From contig OY987250.1 of NCBI GenBank assembly GCA_963920765.1, positions 7,564,001 through 7,628,000 on the forward strand: a DNA stretch of 64,000 nucleotides. The letters run 5' to 3'. Source of the stretch: Ulota crispa. Lineage: Eukaryota; Streptophyta; Bryopsida; Orthotrichales; Orthotrichaceae. Shown here in pieces: positions 1-64,000 of the stretch. A program made the position numbers and the translations under genes. The notes below the pieces were generated by a model that ran no database searches, had not been told where the DNA came from, and saw only the letters and a list, made by a program, of their open reading frames with translations. Position 1 is the stretch's first letter, and each line of letters begins with the position of its first letter.

Positions 1-122
1 TCAAGAAAGAGAAATCAATCCACAGGGACCAGGAATATTCCCTGGCACCATTCATGCTCTGCCTGCAGTGCCTAATGCACGAATTGCTTCCAGCTAGGCA
101 CTCCTATAACCGCCTCTGACCT

Positions 123-1242
123 TTAACCTGAGGGTATGTTCACACTTGGTGTTAGGAGGGTATTAGTAAAGGAAAATTAGATGCATTTGGACACATCTTT
201 AAACTGCATTCATATTGTCATAATTTTTTGTAATGTCAAGTATGAACATATTAGTATGTGCCCATGCCATTTTTACCAAAATTGGGGTTTCAAGGAGACT
301 TACATTTTTGATGCATGGTATCTCAATCAATTGGATGATTCACAAAAATTGACCACTGAAAACTGTGGAGCACCTACTCAGAAAATGGCTTGCAAGTTTT
401 GGGAACAATTGTAGGAGATGGGAGATTATAACATGTGATCAAACAACATGTGATGACAAGTTCTCATTTTTTTGCAAGTAGTTGCTATTTATTGATTTTT
501 ACAAAATTATAGAAGTAGTAAGACTAGATGTGAAATGCACACACTCACAAACCTCTGAAAATTTTATTTCTTTGTATGTTAAGTTTTGGGGCTTCAAATT
601 GCTATTGCGTGATAAACAATGACTGACACAAATGGTGAGGACAGCCACAACAAGGGTTCAAGATATGCTTGAATCATTGTTGACAAATTTCTTACTACCA
701 CAAAACTCATGCAAGGAAGCTTGCAAGGGGTATTGACGGGTTGCAACTTGTAAGACAATATGCTTGCCACCTTGCCCTGTATGGCATTCCACCCAATCAA
801 GGCTCTTGAGGCACTTGTACAACATTTGACTTGCCTTGTCATTACTCCAATTACATGAAAATGCCATATTTGTTAAATTGAGAAAAAGCTTACAAAGTGG
901 GACTTTTGAAGAATTAAGGTGGTCACCTTAATCCGAGCTCCAGTGTTTTTTTTGGTACAGGTGGCCTCTCTTGAGAGGAGAAATTTGCGAGGGAAAAAAT
1001 CTTAGTGGCTCAAATTGAATCTGATACTTTGAATCTGGTTTAAGGTGGCTGTTTTGAATTAAGGTGAGATACAAAATGGTACCCAATGTTTTTCCAATTT
1101 AATGAATATGACGTTTGAACCACTTGATTGCCTTGATAATTGTAATTTACAGCAAGGTCAAAAAATTAAATCCAATACCTCAAAAGGGGCTTGTGAAATC
1201 ATGTGAAGCCACTTTTAGGCCTCTGAAGCACTCAGGGGTTAA
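123..1242. mobile_element. TTAA-flanked piggyBac-like element, diverged copy
   Basis: The left end reads TTAACCTGAGGG and the right end GCACTCAGGGGTTAA, so both ends are TTAA plus a C-rich terminus in inverted orientation. The interior from about 180 to 860 matches, in inverted orientation, the interior of the element at 56159-56920. Shared blocks include the one around GGGAACAATTGTAGGAGATG and its counterpart near 56750. This copy is longer because of extra sequence at about 870-1230. Short open frames inside (for example 658-867, minus) are partly conserved between the copies but match no family I recognise. Confidence 0.55.
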
Positions 1243-4200
1243 GTCAACTACAGGTAGTGAGAGAGAAAAGAGCTGATGGATTTTTTCACCCTTCTAGTAT
1301 TCAACTAAAGTAAGTTTAAACCGGCGATCATTTTGTGAAATATGATTTGAAAACTGGGTAGATAGGTTAGAGGCTAACATTGGGTGGAGAATTGGGTTGG
1401 TATGCGTGGATGGATATGGATTTAGAATACGGTTGGGCATTGAGAGGTGCTAACAATATAAGTTAGGATTTTAAGGTTTTTGTTGTCGCAAGCGCCTTGT
1501 GCTCCCACACTAGCCTCATGTTGCTCTCTCTCCAACATTGATATTCTCAAACCTAATTTTGATATTCGCCATTGGATTATTGTGGCTAAACACGAAAGAT
1601 CTATGAAAGATAAGTTATTTGGGGCTAAGTAGGTATATCTAAATTTTACCAGTAAGAATTAGTGAAAGTATGTGTTATCAATAAGAACGTTGGGAATATA
1701 TTTGGCCTTCTCTAAAAGGAAAATTACCAAGGCTGGATCATTGCTGAGGAAATGATTGAGCCTGACACCATAGAGTGCAATCAGTTGGTCGTTCTTGCAT
1801 TGCTGGCCACTTGCTTCACAAGTTTGGCATTTGGAATTGGATCTGCTCTTCTGTAACCTGCTGTAAAAGCTCTTCATTTTTCCTTTCACATCCACCTTAA
1901 TCCTTCACCAGCGTTTTTTTCTGAGTGACAGAGACCACTCCGGTGGCCTGTTTAGATTGGCGGATATTTGGAGGGAACAACACTAAGTGGCTGAAATCTG
2001 TCAAATTTGGCAAAATTTCACCAGAAAAAAAAAACACTGTCCCTCACTACCCCACAAGTAAAATATGTCTCTTGTCTCGTGTGTTTTGTGATACTTGAGT
2101 ATTAAGGATTAATCCGCAAGGTCATCTCCACTTGGTCCGCTATTCTCGTTCCTAAGATAGAATCGTAGGAGACTTTAAAAGCAATCATGTTTTAAATGTG
2201 TTCCCTATATAGAAACAAGTGACATGTTCCTTCATATATCTATTACTATCATTGATGAGTTAGGTAGGCTTAAATGGTCGGTTTATAAACCTCCTACCTT
2301 AACACCAATTAGTAGCGCTAGGTAGGAATCAATCTCTTCCACCATCATGCCAACAATGCCAAGCCAAGAGAGTGGGTTGTTGATCAAGGAGGAGAGCCTA
2401 GGAAAATCCCTCAAATGGCATGTGGGGAGGAAAATTGTTGATTCTCTTATCCTATCTTGTGAAGTCATGTGGTTGATTCTTGTTTGTTGTAGTAATTGCA
2501 AGTCAAGGGAGTGGAGGAGGAGGCAGTAGGAGATGGTGAGGTAGTAAACTTAGGCAGGAGCTATGGTGGGTTAGACAAACTAGCACTACCTACCAACTTG
2601 TCTCTCCTACCTTGTTGCTTGTTGGGTTGCAAAATTGATGTGGCTACTAGAATAGAGTTGCTCTAAGAGTGCATGCATCCATTAAGGGGACAAAATACAA
2701 TTTCAAATATTTGGTGTAAGAGATATATGAAATGGATGAAGTACATCCAAGTATGCATAGAAAGTCAATTTTTGTATATTTTTCACCTATGTGACTAGTC
2801 TAATCATTGGATACTTCATAACTTTGTAAAGTTCTAAATGAGTTCATGTAAAGATAGAGGGAAAATTTGAACTTGCAAAAACAAAAATAAAAAAATTGGA
2901 GCATTCTAAGATTAAACTTTATATTACCTCAAAAGCTCCAATCTACACACTACCCACCTCCTTGCATTTTTAGGGGTTAAGGATGCTTTCTTTGGCATGG
3001 AATATCGGGAAGGTCACTCTATGCATTTATACAACCTACATGTGGCAAAAACTTTGACCCCCCTATATTATGTCCTAAAATTTAAATTAAAGGAAAAGAA
3101 AAAATATGAGTAAATTTTCCTAATTTGAAAGTTTATGTTAAGAATTATTGATAATTTTTTTTGCTAATAATAATAATTAGTTACAAGTCTTTGAAGTAAA
3201 AGGATACACTGTAAAGCTGAAAATAACTTTTGCACCCCTATATTATATAAGAAAAATTGTTTAAAAATTACACAAAAAAATCTAAAAATGAGGTTTTATT
3301 GAAAGTTTATATTTCTTGAATATTGATGCAAAAGTTGTCTAAATGTATTCTCTATAAATATTTGAGTTGAAAAACATACCATTTTAGTTCATTTTTCAAC
3401 CTCTCCAGAAATCATTTAATATATTATTTGGATTGAAGGTTTTGGCAATAGAATCCTATAGTCCTGATTAAACAATGCCCAAAATTATAAGTTGAAATCA
3501 CAGTTTATTAAAAAGTAAATAGGGGGTCAAAAGATTACTTGGCTGCACGTGGTATACTATAGATACACTAAGTGATCTCCCCGAGCATGGAATAAGGATA
3601 AGAAAAACTAACCTTTGGAAAAAAAAAAGTAGATGTAGAGTTACTAAAAAAGAAGAATGATCAATAAATTTCAATTTTTGTTTATTTGAAACTTAGAAAC
3701 TTATTACAAATAAAGAAAAAATACAAGCTTCCTATTTCTTGAAAATACTAAATTGACCGTTTATTGTGCATAACTTTTGGAGCTAGTTTGTTCTCAACTT
3801 GATTCTTTTATGAAGTTTATGAATTTCAGATTCTATACTTTAACATTGTAAGACACTAATTGGTGCAAAGTACGTTTGAACCATATTTAGACATTGTTTG
3901 ACAAGACAAAATCTCCCCTCAATAAAAGGCAAAAGCCCATTCTTTCAAGTTATCAAATGCTTGAAAAGCAAGACATTGAAGTAGATATAAGGGGTTATGT
4001 AATCATGGAGACCGTTAAACAAATATCCATGGTTAAGGAACCTTTGACACCACTTACAAATGGATTTCTTTATTCAATTTTTTTTTCATGTTAATGAATA
4101 AATATGCCATGTCATCAAGTTGAAAATTGTCAAAGTTGACTTAATGCATGTTGGAAAGCTAACTTTGCAAGGCAATGCCTTCAAATTATTCAAGTTGTTT

Positions 4201-4597
4201 TTTTGATAATGCCTCACAAGATCATTGGTGTAGTGATCATATGTAGGGCCATTTTAAATTGTACAAGTTGAAATAACAAACTAGGCAAACATTGGAAACC
4301 ACACACTTTGATTGATGCAAAAAATTTAAGTTGTCATGCTATTAGATCAATTTCATCACAACATGTGCATTTTTATACTAGTAGTCCATTCCTACAAGGA
4401 AACTACACTAGTCAATTCAATTATTTTATTCCACACTAATAAAATTACTTGTACTGATTCATAAATACATGAATTTGCAAGGGGCACTAACAAAGTAATT
4501 TGCATTAATTAGGTTAATTTAATACACCATGTACTACATTGTTCAAAACATATCTAAAGTAGTGTGACTCAAATAGCCAAATTTTCAAGGAGCTTTA
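1243..4597. other. AT-rich intergenic stretch, no gene seen
   Basis: No reading frame here looks like a conserved protein and no splice structure could be built. A single TTAGGGGTTAA terminus at about 2970-2980 looks like one end of a TTAA-type element, but its partner end was not found. CCTCCTACCTTAA near 2289 looks like one terminus of the AGGTA family. Confidence 0.5.
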
Positions 4598-4752
4598 GGG
4601 CATCCTTCCATGCAAAGGGGGTGGTTGTTCAAGTTATTTCTGGCCTACCAATAATGGTTGGATGGGAGTTCCATTTTTTTGGAATCTTATCTAACCAATT
4701 GGTAGGCCAAAAATAACTCGAGTGGCCACCCCCCTTGCATGGAAGGATGCCC
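4598..4752. mobile_element. PIF/Harbinger-like MITE (155 bp), TSD TTA
   Basis: The terminal inverted repeats start GGGCATCCTTCCATGC and end GCATGGAAGGATGCCC. They are flanked on both sides by the 3-bp direct repeat TTA. The element is nearly palindromic along its whole length. A second copy with the same termini lies at 59045-59203. The 3-bp TWA duplication and G-rich termini are typical of Tourist-like PIF/Harbinger MITEs in plants. Confidence 0.85.
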
Positions 4753-5768
4753 TTAGTAAGTACACAATCCAACTAGAGAGTATGTAAAGGATGCCACATT
4801 AGAAAAGTTCTGTCATGAAGGTGCTACTAGAGCTATGAAAAACAAAAACAAAACAAGGGACATGCCACATTTTCATATTAATTTGGCAAAATTCACCAAA
4901 ATTAGTATGAAGGGGTCTTCCCAAACTAATTGACATAATTTGTGTTGTGACTTTCTTGCACTTTTGTGCTAGGACTTCACTACCACAAAGGAAACTAGTT
5001 CTTACAATATTGGTCCAAAACTACCCTTTTGAATAGATACCTCCTTGAGGTGGATTGGACATTTGTTACTCAAAAGTGTCATGAATGCAATGGATTATTT
5101 CAAGTCTGTCAGTGTTCACCCTGAAAGAAAGATATTGGTTCAACTCTTAAGCTTTGTTACCTGAAGCTTATTGCTTCGAACTGTGCAATCTAAGTGCCCT
5201 TACAAGCTTCCAAGGAACACAAGCATATTCATTGATCGATGCAGGCCCGACAAAGTAAGGCAGAAAGGCCGTCTGTTCGAAACCTACAGTAGAGACTCTG
5301 AAACAAGAGGTGCATTTAGCACTGCACAATTGGAACAATATAAAACAGACACCCCTGGTAAGTCAGAGATAGAAAATAACAGCTACATATCCACTACATT
5401 ACTGTTATGGAAGTCTAACATTGTTGACAGATTTCTAAACTATACATCCGATTTCAAACCAGCCCTAACACAGCACCTCTGCTTTGAACAGAATGTGCTC
5501 AGGTCCAGCGTATTCCAGGACCAGCCCTAAAAGGGTGAGAAGCACGCCCAAGGAGAGCTCCATCAGGTTTCTGAATGTAAAGCTTCGTGACAAAGAAAAA
5601 TTCGTACCTATGGAATCAAATTCATGCATAGACGACCGATACAGCAGAGCAGATGTCTACATGGAAATAAACAGAGCTCACAGCTTCAGAGAAAGGGAAA
5701 GAGAAAGAGATGAATAATTATTTTTTTACTACATGGACTGAACGTATTGCGAAATCTGAAAAATAAAA
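4753..5768. other. Region downstream of CLPP4, probable 3' UTR plus spacer
   Basis: This lies 3' of the CLPP4 stop codon, which is on the minus strand at 5769. A plus-strand frame at 5171-5530 has no recognisable domain and is antisense to the likely CLPP4 3' UTR. No separate gene is supported. Confidence 0.4.
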
Positions 5769-8312
5769 CTAATATATTTCATCATCAGGAATTTCAGGGG
5801 TTAAGAACTTCCGTGGATTTTCCATGGCATCTAAATTCTCCTTCCTAGGTTTAGACCTTTCAGTCACAACAGGCAGTTCATTAATAGCAATAATTGCATC
5901 CTTGTCGATGACACCATCAATGATGCCGTATTCCATGGCCTCGATGGGAGACATGTAGCGGTCCCTATCAATGTCCTTCTCTACCTGGAGAAAGCAAAAA
6001 ACCACAAGCTCATCAAATTTCAAATTTTAGCCAGGGCCTTTTCTTTTTTCATTGTTTAACCCTTAAACGACCGAAAGGCCCTTTGCGACCAGTACAGTAC
6101 GAGGTATTTTTCTTGTGTTTAGAATGGATCCACACCTCTATTACATTTGAGACCAAGAAAGAAGTTGGAGAGTAGATCAATGTAGTTTTAGTGAGCTACT
6201 TGAGATCTCAAATTTAAATTTCTTATTGGTAGCAAATGACAATTATACGTCAACGTATATACTATGCCCTATGATCATTTAAGGGTTAAGAAATATGAAA
6301 GTGGCGATTAAAATGTTATAGTGGTGCTCCAAGTTTCAGCATTCATCCACATATTGGATAGAAAATATCACATTAGTACATATTACATGTCTATAATTTG
6401 GTTTTCATCCACAATTTGACAATTTCATCCAGTTTTTGTTTAAAATTTGAAGCCTTTTGGCAATTTCATCCAAGTTTTTTGGCATTTTTTTGACATTTTT
6501 AGCCAGACTGTTCTTTTTTGGTGCAATCTGGCACCAGAAAGCCAAAAAAAAGCCCTGCTCAATACTAGGAAAATCATGGACAAAGTGGTGGATTCAAAGA
6601 ACCATTACCTGCTCAATAGACCGCCCTGTAATCTCAGACAAAATACGCACAATGTTGCTCTTATGGTACATGACCTCCTTCGCTTGGATTTCCACGTCAA
6701 TGGCCTGTCCGCTAGCACCTCCGAGAGGCTGATGCATCATAACTCGGGAATTAGGCATTGCAAAACGCCTTCCTCTTGTACCTCCTGCGAGAACAATTGC
6801 TGCTGTTGAAGCAGCCAAACCGAAGCAGATAGTCGACACGTCAGCTCTACATAGCTGCATGGCGTCAAAGATCCCCATGGCAGCACTGCAAAAGCCAGAA
6901 CAACAGCCAACTCAGCATTCTAGACAAATCACACCGTCGGAGATCCTTGATCAGATGTTCCTAGTTTGCATCCACTCTATATTACTCCCTCTGTCCCAAT
7001 ATAAAGCTCCAAATTAGGCATAGTTCTTGTCCCACTGATAAGAAAGCGTTTGCCATGTTCAATGATCTCATGGGGCAAGTTAAGCGATTAGAGAGCATTC
7101 CTCTCGTAACAAGCTTGGCCTTGCCCATATGAGGTACCATTGTTGCTACTAATCTTTGAATCATTAATAATAAGGAGCTAGCAACGTGTACAAATATGGT
7201 ACTTTTTGCATGGAATTTGGGTGCCCAAACAACAATATCAAATCTGGAGATTTTGCACACATTTGGTAGATGGTATATTGATTCCAGAACGCATGTGTCA
7301 TTAGTACAAAGACTAAAACAATGAAGAGCTTGCAACATTCACAAACTATGCACAAATATGGTACTCTTTTGCATGGAATTTGGGTGCCCAAACAGCAACA
7401 TAAAAACTGGAGATTTTGCAGACATTTAGTAGTTGGTACATTAATTCTAGAATGCATTTGTCACTAGAATAAAAATACGGTTAATCCCTCATGGAGAAAT
7501 TTTTTTGGAGCTTTAAGGTATGTACACCCATAAGCATCAGTGTCCCCATAACCGTCACCTCTGAAATCTTGAAAAATCTGTGGAAGTGAATAGATGTAAT
7601 GACAAGGATGTACAACATGTGAACATGAAATCTTGAAAGTGGTTATGGGTGCAATGGCAGTTTACTTTTTAAAAATTCACAACTTATTCTCACAATATCC
7701 AAATAATACATTTGAAAGTACAAACTTATTATTTTTCTATAGGATCCTACAATTTGCTAGCTGCTTATTGCTACTCATCATGTTCAAAACCCTTAGTTTG
7801 ACGCTTATGGGTGTACATACCTTATAATGGGACAGAGGGAGTACATGACCAAGTGTTTACAGAGTTGCAAATTAGGGTTTGGCTCTGAAACCGCACCTGA
7901 TAGAACCGCCTGGACAGTTCACGAAGAGACGGATTTCCTTCTTCGGGTCAACAGCGTCCAGAAGAAGCAATTGGCTGATAATGGCGTCAGCAACAAAATC
8001 GTCCATTTGATGCCCGAGAAACACAATCCGCTGCCTCAGCATGAGTCCCATCACATCCGCCTCCGCTGACCGCATGGCGGGAGGCGCAGCCTGCGACGCC
8101 GTCGTAGGCGTCCACAACGAATTCTTTGACGCCGTCTCTGTTTCTGGTAACCACGACGAAGAAGAAGTGGCACCGCTCGACATCAATGAAGCCCGCGGAC
8201 TGAATTTTGAAGCCACAAACGATGAGGAGCGCTTCGACACTAACGCGCCTGGCAGGCCGAGCTTCGATGAAGACGTCGTCATCGTCATGGACATCGCTGC
8301 CATCGCTGCCAT
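5769..8312 (-). CDS. CLPP4: Chloroplast ATP-dependent Clp protease proteolytic subunit 4 (3 exons)
   Basis: Exons on the minus strand are 8312-7897, 6885-6609 and 5984-5769. All introns are GT-AG and the phases join cleanly to about 302 aa. CLPP4 is a nuclear-encoded serine peptidase subunit (family S14) of the stromal ClpPR core, which degrades unfolded proteins with ClpC/ClpD chaperones. The first 50-60 residues are rich in Ser, Ala and Thr and poor in acids, as in a transit peptide. The ClpP fold then runs from about residue 85 (RQRIVFLG, NCPGGSI). The catalytic Ser is in GLAASTAAIVL, the His in VMMHQPLGG and the Asp in DIDRDRYMSP. ASTA rather than ASMGA after the Ser, the GGASGQAIDVEIQAKE block and the C terminus FLTPEIPDDEIY point to CLPP4 rather than CLPP3, CLPP5 or CLPP6. 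Intron 1 holds a Stowaway element with a nested MITE; intron 2 holds a TTAA element and another dispersed repeat. The start is the first ATG of a run of Met-Ala codons. Confidence 0.95.
6056..6289. mobile_element. TTAA-flanked piggyBac-like MITE (234 bp) in CLPP4 intron 2
   Basis: The left end is TTAACCCTTAAACGACC and the right end GATCATTTAAGGGTTAA. Both ends carry TTAA followed by CCC, as in other elements of this group at 13685, 33761, 39584 and 60936. It is too short to encode a protein. Confidence 0.75.
6296..6548. repeat. Dispersed repeat, inverted copy of 59933-60190
   Basis: The sequence from GTGGCGATTAAAATGTTATA to about 6545, including CATCCACATATTGGATAGAA and repeated CAATTTCATCCA words, matches the reverse complement of 59933-60190. 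It sits in CLPP4 intron 2 directly beside the TTAA element. It is probably a MITE, but its exact ends are unclear. Confidence 0.65.
6983..7843. mobile_element. Stowaway-type (Tc1/mariner) element in CLPP4 intron 1, with nested MITE
   Basis: The termini are CTCCCTCTGTCCCAATATAA and its inverted partner ending TGGGACAGAGGGAG, flanked by TA on both sides. This is the classic plant Stowaway signature. The interior has a direct duplication: blocks at about 7190-7305 and 7347-7468 both contain GCATGGAATTTGGGTGCCCA. A second MITE (7514-7824) has inserted close to the right terminus. No transposase is present. Confidence 0.85.
7514..7824. mobile_element. TA-flanked AGGTA MITE nested in the Stowaway element
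   Basis: The ends are TA-AGGTATGTACACCCATAAGC and GCTTATGGGTGTACATACCT-TA. Removing it with one TA restores a right Stowaway arm that reads GGAGCTTTATAATGGGAC, matching the other arm (GGAGCTTTATATTGGGAC as its reverse complement) with one change. The same subfamily occurs in inverted orientation at 11870-12207. Confidence 0.85.
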
Positions 8313-8725
8313 CGCGGTCGAATGTCCTGCAACAAAATTGTGTTACAACAAAAATGTATTACAACAGTCGGAGTGGATAGGAAGTTTTTGCTGGACTAGG
8401 GTTTTGAAGGCGGATGGATGATTACGTTCATCCAAATGAAGCACATCCGTTACCACCTCAGGGGTTTTGTGAGAGAACAAACCTGCCGCTGTGCCGCATT
8501 CTTCACTTGCATTGCGGCCTTGAGAACATTTTCCATCACCAGTTTTGATTTGAGAACACTCAATCCTCAGCGGTAGTATCGTAGGAGAGATTTTGAGTAG
8601 TTTTACTAAATTTAGCCGCAATTTTGTACTCTGAATTTGCAGAGTAGGCGCAAACCCTAGCCTTGATTTGTGGCTTACAACGACGGCATTACTGGTAGTC
8701 GAATCGGACTGAGCGAACGAAAAGC
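8313..8725. promoter_or_regulatory. Shared divergent promoter region of CLPP4 and TSR2
   Basis: The CLPP4 start codon (minus, 8312) and the TSR2 start codon (plus, 8726) are separated by about 413 bp. Both 5' UTRs and both promoters must fit in or overlap this space unless there are unseen upstream exons. No clear TATA box stands out. The region is less AT-rich than the surrounding DNA. Confidence 0.65.
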
Positions 8726-11210
8726 ATGGAGGCGGAGGCGCCTTGGCCAGTGTTGAGCCAGGAGGCGCTCTCGAAGCTCGCTTCAGGAGTACACTTGTGC
8801 TTTCTCAGGTGGACTGCGCTACAGCTCGCTGTGGAGAATGAGTGGGGTGGCCGGAGCTCTCACCAGAAGGCGCTTCAGCTGGAAACCGACATCTTGGCTT
8901 GGTTTGTGCGCTCAAAAGGTACCGCTTTTTTTTTTTTTTACTTCGTTGCCATTGAGCTCAATCTTATTCTGAGTGGATTTTGTCTTCTTTTTCTTTGTTG
9001 AAGACTTGATGGTTTGTGAAGAGCTGTATATTATTAGGGTTTGTGGTAGATTAGGGTTTGTGGTTTACGGTGAACTCTAAACCCTAAATATCAAATTCAT
9101 GAAGATTTGATGCAATTCCTTTCATGCATTGGCTTTTTGATGTTAAACCGAATCCATTGAAACGAGAGAAAGGTACCAAATTCGTTCAACAACAAAAAGC
9201 CAATGCATGAAAGAAATTGCATCAAAACTTCATGAATTTGAATTCGTTAAACATCAAAAAGTCAATGTATGAAAGAAATTGCATCAGAACTTCATGAATT
9301 TGAAATTTAGGGTTATGTTCTACGAGTCCTCAAATACTATTGCTTCGTCACAAAAAGCACATCAACGAATTTGGTACTTTTCTCTTGTTTTAATGGATTC
9401 GGTTTATGTGCTTTTTGTGACGAAGCAATAGTATTTGAGGACTCGTAGAACATAACCCTAAGTTTCAAATTCATGAAGTTTTGATGCAATTTCTTTCATG
9501 CATTGGCTTTTTGTTGTTGAACGAATTTGGTACTTTTCCCTCGTTTCAATGGATTCGGTTTATGTGCTTTTTGTGACGAAGCAATAAGCTTAGTATTTGA
9601 GGACTCATAGAACACAGCCCTAAATTTCAAATTCATGAAGTTTTGATGCAATGTCTTCGTACGTTGGCTTTTTTGTTGTTTAACGAATTTGATACTTTTC
9701 TCTCGTTTCAATGGATTCAGTTTATTTGCTTGCAATAGCATTTGAAGACTCGTAGAATAGGGTTTTGGATTTGGTGAGTAAGCCCTAAACCCTAAGTCTT
9801 GGGGATTTGGTTTTGTTGCAATTTCTCACATGTATGTGCTTTTTCATTGTTGAACTTAGTGAGACGATACATTGATGAATTGGAACAACTGTTGGACGAT
9901 ACCATGATTGAGCAATTCAACATGCAGGCAGAAGATGATAGTCTACAGGAGGTATTACACCCTAAACTATACTATTTTCATTTACTCTGCTTATAGAGGC
10001 TGGCGATTTTGCACTTCTTTAAAATTAATTTGTCTTCCGCCTACCTGAACTGTATTATTCCTTGTCGAGTGTTGAATGTAATGGTCTGATTATTGCAGGT
10101 AGCGGAGCAGTTGTTTGATCTTCACGAGGAATGTTCACAAGGGAATTATGAGACTGTGAATCGCCTTGCAGCTGCCGCATCCCAAAACAAACCTGCTAGT
10201 GCTACGAGTGTAAAGGTATCTCAACAAGCTTCTTCTACTAGACATTGATTGTAGGGTAAATTACAAATAGGGGCATGAAAATGAAAAATATTACAAATAC
10301 GGGCACAGTTTCAAAATAATTACAAATAGGGGCGCAATTTCAAAATAATTTGTAAGTTTTTGTAAATTTGTTTGGTTTGGACATTGGTTGATTTAGATAT
10401 ATCACATCAAATGTTAGCTAACTTCCAAAAAAGTTTGAGGTCTTTCTAAAAATTGCCATCCCCTTTGCTAAAATTTCTTTATGTAGGCTTGATTTGGAGA
10501 GGCCTTTAAGTTTTTTGGAAGTTAAGCTAACATTTGATGTGATATATCTAAACCAACCAATGTCCAAACCAAGAAACTACTTACAAAAACTTACAAATTA
10601 TTTTGAAATTGCGCCTCTGTTTGTAATTATTTTGAAACTGTTTCCCTATTTGTAATATTTTTCATTTTCGTGCCCCTATTTGTAATTTCCCCTTGATTGT
10701 ACTTGGTCGTTTGCTACATGCATTTATACGCTTACTTGAAGATACACTTATCCATCAGGGTTATTCCATTACTTGAACAGGCTGAGGAGAAACGCAATGC
10801 GAAACTTTGTTTTTTTTTACAATATTATTTAGGCTTAAGTGTTCATGCGACTTACTTAGAGGGTTTAGTGCTTGTGCAACTCATTTTCAAGCTGTGAAAC
10901 CATGTGAATCTTAACTGCCATTAGATGTTTCGACCTTAATTTGAAAATAATTGGTTTGTTTGTTTAGGCACCGAATGAGAATGGTGAGGAGTCTGATAGT
11001 GACGATGATTCCATGGACGAGCATGAGCAAGGCGTTCCCAGTTCCTCAGGGCAGCAACACATGAGCATGGAGCTAGATCCTCCTGCTGCCCCGGGCAGCA
11101 AAGCATCTCAACAACAAGAAAGGCCTTCAACTTTGACCGAGGAAGAGATGGCCGACGGTTGGCAGGAAGCCCCAGCCAAAAGGAAAGGGCGTGGTGGGAA
11201 GCGGACATAA
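8726..11210 (+). CDS. TSR2: Pre-rRNA-processing protein TSR2-like (4 exons)
   Basis: Exons are 8726-8918, 9860-9951, 10099-10215 and 10968-11210, all with GT-AG introns and consistent phases, giving about 214 aa. TSR2 family proteins are nuclear chaperones that deliver ribosomal protein eS26 to pre-40S particles in 20S pre-rRNA maturation. The family N-terminal helical domain is visible: LRWTALQLAVENEWGG (near residues 28-43) followed by an ILAWF segment. Then come an acidic helix (YIDELEQLLDDTMIEQFN) and VAEQLFDLHEECSQGNYETV. The C terminus has an acidic patch (ESDSDDDSMDE) and the motif EMADGWQEAPAKRKGRGGKR, which corresponds to the family's DGW-(T/E) motif and basic tail. Introns 1 and 3 contain inverted-repeat-rich DNA. 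The gene is divergent from CLPP4. Function is inferred from family similarity. Confidence 0.9.
9062..9790. repeat. Nested direct and inverted repeat block in TSR2 intron 1
   Basis: A unit of about 200 bp containing TTTCATGCATTGGCTTTTTG, AATTTGGTACTTTTCTCTCG and GTGACGAAGCAATA occurs several times in both orientations. Examples are the pairs near 9111 and 9200, and near 9330 and 9420. The arms could fold into long hairpins. The flanks carry AAACCCTAAA telomere-like words. Confidence 0.75.
10250..10697. repeat. Long palindromic element in TSR2 intron 3 (about 440 bp)
   Basis: The arms begin GGGTAAATTACAAATAGGGG and end CCCCTATTTGTAATTTCCCC. They match along most of their length, including the CATTTGATGTGATATATCTA block. 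It looks like a foldback MITE. The target-site duplication could not be fixed. Confidence 0.75.
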
Positions 11211-11869
11211 AATTATTTAGGTATAATTGAGTCCTTAATGCTTTGCTTTTCCTTGCTATTGCCATGTAGTCAACTAGTAACTTGTGAGATCACATCCAAG
11301 ACATGAGCTGCACTGCGCAATTTTTGCAAAACTTCACTTCCTAGAGACGCAATAGAAATCACCCAGCCTTATGGAATGTAGGAGATCCGAGTCTGTTAGT
11401 TAGTGGGAACTCTCTGTACCGTATATTATTGCTTGTGTGTAAAAATTTTCACATCTTATTGTGCTTGAAATTCTGCAAGTCGTTCCAAACTTTTTAAGCT
11501 CGTGGTATTTACCCTTTTGTAGCTCGAAAACATGTCTCCCAAGGTGACCAAGCATTTAGTTTTATGAAGTACAGAAATTATTCCCTGAATCACATTTAAG
11601 ACTTTTGTGTGTGGTACTTTTTGGTGACATGGTAGAAGCGTGAAATATTGCGTAGTTTTTTTTTTTTGGCAAATTATGATGATCATGAGTTGTACCATCG
11701 CTGTTGCTTGTATCATCTCGCACTGAACGTCCTCTCTTTACCTGCTTCAAGAGCCTTCATGCAATTATGAAGTTTGCGTAGAACTGTTGCTGGAAGTCAA
11801 TTTTTCAAATCCCAGTCCCTATCATTATTGTAGGATTTTGATGTAAATGCACTTCACCCTCTCGAGGTC
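11211..11869. other. TSR2 3' region
   Basis: This is non-coding sequence after the TSR2 stop codon, probably 3' UTR and spacer. No separate gene is supported; the minus-strand frames here lack any recognisable domain. Confidence 0.4.
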
Positions 11870-12207
11870 TAAGGTAGGAGTACCCATAAACGTCAAACTA
11901 AGGGTTTTGAACATGATGACTATTAATAAGCAACTAGCAAATTATAAGATCTACTAGCAAATTATAAGATCCTATTAGGAACAGAAAAATAATGAGTTTG
12001 CACTTTTGAATGTATTATTTGGATACTAAGAGAATAAGCTGTGAATTTTTAAAGAGCAAAATGCCATTGCACCCATAACTAACACTAAGATTTCATGTTC
12101 GCATGTTGTATATCCTTGTCATTACATCTATTCACTTCCACAAATTTTCCAAGATTTCAGAGGTGACGGTTATGGGGACACTCACGCTTATGGGTGTTCC
12201 TACCTTA
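11870..12207. mobile_element. TA-flanked AGGTA MITE (338 bp)
   Basis: The ends are TA-AGGTAGGAGTACCCATAA and TTATGGGTGTTCCTACCT-TA. The interior matches the reverse complement of the element at 7514-7824, for example the TTAATAAGCAACTAGCAAAT and GTGACGGTTATGGGGACAC regions. Confidence 0.8.
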
Positions 12208-12304
12208 CATGTTTCAAAACTTGTAGAGGACGGACACCTTACAACGAGAGGGGGTGAATTGATGGTTAGGGTACCGACATCACTATCACCACTTTTGATT
12301 AGTT

Positions 12305-12692
12305 AAATGTAGGATCTTGGTACTGCCACCCCCCCTCTTTTACATCATTGTTCAAATTTTAGGTGTTTTAGGGAATAATTTTATTTGTTTATTTAGAATT
12401 AAACATGTATCAAATCAAGTGATTTTCTGTTGATGTTTTTCAAAATGATAAATAATAATCAAAATCTTTGATAAGAAAAGATAATAGAGTGTTGTCTTTT
12501 CTTATCATAAATTTTGGTTGCTGTTTATTGTTTTGAAAAACACCAACAAAAAATCACTTGGTTTGATATATATTGATACCTAATTTTTTTTTTAAAGAAA
12601 TGTCCCCTAAAACAACTAAAATTTGGACAATGATGTAAAAGAGGGGGGTGGCCGCATCAAAAACGCAGGTGGCAGTATCAAGACCCTAAATA
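12305..12692. repeat. Palindromic MITE-like element (about 390 bp)
   Basis: The left arm starts near GTAGGATCTTGGTACTGCCA with a C7 run and CTCTTTTACATCATTGT. The right arm is its inverse, ending near TGGCAGTATCAAGACCCTAA. The centre is at about 12490. It lies between the AGGTA MITE and another palindrome, so three inverted-repeat elements follow each other here. Confidence 0.7.
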
Positions 12693-12768
12693 TATTGTAG
12701 TTCCTACTCATGAAAGAATGTCTAATTTGAGTACTATATGTAATAGCTGAGAAGGGTTACTTTTTCTA

Positions 12769-13076
12769 GGGAAAATTTTATGGATACCCTTGAAGTTTGC
12801 AATATTTTCATAGATATCCCTACATTTTCAGAAATTACACAATTACCCTTGACCAAAGAAATTAGGTATTTGTTTTGTTGTATATGTCACATCCCTTCTC
12901 CCTTTGTGCGCGCGCATAACAAGAAAGAAATATGCGCACAAAGGGAGAAGGAAGTGACATACATAACAAAACAAATGCCTAAATTTTTTGGTCCAAGAGT
13001 ATTTATGATATTTCTAAAAAAACAAGGGTATTTATGAAAATATTGCAAACTTCAAGGGTATCCATGAAATTTTCCC
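12769..13076. mobile_element. Foldback MITE (308 bp), GGGAAAATTT ends
   Basis: The arms of about 150 bp are inverted copies. The left begins GGGAAAATTTTATGGATACC and the right ends GGGTATCCATGAAATTTTCCC. The centre is a GTGCGCGCGCATAAC-like loop near 12910. A second copy lies at 34287-34591. Confidence 0.8.
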
Positions 13077-13684
13077 TTTTTTCTATATGCACGATCTAAG
13101 TTTTCTGATATTGTCAATAAGTTCAACTATGCACATGAAGTCCTTGTATTGCTGTGTTGTCAAACTGTACCTTACCATTCACTATGCATGGCTACTGCAG
13201 GGCATAATAGGAGTAGAATTGCAAGAGTATTAATCATGCTTCCTTCTTAGGCTGCCCAGTGAGGTCATTGAAGAGAAAGGGAATGTATGAAGTTGCATCA
13301 AATTTGTTACCCAAATGTTGCACCCCTAAACGTCGGGGTGGTTACCATGCGTGCCCTGCAACAGTGTTTTTGTATAAAAAGTGATTCTACAATATTGCCC
13401 ACATATTATAGTATTATATTTGAAAGTTTCAAAAGTCAATAGTGCTATCTGCCCTCACAAAATTTTTAATTAGGGTAGCAAGAAACCTTCAATCACGATT
13501 GTCAATCTTCTTACAAACTAAACTTTATAAATTGTGGGATAATCTATAAGTCTATTTTTGACATTTCATAATGGAGCACATCTCCATGACCACTTCTGAA
13601 AAAAAAACAGACGAAAAAAGTTTTTTTTTGAACCATGAAAGTGTTTTTTTCTCAATGAGCGGACGGAACCGTCCGCTTTGACAT
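13077..13684. other. Spacer without recognisable gene
   Basis: Non-coding sequence between two mobile elements. No conserved reading frame or splice structure was found. Confidence 0.4.
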
Positions 13685-14326
13685 TTAACCCCTAAATGCT
13701 TGAGGCCTTTTTTGGGCTTCTAGGAATTTGCTTCAAATTGAACAAAAAGACAACATTTTAATAAGTTGTATCAAGTTCTTTTGAATTGTAACCATACACA
13801 TTCAAACTAGATATGTTAAAGGTCACACACAAAAAGAAAACACAACAATATCTCTAATGGATTGAAAGATTATAATGTTTGATCAACAGGATGTTAAAAC
13901 TACAAATATGACTTGAAGCCTTTGAATCCTCTTTTCATATGTTGGATTTAAAAAAATGACCATTAAATATATATAAGGTTAAAGAAAATAACATACATAA
14001 CCCCAATCACTTTATAGCTTTTGAAAATGTTTTTTACAATTTTTTCAAATGAATTTTTTGTCTAGATTTTTCTCCAAGATCTAGTGTATTTGAAGCTCAT
14101 TTCCAAGAGCTCTCAACACTAAAGAAAATCAAGACCCTTGCACAAAAGCTTGAATAAATTTTTTATAATTGATCATTTTCAAAATCCAATTGCTGATCCT
14201 AAAATTAGACTTCACAAATTATAAATCCAAAATGCAAACTACTAAAAATAGCAACTTAGTTAGGTTTATTGAACCTCAGGATATCGCAGACACCAAAATT
14301 TGGTACCGCAGAAATTTAGGGGTTAA
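13685..14326. mobile_element. TTAA-flanked piggyBac-like element (642 bp)
   Basis: The left end is TTAACCCCTAAATGCTTGAG and the right end CGCAGAAATTTAGGGGTTAA. The element at 61426-62065 is a full-length relative of nearly the same length in inverted orientation. They share, for example, TAAGTTGTATCAA and TTGAATTGTAA blocks near the same end. There is no coding capacity. Confidence 0.8.
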
Positions 14327-15795
14327 GGGTTAAAAGCACTTACGATACTGAACTATATTGGCACATGATGAAAGAGGTAACCCGAAAATGTGCAGTAGAA
14401 TCTCAAAGACGGTAGTGGTGGCAAAAATCACAAAAACACAATTGGGAGTTCTAAACTTCAGACACAACGTACTTATTTTCAAGCATTTTCGCTGACAAAA
14501 GTGAATTTCTTGCGCAAATCAAGTTTTGCGCACCTAGCCTTTTAACACAGAAGTCAATCAAATCAGGAGAGTACTTGATCTATGAAGTGTATCTAGACAA
14601 TGCATTACTTCATATATCTACTCCTGCTCTCCTACATGGAACGAGGAGAAAGTATTTTTCAAAATTCATTACTCTAATACGTAGAGATACACTCCAAATA
14701 TCTAATGCTTTTCTGTATTCATTGCTCTCGTACGTAGAAAGAAAAAATGACAAGCAAAACAAAACTTCGAAACCACCGGTGAGAAGATTTTTACACCTTT
14801 TAAGACAGATTTACTTGTGGAATGTACCAAGCTTTAAAGCCTCCTAATCATGATTAGAAGCATCTGCAGCAAAAGTCTCGCCAAAGAGAAACCCAAAGAC
14901 TGGAGCAAATTTCAGGCAAAATTTCGAAATTAGGACTAAGAATTGGAACCACAGGTGAAGGAAATTCCTACTATCCTCTTTCACTACCACGTAACTGCAG
15001 TGTCTCCTTTCACTAACCCTATATATACAGCCAAGGTCTGTAATAATCAAGTCATCTCGAATTGACTTTTTCTAATCATAAAAGAACATTTGATGCTTGT
15101 TAGGAAGTGTCATGGCGGTGCACCCCAACAACAACAGTGAATGATAAATCATAGCAACAACTACAGAAAGAGAGCAGCTGCGTGCTTCGCTTCATTCTCC
15201 CTCTCTCGTGTGTCACATTCATGCTGTTGCTCCCGCCCTGCCAAATTTGAGCGACCTTTAAATTGGGATTTACCCGAAATCACATCTGCCTCATCCTGAA
15301 ATCAGAAGAGTGGAGAACATAAGCAAAAAAAACACAAATCCAAAACTAAATAAAAGATCCAGCAAGAAAGAATACCGGCAGTAGTAACTTTCAAGAGAAA
15401 CAAAAAACCAATCATGTGAATTCCACTAACGCATAATAACACTGCCAGCCTTCATTGCAATGCCATGGTACAGGCCAAGATCTGAATGCAAGCAATTACA
15501 ACATGCATATAAAATACATGCAACGTGACAACCGAGGCAACTAGCATTTGAATATTTCATCACAGCTCCTCCCAACAGTACCAGTGAATACAATAACCTC
15601 AAAAACTGAATCGAAAATCAAGCTCCTTCTCAGAATGTGCAATAATTTTAGTGCGTATCAAAGAAAGAGCTGGCTATTAGGAGCAGTTTCCAAGACAAAA
15701 ACCTACTAGCCCTCATTGCAGAACGAGCAATTGTGAATACCCCGAGGCAACGAGAATTTTGAAAATTTTAAAGTGTGGTAGGACTGTTACCTGCT
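14327..15795. other. Spacer downstream of GUN4
   Basis: No supportable gene. A plus-strand frame at 14575-14847 shows no recognisable domain. Part of 15000-15790 could be downstream transcribed sequence of GUN4, but the sequence does not show this. Confidence 0.35.
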
Positions 15796-16120
15796 AAGGT
15801 AGGAGGTTCTAAACGTATCCAGGCTCTAAAATGGTTCACCTCCTCAAATGTACTGTTTTATACATGTTGTTTTTCCATAGGCTTCTTCAACAACGTATCA
15901 ACAATGTACATTTGAGGAGGTGAATCATTTTAGAGCCCTATGCCATTCCCAACATCAAAATTTCATAACTAATTCCACAAAGTTCCAAAAAATATGAAAC
16001 AACTTGGGCCAGATGTCAATTCCACTCATCTTCAAAGGAAAACTTACTGAAAAACAATTCACCTCCCCCAAAATTCAGTTTTCAGCCCTTGGATGAACCA
16101 TTCATAAGCCACCTACCTTA
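15796..16120. mobile_element. TA-flanked AGGTA MITE directly behind the GUN4 stop codon
   Basis: The ends are TA-AGGTAGGAGGTTC and AGCCACCTACCT-TA. It shares its interior with 16848-17178 and 53431-53761, for example the CCACAAAG and TATGAAACAACTTGG blocks. Its right end lies about 5 bp from the GUN4 stop codon (16126-16128), so it makes up the start of the 3' UTR. Confidence 0.8.
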
Positions 16121-16125
16121 CCTTA

Positions 16126-17738
16126 TTACCGAGACTTTCCGAAGAGGCTAGTCACGGGACTCGCACGCATCTTGCTCTGCTCATCCACAGCATCAAAGGC
16201 AGGGTGGTTCAAAACCTCCTCCAGCAACCTGGTTCCTCTCAAAGCATTCGTGAGAGGCAAGTGCCCCTCGGGAGTGGTAGCAGCAACGTCCCAAATAAAC
16301 TCCAATGGAAACTTTTTGTACGTGTCCTGGTACTCGTCCAAGGGCCGCGTCCATCCCACCTTCTTAAAAAAGGCGTTCCACACCTTTCCTGAATTGTTCC
16401 AGATCTTCTTCTGCACGCTGTACCCGAATTTACCGTTGCTGTACTGCCGCCACAAGCCGTCGACTTTCGTTAGGTCAGACACGGTAATGAACTTGACCTC
16501 GGAGAAGTAGACCCACTTCCGCTTCACTGCCTCCTCACCCGCCAGGACGCAGAGTAACCGCCGCGTCTCCGCATCTGCGGCTTCCCACTCCCCCGCGGCG
16601 AGCTTGTCTCGTAGGGTTTCCAGTGACGCGCCGGCCTCCGTCACGAGGTCTATAGTCGTCGCCAGCTCCTAATCGGCACGCATCAAAGCATAACCCAATT
16701 TTAGGAGTTATTGCCTTAATAACTTTAAAAAATATGTGTTTTTAACTAATTTAATATTAAACATATCAACAGGCTGAAATCTCAATACAAGAATTGACAT
16801 GACGGCATAGTGCTTAATGAATGAACCTTGCAATTCTTCAAGCGTGTTAAGGTAGGAGGCTCATATTCCGCTCAGGTTCTGAAAACTGTCCACCTTTTCA
16901 AATGTATTTCATGTGTACATGCTGTTTTTCATAGGTTTCAAAAATGTACAAGCAGAATATATTTGAGGAGGTGAGCCATTTTAGAACCCTATGGCCTTTT
17001 CACTTCAAAATTTTATAACTAATTCCACAAAGCTCCAAAAATTATGAAACAACTTGGGTTAGATGTCAATTCTTCTTGTCTTTCAAGGAAAATCTACTAA
17101 AAAATAGTTCAAGAAGTTTCACCTCCCCAAAACTTAGTTTCTGCCCTTAGATGGTCCATTCATGAGCCTCCTACCTTAATGCTGTTAACCCCTGAGCGCC
17201 TAGCCCAAATTCATGCCGTGTTGGACCTCATTGCAAAGAATTTGACACAGCAAATTCAAAAGCAACATCTGGACGAGTTACCTAGTTGTTGATATTGCAC
17301 AAGACTTAGGGTCCGTAAATATACAAAAAACTTGATAAGTTTTCATTGCACAGATCAAAAGATTCTAACTGTCAAAGACAACAACAACCTGTTGAATATG
17401 GAGAGGCTAGATTTGAGGGTTGATAGTATTTTGTTATTATTAAGCAGGAGAAGGATTTGTAGGAGAATGAAAAGAGATAAGGTTTGGATTGGTACCTGTT
17501 CGACGCCGTCGCGTTTCTGGCTGGAGACAGAGACCGCAATAGAAGACCTGTTTCCCACGGCAAAGCTACGACAACCACCACCGGAGCTCGACTGCACTGC
17601 GCCAGTTTGGACGAAGCAGTTCCTGGAGCTCAGCAGACGGGAGGGCAATGTCGCCGAGCAAGCTCTCGTGGTTGCGGCGCCATTGTTTCCATTCGAGCTC
17701 GCGGCACAGACCAGAGAGGAGCTTTGCAGCAACGCCAT
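16126..17738 (-). CDS. GUN4: GUN4 tetrapyrrole-binding protein, chloroplastic (2 exons)
   Basis: Exons on the minus strand are 17738-17496 and 16668-16126, joined in phase 0 across a GT-AG intron of about 830 bp, giving about 261 aa. GUN4 binds protoporphyrin IX and Mg-protoporphyrin IX, stimulates Mg-chelatase through the CHLH subunit, and takes part in plastid-to-nucleus signalling. Exon 1 encodes a Ser/Ala/Gly-rich chloroplast transit peptide. Exon 2 has a short N-terminal helix (LETLRDKLAAGEWEAADAET) leading into the GUN4 core. Core motifs visible are KWVYFSEVKFITVSDL, VDGLWRQYSNGKFGYSVQKK, WNAFFKKVGW, EFIWDVAA and GHLPLTNALRGTRLLEEVL, with the family's typical length. The intron contains one AGGTA MITE and a solitary TTAACCCCTGAGCGCC terminus. 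Another MITE lies directly after the stop codon. Confidence 0.95.
16848..17178. mobile_element. TA-flanked AGGTA MITE in the GUN4 intron (331 bp)
   Basis: The ends are TA-AGGTAGGAGGCTCATA and CATGAGCCTCCTACCT-TA. It is the same length as the copy at 53431-53761. A TTAACCCCTGAGCGCC terminus begins only 7 bp further on at 17185, but no matching right end was found. Confidence 0.85.
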
Positions 17739-18419
17739 AGCTGAAAAACTATGGCAGGGGAACCCTAGTCAGCTCGCAAAAAGAAGCTATGGCGAATGCA
17801 ACTGGTGAGACAACACCAATCGAATTTTGCGAAGTTGTTCTGGTGTGGTGTGAGCTATTGGGTTGGAGTTGCGCAGTGTCGTCGTCTCGGGTGCAGCTCC
17901 CTCCCCGGGTGGGCTTTGGGACTGGATTGGGGTGGGGGTTGGGGTGGTGTCGTGGCCAGTGGGGATTGGGTTTGGCGGATCATGTCCCCCTCCCAGAGGG
18001 AACGCTTGGGAACGCTCGGGGAGCTTGAGGGTTAGTCGGGCACGGCTGAGGGTAAAAATTGCATGCCGTTCTGGCTGGGGACTGGGGACCAGCGATCCCA
18101 GAACCTTTTTTATGTATTTCGCTAGGAACCGTGGTTTAGGGGGTGGTAATACCACGACATGGGAAGGCGGTGGTAAAACAGCGGAAATAAAAGTGGTAAA
18201 AGAATGTAGAAATTAGACTAATTTTTTATTCCCAAGTAGGGTAAGGGTGCAAAATTGGAACAAATGTGGGAGCTGAAAACTCGCTATATTTTTGTCTTCG
18301 AGTACTATTACTTGCTAAATCATGAATGAAAACGTGAAAAGCTCAGCAATTTCTATGTATGGATTTTGTATTCAATGGAATTGCCATTACAAAGGAAGAT
18401 GTATGTCGTGACAAGCGCT
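17739..18419. promoter_or_regulatory. GUN4 upstream region with a G-rich tract
   Basis: This is the 5' flank of GUN4. It is markedly GC-richer than its surroundings, and the plus strand has closely spaced G-runs at about 17907-17944 (GGGTGGGCTTTGGG, then GGGGTGGGGGTTGGGG). These could form a G-quadruplex. Overlapping open frames in all three plus frames reflect base composition rather than a gene. Confidence 0.45.
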
Positions 18420-18800
18420 GCAGCTCGGAGATGAGTTCAAGAGATACATATTCAAGATCAGCTCAGAGATGAGTTCAAGGGATACGTATTCAAGATCAAC
18501 ATGAGTCAAGGGATATGTATTCAAGATCAACACAAGTTTAAGGGATATGTATTCAAGATCAACACAAGTTTAAGGGATATGTATTCAAGATCAACACAAG
18601 TTTAAGGGATATGTATTCAAGATCAACACAAGTTTAAGGGATATGTATTCAAGATCAACACAAGTTTAAGGGATATATATTCAAGATCAACATGAGTCAA
18701 GGGATACGTATTCAAGATCAACATGAGTCAAGGGATACGTATTCAAGATCAACATGAGTCAAGGGATACGTATTCAAGATCAACACAAGCTCAAGGGATT
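18420..18800. repeat. Satellite array, unit about 31-32 bp (left part)
   Basis: About a dozen tandem copies of a unit built from AAGGGATATGTATTC and AAGATCAACACAAGTTT. Copies vary between ACAAGTTTAAG and ATGAGTCAAG. The array is broken at its right side by a CACTA element and resumes at 21874. Confidence 0.9.
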
Positions 18801-18954
18801 TGTATTCACACTAGTAGAAAACTCCTTCCAAAACAACACAAAATCAACAATTTCTTATTCATTTGGGCACTTGCCCACGCTAATTGACTAATTTAACAAA
18901 ATTCTGTAAAAAACTAAATACATTCTGTTGATTTGGACACCATTATCTAAATCA

Positions 18955-19650
18955 ACAGAAATTTTGGGATCTTTTCAAGATCTTTTGGGAATTTTTTGTG
19001 AATCTTTCAGAATCTTCAAGAATCTTTTGGGAATCATAGAGAATCTTTTCAGGATTTTTAAGAATATTTAAGAATCTTTTCAAGATTTTAGAATTTTTGA
19101 GAATATTCTTGGAATCTTTTAGAATCTTTCAGAAATCTTTTAGAATCTTTTGGAATCTTTGGAAATCTTTTCAAGTTTTTTTGAAATCTTTGAGAATGTT
19201 TGAGAACAATTGAGAATCTTTGAGAATCTTTGAGAATCTTTTTGGAATCTTCAAGAATCTTTGGAAATCTTTGGGAGTCTTTTCAAGTTTTTTTGGAATC
19301 TTTGAGAATGTTTGAGAATCTTTGGAAATTTTTGAGAATCTTCTTGGAATCTTTGAGAATCTTTTAGGAATGTTTGAGAATTCTTGAGAATCTTTGAGAA
19401 TAGTTTGGAATATTTGAGAATCTTTGGAAATGTTCTAGGAATTTTGAATTTTTTTGAGAACTTTTGAAAATCTTTATGAATAATCTTGGAATCTTCTTGG
19501 AAGCTTTGAGAATCTTTAAGAATCTTTGGGAATCTTTGGAAATCTTTTGAGAATCTTTTTGGAAATTCAAAAAATCTTTGAGAATCTTTGAAAATTTTCA
19601 AGAACCTTTTTGGAATCTTTGAGAATCTTTTTAAAATCTTTATGAAATTT
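18955..19650. repeat. Degenerate decamer-like array (GAATCTTTGA) inside the CACTA element
   Basis: Dozens of imperfect repeats of GAATCTTTGAGAATCTTT with variants GGAATCTTT and GGAAATCTTT. It causes spurious minus-strand frames rich in Lys, Phe, Asp and Ser (for example 19251-19601). Confidence 0.85.
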
Positions 19651-20507
19651 TTTAAAATACTTCAACATATTTATAGAAATAGAATCTCTTAGACTAAATT
19701 AGAGTCCTTTAGGAATTTTTTTGTAATTCATCAAAAAACTTTAAAATATTTTTAATAAAAAAGCTATTACAATAGTTTAGGTTTGTTTTTGAAATGTTTC
19801 TAAAATCTTTTTGGACCTCATTAAAAAAATTTGATGTTTTAAATAATAAAAGAAGTTTTCAAAAAAAAAGAATCTTTTAGAAGTATGAGTGTACATTGAC
19901 TGGTTTTATTTTCTTTACTTTTCACAATTTGGTTAGATTTAAAATTAGTAGCCTTTAAAGTCAAGTAAAAATATGACCATAATAACAAAAAAATCAATAG
20001 ATTTCTGTTGATCTGGACACTTTTGGACACAACTTCACTAATTCAACAAAACTTTATATAAAAAGTACAACATTTTGTTGTTTTAAATACCAAAATTTCT
20101 TTACAAACAAATATAAAAGATGCTCCTCAATTCTTTGAAGAAATCATATATGTCCCTCAAGGATTAAAAGTACCAAAAATATCTTTGTGTTATATGATAA
20201 CCAAGTGTATAGTTTAATGCAAATTCTTACAAGAAACCAAAGGCGATTTTTACATTTCAAATAACACAAGGATATATTTAACATTTCAAAATAGAAGAGT
20301 TTTTTTATTAATTTTCCAAAATAATAGGAGTATAATTGATATTCCTACAAAAAATAAGGAATATTTTTTATGTTTCACATATTTTCGGCGTAAACTTGAT
20401 ATTTTGAAAGACTTAAAGGGTATTTTTAGTATGATTCCTTCTATTACTAACCAAATGAATTAAAAAAAAACAATCTTATAAAATATATTTATAAGCTTTA
20501 AAAGATG

Positions 20508-20919
20508 GGAATTGATATGTGTACCACACCCTTCCAATTACTATACCAAATCACGGGGTAAATTTTAGATTTCTACCATCAAAAAGCTAAATTTGAAAAT
20601 TTTGAATTCAGATTTGGGCTTAGAGACCATGGTATTGTCTAGAACCATAAAAAAAGTTGCAATTTGACAACACCCAATGAAAAAGTTTAGTTATGGAAAA
20701 AATTGTTAATTTTACTTTCGTTTGTAAAAAAAGATAAGCTTTTTTATTGGGTGTAGTTGAATTGCAACCTTTTTTATGGTCCTAGACAATATCATAGTCT
20801 CTAAGTCCAAATTTGAATTCAAAATTCTCAAACTCAAATTTTTGATGATAGAAATCTAAAATTTACCCTGGGGGTGTGGTACAGTAGTTCAAAGGGTGTA
20901 GTTCACATATTAATGCCCT
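20508..20919. mobile_element. Palindromic MITE nested in the CACTA element (about 410 bp)
   Basis: The arms begin near GGGAATTGATATGTGTACCA and end near TGTAGTTCACATATTAATGCCC. They include inverted blocks such as GGTAAATTTTAGATTTCTA. Terminal words resemble those at 41840-41893 and 55643-55720, so a small family is likely. Confidence 0.65.
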
Positions 20920-21504
20920 TAAAAAATATCCAAAACTATTCAAAAGTCAATAGAATTTGGATTTTATAATTGCAAGGTTTTAATTACGTAACTTTTCACG
21001 ATTTCATGTTACTTGAAGCTATCAAACTATGGAGGCTATTTTAACAAAATAAGGTTCTTATTACAAAAAAACTAGCACTGAATAAAAATTATTAATGAAT
21101 CCAACCTTTGCCTGCAACAATCCTTATGAGATTTGCAAATTCCAATAAAAATTTATAAACAAAATCAAAAGGATGGAAATAAACAATTTATTTAAAATTT
21201 CTAAACACCTTCTTTGATTTTAGCTCATAACTTTTGATAAAAAGACTGAAATCCAAAAAAAACTATTGGAGGTGAAAGTAAAATACATTTACCAACTTTT
21301 CTTAGTTTTAATTTTTTTGAAAAAATGTCCTTTAATGGGCGGAAATAGCTTCCAAAGTCTACTGGATTACTAAAGACAAGAACATTTAATGTACAAATAG
21401 AATCATGATACTAATGTGTGTATGTGTATTTGCACATTCTCTAGTGATTTTTGAGAATGTAATAGAGTTGCGGAGTGTGAGGATAGAGATGGGGGTTCAA
21501 ACCC

Positions 21505-21606
21505 CACTGTCGGTAGCTGCCCGGGGGTTTGGGCAGCTGCCCGACGGTTGGGGCAACTGCCCGGCGGCTAGAGGAGCTGCCTGGGGTTTGGACAGCTGCC
21601 CATCCC
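21505..21606 (+). repeat. Short GC-rich tandem repeat with GGGCAGCTGCCCG palindromes
   Basis: About four copies of a unit near 25 bp centred on CAGCTGCCC, in otherwise AT-rich DNA. It lies inside the CACTA element and creates a spurious 74-aa frame. Confidence 0.75.
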
Positions 21607-21873
21607 CTAAAAAGTTCACTTTTTCATAAAATAAAATAAAATTTTATGAAAAAAAAAATTAAAAATTAAGAAGAAATAGAATTGAAAAACATGAAATACG
21701 TGAAAAGTAACAGAAATCAACAAAAAATTAATAGAAAACTGTAAATAATTAACAAAAAATCAATAGAAAATCAACAGAAAAGTACCCAAATCAACTTGAC
21801 CAAATCCACAGAAAAATCAACAGTTTTTGGTTGAAATTCTGTTGATTTTGTGATGAATCTTCTACTAGTGTCA

Positions 21874-22016
21874 AAATCAACACGAGTTCAAGGAATATGT
21901 ATTCAAGATCAACAAACGTTGAAAGGATTTGTGTTAAAGATTAACAGAAGTTCAAGGGATTTGTGTTTAAGATCAACATGAGTTCAAGGGATCCGTGTTC
22001 AAGATCACAGGAGGTT
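21874..22016. repeat. Satellite array, right part after the CACTA insertion
   Basis: About four further, more diverged copies of the 32-bp unit seen at 18420-18800 (ATCAACACGAGTTCAAGG, then GTATTCAAGATCAACA). Together with the TCA duplication this shows that the CACTA element inserted into an existing array. Confidence 0.85.
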
Positions 22017-22494
22017 GCAACAAGCAAGCCTATGAGCAAATGGTTTGAACAAAATTGTTCAAGATATTGCATGTCACCAACGCAGGAGTTGAACCCACCT
22101 TGCTTTGAACAAGACTGTCCAACGCAGTATTGGTGTTTAGCACACATACAAACAAGACACAACTTACCTCGGTTAGTTTAGTAAGAGTAACCTTGCACTC
22201 CTGCGGTGGACCTTCATATGTGTGCAGCAGCTCTAGTTGCATATTCGGACTCCTTAGTCGATTTGGCACAGTCCAAGCCTTCCTTCCTTAACCCGTGTTG
22301 TACTGTTCAGCCATTCCTTCCTCCATCTTTGACGGGCAAAGTTGATGTGAAATCTAGTAGAGAAGTGTGTAGAACTTTGCAGTCAAGGTGCACTTCCAAA
22401 AATATGCAAGGTCAGCTTGACCTCATGAAAATTAAATAAGAGGGATGCGTGGAATAGTGGTTCAGTGAGGATATTGGTATCTTCTCTTTCTACT

Positions 22495-25490
22495 TCAGAT
22501 ATCCCCTTGCCGGCCAACCTTAACGACAGTTCTCCATGATTCAATGGCATCCTTATAAGAAAAACTATCAAGGCTGTAATATTTTTGGCCATACATACGG
22601 ACAACAAGAGGGAGATGCTTGCCCAATCGATTGCGGTGACAAGATTTTAGGAACTTGAGGGTTGAGAAGCACCTCTTGTCCTCAACCAAGCCCAACACTA
22701 AGCAACAACCTATTTTAGCAATCCTAAAGTACTCTAAAATGAGTTTATAAACATGCCGGGATTGCGATAGCTTTCGCCAGAGCTTTATCACGGGGTTGAC
22801 ATTGAATGGGGGTCCTAAAGCTTCTTCCCAATTGACTTTCATGGTCATCTTGAACAACCCTTGTTGGATGTCCAAATTTGGTGAAGACAACATTTTTGGC
22901 GCAGTGAAAGGCGTCTCTCCTTCCAAACTTGCATCAACGGCAGCATTGTGAGCATAAAAGCTTTTGAGAACCGCCAAATGTCCGGCAAAGCTCTCCTTAG
23001 CCCCATCTTCTCTCCAATATTGGGAATAGATGATGCCAAAGGCATCAAGTAACTCTTGCTAGAGAAACCTCCTGTCAAATTTGTCATAGAGGTTTTGGGC
23101 ATGTCTGCATATAAAAACCATAAATGAGGACAATACAAGAACATTCAAAGGCTGAAACGGCAAGATGGAAAAGCAAATACGGCTAGACAAACCCTTATAA
23201 AAGACGGATTGAACCCACCTTAAAGGCCAACAAAGTAATCAGCCACTACATAAAATAACAACCAGCATGTCACCTGCAAACAGCAAGTAAAAACAACACA
23301 TCAGAATCCAATACCAAACAAAGCAACTCATCTGTAGCAATAATAGACTAAACCTAACACATGAAAAATCCGTAATGACACCAAACAACACATTAGCAAA
23401 CAAAACTAAACTAAAGAGCATAAAGAGTCTAAACAAATAACATTGGAGGTGCTTACCAAACCCTCGCCCAAGCCAACGACGCAACTGATAAGCTGTTTAC
23501 ATTGACTCCGCAAGGACTAAGCAACCTTAGTCCTAATAATGAAACAGCACTGAAATTCCCAAAAATAAATCATGAATTGACTTGCATATGCACAACCAAG
23601 TGTTGTTATAACAAAATACAATTCCAACTATTAAATAACATCAACAAGTGAACTAAAATGAACAAGAGAAAAAAAAAACAGAATTTACAAAGTTTGAAGC
23701 ACCAGAACTCAACAAGGACCAAACTATCCAAACAACCGTGAGTGCAAAGTAAAGATCAAACCTGAGAACTGCAGCTTAATACTTTCTTGAACTTTTTTGT
23801 ACTCCACCTCTGTGACAAACATGTGGCTGCCAGTCTGCTTGTCATGGCAGCGTGCAAAGGCACTTGTGAACTCAAACTTAAAAAACAAATGCAAGACTCC
23901 ACTTTGTCCCGGCATTTCTTTCCATTCCAGCGGAATGTCTGCACTCTCCACATTCACCAGAGCATTGTAGAAATTGAACTCTGTGCTATTGAAAGCGGTG
24001 GATGTGTCTACAAACAGTCTTAGTAGTTCGTGCTGGCAAAGCTTAACAACTGCCAAGAAATTGCATATGAACACATCACGTGCTTGAGGTAGCTTAATCA
24101 AGCAGTGCATAGTGTTCAACAACGGTAAAAAACATAATAAGGAAAGAAGAACCTCCATATCAAAGAGAAGGTCAAAATTATCTGCTGAATCAGCAACAGC
24201 CTTCTACCCTGGCAGAGGGGTCATGTCAATGCCCATCTTCATGAATAAGGTGGTGTATTCCAAAAGGATCCTTTGCGCAGGGCTCCTCATCAATATCCAC
24301 CTTATCTCCACATTTCTGAGCATCTTGTTCCCTTTAGTTTCCATGAGATCAGCTAACTTTTGCAACTCAAAGTGACGTTTGTTGCTGCGGCAAAAATTTG
24401 CATACACTGACTGAAATAGCCCCTCCAGCCAAGAAACTAGTAGATACTTCAAGATTATCTCCACTACAAGGTTGACCTTGTGTGAAGCGCAGCTTGCACC
24501 AATCAAGAAGGGAGCCCACTTCTGCTTGATTTGCGTTGTCACTCCTCTTTTTGGCCCTTGGAAGGTGCTGACACCATCAGCGCCAAAGCACACAACCTTC
24601 CTGGCAATGTCCTCCCTGGTTAGGCCTCCCTCTTCCAACAAAGAACTCATAATAACGTTAGTGAGATGGTCTGCTATACCACTCTCAGTAACACATGACA
24701 AGTGTAGTAGATGTGGAAACCGTTCCCATGAATCCATCACATACACATGGACTCCAATCCAGCATGTGTTATCTACTGCAGTTATTTCATTAATACTTAT
24801 CAAAATGACCTTAGCAAACTGGACTAGAAACTTCAGGGCACACAAAATGAAAGAATGGATGTGCTCGCTCATCTCCTAGCTTGTGGTCTCAGACTAGTGC
24901 TTGTGAGGCAGGTTTTTGACCTTCAAATGCCTCAGCAAGTGCTGTTGACGCTCATACTCACACATGGGACGACCATGTGACAAAATTTGAAATAAAGATG
25001 CAAATTGTACTCCCTTTCTCTTCTGCTTGCCCTCCAAATTGGCAACAAGTTGATCTTCTATAGTACCGGGTTGCTTCCCCGCTGCCTAGATCTTGCACAA
25101 CTTCAAGTGCTTATAGTCACTGTGAACATAGGCGTCACCCTTCTTCAAATCAGGTAGTGGCACATCATCTTCATGGCACACCTTCTTACCTTCATGTTTG
25201 TCCAAATTATCAGCTTTTGGCATAATGATTTTCTTTTGGCCTGTTATAGCCGTGTAGTTCTTGCAGATTACACCAATGATCTCTCCGACAGAGTCAAACT
25301 CCCCGTCCGCCCATAGGAACTTACAGGCCCACACCTCCCTCCACCTCCGTGTCACAATGCTGGTGGAGATCTTCTGCTGCTTCCTCAAAGGAGCTGAATC
25401 GACTTGCTGCTTTCCATTCAGAGGCGCCTGGCAATTGATCTTTGATATCTTGGCTGCACTACTGTTGGGCTCCGGCAACCTCACGCTCAC
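22495..25490 (-). pseudogene. Decayed hAT-superfamily transposase gene
   Basis: A minus-strand reading frame can be followed in three parts. An N-terminal part (25490-24876) includes the BED-like region WREVWACKFLWADGEFD. The catalytic-type core (24875-23724) has VYVMDSWERFPHLLHLS, VVCFGADGVSTFQGPKRG and GASCASHKVNLVVE, the Asp- and CASH-containing blocks seen in hAT/ZNF862-like transposases. A C-terminal part after a probable intron (about 23105-22495) has CLVLGLVEDKRCFSTLKFLK, matching the hAT dimerisation region. The frame is interrupted at 25086-25088, 24876-24878, 24204-24206 and about 23059-23061, every time by TAG. The C-terminal stop is TGA. Terminal inverted repeats were not identified, so element borders are unknown. 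It cannot encode an intact transposase as read here. Confidence 0.8.
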
Positions 25491-25499
25491 TTCTGACGG

Positions 25500-27955
25500 T
25501 GGTCGCTCTCAATCTGTACATTTAGGAGGCATATCAAAGAGGCAGGTCTCTGAAACATGGGTGACATCAGGACTCAACGACAAGTACTTCTCCAACTTGT
25601 TGGAGTTCTAGCTCAACCCAAACAAAGAGTGAACTTGAAAGTTTGCTGGCAACTTCAACGGAAGAGCCATACTAACCCGCAGTCCCACACCTGCACCCCT
25701 TCACAAGAAATAACCCCAGCAGTACCAAATGGTTTCACAACACACAAACCTCCACTGCAAAGAAGAATCCAAGAAAGACAAGAACAACGCAATATGGACA
25801 AAACCCTAAACCCTCCAACATAGAAAATTGAAATGCAGAATTCAAATCGCTCAACCAGCAGTCTAGCACTTCGGCGGAACCTCTTCTTTTAGCAACCACA
25901 TGAGACCAAAGACACCGTCACACCGCAACTCCAATAGCAATGCATGGGGATGCTTTGTCCACAGCAATCGCAAGAATATTACAAAGCAAACAACGATGGA
26001 TGCTAGGAAACGTAGAGTTTTGGAATCTAGGTCGGATGGCAAATCCCTCTTCAAACGGGGACATTTAAGCATACTTAAGTGATGGAGTCACGGAACTAGG
26101 CAAAGCCTAAGATCGAAGGTTCAAACCCCAATTTTTCAGATTCACTCCCAAATGCCATTTCCAAGGAGCAATGATTGCTAGGAATTTAGAACCTCCCAAA
26201 TCCCAATATTCAATGCACCACACAAATGGCGCGTTGGGAAATTACAAGAGCTCTAGCCTCCATGGTGACACTCTTCCCATCCACTCCCGCATGGCCAGTT
26301 GGCCAGAAGTCTACAACTCCTCAGAAAATTTGAATTGCAAATCCCCCTCTAAAGCCAAATATTCAATTCCAAACGTGCATATGTCCCTAGGGCCTAAACC
26401 CTCAGCCCCTTGCAGATCACTAGATCAGTAGATCCACATTTCCACACTTCTAGAGCAAGCTGCAAAGCCACGGAGGCCTCTAAAGCCACCTACCAGCCTC
26501 GTAGTTACTTCAGGCATTACTAACTCAAATTTGCACTGCAGAATGCAGATTGCACAAGAAACGGCAATGCGCGGCTGCGCGCCTACGCGCAGTGGGGAAA
26601 TGAACTCCTTAGCGTGTGGAGAAAGCAAATTGCAAGCGCCAACATTTGCAACACGCAGCCAACAAGTTCAATGCAGTGAATGCACTGCGCAATTGCGCAT
26701 TGTGCGCAACGTCCAGAATTCTAGAATTAAGACTTGCAGACTTGCAGATTTGCAGTCTGCAGGGCGCTCAAAGCTGTCAAAGCTAGAGGAGGAAGCGGCT
26801 TTGCAAAGGTGAAGTTGGTAAATTGAAGCAACACCCTAAATTCCCCAAGGCCTGAACCCTAGGCCCTTATACAAATTAGGTGGCTACTTACCCCTGTGCC
26901 ACGTAGGGTTCTTATGGCTAATTGGACGACCAAGACGTGGCAGCTACTACTAGACAGCAACGGTCATGATCGAAGGAGGGCGACATTTTAAAACTAAAAT
27001 TAGGGGATGGACGCAATAGAGAGAGCAAGGAGATAAACGCTTTTGCAATTCGCAAATCCTAAGGTACATATTCTGGCTAGAAATCGTATTTTTGTACTGA
27101 TTTTTTGTATGTACGTTTAGCATATAGGTTTATTTTGTAGAAACTTGGCGATTTTTAGCCTGTTTTAAGATTGCTGCTGGGGACTAGGAACTGCGTTCTC
27201 TAAACTAGCTAAATTTAGTAAGATTGCTAACAAATAATTCTCATAGCTAAAAAAATGTAAGCTTTCCAATATTGTATTTGAAAATTTTAGATTTTTAGCA
27301 ATGTGTTCACTTGTGCTAAAAGTGAAAATCATATTTGGGATCACTATTGGGGAGTGCACGTTTTTCTGCTTTCAGCCCTGTTTGCTTCCATTGCCCAAGG
27401 GCCCTTCTCCCCCAACAGTGCACCAGCCTTCATAAACTGCACGTGCAATACCTAGATGGTTTTGATGTGCTAAGGTTAAAGTAAAAATACCATAAACAGT
27501 TACTGCCTGATAATGGCAAAGTAGAGTGTTCTTAAACCAACAAGAGCTGACTTCGAAAGAGATTTCAGAAAGATGCTCTTTCCTCGCATTTGATTGGTTC
27601 AAATTTATTTTGGAACAAGATTCTAGAGATAGCCGTTTAAAGTGCACCTATAAAACCAGAATCTGTCCAAACCCTAAATCCACATTTATATTGCATAAAA
27701 TATTCATTTTTGAGTTTTTTTTTTTTTTTACCCTTCTTTATCCTTGTTTCTCCATAGATTGAGCTTAACTTCTCAAGAAATTCCCCATATCTTCAAGCTA
27801 AAGTGCCTTATCTTAACCGTTTATGGTATTTCTACCTTGGATGGCATGTCGTTATGAATGGAGCATGTAAGGGTTGAAACTGAATTTTTTGGTAGGTGAA
27901 ACTTCTTGAAATATTTTTTACTAAAGTTTGTTCAAAAGACAAGAGGAATTGGCGT
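25500..27955. other. Non-coding flank of the hAT pseudogene
   Basis: No conserved gene found. A region at 26565-26710 is unusually rich in GCGC and TGCGCAA words (short palindromes). A TTGCAGACTTGCAGATTTGC-type short repeat lies near 26735-26760. The stretch 26820-27350 shows no coding signal. Confidence 0.4.
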
Positions 27956-28640
27956 TTAACCCCTAAATGCCTAATCAACTGTTTTTTGGTCGATGTCCTT
28001 TTTTGCAAACTGCCCAAAATATTAAAAATTATTTATTGAAAAAATTAAAAATATTCTCAAATAGGAAAGTAGTTCTCCTTTCCAACCCAATTTGAATCAT
28101 ATCAATCCAAGTTAACTCTATCTAGGAGAATTTTTCAAAAACAAACACTTCAATATTTGCTAGTGTTGCAAAATTTACTATTTTGGGAAACTAATTATGT
28201 TCTCTCCTTCAAAAATATTGCATTTTTGAACTTTCAAATAAAATGTCTATTTTTAACCAATCATACCAAATTTTGAACTCTATTAATAAAATTTGTAATT
28301 TTGGTGAATATTAGTAAAAGGTAAATGCTTCTAAATTCATAAATAAGAGTACATTTTTTTTTTGAATATTTGACCATATGGATAATTGCTAAACATCATG
28401 ATTCTTATTTTCTCTTTTGAAACAAACCTCATTGAAGTTTCAAGAGCATTTTTTTGAACACATTTATGTTTTGCCCTTACCCCCTTGGGCGTTTAGGGGT
28501 TAACTCAAGTTGTTTCATTTTTTTGGAACTTTGTGGAATTAGTTATGAAATTTGGAAGTGGAAAGGTCATAGGGCTCTAAAATGGAGCACCTCCTCACTG
28601 TACATTGCATGTACAATAGCCTCTAGAAACTCTTGCAACC
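27835..28640. mobile_element. AGGTA-family MITE interrupted by a TTAA element
   Basis: Sequence left (about 27845-27955) and right (28504-28610) of the TTAA element matches the MITE at 53431-53761. Shared words include GGGTTGAAACTG, GGTGAAAC, AAGTTGTTTCAT, CTTTGTGGA and CATAGGGCTCTAAAAT. The outer termini are decayed. Confidence 0.7.
27956..28503. mobile_element. TTAA-flanked piggyBac-like element (548 bp) with a related empty site
   Basis: The left end is TTAACCCCTAAATGCC and the right end GGGCGTTTAGGGGTTAA. It is inserted in an AGGTA-family MITE. Uninterrupted relatives read GACATCTAACCCAAGTTG (reverse complement of about 17050) at the corresponding point. Here the flanks read GGCGTTTAA and TTAACTCAAGTTG. 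Thus one TTAA has been duplicated around the insertion. Confidence 0.85.
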
Positions 28641-31600
28641 CCTTTATGAAGCCTTGCAATTTTTTTTCTTATTCCCATTGTAAATGTGATTCTATCAAAA
28701 CTATCCTATCAAATGTATTGTTTTATAGAATTGTCACCAACATATGAAATTTCAATGTCTAAAAATAAAAACTCTGTTTTTGGTGAATTATTTTAATTTA
28801 TTTTCTTGGCTTCACATAAAAATTAATTGAAAAATATATGTGATGATATTTAAACATTTGATTGCACAAATACATAGGAAATGTCATTGTTCACATCTTT
28901 TGTATTACAAAGATGCGCACTATGTAGGTAGAAATTTCCTCTATGTGGCTATAAAGCCTATAATGTGTTTTCCAATTTTCTTTCATAAAATTTAAGGCTA
29001 AAAAAGTTGAACTGATCTTATAATAGGCTTCTACATTACAGTAGCTTTGTTAGCTAAAAAGTGTGAGATAAAGGAGGTGTTGGTTTACATGTTAATACAG
29101 CACTTCATCTATTACTAAAACTAACTTGTATTTGAGAACAAATTAAACCAATAAGATATTCTTTCACAAAGATTAATATGTGCGTTTTTCTTAAGTTTTA
29201 ATAGCAAATGCATCATTTGTAGTTCAAAGCTTGATGTTGAAAGTCATTTCTTTCAAACTTTATCTATCCATCATTAGTTCACACTTAATTTTAGAGAACA
29301 CATGTTTTATTAGGTTGGTAAAATTAGACTTGTAAGAATTTCTTTCCCCAAACTAATTGATAAACACAAAAATGTATTCATAATTTATGTATAAAAATTT
29401 GCTTACAAAATAAATAAGCTAAGATAAATACAAAAAACCCCACTTTGATAGGTGCTTCTTGCACAATGGTGGCTATATTGCTAATTCATTTGAATTTAAA
29501 AGTATGAGATTAACAAAAATACAAGTGAAAACTCACACCACATTACATATTGCTCAAATAGTAACTTGAACTTATTTCATTTAAAATCTTCTACTTTATC
29601 ATGTAATACAATATAATAATTTGAATTAAGGTTTTACATATTATTTATTTATGATATTTTAATTTCATTTATAATTCTTTAAAATGTTATAAGTTTTAAT
29701 TGATTTTGATCATTATTAAAAACAATATAATGCAAAAAAAAATATGTAAAGAGAAAATTTATATATTTGTATGAATAATATTATCAATATTATTGATTAA
29801 ACTATTTTAAACTTTTAAATTCAGCTAATATTTTACAATGCCAATAGTGTAAATATGCATGTTAAATTGCTAGTAGAGTTCTTGAATTTGGATTTTACTT
29901 TTAATTAAAAAATAACGATTAGTAAAAGCACAGATGAGATTGCACATCACATTACTTGATGTTGGGAAAATAACTTGTTTTAATTTTATTTGAATTGTAT
30001 TTCATTATGCAGTATAGTATAAAGATAAGAAGTTAAGTTTACACTTTATGTTAATAGATAAATAAATGATTACTTAAAATGTCATTGTTTTTATTTTTGT
30101 TTTTAATGAATACAAATTTCATTTTTTTTTGCATTTTGGCAATGAAATGAAAAGCAGCTTCTAGTAAACCTCTTAAACAAGAGCGCTTCATTGATCCATC
30201 TCTTCCAATACATTTTGATCTCTTCCTAGGCTTTTAGTAATCCAATCGGTATCATACAAGAAAATAGAAACTCAACTAATTAGTGCAGTGAAACCCATTT
30301 CTCATTAGAGCCGAGTATTCATGCATGATCTGGCTTATACATACAATCAAAGTTCCTCGGTAAAAGAAACCTTCTGAAAACTATCATCTTATGCAAAAAA
30401 ATTTCTAATGGACAAGGAGGAGTTTGAGACAAAACTTTGCAAACCTTCAAAGTAGTTATACGAGGACAAGGGCCTCACCTGCACCCATGCACAAAAACAG
30501 ACAATTAGTTTGTTTTTGTACGTATGCGAGGTGTCTTCAGCCCTGCTATCACTTGTTAATGTTTTCACATAAAAAATTTCAAGAATAAACAACCTGTCCC
30601 TCTCTTTCTCAAGTCTAGAAAACGTGCAACAGTACAAGCAAGAATCTGAACCTAAAAATTGGCAGAAGAGGAAGCTATTTCGCAGCACATCACAACAAGT
30701 TACACGCCTAGCGTCAGTATGCTCTGCATACAGTAGAGAGACTGCAGTGGTAGCCAAGCTTCTCACAATTTGTATCTTGAAAGAGACCAGAGAATACAAA
30801 GTAGGAGGGTTTAGCGTAAGATTTAGGTCGTACCATACCCTAATTATGTGGTGATTACACTTGACATGCTATATCTTGTAACCAAGTACATGGCCAACCT
30901 TTGTAATGGCATTGGCCTCACAGCTATAATGCTAGTAGTTAGGATCTGGCCACTTTTATAAAAGATACATATATCTTATTGGCATTTGATCCGTATAATA
31001 CAACTATTAGTAGGGTATATAGTATATTTGTAATATACTGAAAAAACCCTACCTTAGCAAAGCTTTTGTATATTGGAATACAAGCATAGCTTATAAAGAA
31101 AGGATAGTACAACTTAATGTAGTACGTGTAACTAGTACGCATTAGTAACCCTAAAGGCATCGCCACTCATTACTATAGTATGAGCTATTGAGATCTAATA
31201 GTATACTCAAGATGAAGCTTAGTATTCCTAAAAACTCATAGTGCCCGTTCAACTCCTATGAGTTTTTCCTCAAAAGAACCCTTTTCGGTCAAGAGAATTT
31301 GTTGTCATACTAGTAAGATAGTATGTGTTGCATGTAGTAATTTCCATAATAAATCATCCATAATTCTAGAATGATTAATTTAGAAAAAGAAAAAAGAAAA
31401 AAGAAAAAAAGAAAAAAAAAAAAATTTAATTAAATATTTAAAAATTAAATTTAAAATTTAAAATCAACACTAATAAATAAATATAATGTTTTATTTAGAA
31501 GTTGTAGTATTTTTAGTCAAAATAATTAATTCTATTGATTATAGAGTGTCTAGTTTTTACATTGAAATGTGAATGTTCTTATAATATTTTAAAAACTGCA

Positions 31601-33760
31601 TAGACATTATTTATTTAATAAGTAAGCTAATAATAAAATCATTTTCATCTCTTTCTTGCATTAGCTCAACATACTTTCTAATGTTACATTCTCCATGTAC
31701 AACGTCTGATGGTACTTGGCAAAGTCTATTGGAATTTGCTGCAATGCCATAGTGGATTCAACGTCTCAACATCAATGCACATATTAACATTACAATCAAA
31801 GCAAAAAGAAGCAATAAAAGACAAAATGAGCAAAAAGAGCAAAAATATGAAATGTATTTCACTTGATTTTAATTCAAAAACTTGTGTGCTTGAAAAGTTA
31901 TGTTCATTTGTAGTTTCATATCTTTGTGAGCTTTGTTCCAAATGATAGAAAATGATAATGCAAGTGATGCAAAATGGATATGCAAATCTAGGTTTCCTTG
32001 TTATTTGAGTTTAGAAAGATGGTAGAAATCTTGCCATTTAACTTGAATATTCTTAATGAATATTCAAAGATTGCATCCCAATTTATAATTGTGTAGGTGC
32101 AATAGAAAAACACCTATCAATAGTGGTGATATTTATTTATTTATTGTTATGAACACAATGTTCTGAATCAAAACCAAAATTTAAACTTTAAGACACTTTT
32201 CAGACATACTAAAACTTATAAAAATATTATATAAAAATCAATAATAGAAATAAAAAATGATTTTGATGATTTTTTTCTAAGTACAGGTATTTTTGAACAA
32301 AAATTGTAATAATAGAAATTTAGATTCTATGAATGCAGCATTAAATTTGTAATTAATTTTACATAAACATTTATGAAGCCTTTTCATAATAAAAAGCAAA
32401 AAAAATCAGTTTTTTTAAAAGCATTTTAAAAACCAACATATTTCTTTATTTAAAATTAAATGATTAAATATTCTACTCTTATATTCAAAATTTAAAAATA
32501 CATGTACAAGAATTCAAGGTAATGTTGGATTCAAAAACTAATGCATCTAGCATATACTAGCAAAAAAATGATATTAAATGACAAATGTTGTATTTTTTTA
32601 CTTTTGAATATGTACATGTATATGTGTTTATATTTAAATAATTTTTAGTCTGCATAATCATTTTTTAAAATGTATTCAAAATATTAGTGTTTATGATTTT
32701 AATATAAATATCAATACCAAATTATTTATAAAGTTACTGCAAAGTTTGCAATATTTGTAAAAATCATTTTTAAGCTTAAATAGTATAAATCATCTTAAAG
32801 CTTAAATAGTCTAAAATTTTACAACAATAGAAGAAAATTCAATAAATTAAGAGATTTGGGATTGTGTCAATATTGATTGAAAATTTTCCATACAATGTTT
32901 TTTTGTATTCAAAAACTATAATTTTTGCCAACATATTAATAAAAATAACCATAATACAAAATGTATTATTTAAATATACCAAGACTGTCTAGTTAATTTT
33001 ATGTATTTGAAAATTCTCTTATGACTTTGCAGTGTTTTTTTTTATAAAAAGGTTCATAAAGTGAATATTTTGTAGGATTTTTATTTTTATTTTGAAACCA
33101 TTGAGTTTATAATTTGATTTATTTTGAAATAGTGTAATACATTGTGTGTTTTAGGTTCCTATAATTGATTTTTTTGCAAAAATTATTCAAAACCCAAAAT
33201 ACAATTATTTTTATAATCATATCATTTATATAGTTATACATTTTATGTTGCTATTTGTACAAATAATGTATATTTTATTTAAAAATATTTCATAATAGTA
33301 AGTTGTAAATAAACTTTATTTGTATGGAAAAAAAAATCTATGTGCCACAAGACCAAGTTTTGTAGTGTCATAAAATTTAGTAAATTTTTCATACATATAT
33401 ATTTTACAAAAGTTTGTATATTACAGCAACAAAAACATAGTGCATTTGCATTTATACTAGGAGTAGTCACGGTTCAATTTACACATTCTCAATGTTCGCA
33501 GAAAACTAACATGGCAATTAGTCCACGACTAGCGGTAGTGGTTTTCCGTGAAGATGGAGAAATTTTTTTATTGTCGCCCAGGCGTGGAGAAATGGGTTTC
33601 CCGTCAGGTTTTTGCGATAGAGCTTTCACACTGCTCCCATTGTTTTTACTCTCCTATCGCGGCTCCCGTCGTTTTAACAGCTGCCGTCACTGTTACTACT
33701 CCCATCTACTCCCATTGCTGTTGTATGTTGTTTAGGGCCTGGTTGTTGTCCTCCAAGCTC
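28641..33760. other. Long AT-rich gene desert
   Basis: About 5 kb of very AT-rich DNA. A poly-purine stretch of AGAAAAA repeats lies at 31385-31425. None of the short frames has a recognisable domain. No transposon termini were identified with confidence. Confidence 0.5.
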
Positions 33761-33998
33761 TTAACCCCTTAGCGCCTCGAGTTATTTTTGGATTTAGGAG
33801 AAAATGGGGAGTTTAATGGCCACCACAACTTAGAAAATTACATCCAGAAAAAGTGACCGTAGGATTTGAAAAATGATTATCTTCTCTACTGATGGGAATC
33901 AGCCATGACTGTTTTCACTTTAAAAATTGATAGAAAAAACAAGATAAAATTGTGGGCCCCAACGACAGGATCTTGTCGCTGAGGTGCTTAGGGGTTAA
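33761..33998. mobile_element. TTAA-flanked piggyBac-like MITE (238 bp)
   Basis: The left end is TTAACCCCTTAGCGCCTCGA and the right end GCTGAGGTGCTTAGGGGTTAA. The terminal repeats agree over about 15 bp. Its length is close to the copies at 6056 and 39584. Confidence 0.8.
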
Positions 33999-34243
33999 GG
34001 TTTAGCAAGGTTTACAGAGGTAAGATCTTGCTTGTATTCAGCAATCGTGGGCCTTTTTTGGGATTAGGGTTGCAAAGCGTTTTCAATCTTTTTGTTCAAA
34101 GCTTCACAAATCATGCTCAAGGAGAAGAACTATCTGGATAGTTGGGCTACCTTGTATGAGTTTACTTAGGATGCTTTGGGTTCAAGAGTTCTAGAAACAT
34201 CAAATTCGTTGCTGGTACTTTAAAATTGGGTTTTTGGATTATT

Positions 34244-34285
34244 GTTTAGGGTTTTAGGGTTTTAGGGTTTTAGGGTTTAGGGTTT
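34244..34285 (+). repeat. Interstitial telomere-like repeat (TTTAGGG/TTTTAGGG)
   Basis: Several tandem copies of TTTAGGG and TTTTAGGG next to the foldback MITE at 34287. The array is short and mixes the 7-bp plant type with an 8-bp variant. Confidence 0.8.
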
Positions 34286-34286
34286 C

Positions 34287-34591
34287 ATGAGTACCCTTGA
34301 AGTTTGCAATATTTTCATAGGTACCCTTGCTTTTCTAGAAATATCAGAAATACCCTTGGACCAAAAAATTTAGGCATTTGTTTTGTTATACATGTCACTT
34401 CCTTCTCCCATTGTGAGTACACTACTTTTTTCTTATGACATGCGCACAAAAGAAGAAGGAAAGTAACATGCACAACAAAAAAGAAAAACCTAAATTCTTG
34501 ATCTAAGGGTATTTGGGATTTTTTTTTTAAAGCAAAGGTAAACCTATGAAAATATTGCAAACTTCAAGGTTATGCATGAAATTTTCACTTC
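34287..34591. mobile_element. Foldback MITE, second copy of the 12769-13076 family
   Basis: The left arm contains TACCCTTGAAGTTTGCAATA and the right arm ATATTGCAAACTTCAAGG. The middle contains CATTTGTTTTGTTATACATG and a TGCGCACAAA block as in the first copy. It is more diverged between arms than the first copy. Confidence 0.8.
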
Positions 34592-36040
34592 AAGTTTCAC
34601 TTGTTTATATTTTAGAGTTGTGGTTATTGTTATTGTTCTAGAAATTTGTTATTGTTTTTTAGATTTTTGTGTTTCTCGTAAGGCATTTTAAAGTGAGGCC
34701 AAATATTGGGTGACCTTTGCAAGGGTTTATGTTCTTAAGTTCTTCATTTTCACCCTATCTATTCTGGCTTTCACCATGCAAGGTTGTACCTAGAGATCAC
34801 CAGAGTCTTTTCTGCCCTACACTGTTGAAGAGCTTCATTGTTCTGCCTCAATTCTAGGTATGATTTGCAACCTTCTGAGATAAGGTTTAGGCTTCAATTT
34901 TTAGTTAGGATTTTTTCTATGGAATTATCCATGTTAACCAATTGTCCTCCTTTACTTGTCACTATGAAAAAAGAAAGACTTCTTCTACATCTAGTTACTT
35001 CTAAGTATTGCTTGTTTCAAAGAACGATCAAAAAATCACATGTGTAGTATTAAATTTATGGAATGCATTTCTCTACAACACATGCCTTCAGCTCACTGCA
35101 AACATTTCTTGGTTTTCCACTAGTTTCTTGTGGTGGCTTCCCATAGAAAGTTGTATGAACTTACTAATAAAATCACAAACACCTCTGTAATATCACATCT
35201 AAACCTTATGTGATATTACAATTACAGGCTGTAATATCACCTCAAGAGTCTCATGATATTTGATTATAGTTAAAGCAATTGAGTAACTCAATGTAATCTA
35301 CTTTCAATCACTTCACCAAATTAGAGTTTAATTTAAACATTTTGAGCATTCTTTGAGCACCTTCACCTAATTTGAGCTTGCTTCAAGCAATTTGATCTAA
35401 GTAGAGCCTAATTTGAGGAATTTTAGCATTACTTTTGACATTTCACATAATGTGAGGCTAATCTCTACAAATTAACCTAATAGGAGTGAAATTTGAGTAA
35501 TTTGAGCTTCATTTCAAGAACTTCAATCAATTTTAGAAATTCAGTATAATCCAATTTGTTAATCAAACATAATTAAAGCCTAAATTGAGCAATTTCAGCA
35601 TTCATTGAGCAATTGGATGTAATTGCAAAAATTTGGTATAATTTGAGTCTCTAATCTTTGGGAAGTTTTGGATTTCCATGAATTCATTTATTTTTATTTT
35701 TATTCCAAGTGATTTGAAACACTTGTTACATTGAAGTAATGTTGGAGTTCACATGAATTCAAGTACTAAAGGAGTCCTTCAATTTGGTAAATTTGATGCA
35801 CTGGTGAATACATAGTGTAGCAAGCACCAAGTCATGCTATAATTCTTTGGCGGTCAAGGTTTAGGGTATACTTGAGGTTCACGGTAATTACGTAATTTTG
35901 AAGTATGGCCTCCAACCCATGTAATTATATTCCATATGCACAGTTTTTATTTTTAGGTGGAAAATTTGAGAGTATATGTAGATGCCAATCAATCCACTTT
36001 TGTTTTTATTACTTTATTTCACTTGAATTTAAGATACTCT
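34592..36040. other. AT-rich spacer with degenerate AATTTGAGCA words
   Basis: From about 35300 to 35660 the sequence repeats variants of AATTTGAGCAATTT and TTTCAAGCAATTTGA, suggesting an old degenerate tandem array. No gene is supported. Confidence 0.4.
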
Positions 36041-36044
36041 CTAT

Positions 36045-37545
36045 ATATTTGCAAAAGGATTCGAGAAATCCTGCCAAACCTCCAATACCACAACCTAATC
36101 TTGCGAGACCTCTAGTACCACAACCCTTGCAAGGTAGGCAGCAAAAACGATTGCGCTAGCAATCTCAAGGCCCTTCAACGACAACTTCTATGTTTGCCAT
36201 GGACACACCCACCCAATCCATGGAAGTTGGTACAGGTTCCATGGACCCTACTGCGGTTGCTGGTCCATCATAAAAAGAAGGAACTCCAAGGATTTATTAC
36301 GATGTTTGGACCGACACTTCTGAAGCTCAGTTGTTGGATTGGTTGGAGGTGCCCAGAAATTACCAAAAAATGGAAGTGTGTTGGACTTAGGAGCGCTAGC
36401 AGATCCACAAGGCCTGCTGATTTCACCAAGAAGTCAGTAACTCATCTCATTTCTTGATTCCTTGATACATTGCAAACTAAAAAATCCCTTATGCAAGTCA
36501 TGAGCAAAATGAGGTATATAGAAAAGAAGTTTAAGGACGCAAAGGATTTTTTGTGAAACACAGGTGAAGGGTTAACCTTTAATGACGAAAAAATGGGAAT
36601 CACAGTCATTAAGGACTAGGTTTTATCTCTTTGTTCATTCTACTTGTGAGTGAAGCCTTTCATGGCCAAGAGTGTGGCTATCAATCCACCGTACTTCGCA
36701 AAAATTGGCATGAATGAGAACAATAGAGAGATGTTGTTCAGCACTTCCACTAGCAAAGGGATGTATAAAAACATTGTTGACGAGATGGGAACTGAAAACC
36801 CTATGCCTCTGGGGAGGGGCAATGTATTATTCAAGGAAGAAAATGTGGGTGGTTTGAATGAGGACAATGTAGAGGATGAAATTCTTGAAGAGGAAGATCC
36901 AGTTCCTGATTAGGCCCGTTTTGAAGGTAAATATTTTTTTAACATTATTTTCCTCATATATATGATTAAAAATATGCATGTGCATATGTGGGGTTCATAG
37001 GCATAAATAGGCAGCCTCTTTTGCTATATGCAAATTTTTCTTTCCATGATCATCATGTTTCAATTCATTAGATATATAAAATCTTACTCTTTACACATTA
37101 AACTATAATTTGGATTTCTTTATTTTATGTAATACAAGCGGTTTTTGTATTGTCATCATTATTTGATGTTTTCAAATGCACAGATACATCTCCACTAGCT
37201 GAGGGAGCCGAGCCCCCAAGTGCTTCTAACCATCAACAAAGACATCAAAGGAGGAAACCAAAATCCATTCAAGAATCCATACAAGATATGCTACATCAAA
37301 ATCATTTGCTTATGGAGAAGAAGCTTTGCATGAGAGCAATGCAATTGGATAAGAAGTTGCAATTTCAAAGGGAGAAATCAGATTAGCAAATCGCTCTTGA
37401 ATCACGCTATCTCAATTTGGAGTTCTCAAGAATGAATCAACAACGTAAGGAGTTACTTGTTTGAGATAGTATTCAACGTAAGGAGCTACGTGTTTGTAAT
37501 CTGGCATTGCAAGTGGAACTTGCTAGACTACATGGTAATTTATGA
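36045..37545 (+). pseudogene. Decayed gene with Myb/trihelix-like and coiled-coil regions, possibly transposon-linked
   Basis: Read on the plus strand in pieces. A Pro-rich and Gln-rich N-terminal part comes first, then a DNA-binding-like segment (VWTDTSEAQLLDWLEVPRNY near 36300-36360), then FTKKSVTHLIS and YIEKKFKDAKDFL. An acidic segment follows (EDNVEDEILEEEDPVPD, ending near 36912). After a probable intron comes a Gln/Lys-rich coiled-coil-like end (RRKPKSIQESIQDMLHQNHL from about 37230). Many stop codons and at least one frame change interrupt it. The order (Trp-led tri-helical domain, acidic linker, coiled coil) resembles Myb/SANT-like accessory proteins of DNA transposons, but I cannot name the family. 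Confidence 0.4.
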
Positions 37546-38306
37546 TTTCTTTGCAATAATGAAGGGAAGTATTCATGGTTTCTGCATTACCCTTCTAAGA
37601 TTTTTTCTTTCTGCTGTAAGAAAAGCAAAGTTTTAAAGGTGAAATGTTTGAATGAATTTGATGTTTGGCTTGGCTTCACTCGGCATGGCATGGCATGTTC
37701 TTTTTGTTTGGAAGTAGCACGGCATTATTGTTCCAGGCATGTGGATAAGTTTTTCTTTAGAGGTTGGTGGCAGGAAGAGGCTACATGTGGTGAACATGGC
37801 TCCTCCTCTGTGGATTCAGCACTATCCACTTCTTTACAGTTTTTCAGAGATGCACTTCCTCCTAAGGATTGTAAAAAAATAATTGTTTGAAACAGCCTTG
37901 AACCTTGGAATTTCCTCTTCAAAAAAATCTCATTACGATAAATAATGATAAAAATTAATGTAGGACTAATAAGTATGTCTATAGTACAGAATGACAAAAA
38001 AGTAGTGTAAGGGAACCAAAATGCACTATTCACTGAGGGAGCTTAATTTTCCTTCCAAGGCAGCTTATAGTACTAGCTTACAGTGGTGGCAGCAATTCCA
38101 TTCTCTTTATGGAAATGTTAGATGCAGCTTACTTTGACTGACGTTTGAAGCTGTGACATATTTGAGCCCTCCCTTTGGTATTTCAGTGATTGATGCGTAG
38201 CTAATGAGTTAGTTGAAGCTCTTGTTCTCATGTATGCATACCACAAACATAATTGTGTTAATGCTTCATAACAACCCATATCTAGAAAGGCAATCTCTAT
38301 AAGTTT

Positions 38307-39237
38307 TTAAACCCTAAAGGACCAAAGTCCCCTCGAGGGACAAATGGGATTTTGGGCATGTACCTATGGCTAATCTACTTTTTGTGATTTTCTAAAACTT
38401 TTATTGAAGGTGGGGAATTCAAAGATCCACGTGGGCATCTAATTTTTTCTTCATTCCAACATTTGATGAAGAAGTTATGCATGAATTTATGAAAAATGGT
38501 GTTCGAGGGGCAGCCAAAAACTTCTTTAAAAATTTCATTTTTTTCAAATAAAAGTCTGAAATAGGTTCTTTAGACTTATTTAGATGTGGGGAGCTTTGAA
38601 TCATTCAACTTTGATAGATGAGATGAAAGTTATGAGGAGTTTTGGTTTGCGAGCAGTTCTAGATTCTCTACTCTAAAATAAACTTTGAAGTCCTTTATTT
38701 TACTCAATTTTCAATATTTTGAAAAAAAAAAAAAAAGATTAAAGGATGTAGATTGTTTATCACAACATTATAACCGTTGGGATTTGCATTTTTCATTTTT
38801 AGAATTAAATTCTTAACAATTTAGTGTTTTGACTCATTCTCTACTTCTTTTTACTTACTATTTTTTCCCATGTGTTGTATAGTTCCAATTGATTTGAAAA
38901 TTCTCTCACACATACCTAACTTGGTCTCCTACATGGGAAAAATAAACCACAACTTTGTGTAGAGTAATTTTTTTGATCTAGGAGTGGTCAAAGCCTTCTG
39001 AAATTTCTAGACAGTAGCAAAAAAAAACTCATTTCCGCAATTCAAATGTAAATATCTCACTCATTTTGTGTAGATTGAGCTGATTTTTTTACCACGTGTA
39101 CCTTTTGTAGTCTACTATAAGATCTTATGGTTGAATTCTTGTAAAAACTTTTTTTCTTACCATTGTACTTGCTTCCCCAAAAGTGGCAATTTTCTATGTT
39201 TTTCACAGAAAAAATGGCTTGGTCCTTTAGGGGTTAA
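38307..39237. mobile_element. TTAA-flanked piggyBac-like element (931 bp)
   Basis: The left end is TTAAACCCTAAAGGACCAAA and the right end TTGGTCCTTTAGGGGTTAA. The terminal repeats share CCTAAAGGACCAA exactly. It is the second longest of this group in the window, after the diverged copy at 123-1242. It has no transposase frame. Confidence 0.8.
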
Positions 39238-39583
39238 AGGTAAAATATGGGCTACGTAAGAGTTAGGTAGGGGTAGGGTGGGGATAATGTAGGAGGTTGA
39301 AAAATTGACCATCTAAGGGCTGAAATCAAATTTTTTAAGAAGATTAATAATTTTAAAGGAAACGGTTATGTAAATTGCAATACTTTGAACTATCTATTTG
39401 TGTATATGTTTTTATGTTTTGTTCCCCTGATTATGAAGTTCAGGAAATTAGTAAAGGATTGTTTCAATTAAGCTAATAATAATAGTTTGGACATTAACTA
39501 TAGCTTTCATTTCATACCAGGAACTCAAGGTGTGCCTCTTTTTTTTTGTTCTCTTATCTTCTTTCCTTTTAAACAATCATCCA

Positions 39584-39832
39584 TTAACCCTTAAGCGCCC
39601 CAAGACCTCAAAATGGGGTGCTCAATTTTGAAAAATGTCCACGTTTGACTTTTATCCTTTTCTTAATGGTAAAGTCAAAGGACATGTACTTTTTCATATA
39701 CCTTTAGGCATGTGCCTCCTACCACTCAAAAGTAATTCAAGCTATTTTACTCTACTTAGGTAATACTTTTATTGGACTAAGTATAGAAGGGCATGGATTT
39801 GAGTGAATATGGCATGGGCGCTCAAGGGTTAA
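39584..39832. mobile_element. TTAA-flanked piggyBac-like MITE (249 bp)
   Basis: The left end is TTAACCCTTAAGCGCCCCAA and the right end GGGCGCTCAAGGGTTAA. It lies about 350 bp beyond the previous TTAA element. Confidence 0.8.
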
Positions 39833-40491
39833 ATACCGAGTGCAATAAAAAGCCCATAGAGAGGAGAAAATCAATATATATTGTATTGAGTTTATTTGGT
39901 TGATGAGTTGTGACTTAGTCCATATATTTTGATTGGTAGAATCAAATACTTAGTAAATGGATTAAAATTTTCCACTTCTCTATAATAAATGAAAATTGAA
40001 TTGAAGTTTCTAGAGGTAGTATTTCATAGCATACTTTTCCATTTGCACTTTCATTTTGGCCACAATCTTACCTTTCTTGACAATCACTACCAATAAATAT
40101 AGGGAATTCTTGAAGCCACACCCAGTATTGCTAATGCTACACCTTGTGAGCATGTAACTTTAGAAACTCATACTATTTTTGTTTCTTTAAGTGGTACATC
40201 ATTCATTCAATCATGGCATTACAACCTCCTTGAAAGAAAGTAGAATAAAATACAATTTTATTTTAATTTTTTTGCACCGCTGCTCTTTTTTTAGGTATTC
40301 TTGCTTTAAATAACCAAAAGTCATGTGTTTTAGTTTTGAATTCAAGCACCTCCAATTCTTTTGAGTATAGCCTTAGAATGATAGAGCTGACACAAATCTT
40401 TTGATCCAAACCAAAAAAAACAATATTAAGTTCTCACATTTTATTCTTGAATGAAGTATGCCCTCACAAAGTTTGAATTTTTGAGGGGATG

Positions 40492-41395
40492 TATAGTACC
40501 CCTTAGTATGTTTGCGTTCGGACCGATTTGCCATGTACTAAACTTTGCAAAAGCTAGAGTAAATTTTGATTTTTTTCTACTTTGCTCAATGGTTTTGTAA
40601 TTCTTATGCATTCCTAATCAAGTACACCAAATTCTAGTTCCAAAAAATCAAAATTTCATTTTTGGTGAATTGTTTTGTATTAAATTCATGGTTTTACATG
40701 AAAAATGATTGAAGAAAATTGGTGATGAATTTGTGAGATTTGATTGCATGGATAGGTAAGGAACATCCATATGCACCTTTTATGTTAAATGAAATAGCAT
40801 TAAGTAACAAAAACATGGTCTACAAAGAAATCAATGTGAATCAACATGGGGTGTGATAGGACCAAAATTTGTAAAATAGATTTCTTTATTTTCCAACTAG
40901 CTTTTAGCTAAGTAAACATATTTTCATACTCAAATGTACAAAAGTAAACATGGTGTATTAGGTAAATAGCAAAATGTGATTTTCATAAAGAAATATGTAT
41001 TTTACAAATTTTGGTCCTATGATCCTATCACACCCTTGTTGATTTCACATTGATTTCTTTGTAGACCATGTTTTTGTTACTTAATGCTATTTCATTTAAC
41101 ATGAAAGGTGCATATGGATGTTCCTTACCTATCCATGCAATCAAATCTCACAAATTCATCACCAATTTTCTTCAATCATTTTTCATGCAAAACCATGAAT
41201 TTAATACAAAACAATTCACCAAAAATGAAATTTTGACTTTTTGGAACTAGAATTTGGTGTACTTGATTAGGAATGCATAAGAATTACAAAACTATTGAGC
41301 AAAGTAGAAAAAAAATCAAAATTTACTCTAGCTTTTGCAAAGTTTAGTACATGGCAAATCAATCCAAACACAAACATATTGAGGGGTACTATACA
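40492..41395. repeat. Large inverted repeat, arms about 440 bp
   Basis: The left arm starts TATAGTACCCCTTAGTATGT and the right arm ends ATATTGAGGGGTACTATA. Within the arms, GGTGATGAATTTGTGAGATT and CTATGATCCTATCACACCC-type blocks recur in inverted order. The centre is near 40943. A solitary TTAGGGGTTAA terminus lies just outside at 41522-41532, with no left partner found. A spurious frame at 41068-41250 lies in the right arm. Confidence 0.8.
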
Positions 41396-41532
41396 TAAGC
41401 AAGTGAAAACAAAGATCTTTAAGGTTCAATTATTGAAAAAAATTTACAATTTTGATTTGCTAATTATTTTATTGAGAGAGGTCAATTTTGAGCCATTTGA
41501 CCATGTAAACAAGAAAAAAATTTAGGGGTTAA

Positions 41533-41893
41533 AATAGGTGTGGACCATGGTGGACAACGGGGAAAACATCATGAATTTAAAAATACAACTTGACATAGAA
41601 GATGCAATTTTATTTTTATTTTTGAGCTCTTAATCCCGCTCATAATATCAATTCAAAAAAATCTAAATTAGACTAATTACATAGTATAGATTTTTTTCAA
41701 ATTGATACTATGAGCAAGTTTAAGAGCTTGAAAATAAAAATAAAAATGTATCTTCAATGTCAAGTTGCATTTTCAAATTAGTGATGTTTTTCCTGTGGTC
41801 CACACCTATTTTAAAATTATGAATATTAACCATAGATAGTAGGGTGTGGTAGAATAGTTAAGAAGGGGTGGTACATGTATCAATTCCTATAAG
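41533..41893. repeat. Palindromic MITE-like element with a family-type right end
   Basis: Inverted arms run from AATAGGTGTGGACCATGG to GTGGTCCACACCTATTTTAA around a centre near 41680. The right flank (GGGTGTGGTAGAATAGTTAA to about 41893) resembles the termini of the elements at 20508 and 55643. The left outer end is missing or decayed. Confidence 0.6.
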
Positions 41894-42694
41894 GTAGTGT
41901 GCTCATAAACTGTCCATCTAAGGACTTATCTACCTTTTTCATGGCTTTCCATGGATGGGAGGATTTTCAATTCATTTTTCAAACAGAGAAATAGATGCGA
42001 GGTGTAACACAAGCCAATTTTGAATTACTTATGAACTTTCAAAGTGCATGTGTCATCTAGGTCCGTAATTTATGACCCTAGACCCTCCAAGAACCATTCA
42101 CTTGCAAGTTGTGAAGAGATTTGGAAAAACAAGTAGAATGATTGGTTTTTGTAATTAAAAACACCTTTTCTTCCATGCATTCAATAATTGTATGAGGCCA
42201 ATTTAACCCATTAACGTCTGGTTGACCATTTCTTGGTCAATTATGACTCTTTTCAGTTTGTAGAGAGAGCATGTCAAGGAATTTGATGACGTGGCAAAGA
42301 GGACGGGTCTGGGGAATTGGAAAGTGAAGAGTTTAGGACAACAACCAGGCCAATCTAAGGTGGCATGTGGCTAGAGGGTTGAAAAAACTAAAAGAGTACG
42401 GGCTGAAAATAAATCAATAAATGCAAAAAGATGGCCATAACAACTAAACAGTGAGCATAATTCATGATGCATAGCCCTAAACCTTGCAAGATACTCCCAT
42501 CTATATGGTTAGGTCTGTGATAGACATCTATATTCAATAGTTTTAAAATTTGCCCCAAATGGCTGCACAAAGGATTGCCCACCCCAGAATCGATCACAAG
42601 CATTAATGGGTTAAGAACCACCCACTGCATCATTTCACTACAGACTACCTGGACGGTGCAAAATGTGCAAGCGGTTTATGAGCACACTACCTTA
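41889..42694. mobile_element. TA-flanked AGGTA element carrying a TTAA element
   Basis: The ends are TA-AGGTAGTGTGCTCATAAA and TTTATGAGCACACTACCT-TA, about 20 bp of matching terminal repeat. The TTAA element at 42203-42614 lies inside and accounts for half of the length. Confidence 0.7.
42203..42614. mobile_element. TTAA-flanked element with CCCATTAA ends (412 bp)
   Basis: The left end is TTAACCCATTAACGTCTGG and the right end CACAAGCATTAATGGGTTAA. The terminal sequence is a variant of the CCCCTAARYGCC group. It is nested in a TA-flanked element. Confidence 0.6.
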
Positions 42695-43027
42695 GATAGA
42701 TATGTAGCCTAAATCAACACTCTCACTCTTGGAAAGCAAAGGCAAAAGCATTTGAAAAGCCACACCTCTTAAAGATTAGGGTTTCCATGCCTTGGAAGGT
42801 CCTAGAAATATCGTCACTTCAGCACGCGTTGTATGAAATTCTCCCGCCTTTTCACCAACTGAGCCACTCTTTCGTGGTCTGCCACCTCGAGAAGTTCAAG
42901 GTGACTCACTCAGCGACGCAGCAATTTTTCTTTTTCCGAAGGATTCATGAAATCCATGGCATTGCGCTTAATTACATAAAATCATGCATTGAAGTGAGGA
43001 TTTGGCAAGAAGAAGAAAGAATCAGCC
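42695..43027 (+). promoter_or_regulatory. Upstream and 5' UTR region of PMM
   Basis: The segment between the transposon cluster and the PMM start codon is less AT-rich from about 42780 on, as expected for promoter and 5' UTR. No TATA box could be assigned with confidence. Confidence 0.45.
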
Positions 43028-46000
43028 ATGGATCACCGGAAGGCAGGCGTCATTGCGTTGTTCGACATTGACGGCACACTCACTCCGCCACGCAAGGTGC
43101 TCATAATTCCAGCTCTCTTTTTCCTTCCGTAATCTTAATTCACGTTAGCCACAGAAAGAAAGATGTCATTCTTCATTAGATTCTTATACTTACTCAATCT
43201 TGCTTTACTTTGAGGAAAAATGTTGTTTGTCAGTAGATTTTTATAAGTCTGCAATCTTGATTCACTGTGAGAAAAGATGCTGCTCTTCATTAGATTCTTA
43301 TACATTTGTAATCTTAATTCACTTTGAGGAAAGATGTTGTTTATCACTAGATTCTTATACATTTGCAATCATGATTCACTTTGAAAAAAAGATGCTGAAC
43401 ATTCCTGATTAGATTCTCATATGTCTGCAATCTTGATTCATTTTGAGGAAAGACGTTGTTTGTCATTAGATTCTTGTAAGTCTGCAATCTTGATTCACTT
43501 TGAAAAAAGATGCCCTTCGTGATCAGATTCTTATAAGTTTGCAGTCTTGATTCACTTTGAGAAAAGATGTCGTTTGTCATTAGATTCTTATACATTTGCA
43601 ATCTTGATTCATTTTGAGAAATGATGTTGTTTGTCATTAGATTATTGTACATCTGCAATCTTGATTGACTTTGATAAAAGATGTTTGTCGTTAGATTCTT
43701 TTATGTTTGCAATCTTGATTCACTTTGAGGAAAGATGTTGTTCAGTCATTAGATTCTTACACATTTGCAACCTTGATTCACTTTGAGGAAAGATGTCATT
43801 CGTCATTAGATTCTAGCTATACTCCGAGTGACGTGAAAGTTATGTTGTGTTGAATTTGATGTCTGTTTTGCTCACAGCTCACAAATGCCTTTGTGATGTT
43901 CACGTTCAAATGCTTCTTGTGAGACAAGGAAGGTTTTTGTGATTGTGTAAGTGCAGAGTGGCTTTTACAGAGTGTGCAATTTCAGAATGCTAGTACTAAT
44001 AGCTTTTCTGTATTGTTGATGTTGATGACAGATTATAACATTAGAAATGCTTGAGTTTCTCCAAGAGCTTCGTAAGGTAGTACACGCTACTCTATATATT
44101 GGCAATCTATAATTGCACATTCCGTATGCATATATTCTTGACATTTGCGGTACTATGCAAATGTTTGATTGGACCACTTCCTCTTCTTATGATGTTGTGA
44201 GTATATGTGAGGGTACGTTTAGGAGCCAATTTTCCTTTTAAGGGAGGCAATGTTGTTGGATAAAGCTCCTTACGGCATGTTGGTGCTCAAGCCCCAAACC
44301 CATTAAAGGCAGTTTATTAACAAAAAAAAACTGTGAAATACAGATGATTGGCAAAGTGTTATGTTCCTTTCCCTTGAGAACAAAAAAGAGGGGCCACTCC
44401 TTGTGAAAAGAAAATTCTGTTGTAGTTAATTGTTCGTCACTAACCAATGTCATTGGAGAGGGTTGAACATACTACCGTTTTCCGTTTGTTCACCATGCTC
44501 TAGACCATCAATGTTTGATGCTTATTACACAAAACGAAAGTGCACAAATTATCCAAACAAAAGCATATGCTTGAAGCGTGTGGATGGTATTTTGGCTCAC
44601 ATATTGATGTATGATTGTCAAGTAATCAGTGTTCAAGATCTTATAAATTATTAGATAAAATTATCTTCCTATTGAGTTTACATTGATGACCAGAAAGCTC
44701 AGTCTAGGAGTACCGTGAGTTGGTTTGTGATGGCATGATGGTCATTTTCACAGGTGGTGACTGTGGGTATTGTGGGCGGCTCAGACCTTGCCAAGATTAT
44801 GGATCAGCTTGGAAAATCTGGTACAATTTCCACATTGTTGCAATTTTTCTGCCTTCTTTGCTATGAATCAGCTGAGTTGATCAGTCAACGCTGCTTTTTC
44901 AGATTTGACACTTAAGCATCTTTAGTACGAGATTCTCCAGAATCACTTTGTACAAGATCTTGTATACTTGTTACACCATTGACTGAGCACAGTTGCATAG
45001 TCAGCTCACACGAAAAATCTCGTGTGAAGTGCCATAAAAATTTCCATAGAATCGCACATATTGTCCATTACAACGACAGATAATCCCATAATTATAATAT
45101 GGCAAAAGCTACATGCGATGTAAATAACCTTGTAGAGTTTGTACCTCGTGGTATGCTTGCATCAGATGGAATCAAGTATTTCAAAGTTTCTTGCTTATAG
45201 ATGTTATATGCATTTGTCCGACAGTACGGAATTATTCATTATCTGGTTGTCAGACTTGCAATCTCAAGCTAAGGCTCATGGATTTCTTTTGTTTTTATAT
45301 TTTTGTGTCAACAATTCCCCATGAGCAGTTTTTCAGGTTGTCGTATGTCAAATGCATCGATTTACCAAGAATATCGAGAGTTCAAACTCTTTGGCTTAGC
45401 AAAAAAATTCCACTATCCACTGAAAATTTAAGATTTCACTCACAAGGATCCAATATGACCTTGTATTGTAGCTTTTAAAAATTATGTTACTGTCATTTCA
45501 TTGAGACCCTAGACAATTCGGTTGCTGAGGCCATTTATATATTGGGTGAAAGGAAGATGGTTAACAAATGTGAGCATTTAGATGAATTAAATAGTAAACT
45601 CTAGGACACTCTATAGTCTATATTCAAGGATAACTTATGTCCAAAAACCTTCTTGAGCCTTTCAACTTTTGAAATGTCTCTTGTCAATTAACTTACCTTT
45701 ATTGGGCAGTGGAGAAGTCCTTCATTGACGAGCCAGATTTAAATGCTTGCAGTTGTGCTAGAATATGACTACGTATTCTGTGAAAATGGCTTGGTTGCTT
45801 ACAAAGATGGATTGCTTATTGGGAGTCAGGTATCCACGGATTTCCTCACAAACTGTGACATTGCTTTTCCAAGTTCATAATGCCAAGTTGTGCTATAGAG
45901 GCACCGTTGTAATGTTCTAGTTGGTAGGTCAATAGACAGTTATTTTTATCTCAAAAAATCCTGTTGCTTTAATGAGGCCCCTCATATCAACCCAAAGTAC

Positions 46001-49000
46001 ATCAAAATTGGACTGTCATTTTTAATAAAGAACTCAACGTTATGCCTAATAACCTTCTCAAACCTCCAAACTTCGAATAGCCATTGTCAAGCCATTGCCC
46101 GGCATTCATCTCATTCCATGCAGTACAACTGATGGGTAGCAATCTGATGTGGGGGTGTAGAGCATTAAAAAGCACCTTGGTGAGGAGAAGCTGAAGGTGC
46201 GCTAATTCTTCACTAACCTGAAAAGCAACCAGTTTTTGAAATATTTTCTCTTGTCTACTTGCAAGAAAATATCAGCATCTCAAACATACCCGTAACCCTC
46301 TCTAATGTCACCTCTCTACAATTGCACACTTGTAATCCACTTTCAGAATATCTTGTCATGCTGTGTTCACATCTGGTTGGCCAAAGAAAAGAGACACGCA
46401 TCATGAAGCCCATCTTCCTGATGCAAGTTTGCGGCGGCAATCCCAAATAACACCATATTAGGTAAATTGGGAAAATGGGGTCCCAATTTGTACGTCACTT
46501 GGATCCAAAGAAGTCACCCAAAACCAAATTTGAAGGTTTTAGATTCAATTTGAGCCATTAAGATTTTTTCCCTCACAAATTCTTCCTCTCAGGTGAGGAC
46601 ACGTGTACAAAAAAGAATGCTAAGCTCAAATATAGGTGATGACCTACAACCCTCAGAAGTCCCAAAATGTACCCTTTTTCCCAGTTTACCTAATACGGTG
46701 TTAAATGTGATTTTCATAAATAGCACAGCGGCCTTAAACATTGCTAAATGTGCTAAAAAATCAACAAAAATTGCATTCATATATTTTTGCAATAATGTGA
46801 GTAGGAGTTCTACTAAATTTAGCCACGTTTGAGATTACTGGCTTGAAGTGATTGCTAACACGTTGGTCGAGTGGATGGTCACAGGAGTTCATTAATTTTG
46901 CTTTACTATACATGGCCCATCTTGATATTCCTGTCAAGAGGTTAGGTACACTAAGATCATTTACCCTTCTCCTTCCTTGTTCATCAATCTTAACTTCCCA
47001 ATATTTCTTTGACAGTGAAGGCAGTTTCTATTAAAATGGCACATATTCTTATTGCGCAAATTGAGTTACGCAAGCAATTTTCCTATGATAACTAGGATTG
47101 TCAGTAGTTTTTTTCATACACCTTACAAAAATAAACTAAGTTTTGAATTTTGTTAGAGAAGTTTGCCAAATTGTAGTGCAGAAGAAAGAGAAGCTTGTTG
47201 TTAATTCATGGGTTGGTGATTGTGAACAGAGGTACATTTGTAGAGTTCCGGGTGGGAATGGTGAATCTTTGCCCTGTCGGTCGAAATTGCAGCCCAGATG
47301 AGCGAGAAGCATTCATCATGTATGACGAGGTACATTCCTCTTGCTACTTTAGCCTACCAGCATGTTCATCCCAAATGATTCCATAAAAGCAAGTTGAAAA
47401 AAATGAATAATTGTGAATTATAGTAGGAAAGAGTTGTGTTATAAATATGTTAAGATGCTAACAGAATCTAACATGCATGGTTGAACTGATGCAATAAGAG
47501 TGCAATTATGTATACAAGTATTATTTGTACCTAAACCCTTAGTGGATTTAATGAGCTTTTAGTTATTGACATTGGAGTTGAACATTTTTTATTTTTTATT
47601 TGGAATGGTGATTTTTAGAAAAAGAATTAAGACAATAGTGAACTTAATTTTGCACTTTAGTTAATTATTCACCTTATATCTTGCAAAGTTACTATTAGGC
47701 TAGTAATTAGAGGATAAACGTGTCAATGTGGAGGCATGCCATTTTTCATTTTCAGGATTGTATGTGGCACATTCTCTTTTGCCTTGTATTCAAGTATGCT
47801 CACTCATTTGCATTTATTGCAATTTTAAGCATTGGTTATGCCAGCTTAAATATTGCATGTGGTGTGTTCTATGGATTGTAGTGAGCACAAGTGAATACCT
47901 TAATGTTTCACAACTAAGTGTGACTTGCACCCACAATAAAGTTATAATGCACCATATGCAATACACCTACATCACAATGACAACTAAACCATGTGACACA
48001 TCTATGATGGATCATTACTTGAGAACCTGTCATATGATATAAATACTACGTTGAACAACATTTACCTGTAAGTTACAAAGTATTTGAAAGACTAATTTAT
48101 TCTATGATTGTTAGTGTAGAAGCACAATGTAAGGAGAACATTTGTTGAGGTGCTAAAATCAAGATTCAAAGATTACAACCTTATCTTCTCAATTGGGGGT
48201 CAAATTGGCATTGATGTAAGTTTTCTTCCATTTGACAATGAGTATACAATAGGTAAGACCTTGCTTAAATGTGGTATGGATAGGACCAATATTACACACG
48301 GGATAGTTTGCATAGCATTAAGTATGAGATTATTGATACCAGGATTTTGTCAGGGCTCTATCATATAGACACGCAGTTACACTAGTATGAACTAATCTTG
48401 AAAATGGTAGAGAACTGCTCCTTAGGGTTTCCCTTTCAGTGAAACATGGCGTTGGATATTTCCTGACCATTTTAATTTTGACCCTACCAGGTATTCCCTG
48501 TAGGCTGGGACAAGACATTCTGCCTGGAATTCCTTGACAAAGCATTTTCAGAGATCCATTTCTTTGGGGACAAAACCAACCTGGTAAGTTTATTCTTTAC
48601 AACCACCTCTGCTCTAGATAAGCAACTATCATCTCAACTCAAATGAAGCCACTTGTCTAGTCTGAAGAGTACTAATATATTCTACAGCAAATAGTCCATT
48701 TGTTGTGACACGGAGACATCATCCTTTGAAATCCGGTCATTTCTCATATTACAAAATGTATGGAAATGACAGGGAGGCAACGACTACGAGATTTTCCAAT
48801 CTGAGAAGACGATTGGCCATACAGGTATACACAGTAATTTGCAGTAATAATACATATCCTACTACACCAGGTAATGCACACACAGAAATTTGCAGTAATA
48901 ATATATCATACTACACCAGGTAATGCACAAGTGTCGAAGACCTTGTGAAGCTTTATAAGAAAATGGAAGCATAAAACTTCGTGGGACTGTCATGCAGTGA

Positions 49001-49080
49001 CAGGTCCTGAAGACACAATCACGCAATGCTCTACGATATTTCTCAACAATACTTCACCCCTCCAAAAGGAAGAACAATAA
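43028..49080 (+). CDS. PMM: Phosphomannomutase (11 exons)
   Basis: Exons are 43028-43096, 44032-44076, 44754-44820, 45753-45829, 46161-46196, 46885-46940, 47230-47329, 48120-48215, 48491-48583, 48773-48824 and 48998-49080. All have GT-AG borders and matching phases, giving about 257 aa, the usual family size. The enzyme interconverts mannose-6-phosphate and mannose-1-phosphate in the cytosol, feeding GDP-mannose for glycosylation and plant ascorbate synthesis. It belongs to the eukaryotic PMM group of the HAD superfamily. The nucleophile motif is [12 protein letters not shown] near residues 11-22. Other family blocks are [71 protein letters not shown] and GGNDYEIF, the latter two holding conserved Mg-binding Asp residues. 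The C terminus is [15 protein letters not shown] plus a short tail. Intron 1 carries a 57-bp tandem array. It is convergent with the carrier gene. Confidence 0.96.
43150..43820. repeat. 57-bp tandem repeat array in PMM intron 1 (about 12 copies)
   Basis: The word ATTAGATTCTTAT or a variant recurs at about 43175, 43232, 43289, 43346, 43408, 43465, 43522, 43579, 43636, 43690, 43748 and 43805, mostly 57 bp apart. Units also contain GCAATCTTGATTCACTTTGA and AAAGATGTTGTT. Because 57 is a multiple of 3, long spurious repetitive frames appear on both strands. Confidence 0.95.
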
Positions 49081-49621
49081 ACCTAAAAACCCTCACTGCA
49101 AGGTGGAGAACAGTGACATAAGACGAAGTGTGGATTGCCAGAATCTCAACTTCAACGTTGAAAACTTCAATTTTGGATATAGAGCTAACATAACAGCGTG
49201 GGAGTTGAGATTTCTACAGATTCCTAAAAGCGAGTAAGTGCAATCTCGCCCTGGCGACACACCAACCCTCCGCTGTAGCGGATTCTTTCTATTACTATAA
49301 CCAACATGGTGCTATAATTGTGTTATAACTTCAAATGAAGATCTTACTGTGAAGTCGTTGATGGCGGCTAAAATGTGCTTTTCCTCAACAAAAAAAAAAG
49401 AAAGGACGCACCTGAAGTTGAAGAGTGGAATCTGATCTACAAAAAAAATTGTACCATTGTAATTGCCCTGGTTTAGAGCTCACTTCGCGGCCTCGGTTCT
49501 CACTGCCTCTTCAGTATTGTACAGCCGTCTAGCCCAAGTTTAAGAACGTAGGTAGAGAAACGTCAATCATCCTTCACCGACAAACGTTCTGCAATGACCA
49601 ACAGCGGGCATTACATTAATT
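49081..49621. other. Convergent intergenic space between PMM and the carrier
   Basis: About 540 bp lie between the two stop codons and should hold both 3' UTRs. On the minus strand near 49490-49530 there is a frame ending NTEEAVRTEAAK, which might be an alternative last exon of the carrier, but no phase-compatible acceptor was found. Confidence 0.45.
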
Positions 49622-52600
49622 TTACTTCCCATGGCCAACATGCGTAACAACCATGACACATACCGGTGCACAAAATAGAGAATAAGATAAAAATGCGCAG
49701 AAGGTAAGTAATGTACTCAGAAACTCGTATGTTGTGATCATGGAAGTTCCCCACAAGGACATGCTGAAAAAACGAGGTCCCAATCCCTTGTAGAATCCTC
49801 GCCAGCCTTCTTCCCTTAGCAATTTCTGTACTGTTTGTTTGATAGTTGGTCGATTATCTCCTTCTTGCACCAAAACCTGAAAGAAACTAATTGCTTTCAA
49901 GCATATTCGTCCAAAGAAACCCCCACAATGTAAAAAGACCTCCAACACGCAAGCTAACAGTTCAGGAACACAAAAAAATTATGTAGTAAAAGATTATTTT
50001 TTTCAAACGAACCTGCAAACGAGTCTTAACAGTATCCATGGGAGTTGTGGCAACTGCAGATGATGCCCCAGCAATCACACCTCCCAATGCCTGGACTAGA
50101 ACTACTTCACTACTTTTCGGCAGTTCTTTCTCCAGCTCACCTCCGTAGCCCAATCTCCTGCAAGGGATCAGGCCCATGAATAGAAAGCTGATTTCAGCCA
50201 TCCCTGACGTATAAAGAAATCGAAACATAAAACTAAAAAGAGACCTCTGTCAGATTATGGTCAGCAATCTGAAACGAACTGTTATACAAGTCAACTGGTC
50301 ACAATAAACACGACCATGACCTAATTTTACGGGTGAGAATTCTCAAGAATGGTGCTACACACCAGCTCCATCAAATACCAAAGAGTTAAAACCGACTATA
50401 TACCTCCAAATGAGACGTTGGCTGGATCCATAGGCTGCCCACCATACTGCATTAGATGGCGCGTAAGTAAGTATTGACATCCCAAAACCTCTGTAAAATC
50501 CTCGAATGCCATCGGTTCTTAAAATCGTCCTAATGGCATCCATGCTTCCATTATATTGATGTGCTCCTGGAGTACCTTGTACCATCAAACGTTGACTCAC
50601 CTGCAATCATCAAAACTGAGTTCATTTAAACTACATATATAATCAGAGAACGTCCCCATTGAAAAAGACTAACCAGTCAAGTTTGTTGTAAAAGCAGACC
50701 CTAGATTTGACCTACGACAATGACATGAAACATATGGTGCATGACACTTATAACCAACAACTCCCAATTCAAATGTTTAGCCTGAGGCTTTGTCAAAAAA
50801 AAAGTTATCAAAAATTCGAGTCCACCAAGATGAAGCTTAGGGTTTGTCCCGCTTGGTGGTGGAATTACTTTTGAGCTAATGAGTATATGTGTTGTACTTT
50901 AACATTTCTTGTTTGGCCAATAGTTGTTGGTTATAAGTGTCAAGCACTATACGTAATCAGCAGAATTTAATATAGGTCAGCATGTAAGCAAGCCTACCAC
51001 ATCAATTGGAACAAACACAGACTGAGATGCCAATGAGGAACATAAGCCTCCAAGCCCGTTGGCTATTGCAGCTGATGTGGCTTCAGAAACGTCCAGTTTT
51101 TCAGTCAGCTTCAACGTGGAAGCTTTTGTAGTTTCTAGAGCTGTCATGAACACCACCCTACTTGGAATTGCTCCTGAGATCACCACGCCAAAACCTCTGT
51201 AAAATCCCAGCACGCCCTCAGACCTCAGGATGTGCCTGAAAAGAGCTGGTGCTGTGGTGTGCGCGGTGTCAGCTCTTGCCACTTGCATTCTTGTCTTGAT
51301 CACAGAAACAGGGTAGAGAACTGCCGAAACGCCCGAGAACAGGCCAGCTCCCACCAAGAAGAACTTCGTCTTGTCAAGCCTGAACCAAATTCAATGCAGA
51401 AGACACAAGAGTGATTTCAGAGAGACACTACACTGAATATCGCGTTTAGGTTGCCCCACAATAATTTCTCTAAATTTCACACTGTACATATATTTACTGC
51501 TGCTACAGTCTTTTTCATCAAAAATTACTGCAACAAACCATTTTCAAAGAGCTTGTCAACAACAATGAAGCTGCAAAAAAACAAGCTAAGTTAGCTTCTT
51601 CCCAAGGCATAAATATGTGAAATCCAAGTATTTAGAGAGTTGCATGCTTTTAAAAGTGGCCAAATGATGAGTCATGAGGTAACTTACCAAGGTAGGGCAA
51701 CCTAATTGTCAAGGCAACCTAAATGCAATATTCAGTGTAGCTAATACCATTCAAACCATCGCATCTACGGAAATGTTACAATACAGTCGAGCCTCTTCAT
51801 TGTTACTAGCTTAATACGAAACTGGCATGAGGTTAAGCTTCATGTGCAGGAGCTACAAGAGAAGTCTAGGAGCTTGGACTCACTCAGAATTTAGAGATCC
51901 TAGCATCTAGACCATCACAATACCAAGCAAAAACTTTATCAGCCACTACAATACACATTTTGAGAGACCCTGAATATCTCCAATTTGATTAGGAAGTGTG
52001 ATAGCTATAGTATAAACAGTGTTGAATAGCTTTAGTATAAACAGAGTGGATATCTACAATTTCATTAGGAAGTGTGATAGCTACAGTATAAACATAGTGC
52101 TGAATAGCTATAGTATAAACAGAATGTTGATACTTAGGGTTCAGGGTTTATCACAGCTAATTGATCAACTGAGCGTCCAAAACCCTAAACCGAATGGCTC
52201 GAAAGGTGACTATCCAAGTGAAGAACGAAAATCTGAGACACACTAAGAATCCAAACCGAGAATGAACTAAATTCATACATTGCTGACCGAAAATAGCCAG
52301 GGAAGCTAAAATCCTGCAAGAAAATAAAAATGGCGACTTCGTCACACACGCCATTTGCTTCAGTGTATGCGCCAAAACCATACTAAAGTTTTAGCCTAAA
52401 ACCCTAGTCACTCGAAAAACCCTCGGAATTCACAGAAAAAACCGGCGCACATAAACCAGATCGATTTCAGCTTGCGCAATGAAAGAATTATATTCAAAAT
52501 TATGTTCAAAAAAAGGGAACGAAGCGGAAAATCAACGCGAGACAGAAAATGGTGACGAGAGAGCTAAACCTTTGCAAAAAAACCAGCTGACGACATTTTC

Positions 52601-52964
52601 ACACACATGCCATTTTGCTTCGGTTTGGTTCATTGTTATACATGCATCAGAAATCGCACTAAAACCTCTATTCAAAAACCCTAAAAATCAACGCGACTCC
52701 AACATTGGAGACCGAAAATGGTGATGAGAGAGCTAAACCTTTGCAAAAAACCAGCTGACGACATTTTCACACCCATGCCATTTTGCTTCGGTCCATTGTT
52801 ATACATGCATCAAAAATCACACTAAAACCTCTACTCAAAAACCCTAAAGCGGTCAGAATTCAAAGAGGAAAAGCGACCAATTACCTGTCCCAATTGATTT
52901 CGGCTTGCGGAAGAGCCACCCCCGCTGCGGCCCTGCGTTCATGCGCTGCAGGAGCGGCCGCCAT
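49622..52964 (-). CDS. Mitochondrial carrier family protein, SLC25A44-like (5 exons)
   Basis: Exons on the minus strand are 52964-52885, 51379-50998, 50600-50404, 50157-50013 and 49876-49622, all GT-AG, in frame, giving about 352 aa. Mitochondrial carriers have three repeats of two membrane helices each. The three signature motifs are visible: YPVSVIKTRMQ, VPIDVVSQRLMVQG and TPMDTVKTRLQV. Each is followed by an EG/DG...GFYRGFG-type or GFYKGLG-type block. The N-terminal EINWDRLDKTKFFLVGAGLF matches plant SLC25A44-like carriers. Animal SLC25A44 imports branched-chain amino acids into mitochondria; whether this plant protein does is unproven. The last ORF runs on past the usual end (TTYEFL) with a hydrophobic tail, so the true 3' end may differ through an extra splice. 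Intron 1 contains short tandem duplications and a TA-flanked MITE. Confidence 0.92.
51429..51739. mobile_element. TA-flanked MITE (CACTGAATAT ends) in carrier intron 1
   Basis: The ends are TA-CACTGAATATCGCG and GCAATATTCAGTG-TA. Matching inner blocks, in inverted orientation, are found at 62480-62715 (GAGTCATGAGGTAACTT versus AAGTTACCTCATGACTC). TA on both sides suggests a Tc1/mariner-type MITE. Confidence 0.7.
51985..52135. repeat. Short tandem repeats in carrier intron 1
   Basis: The words AGCTATAGTATAAACAG, AGCTTTAGTATAAACAG and AGCTACAGTATAAACA recur four times, with a longer repeat of AGGAAGTGTGATAGCTA twice. Confidence 0.75.
52535..52850. repeat. Tandem duplication beside carrier exon 1
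   Basis: A segment of about 130 bp (starting GAGAGCTAAACCTTTGC and ending AAAAACCCTAAA) is present twice, at about 52555-52687 and 52727-52848, with few differences. A third, weaker relative lies at about 52330-52430. The copies carry CCATTTTGCTTCGG and a TACATGCATC word. Confidence 0.85.
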
Positions 52965-53430
52965 CGCGAGCTTATCGTTCTGCGCCAGTCCTCGTTCGTC
53001 ACGAGCAACGATCTCTCCAACAATCCAACGACTCTCTCGTCACTAACCAGAACGAACTCTGAACTTCATAGTTTCTGAAATTGCATTGCAAGCGCAAGCT
53101 TACATCGACAAGTGCAACATTCCACTCCTCCGGCAAAACACCATGAGGGCAAGAAAGGCTTGCGACTTGCGAGTGTCCTTGACCTTCACGCTAGGGTTTG
53201 GAGCTCGAGTAGCCTGAACGACTGCCGCAACGAAAAGTTGCAAAACGAGAGGATCTCAGCTCCAATACAACAAAGATTCTCCTGAGATTCCCTCCCCCCT
53301 CATTCTGCGTTCCCGTGCCTGTCCGCGTTCCCACTTCGGGGCGAGAGGTGTCAGATGTCTGGGCTTCCACGGTGAAGTTTAGGGCTTCTACAATTGGAGG
53401 GCTTGAGAGCTTTTTTAGTCGAGGCACAGG

Positions 53431-53761
53431 TAAGGTACGAGGCTCATAAACCGTCCATATAAGGGCTGAAACTGGATTTTGGGGAGGTGAAACTTTCTGA
53501 AATGTTTTTCAGTAAATTTTCCTTGAATGCCAACAAGAGAAGTTGGCATCTAATCCAAGTTGTTTCATATTTTTGGAGCTTTGTGGACATAGTTATGAAA
53601 TTTTGAAGTTGAAGTGCATAGGGCTCTAAAATTGTCCACCTCCTCAAATGTATTCCACTTGTACATTTCTGAAGCTCATAAAAAACAGCATGTACAAAGG
53701 ACGTACATTTGAGAAAGTGGACGGTTTTAATGCCCGGATGGTTTCAGAGCCTCCTACCTTA
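53431..53761. mobile_element. TA-flanked AGGTA MITE upstream of the carrier gene (331 bp)
   Basis: The ends are TA-AGGTACGAGGCTCATA and AGAGCCTCCTACCT-TA. The interior matches 16848-17178. It lies about 470 bp upstream of the carrier start codon, at the edge of its presumed promoter. Confidence 0.85.
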
Positions 53762-55600
53762 AGAACTCCAAAAATGTATAGGGCAATGCTGCAAGAAGAG
53801 GGGATTGTGGGAAAAAAGTGCCGACGAGGAGGCCATTTTTTTCTCACAATCCTTGACAACAATAGCATTTTCCGGCATAAACAAATGCAAGAAAATGGCC
53901 AAATGGGATGAAGGTTGTGAAGTTGAACTGGATGAGAATTTTTTTGGACGAAAAAACGTAATGCTCAATTACACGGGCAAAAACATGTAATCGGTTGGTT
54001 GCGGCACATAACCCACCCCCCCAAATGAACAAGACATTTTCTTGCGGTGGTTTACGATAAAAAAAGGGCCCTATTATGTATCCAAGACCAGGCCACACCA
54101 AACCAAACTTGTGTTTTGAGACAATGTTATGTAAAAAATAAGTGGTGGCATTTATTTTTGAGTGTAAAAGTAGATTCTTTGATTTACTATGCTCATTATT
54201 CTAGTCTATTCAAAGTTGACGTTTCTTGAGAGCTTGCAAACTGGCGTCTCAAACCTCCTACTTTAGAATGGTGGAGAGATTGTCTTTAGTAGAACAATAG
54301 ATGAAACTTTGGAAAGATGATTGCTTCCCAATTTTCCAAAAATACAAATTACTTCTTTATCTATTTCAAATCGATTGTTTTGGCATGTGTGGCCCCGACA
54401 TCATACATGAGTTTGCAATCCCAATGCATAATTGGTTTTGGAATTGTCAAGGACCACAGGGAGGTTGATCTTAGGAAGGATGGAAGAATTGCAAAAGGAT
54501 ATGTAAGAGAATCAGTTGCATAATTAGTTGCACTTATCAACCAGATTCATAGCGGGCATCTTTTTGAGCTTTACAACTTTCATTTGATTGTTGGCTAGGA
54601 CCACTCTTGTATCAAAGTTGTGAGCTTCATGTTTGAATATGCTAGTGAATCGGGGATAATTTTCTCCCATTGGCCTGGATTCACCTCCACTATACCATTA
54701 TTGTAGATCACCTTCGTTGAATTGTGGATGCCCTAACCCTTGTTGCTTGAGAAGCACTCCTAGATCTCCACAATATTTTAACTGCTATTTTTTTTGCTAA
54801 AAAAATCATGTAGATTATAAATTTTTGAACAATAACTTGATTGATTTAAGGGGGAAAAAGCACTTCTCCACAACCTTAAAATTTTGAACCTTTGAAATTT
54901 CTTTGCTAAGACAAGGTCATACAAGGTTAGAAAACTGACTTGTAGACTATTTTAGATGTAATACGTTTGCACAAGTTTAAATGTATTTATATGTGCATTC
55001 TAAAAGATTGGTTTAGCTCTTCAAACCACCTGTCCATTTCTCCAAATTTGAGTCATGCTAATTATTTAGTACCAACCTGACCAACATGACAATGATGCTA
55101 AAAATAAAAATAAAAATAAAACAGAACATCATAAACAATGTTGAGGAATTATCTTTCTCTTCTAGAGAAAAAAATACAAACTTTCAATATAGATTGTTCA
55201 AAATTTGCTTCAAAGTTTATGTTGTCCAAGTACAGTCAACACAATATTCACTAATTTGGAAAAAAAACTTCCCAAAACAAGTTTTGAGGATACCAAGTTT
55301 TGCATTTGTGAGAATATTTTAAAGAATTAAAGTAGATTTTTTGGTATACCTTCAGGATACTTCATCATTAATGTAAGATCTTGAAGAGATCATCATAAAA
55401 TTCACTTTAAACCATCTAAAATCTCTTAAAACTAAAAATTCAAAAGTTCCAAAATTGGGGTTTTTTCCCAAATTAACAAATATAGCATATTATGTAACAC
55501 TGTTGTGTAAAAGTGTGCATGTGTTGAATCTAATTGATAATAACATCTATTTCCAAACCCAAGATTTGAATATTTGACAGATGTAAATGTATATATGTAT
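53762..55600. other. Spacer without recognisable gene
   Basis: Short frames on both strands around 53640-54100 overlap each other and have no domain. The remainder is AT-rich. A solitary CCTCCTACTTTA word near 54257 resembles an AGGTA-family end. Confidence 0.4.
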
Positions 55601-55608
55601 GTATGTAA

Positions 55609-55612
<4 letters not shown>

Positions 55613-55646
<34 letters not shown>

Positions 55647-56028
55647 AATTGATATATGTAGAATACCCTTTCCAATATTCTACCATACTATACATGGTTA
55701 ATATTTATGATATTATAGTAGGTATGGACCAGAGACAAAACATCACTAAATTGAGAATTCAATCTAACATAAAAGTTTCAACTTTAGCTTTGCTTTTCAG
55801 CTCTAAATCTCACTTCTAGTATTGATTTAGAGGCCTAAATTAAACTCAACATAATTTGTATTTATTAATTATTTCTATGAGTGAGAAATGGAGTTGAAAG
55901 TTAGAGTTAAAGTTGCAATCTTAATGCCAAACTCTATTTTCAAATTAGTGATGTATTGTTTGTGGTCCATACCTATTATAATATCATACATATTGGCCAT
56001 ATATAGTAAGTTTCATATATATATAAAA

Positions 56029-56061
<33 letters not shown>

Positions 56062-56062
56062 A
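55613..56062. repeat. TA microsatellites flanking a palindromic element
   Basis: Runs of TA dinucleotides lie at about 55613-55642 and 56013-56062. Between them, 55643-56000 holds inverted arms (TATAGTAGGTATGGACCA and GTGGTCCATACCTATTATA) and a GGGAATTGATATATGTAG terminus resembling those at 20508 and about 41893. The right part of this element is lost in the microsatellite. Confidence 0.7.
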
Positions 56063-56158
56063 ACATAAACATATTTGGATTACAAAGATGATTTTGGATG
56101 TAACTCATTCCAACAATAAAGTTGAATTTTTAAATAATTAATGAAGTGAGGAATGTAC

Positions 56159-56920
56159 TTAACCCCTAAGTGCCCCCATTGCCTCATATATTGCCTCCCA
56201 TGATTTCAAAGCCTTGTTTGAAGCATTGGATCTAACTTTTTGATCTTGCTATAAATTACAATTATGAAGACATTCAAGTTGTCAACGCCAATGGAATAAT
56301 GGCAACAAAAATCAAATGTTGTACAAGTGCTCCAAGAGATTTGATTGGGTGAAACACCATACAGGGCATGGTGGCAATTAGCATTTTACCAATTGCAATT
56401 GGTCAATATTCCTTACAAGCTTCCTTGAGTGTGCTTTGTGGTAGTGGGAAAGTTGTTGGAAAGGGTTCAAGCATGTTCTAGACCCTTATTATGGCAACCG
56501 TCACTGATTGTATCAGTCATTGTTTTCCGTGCAATAGCAATTTGGAGCCCTAAAACTTGACATAAAAGAAGTACAAACTTCACTAATTTACAAGTGTGTG
56601 CATCCACATCTAATCTTGCTACCCACAAAATTTGAGATGAATTAAGGATTTATAGAATTTTATAAAAATTAATAAATAGCAATTACCTGCCAAAAAATGA
56701 GATTTTGCCATTACGTGTTGTTTGATGAAATGTTATAATCTCCCATCTCCCACGGTCAATTGTTCCCAAAATTTGCAAGCCATTTTTTGAGTAGGTGTTC
56801 CACTATTTTCAATGGTCACTTATTGTGGATCATCCAAATTAGTTGAGATATAATGCACCCAAGTTGTCGGTATCCAAAAACCATGACTTTGGTGAAAACA
56901 ACATTATTGCTCAGGGTTAA
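56159..56920. mobile_element. TTAA-flanked piggyBac-like element (762 bp)
   Basis: The left end is TTAACCCCTAAGTGCCCC and the right end TTGCTCAGGGTTAA. The interior is an inverted, diverged copy of the element at 123-1242. Shared words include ACCATACAGGGCA against its counterpart near 780. No long open frame remains. Confidence 0.7.
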
Positions 56921-57417
56921 TATCAAACAAGAATTTGGTCCCTTTTGTATATGACCCACAAAAATTTGCTTAATACCTTCTTTTTCTACTTATTGATTTT
57001 TTCTTAGTGCTTTGAACACCCCAAAATGTTACTTTTTGCTGATGTTGCATGCATGTCATATTTAACTAAATATGAACTATTAATGTATCTATGTATTATG
57101 CGCACAATCATGAACTATGTAATAAAAACATTGGAAAATATCTTGATGATTGAGCAAATATTGAAAAATCTTCCCATATTTAGACAAATCAAGAGGTTTT
57201 CCATTATCTTTTCTATCATTGTTAAGATTTATGAATTTTGCAAAGTTCATATTCAATTGAATATGGCATATGTACTATACTCATCTATTATTGGCCTCTA
57301 GTGTAGTCCCAATTCCAAACTCATAAAAGTACTTTTAGCATCTTACTCCTATAAGATTATATGATATGCCACTTATTGACATCCATGGAGCAAAGTTTAC
57401 ATTGATGTACTCTTTAT

Positions 57418-57583
57418 CACTACAAGAAAAATGGTCCGCAATGACATGTCCAAATTGACAAAAATTTGACAAAAATTTGACAAAAACATGTCTAAATTGA
57501 CAAAAAAATGTCCAAATCAATGTGACTTAATTGACAAGAAATGTCCAAATTGACATTGCTCCAAGCATTGCTCCCTTGTAGTG
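57418..57583. mobile_element. Mini-CACTA element (166 bp)
   Basis: The left end CACTACAAGAAAAATGG is the classic plant CACTA terminus, and the right end is CCCTTGTAGTG. Flanking triplets are TAT and TTT, so the duplication is imperfect. The interior repeats AAATTGACAAAAA and AAATTTGACAAAA words. Confidence 0.75.
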
Positions 57584-57603
57584 TTTTCATATAATGAAAC
57601 TAC

Positions 57604-57777
57604 CACTAGAGGAAACCCGTGTTTTTTCTAACGGATTTTTTTGGACATTCACTTGTTTTCATGTTAACAATGACATCAAATATAACATCAAGATGTTAGT
57701 TTGAACATCAATTATAACATATAAAAAAGTGGACGTTCAAAAAAATCTGTTATAAAAAACACGGGTTTCTTCTAGTG
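57604..57777. mobile_element. Mini-CACTA element (174 bp), TSD TAC
   Basis: The left end is CACTAGAGGAAACCCGTG and the right end CACGGGTTTCTTCTAGTG. It is flanked by TAC at 57601-57603 and 57778-57780. It lies only 20 bp from the previous mini-CACTA element, but the two have different termini and interiors. Confidence 0.88.
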
Positions 57778-57780
57778 TAC

Positions 57781-59044
57781 TCATCATAACTACCAAATGG
57801 TGAGTAGCCCCCAATTTAGCCCAATTTGCATTCACATTGAGACTCACATTGTTATTCATCCTCTAAGATTCACCAAGACCTTTTTTAGAATTTATTGCAA
57901 TTAACTAGAATACCTCAAAAACTCATCAACTTTCATTGATAGCAAACTAACAATAAATAAGACACCATCGATCAATATCAAGAAGTGCATCCAAAAGATC
58001 ATCCAAAAGATCTTATGAAGGCAAAAATGAAACTCCAACTCTAAATCCACCACCAACAAGCCACTACATGGTTCCATGTGGGAGTGATGAAGGGTACAAA
58101 CCCTCCTAGTTGTACCCTACACAAACTTTGTTAGACCTTTTCATATTTTTAATCTAAAAGGCCTTATATGTAGTTACAGTTTTTAGAAATTGAGCCACTT
58201 ATGTTCTATCAGTTCAAAATAAATCCTTCAAAACATTTTCAAGCTTAATGTAGAGGTACGTTTTAGATCAATCATATACTAGAGCAAACCTTTCTATTTT
58301 TTATAGTTTTAAATTTAGTAAAAACCAGCACCATTCACTGTTCCATTTGGACAAAAAACTGCACAAGTTATGACTCTTCAAAAATCTTGGTCATTTCAAA
58401 AGAAGAAATGTGCTCAAAATGTGCTCAACTACCACCTTTATGCTTGAGCATAGATTTAAGCTGGCATATCTTTCCTACACTTAGAGCATTATCAATCTAA
58501 GCTTCTGTTTTTCTAACCTTTTAATAAAAAAATAAGCAACACGGTTCGATGAAGGGTTCCTCTCTTAATCCTTCTCTCCTCATTCAATCCCCTCGAATAC
58601 TATTGAGATGTTGCCAACCTCAAAGAATCATCTCTTTTTTGCTTACAACATTTATCTTTGTATTTTTTGGACTTGCAAACATGTGCAATTATCAATTCTT
58701 CAGCCATGTATGACTTGATGTGCACTTTGTCTTGATTTAGCACTACAACGTGTTGTTCCTCTCTAGTATTGTCCACAAAGTCCCTTGCAAGGTCCATGGC
58801 TCTCTTAATGTCTTTTGCCTACCAAGTTGTTACACACATTCACCCAAAAGGAGATGTGACATTGCCCTACAACATTATGCAAGAATTTGAAGCCCTACAA
58901 CATTATGTAAGAATTTGAGGCCCTACAACATGAATCAAATTTCCCATAACAAAGCTAAGTATTTGCAAATTGTATTCAAAGTATCTTGATGAATATTTGG
59001 AACTCATCCAACATCTAAATCAAGCATTGAAGGCTATGGACTAA
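57781..59044. other. Spacer without recognisable gene
   Basis: No conserved frame or clear transposon terminus. A short direct repeat (GCCCTACAACATTATG) occurs around 58860-58925. Confidence 0.4.
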
Positions 59045-59203
59045 GGGCATCCTTCCATGCCAAGGGAGGTGGCTGGTGAAGGCAAAAAAAATCGACTAAT
59101 AAATGGTTGGATTGAGTTCTAGAAAAATCAAAACCCAATCTAATTGATCATCGGTTGGCTATTTTTGCCTTCACCGGCCACCCCCCTGCACGGAAGGATG
59201 CCC
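59045..59203. mobile_element. PIF/Harbinger-like MITE (159 bp), TSD TAA
   Basis: The termini GGGCATCCTTCCATGC and GGAAGGATGCCC are flanked by TAA on both sides. It is the same family as 4598-4752. Confidence 0.85.
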
Positions 59204-59213
59204 TAAGTCCTAA

Positions 59214-59662
59214 GAGCATCTCCAGTCTTCCTCTCCACACAAAGCACCCCAAATGGGATTTCTAGTATGGTTACGTATTTGCCGAGGCTGGCTCAGGGGT
59301 GCAAACCTAACTTTTACTGCGAAATGCGCTCACCACATCAAAACTTTCATCTACTTGGTTCCATTGCCAAACTAGACGACAAATTTGCTCCTCAGGATGC
59401 GCCAAGGAACTCGCTAGTAAACAAAAGCATGTTCTTGTTTTTTCTATTATTTGGAAGGTAGGGATCCAATCTTCAAAAAAAAAAGCAACAATCATGCTCA
59501 CCAGAATTTGCAGAACGCACTGGAACTTGGCGTCAATGAAGCAGAATTTGGTGAGGCTGCTCATTGTTTCCATATTGGCTTCTCATGGCTGAACCTAGTT
59601 TCCAAGGCTTTCAGAGGCTCGGCCGGTGCTTCGCAATGTGGCGAGGAAGAGTGAAGGTGCTC
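59214..59662. mobile_element. PIF/Harbinger-like element 1 of a cluster (449 bp), TSD TAA
   Basis: The left end is GAGCATCTCCAGTC and the right end GAAGGTGCTC, with TAA on each side. GAGCATCTCCA termini are widespread in plant Harbinger-type MITEs. The open frames inside (59451-59654 and others) have no recognised domain. Confidence 0.7.
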
Positions 59663-59665
59663 TAA

Positions 59666-60284
59666 GAGCATGTCCACCAGTCAAGACTTGCTCAAAGTTT
59701 TCCATCTGGTATGGCGAGGCTTGAAGCCTCTCAATCTCCACCCATGTTCTTTGAAAAGGTGGCCTTACACTCCAACACACCCCATAAATAAGCAGTTGAC
59801 CACTTATCTAAGGAAGTAGAGAATAAAGCTCTTTAAACTTAGGGTGAATAGTGCATGAATAGTGGCTTGGAGAGTGGTTTGCTAAACTCGCCAAATAAGA
59901 GAGTTTGAGAAGGTTTCGAGTACTGTTGTTTTTTTTGGCAATTTGGAGCAAAAAAGCACCAAATTTTATTGACTGGCACCAAGCCTATAGGAAAAAAAAC
60001 ATGATTATTTGGATGAAATTGCCAAAAAGCTTCAAATTTTAAAAAAACTTGGATGAAATTGCCAAATTGTGGATGAAACCCAAATTATATACATGTATTA
60101 TGTGCTAATGTGATATTTTCTATCCAATATGTGGATGAATGTTGAAATTTGGAGCATCACTATAACATTTTAAATTGCCACTTTGGCACTTCTTTAAAAA
60201 TGAAAAAAAAAACCTTGGTTTTGAGAGGAACTTGGCTACTTTTCATCCACTTTGAGCAAGCCAAAGCTACCAGTGGAGATGCTC
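59666..60284. mobile_element. PIF/Harbinger-like element 2 of the cluster (619 bp) with an inner insertion
   Basis: The left end is GAGCATGTCCACCAGT and the right end ACCAGTGGAGATGCTC, with TAA on each side; the left TAA is shared with element 1. It matches element 3 over its arms (CTCCACCCATG and CCCCATAAATAAGCAG). It is about 300 bp longer because of a dispersed repeat at 59933-60190. Confidence 0.78.
59933..60190. repeat. Dispersed repeat inserted in Harbinger-like element 2
   Basis: This is an inverted copy of the repeat in CLPP4 intron 2 (6296-6548), sharing GGATGAAATTGCCAA and TTTTCTATCCAATATGTGGA. Element 3 at 60334-60647 lacks it and represents the uninterrupted form. Confidence 0.7.
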
Positions 60285-60333
60285 TAAGCACATGGTTTTG
60301 AACTTCACATGAGATATTTTCTTCAGCTTCTTA

Positions 60334-60647
60334 GAACATCTCCACCGGTGCGAGCTCTTTCAATCTTTTCCATTTGTTTTCGCGAGGCCTCAAGTCCCTT
60401 GATCTCCACCCATGCTCTTTGAAAATTTGGCCTTGCACTCCAACACGCCCCATAAATAAGCAGTTGACCACTTATCAAGGAAAATAAAGGATAAAGCTCA
60501 CTAAACTTAAGGTGAATAGTGCATGAATAGTGGCTTGAAGACCTCTTGCTAAACTGTGCAGGACCCAGTGTCAAAAGAGAGTTTAAAGAGTGACCTCAGC
60601 ATATTTCATCCAATTTCAGTGTGTTGGAGTCACCGGTGGAGCTGCTC
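60334..60647. mobile_element. PIF/Harbinger-like element 3 of the cluster (314 bp), TSD TTA
   Basis: The left end is GAACATCTCCACCGGTG and the right end CACCGGTGGAGCTGCTC, with TTA on each side. A further GAGCATCTCCTGTC end starts at 60651 directly after the shared TTA. Its right end was not found, but a decayed GAGGAGATGTATC near 60890 is a candidate. Confidence 0.8.
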
Positions 60648-60935
60648 TTAGAGCATCTCCTGTCTTGCACTTCGTATGGAGCACGCCACACGGGCTTTGG
60701 AGTGCGCTTTTGTACATGGCGAGGGCCACTCCTGCCGAGAGACCCAACGTTAGCAGGAAAGTACGCTCGCTATAGACCAAGGGTGGGGCCGCAGGTTCAT
60801 TACATCTAAAAATCTCATGAGCTGGATAGGGCCCTTTGCTTTACAAAATCTGTGAGTAAACATAAGCGTGTTTAAAAAAAATTAGTTATTTGTGAGGAGA
60901 TGTATCTAGAATTGTTTTTTCTTCTTTCGTATTTG

Positions 60936-61316
60936 TTAACCCCTAAACGCCCATGAGGACGATTATCGTCTTTTGACCTTGAAAAAAAATTTGTACAACA
61001 AAAAAAAGTCGTTTTTCATTTGTTTTTTTTTCAAAGTGACCATAAACACATGATTCATCATAGAAGGCAAAAAATCATCTTATCAAATATGCTCATATTT
61101 TTAAGTAACTCAAATTGTGAGAAAATTCAAAATCATGGTGTTGGGTCCCAAGTTGCCCTTATTGCAATTTTCATGAGGTTGGCATGCACTATTAACTTTT
61201 GAAACTTTTAAAAGCAATACTATTGGTGCCCATCAATCAAAACACTGTTGATATATTTATTGTTGAACCTACAGTGTGGGCAGGCCACGGCCACCCAACG
61301 GTCCTTTAAGGGTTAA
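60936..61316. mobile_element. TTAA-flanked piggyBac-like element (381 bp)
   Basis: The left end is TTAACCCCTAAACGCCCATG and the right end ACGGTCCTTTAAGGGTTAA. No coding capacity. Confidence 0.78.
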
Positions 61317-61425
61317 GTACCGCAGGAATGCTTGGAGAGCTTTGTTCAAGGCTTGCCATGAACTTTGTAGCAGAGGACAAAAGAGAATATATAAATCCAC
61401 GATTTGAAAGGGTATCACTTTTCTG

Positions 61426-62065
61426 TTAACCCCTAAGTACCTAAGGCACCAAATTTTGGTGTTAACAATGTTTTGAAGTTCAATAAACCTAACAAAGTTG
61501 CTATTTTTAGTAGTTTATATTTTTGAACTATTCTTTTTGAAGTCTAGTTTTGGCATCAAAAAGCTAATTTTGAAAATGATTGATTATGATTTTTCTATTC
61601 AAGATTTTGTATAAGGGTCTTAACTTTTTGTAGTGTTGAGAGCTCTTGGAAATGAACCTCAAACACAATAGATCTTTAAGAAAAAGTCACATTAGAAATT
61701 CATTTAAAAAATTGTATAGTAGATTTTGAGAAGTCATAAATTGGTTGGAATTATGCATGTTAGGCCCTTTAACCTCATATTTTTTTGGTGACCAACTTTT
61801 TGAATTTGACATGTGAAAAGAAGATTGAAAGAATTCAAATCACTTTCACAATTTTAACACCCTCATGATCAAACATTACAATCTTTCAATCCATAAGAGG
61901 CAATGCTGTCTTTTCTTTTCTAATGAGATCCCTAACATGTTTAGTTTGATTTTATATGTTTACAATTCAAGAAGAGTTGATACAACTTATCAAAATGTTG
62001 ACTTTTTGTTAAAATTAGAACAAACTCCTAGAAGCCCCAGAAATGCAATGTCATTTTGGGGTTAA
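61426..62065. mobile_element. TTAA-flanked piggyBac-like element (640 bp), inverted relative of 13685-14326
   Basis: The left end is TTAACCCCTAAGTACC and the right end TCATTTTGGGGTTAA. Read as reverse complement it follows 13685-14326 along its length, for example CTTCTAGGA and GATAAGTTGTATCAA near the same terminus. Confidence 0.8.
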
Positions 62066-62476
62066 ACTATTTGCAAGAAAAATGGTTCAAGATTTTTTTG
62101 TCCCTTATGATCTGTAAACATCTATTTGTAAACATCCAAAATTTCATTCAAAACAAGCACTTCCTTTCCACAGCACATGGCTAATGTTTGGTCATACAAT
62201 AGAATTTGTAGCAACTCTACAAACTATGAATAAGTGAATAGAATACAAAAAGGGACAACCAGCTTTTCGACAGTATGAGTAAAAACTTCTTGCAACCATT
62301 CTATAAGATCAGAATGTAGCCAGTGCACGCCACTATTGCAAGGGGAAGTGAAATGTGCAAATAATAGTATGTCTACCTACTATTAATCAAATCATTGAGA
62401 AAGCACCTTGCATCATCCAAAAAAACTAATAAGAAAGATGAACAACAAAAAAGAATAGTGGACCAAAAAGAAGGCA

Positions 62477-62730
62477 CTCTACACTGAATATTGCATTCAT
62501 GTTGCCTTACCTTGAAAAGTTACCTCATGACTCATCACTTGGCCGCTTGAAGGTGCATGAAACTCTCTAAATATTTGGATTTAACATGGTGTATGACTTG
62601 GAAGCATCTAGTTTGTTTTTTTGCATCATTGTTGACAAGCCGTTTAAAAACTCTTTGTTGCAATACTTTTTGATGAAGATCACTGTGGAGAAACCTAAAC
62701 ACAATATTCAATGTACTTCTCTCCAGGAAA
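62477..62730. mobile_element. TA-flanked MITE, diverged copy of 51429-51739
   Basis: The ends are TA-CACTGAATATTGC and CAATATTCAATG-TA. Inner blocks match the copy in carrier intron 1 in inverted orientation. Confidence 0.65.
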
Positions 62731-64000
62731 AATTCACAACAAACTAGGCAGTATGGGATGATTATTCTAAATAATAAGAAGCAAATATTAGACCTAGCTA
62801 GAGGTAAACAATCTTTATTTGTTCAACCACGTCATGTGTACTTTGCTTCTACTATGATACTAGAAATTAATTATGTTCTTTGAAGAGCAACAAAATTCCA
62901 TCAGCATAAACAAAACCACAACTTTATCAAAATTTTGTCACAATTTAATCGTTACAACTACTTGTTATCCTAGAAGCAAATTGATTTTTGACTCAACCAC
63001 TAGCCACGTGTTGAGATCCACACCTCCACTATCCTCTGTAACCCAACTTGTGATGCAAATCCTTGGGTCTCAAACACACAACGCATGTAAACATAAATAT
63101 AAACCACCTAGCAACTTGTGTAGGAACTTTACAAAATTTTTGTTTCATACAGCCAAACGAGATACTGCTTTATAACTCTCTAGAAACCAATCAATTCCAA
63201 TGCATCAATATACATGGAGACACAAGATTCACGTTTGAGTCTATCATGATTTGGTTAGCGCAAGCATCTTGCAAAACAAATCTAAGATTGTGAATACATC
63301 AATAGTTAAATAACGGCCAGAGCATCATACATGATGCTTTCATGGAATGGCAACATGTACATTTAAAAAAAAAAACCTCCAAGTACCGGCAAAAAAATTT
63401 TGAAGTGAGAAAAAAGTTGGAGTATTGGAACGGTAAAGCAAGTGAAATGTTAAGACCAAGCAAATTAATGCATTTCCATCCAAAGGATCAGAATATAGTC
63501 AATTCCCACACATCCTAATAGTTATTATCTATTAAAAATTTTGAAAATACTTTAGAATGAAGATTTTACTCACACTCAAATTCCCGTAACAATTAAGGTA
63601 ATGAAGTTTTCCAACACTCCAAAGATGCAAATAGCTCCAAAATTGGGAAAGAATGGTTTTTGGAAGGACAAACAAGGTGAATTAGAACAATTAGAATCAC
63701 AATTTGACAATGGTTATGCTTGGCATTTTGTTTCACACAACTACTCTATTTGGTTTGAAAATTTGTAGAAGAAAAATAAACCTCATGGATTAGAACAATA
63801 CCGGTTGCACGCTGAATCCGGATACTGATAGTCTAGCGTGTGTTGTAACACCATGCCAGTTGCTATCTACCATGTAAAATACCAGACGATTCAAAGAACA
63901 AGCGCATATTGTTGGAAAATATTACAATTTACAACATCTTGAAAGCTTCTACATACTAAATAAAGAAAAATTGAAGAGATCATGAAAGATACATACCAAA
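62731..64000. other. AT-rich end of window, no gene seen
   Basis: Short plus-strand frames at 62873-63293 overlap in different frames and lack domains. No terminus of a known element was found before the window ends. Confidence 0.4.

Follow-up and report, generated by a model that had tools for sequence, protein, structure and literature searches.

The window, a 64,000-nt stretch of contig OY987250.1 from the moss Ulota crispa (genome size, 275 Mb), contains 11 TTAA-flanked elements, four solitary element ends, and two uninterrupted copies of the repeat that hosts one of the elements (strands are given where assigned; L numbers denote sampled genome loci).

247..1242: degraded TTAA miniature element; left end approximate; co-terminal on the right with the element at 56159
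6056..6289: TTAA miniature element, 234 bp; both ends carry TTAACCCTTAAA
13685..14326: TTAA miniature element, 642 bp; co-terminal copies in L007, L010, and L024 and at window 61426-62065
27956..28503: TTAA miniature element, 548 bp, inside a dispersed repeat; single 4-nt empty sites
33761..33998: TTAA miniature element, 238 bp; recognized by its ends only
38307..39237: TTAA miniature element, 931 bp, of a very abundant family; copies and a match to L033
39584..39832: TTAA miniature element, 249 bp; co-terminal copies in L034 and L026 (88%); copy in L028 (68%)
42203..42614: internal-deletion derivative of a transposase-bearing piggyBac element, 412 bp; two-end alignment to the L036 element
56159..56920: TTAA miniature element, 762 bp, family of 247-1242; copy in L026
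60936..61316: TTAA miniature element, 381 bp; copy at L035 7958-8277, right end matched by eye
61426..62065: TTAA miniature element, 640 bp, of the 13685 family in inverted orientation; co-terminal copies
2970..2980, minus strand: solitary end TTAACCCCTAA; pattern scan
5794..5804, minus strand: solitary end TTAACCCCTGA; pattern scan
17185..17195, plus strand: solitary end TTAACCCCTGA; pattern scan
41522..41532, minus strand: solitary end TTAACCCCTAA, possibly chance; pattern scan
16882..17178, minus strand: uninterrupted copy of the repeat hosting 27956-28503; empty site CTAA
53431..53728, plus strand: second uninterrupted copy of this repeat; empty site CTAA

On read-back, the 11 elements lay where the preliminary description had placed them, except that its left boundary at position 123 was rejected: homology with three other copies begins at 268 to 270, and the true left end of this element, extrapolated from the L026 copy, should lie at about 245 to 250. 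The same element carries an unrelated repeat of about 200 bp (about 864 to 1066). A TTAACC start was read in 10 of the 11 elements, 38307-39237 starting with TTAAAC instead, and all 11 end in GGTTAA. The three solitary ends reported near 2977, 17185, and 41529 were present, and the fourth (5794-5804) is additional to them. Element interiors, which had been called unrelated, are indeed diverse, yet some belong together as families (13685 and 61426; the element first placed at 123 and 56159).

Both boundaries were backed by aligned copies from sampled loci for 13685-14326, 38307-39237, 39584-39832, 42203-42614, and 61426-62065, and by sampled copies with the right end matched by eye for 6056-6289 (the L027 copy sharing its right end), 56159-56920 (right end degraded, but with a clear TTAACCCTTGAGTGCC end in the L026 copy), and 60936-61316. 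For 27956-28503, a copy backs the right boundary and empty copies back the insertion site. No second copy of 33761-33998 was found among the sampled loci at an E value of 1e-6. The best non-self copy of 38307-39237 was 94% identical over the full length (40 of 9848 first-look candidates scored).

The earlier observation that most element termini in the window resemble one shared sequence was borne out in the window and genome-wide. With up to one mismatch, TTAACCCCTAA occurs 22 times in the window versus 1.48 expected, a count reached in none of 100 shuffles. Genome-wide, the exact 11-mer TTAACCCCTAA occurs 17,299 plus 17,363 times and the reversed pattern 115 plus 116 times, and TTAACCCYTRA has 55,720 occurrences versus 2,128 for its reversed control; moss element ends include the TTAACCCCTAAATGCC type. 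From the end count, we infer roughly 27,000 short derivatives genome-wide.

Transposases and the elements that carry them

The PF13843 (DDE_Tnp_1_7) domain was found in at least 120 rows genome-wide (best E value, 1.3e-73; scores were obtained for 116 of 528 candidates), and all five transposase pieces given to domain search matched it. Reading of nine transposase loci showed T[VIM]DE, a second motif (DN), and DQ in 9/9 and a third motif (D) in 8/9. We take T[VIM]DE, DN, and D to be the DDD catalytic positions of piggyBac, and the translated moss proteins are thereby predicted to carry the DDD catalytic residues of the piggyBac superfamily. The C-terminal cysteine-rich stretch of this superfamily was read in three of the nine loci (L033, L034, and L037), the other six being truncated or read less far. 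A profile of the nine transposases matched piggyBat (1.4e-54) and piggyBac (6.3e-47) in the PDB. No complete intact transposase gene was found among the nine loci. Two well supported clades were resolved, L033 with L034 and L030 with L032 and L036, the ends of which are alike within and unlike between clades. An AlphaFold model of the transposase (mean pLDDT, 43) was set aside.

The hAT comparison yielded 39 matches (89 of 89 candidates scored) versus at least 120 piggyBac rows from 116 of 528 candidates, counts that are only indicative because model length and scoring coverage differ. The 14 control genomes carry little weight, since LEAFY and hAT are absent there too. Viral contigs contained no DNA match to peptide patterns from a single transposase piece (L034).

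Five transposase loci, chosen for few stops and not at random, were fetched at 10 kb. In four of the five, the transposase gene lies between such CCC-starting ends on both sides, 5.2 to 7.5 kb apart.

L034 1967-7712: transposase element, 5,746 bp; both ends
L035 211-7705: transposase element; both ends
L036 1595-7250: transposase element, 5,656 bp; both ends, right site TCAA
L037 2695-7924: transposase element; both ends

A transposase-bearing element with matching ends, which the preliminary description had proposed to search for, was thus found, and PF13843 is abundant. The fifth locus, L033, has one end only, and the left end was not seen in L029 to L032. An end-like site in L032 (894) was dropped as a left end since that element's upstream domain maps further out, which places the site inside the element; in L031, the sequence just past an end-like site (4889) matches the interior of other elements. 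Matching the left end against the right over 15 variable bases gave individually weak results for the four large elements (null tail, 0.02 to 0.54 versus random end pairs) and was insufficient alone, so whole-element alignment was used.

Ends that start with CCC are those of the piggyBac superfamily, for which a passage of PMC10813416 gives CCCTC, CCCTT, and CCCAT. In the same source, canonical piggyBac is about 2,472 bp long, whereas the moss elements span 5.2 to 7.5 kb (four bounded cases) and in many copies have an extra domain. This unannotated conserved domain (WRYLFYRQIAKLLGW type) lies upstream of the transposase (22 of 50 rows versus 0.08 expected). Its model (mean pLDDT, 65) had no PDB match at an E value of ≤0.001. 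It may represent an additional N-terminal exon or a separate helper protein, and as a linked domain it offers a testable new component.

Relation of the miniatures to the large elements

Elements were compared by alignment with seven transposase loci (reversed control, 0 hits). In 42203-42614, bases 1 to 232 correspond to bases 1 to 232 of the L036 element (68%) and bases 263 to 412 to its last 151 bp (64%), the middle being absent. Three sampled miniatures (L024 8497-9416, L026 8292-9245, and L028 8568-9499) align over 584 to 586 bp at one end of the L034 element and over 203 to 225 bp at the other, and L024 2367-3270 and L027 4168-4767 likewise gave two-end alignments to transposase-bearing elements. 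Bases 468 to 931 of 38307-39237 correspond to the final 476 bp of the L033 transposase locus (60%), and the first 49 bp of 61426-62065 match the right end of the L034 element (82%). The first 19 bp of 27956-28503 are identical to both ends of the L034 element; against the seven loci, this miniature gave a weak internal match only. Seven of the 11 window elements matched none of the seven transposase loci compared and were assigned by their ends. The proposal that a piggyBac-like transposase stands behind the elements is supported by the PF13843 genes, the shared ends, and the deletion derivatives (42203-42614 and the sampled miniatures). In animals, piggyBac-derived MITEs are short internal-deletion derivatives with the ends of a transposase-bearing element; in contrast to these, the present host is a land plant, and piggyBac-type elements make up about 9.7% of the DNA sampled (200 kb of one contig).

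In the empty-site test, joined flanks of elements were compared with uninterrupted copies. Both element junctions read TTAA, as described earlier, and flank joins gave single four-base empty sites, so that a TTAA target-site duplication, as in the piggyBac superfamily, was found; not every empty site is TTAA, however. The repeat hosting 27956-28503 is empty at window 17163-16964, 53456-53646, and 16107-15902 and in L027 and L020 (CTAA in five sites and CTGG in one), and the empty site of 6056-6289 is TAAA (window 60212-60043). The window's own empty sites thus read CTAA, CTGG, TAAA, and TTGA; those of other sampled elements are TTAA in several cases and otherwise differ from it by one or two bases. 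Symmetric TTAA empty sites fit a 4-bp TTAA duplication and, equally well, duplication of TA alone (2 bp) by an enzyme that strictly prefers TTAA.

Origin, activity, and place among plant transposons

The moss elements have in common with the piggyBac superfamily (piggyBac, PDB 6x67; piggyBat, PDB 9c0f) the DDE_Tnp_1_7 domain with DDD, the TTAA target, and CCC-starting ends, and differ in their moss host and in the tens of thousands of ends. We are highly confident that the miniatures are piggyBac elements moved, via shared ends, by the transposase of 5- to 7.5-kb elements of the same families. By homology to piggyBac, on which the act and chemistry of transposition are modeled here, a DDD transposase from these large elements would bind the shared ends (CCC[C/T]TAA[A/G]...), excise elements, and reinsert them at TTAA, which would become duplicated. 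At least some miniatures would stem from large elements from which the middle, with the transposase gene, was deleted while both ends remained, and would then have been amplified in trans. For window elements that matched no transposase-bearing element, we presume the same origin, and each transposase lineage may prefer its own end type.

It is very improbable that the miniatures are instead Kolobok elements with piggyBac genes as unrelated neighbors. Kolobok likewise makes 4-bp TTAA duplications, but its ends are given as 5'-RR/YY-3' in the same passage of PMC9587614, whereas 21 of the 22 window ends begin 5'-CC after TTAA, the moss ends occur with a piggyBac transposase, and several miniatures can be aligned with piggyBac-bearing elements at both ends. 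Equally little credence is due to Tc1/mariner (Stowaway-like, TA) or PIF/Harbinger (Tourist-like, 3-bp TWA) MITEs chancing on TTAA, even though Tourist and Stowaway are named plant MITE groups in a passage of PMC10004981 and an identical empty site would result if TA alone (2 bp) were duplicated at a strict TTAA target. The 3-bp TWA duplication of PIF/Harbinger is at odds with TTAA being symmetric at both junctions and with four-base empty sites, and against both groups stands the transposase between these ends, which is DDE_Tnp_1_7.

A reading that concerns activity and is compatible with piggyBac identity is that the elements are piggyBac derived but long dead, purely fossil, with no working transposase; we rate its chance as slightly below even. 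Stops in 110 of the 120 domain rows speak for it, as do the degraded state of several window element ends and the 96% and 94% identity that the two miniatures searched show to their nearest non-self copies, in view of which no very recent burst was seen. Against it, 10 of the 120 rows are stop free, copy identity covers only two families, and only 116 of the 528 transposase candidates were scored.

The piggyBac superfamily is well known and is treated as animal centered, and piggyBac is a standard tool for gene delivery. The preliminary statement that it is not usual in land-plant genomes agrees with a passage of a 2008 paper on cut-and-paste transposons of plants (PMC2528002), in which the superfamilies described from plants number five, piggyBac not among them, but passages of later reviews place PiggyBac among angiosperm MITE superfamilies (PMC10004981) or call it known in plants (PMC10140906), so that finding it in a plant is not without precedent. 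The name also occurs in plant repeat tables as trace entries (C-fern, 1,230 copies, 122 kb, 0.00%; Stipa, 1 copy), with no transposase-bearing lineage described in those passages (PMC6890710 and PMC8319324). No description of abundant piggyBac in bryophytes was found in the titles and abstract starts of the papers listed, and the passages of a moss genome paper (PMC10619864) contain only the word "piggybacking." The unusual part is so diverse and abundant a piggyBac lineage in a land plant.

Mosses, or at least the Ulota crispa lineage, may hold a piggyBac radiation that is old and diversified, has an architecture of its own (5- to 7.5-kb elements, the transposase often preceded by the WRYLFYRQIAKLLGW-type domain), and is now a major source of MITEs in the genome, a suggestion that we offer tentatively and hold to be not quite an even prospect. 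If true, piggyBac would fill the MITE-source role usually held in flowering plants by Tourist- and Stowaway-type elements. With hundreds of transposase candidates, roughly 27,000 inferred short derivatives, and at least two well supported clades that differ in end type, this land plant would widen the known range of the superfamily. It also provides a plant-native lineage of piggyBac for study and, since piggyBac already serves in gene delivery, perhaps for use.

In the LEAFY exons of the same genome, 60/61 and 103/105 residues agree with PDB 4bhk, which fits a moss host.

Element ends in the window and across the genome

The preliminary description had listed eleven TTAA-flanked elements starting TTAACC and ending GGTTAA. 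This observation was borne out with one boundary corrected: all 11 coordinates were read back, and comparison with other copies moved the start of the first element from 123 to about 245-250. TTAACC opens 10 of the 11 elements (TTAAAC at 38307), GGTTAA closes all of them, and co-terminal copies in loci fetched from the same genome support the boundaries of most. In the same comparison, the element ending at 1242 and 56159-56920 formed one family, and 13685-14326 and 61426-62065 another; no other copy of 33761-33998 was found among the sampled loci. A separate dispersed repeat of ~200 bp was seen at 864-1066 (inside the first element) and 46444-46703, in L031 (5785-6001), and in L026, L018, L008, and L024. 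Tandem end remnants (e.g., TTAACCCTTAACCCC and TTAACCCATTAACCC), found at window 14316-14333 and L036 1587-1603, are possibly excision footprints or serial insertions.

The 11-mer TTAACCCCTAA, with at most 1 mismatch, occurred 22 times in the window (1.48 expected). Across all 157 contigs of the genome (274.8 Mb; the window lies at C9:7564001-7628000), the exact 11-mer was found 34,662 times versus 231 for the reversed pattern, and TTAACCCYTRA 55,720 times versus 2,128 for the reversed control; if the excess ends are paired, there would be about 27,000 elements. Ends were also scored in 20 stretches of 10 kb, one every 2 Mb on contig C1, and in the window, giving 124 ends versus 0 in one Markov resampling at the same threshold, a count not independent of the score matrix, which was built from the same sequence. 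Of the neighboring ends separated by 100-1500 bp, 32 pairs were convergent, 20 divergent, and 22 on the same strand; over 15 variable bases, convergent neighbors matched at a mean of 10.4 positions and divergent ones at 7.8 (looser threshold). Summed from the pair lists, 24 convergent pairs made up about 9.7% of the 200 kb of C1 and 8 made up 6.0% of the window, figures in which not all pairs are true elements and all 20 stretches come from one contig. Ends were absent from 4 of the 20 stretches.

Transposase genes and their relation to the miniatures

For the piggyBac transposase domain PF13843 (DDE_Tnp_1_7), 116 of the 528 candidates were scored and yielded 120 matches (best E, 1.3e-73), 10 of them without an internal stop. 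The domain was absent from 14 control genomes, which are no test of eukaryotes because LEAFY and hAT were likewise absent from all 14. Nine transposase loci (L029 to L037), selected by high score or few stops, were fetched. The catalytic motifs T[VIM]DE and DN were present in 9/9 and the third D in 8/9. Among PDB sequences, the L030 protein matched piggyBac 6x67 (4.1e-20) and piggyBat 9c0f (5.8e-17), and a profile of all nine matched the same entries at 6.3e-47 and 1.4e-54, respectively. Elements bearing a transposase between such ends were sought and found, with convergent ends on both sides of the gene in 4 of the 5 loci fetched at 10 kb.

Transposase-bearing elements (locus, coordinates, ends)
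L034, 1967-7712, TTAACCCCTAAATGCCTAA at both ends
L037, 2695-7924, TTAACCCCTTGAGG at both ends
L035, 211-7705, TTAACCCTTGCA at both ends
L036, 1595-7250, TTAACCCATTAAGGA and TTGACCCTTTAAGGA

L033, the fifth of these loci, had a right end only; a long microsatellite (about 5973-6622, reading as IHTY repeats) directly follows its transposase. The four 6-kb loci (L029 to L032) were too short to hold both ends; a right end was present in L030 and L032, degraded in L029, and uncertain in L031. The transposase tree joined L033 with L034 (100/99) and L030 with L032 and L036 (100/100), the four remaining forks being without resolution; ends were similar inside these two groups and different between them.

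Miniatures at L024 8497-9416, L026 8292-9245, and L028 8568-9499 aligned to both ends of the L034 element, over 584-586 bp at one end (82.8-84.2% identity) and 203-225 bp at the other (62.6-67.4%), with an unaligned middle of 109-166 bp. Window element 42203-42614 likewise aligned to bases 1-232 (68%) and 5506-5656 (64%) of the L036 element, to which L024 2367-3270 and L027 4168-4767 showed the same two-end relation. The last 464 bp of 38307-39237 were common to the L033 end region (60%), and the first 49 bp of 61426-62065 to L034 (82%). In total, 9 of 16 queries matched the seven transposase loci compared and 7 did not; a reversed control gave no match. End matches were found for 3 of the 11 window elements (42203, 38307, and 61426); 27956 shared only a weak internal stretch (62% over 186 columns) and 7 of the 11 matched none of the seven loci. 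The piggyBac-like interpretation put forward earlier is supported by PF13843 genes lying between such ends and by miniatures aligning to the ends of these elements. piggyBac is an already known kind of system; no description of a bryophyte piggyBac lineage of such abundance was found in the literature searched.

An open stretch with consensus WRYLFYRQIAKLLGW precedes the transposase in L029, L030, L031, and L036 and, in weaker form, in L037; no copy was found in L033, L034, or L035. Three copies had no Pfam match at E ≤ 0.001, and a predicted model was poor, with no significant match to it. With the L030 copy as query, 50 matches were obtained genome-wide, of which 22 preceded a scored same-strand transposase by 1.2-3.7 kb (0.08 expected by chance), representing 21 distinct transposase matches, one pair being an inverted duplicate. 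None of the 50 lay in another arrangement within 7 kb of a scored transposase, and the remaining 28 had none in the vicinity; only a minority of the transposase candidates had been scored.

Target sites and copy age

The repeat split by 27956-28503 stays whole elsewhere in the window, in L020, and in L027. Joined over a single TTAA, the flanks of the element aligned to the empty sites in these copies without a gap at the site; five copies had CTAA there and one had CTGG. No TTAA version was seen among the six copies; therefore, either the targeted copy had another sequence there or CTAA itself was the site. The empty sites of window elements 6056 and 42203 read TAAA and TTGA. Those of three elements outside the window were cleaner: the relatives of the L034-type miniature within which L016 1722-2609 sits retain one TTAA in L026, L028, L034, and L001 (TTGA in L024), and single-TTAA sites were found for L011 6170-7105 (one) and L015 6747-7674 (two). 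Flanks joined through low-similarity or tandem repeats were left out of this evidence.

Perfect back-to-back ends (TTAGGGGTTAACCCCTAA) occurred at 453 places genome-wide (control, 0), as expected if elements insert into TTAA beside other elements. From 1,735 TTAA sites in 264 kb, or about 1.8 million genome-wide, a rough calculation predicts about 170 such places by random targeting; some clustering of insertions is therefore likely.

For a 920-bp L034-type miniature, the best 40 of 2,439 first-look candidates comprised itself and 39 others at 87-96% identity. For the 931-bp window element 38307-39237, the best 40 of 9,848 candidates were scored (46 matches), and 39 near-full-length matches had 89-94% identity. 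These ranges cover the best copies only, of two families; the scored copies are not fresh.

Host and neighboring features

The LEAFY model matched twice in the genome, which we read as two exons of one gene. These agree with PDB 4bhk (LEAFY from Physcomitrella) over 60/61 and 103/105 residues, one residue being counted in both; 4bhk was the closest of five LEAFY sequences listed, well above 2vy1 (LEAFY from Arabidopsis). Host genes for GUN4 and a Clp protease subunit lie in the window. The host is therefore a moss, but its three residue differences and its 275-Mb genome, smaller than that of Physcomitrella, show that it is another species than Physcomitrella.

Genes and repeats in the window
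7872-8342, minus, Clp protease subunit gene (PF00574, 7.8e-16)
16126-16668, minus, GUN4 gene (PF05419, 1e-51)
18457-18808 and 21839-22039, tandem array, period about 32 bases
18953-19559, tandem array, period about 10 bases
40561-40864 and 41020-41323, inverted repeat arms (304 nt, 95% complementarity)
43101-43814, tandem array, period about 57 bases

Three open stretches at 22495-24875 (minus) had no Pfam match and give the impression, and only that, of a broken hAT-like transposase. The 304-nt arms listed above belong to a large near-perfect inverted repeat at 40489-41396, whose outer arms are 88 nt long (93%).
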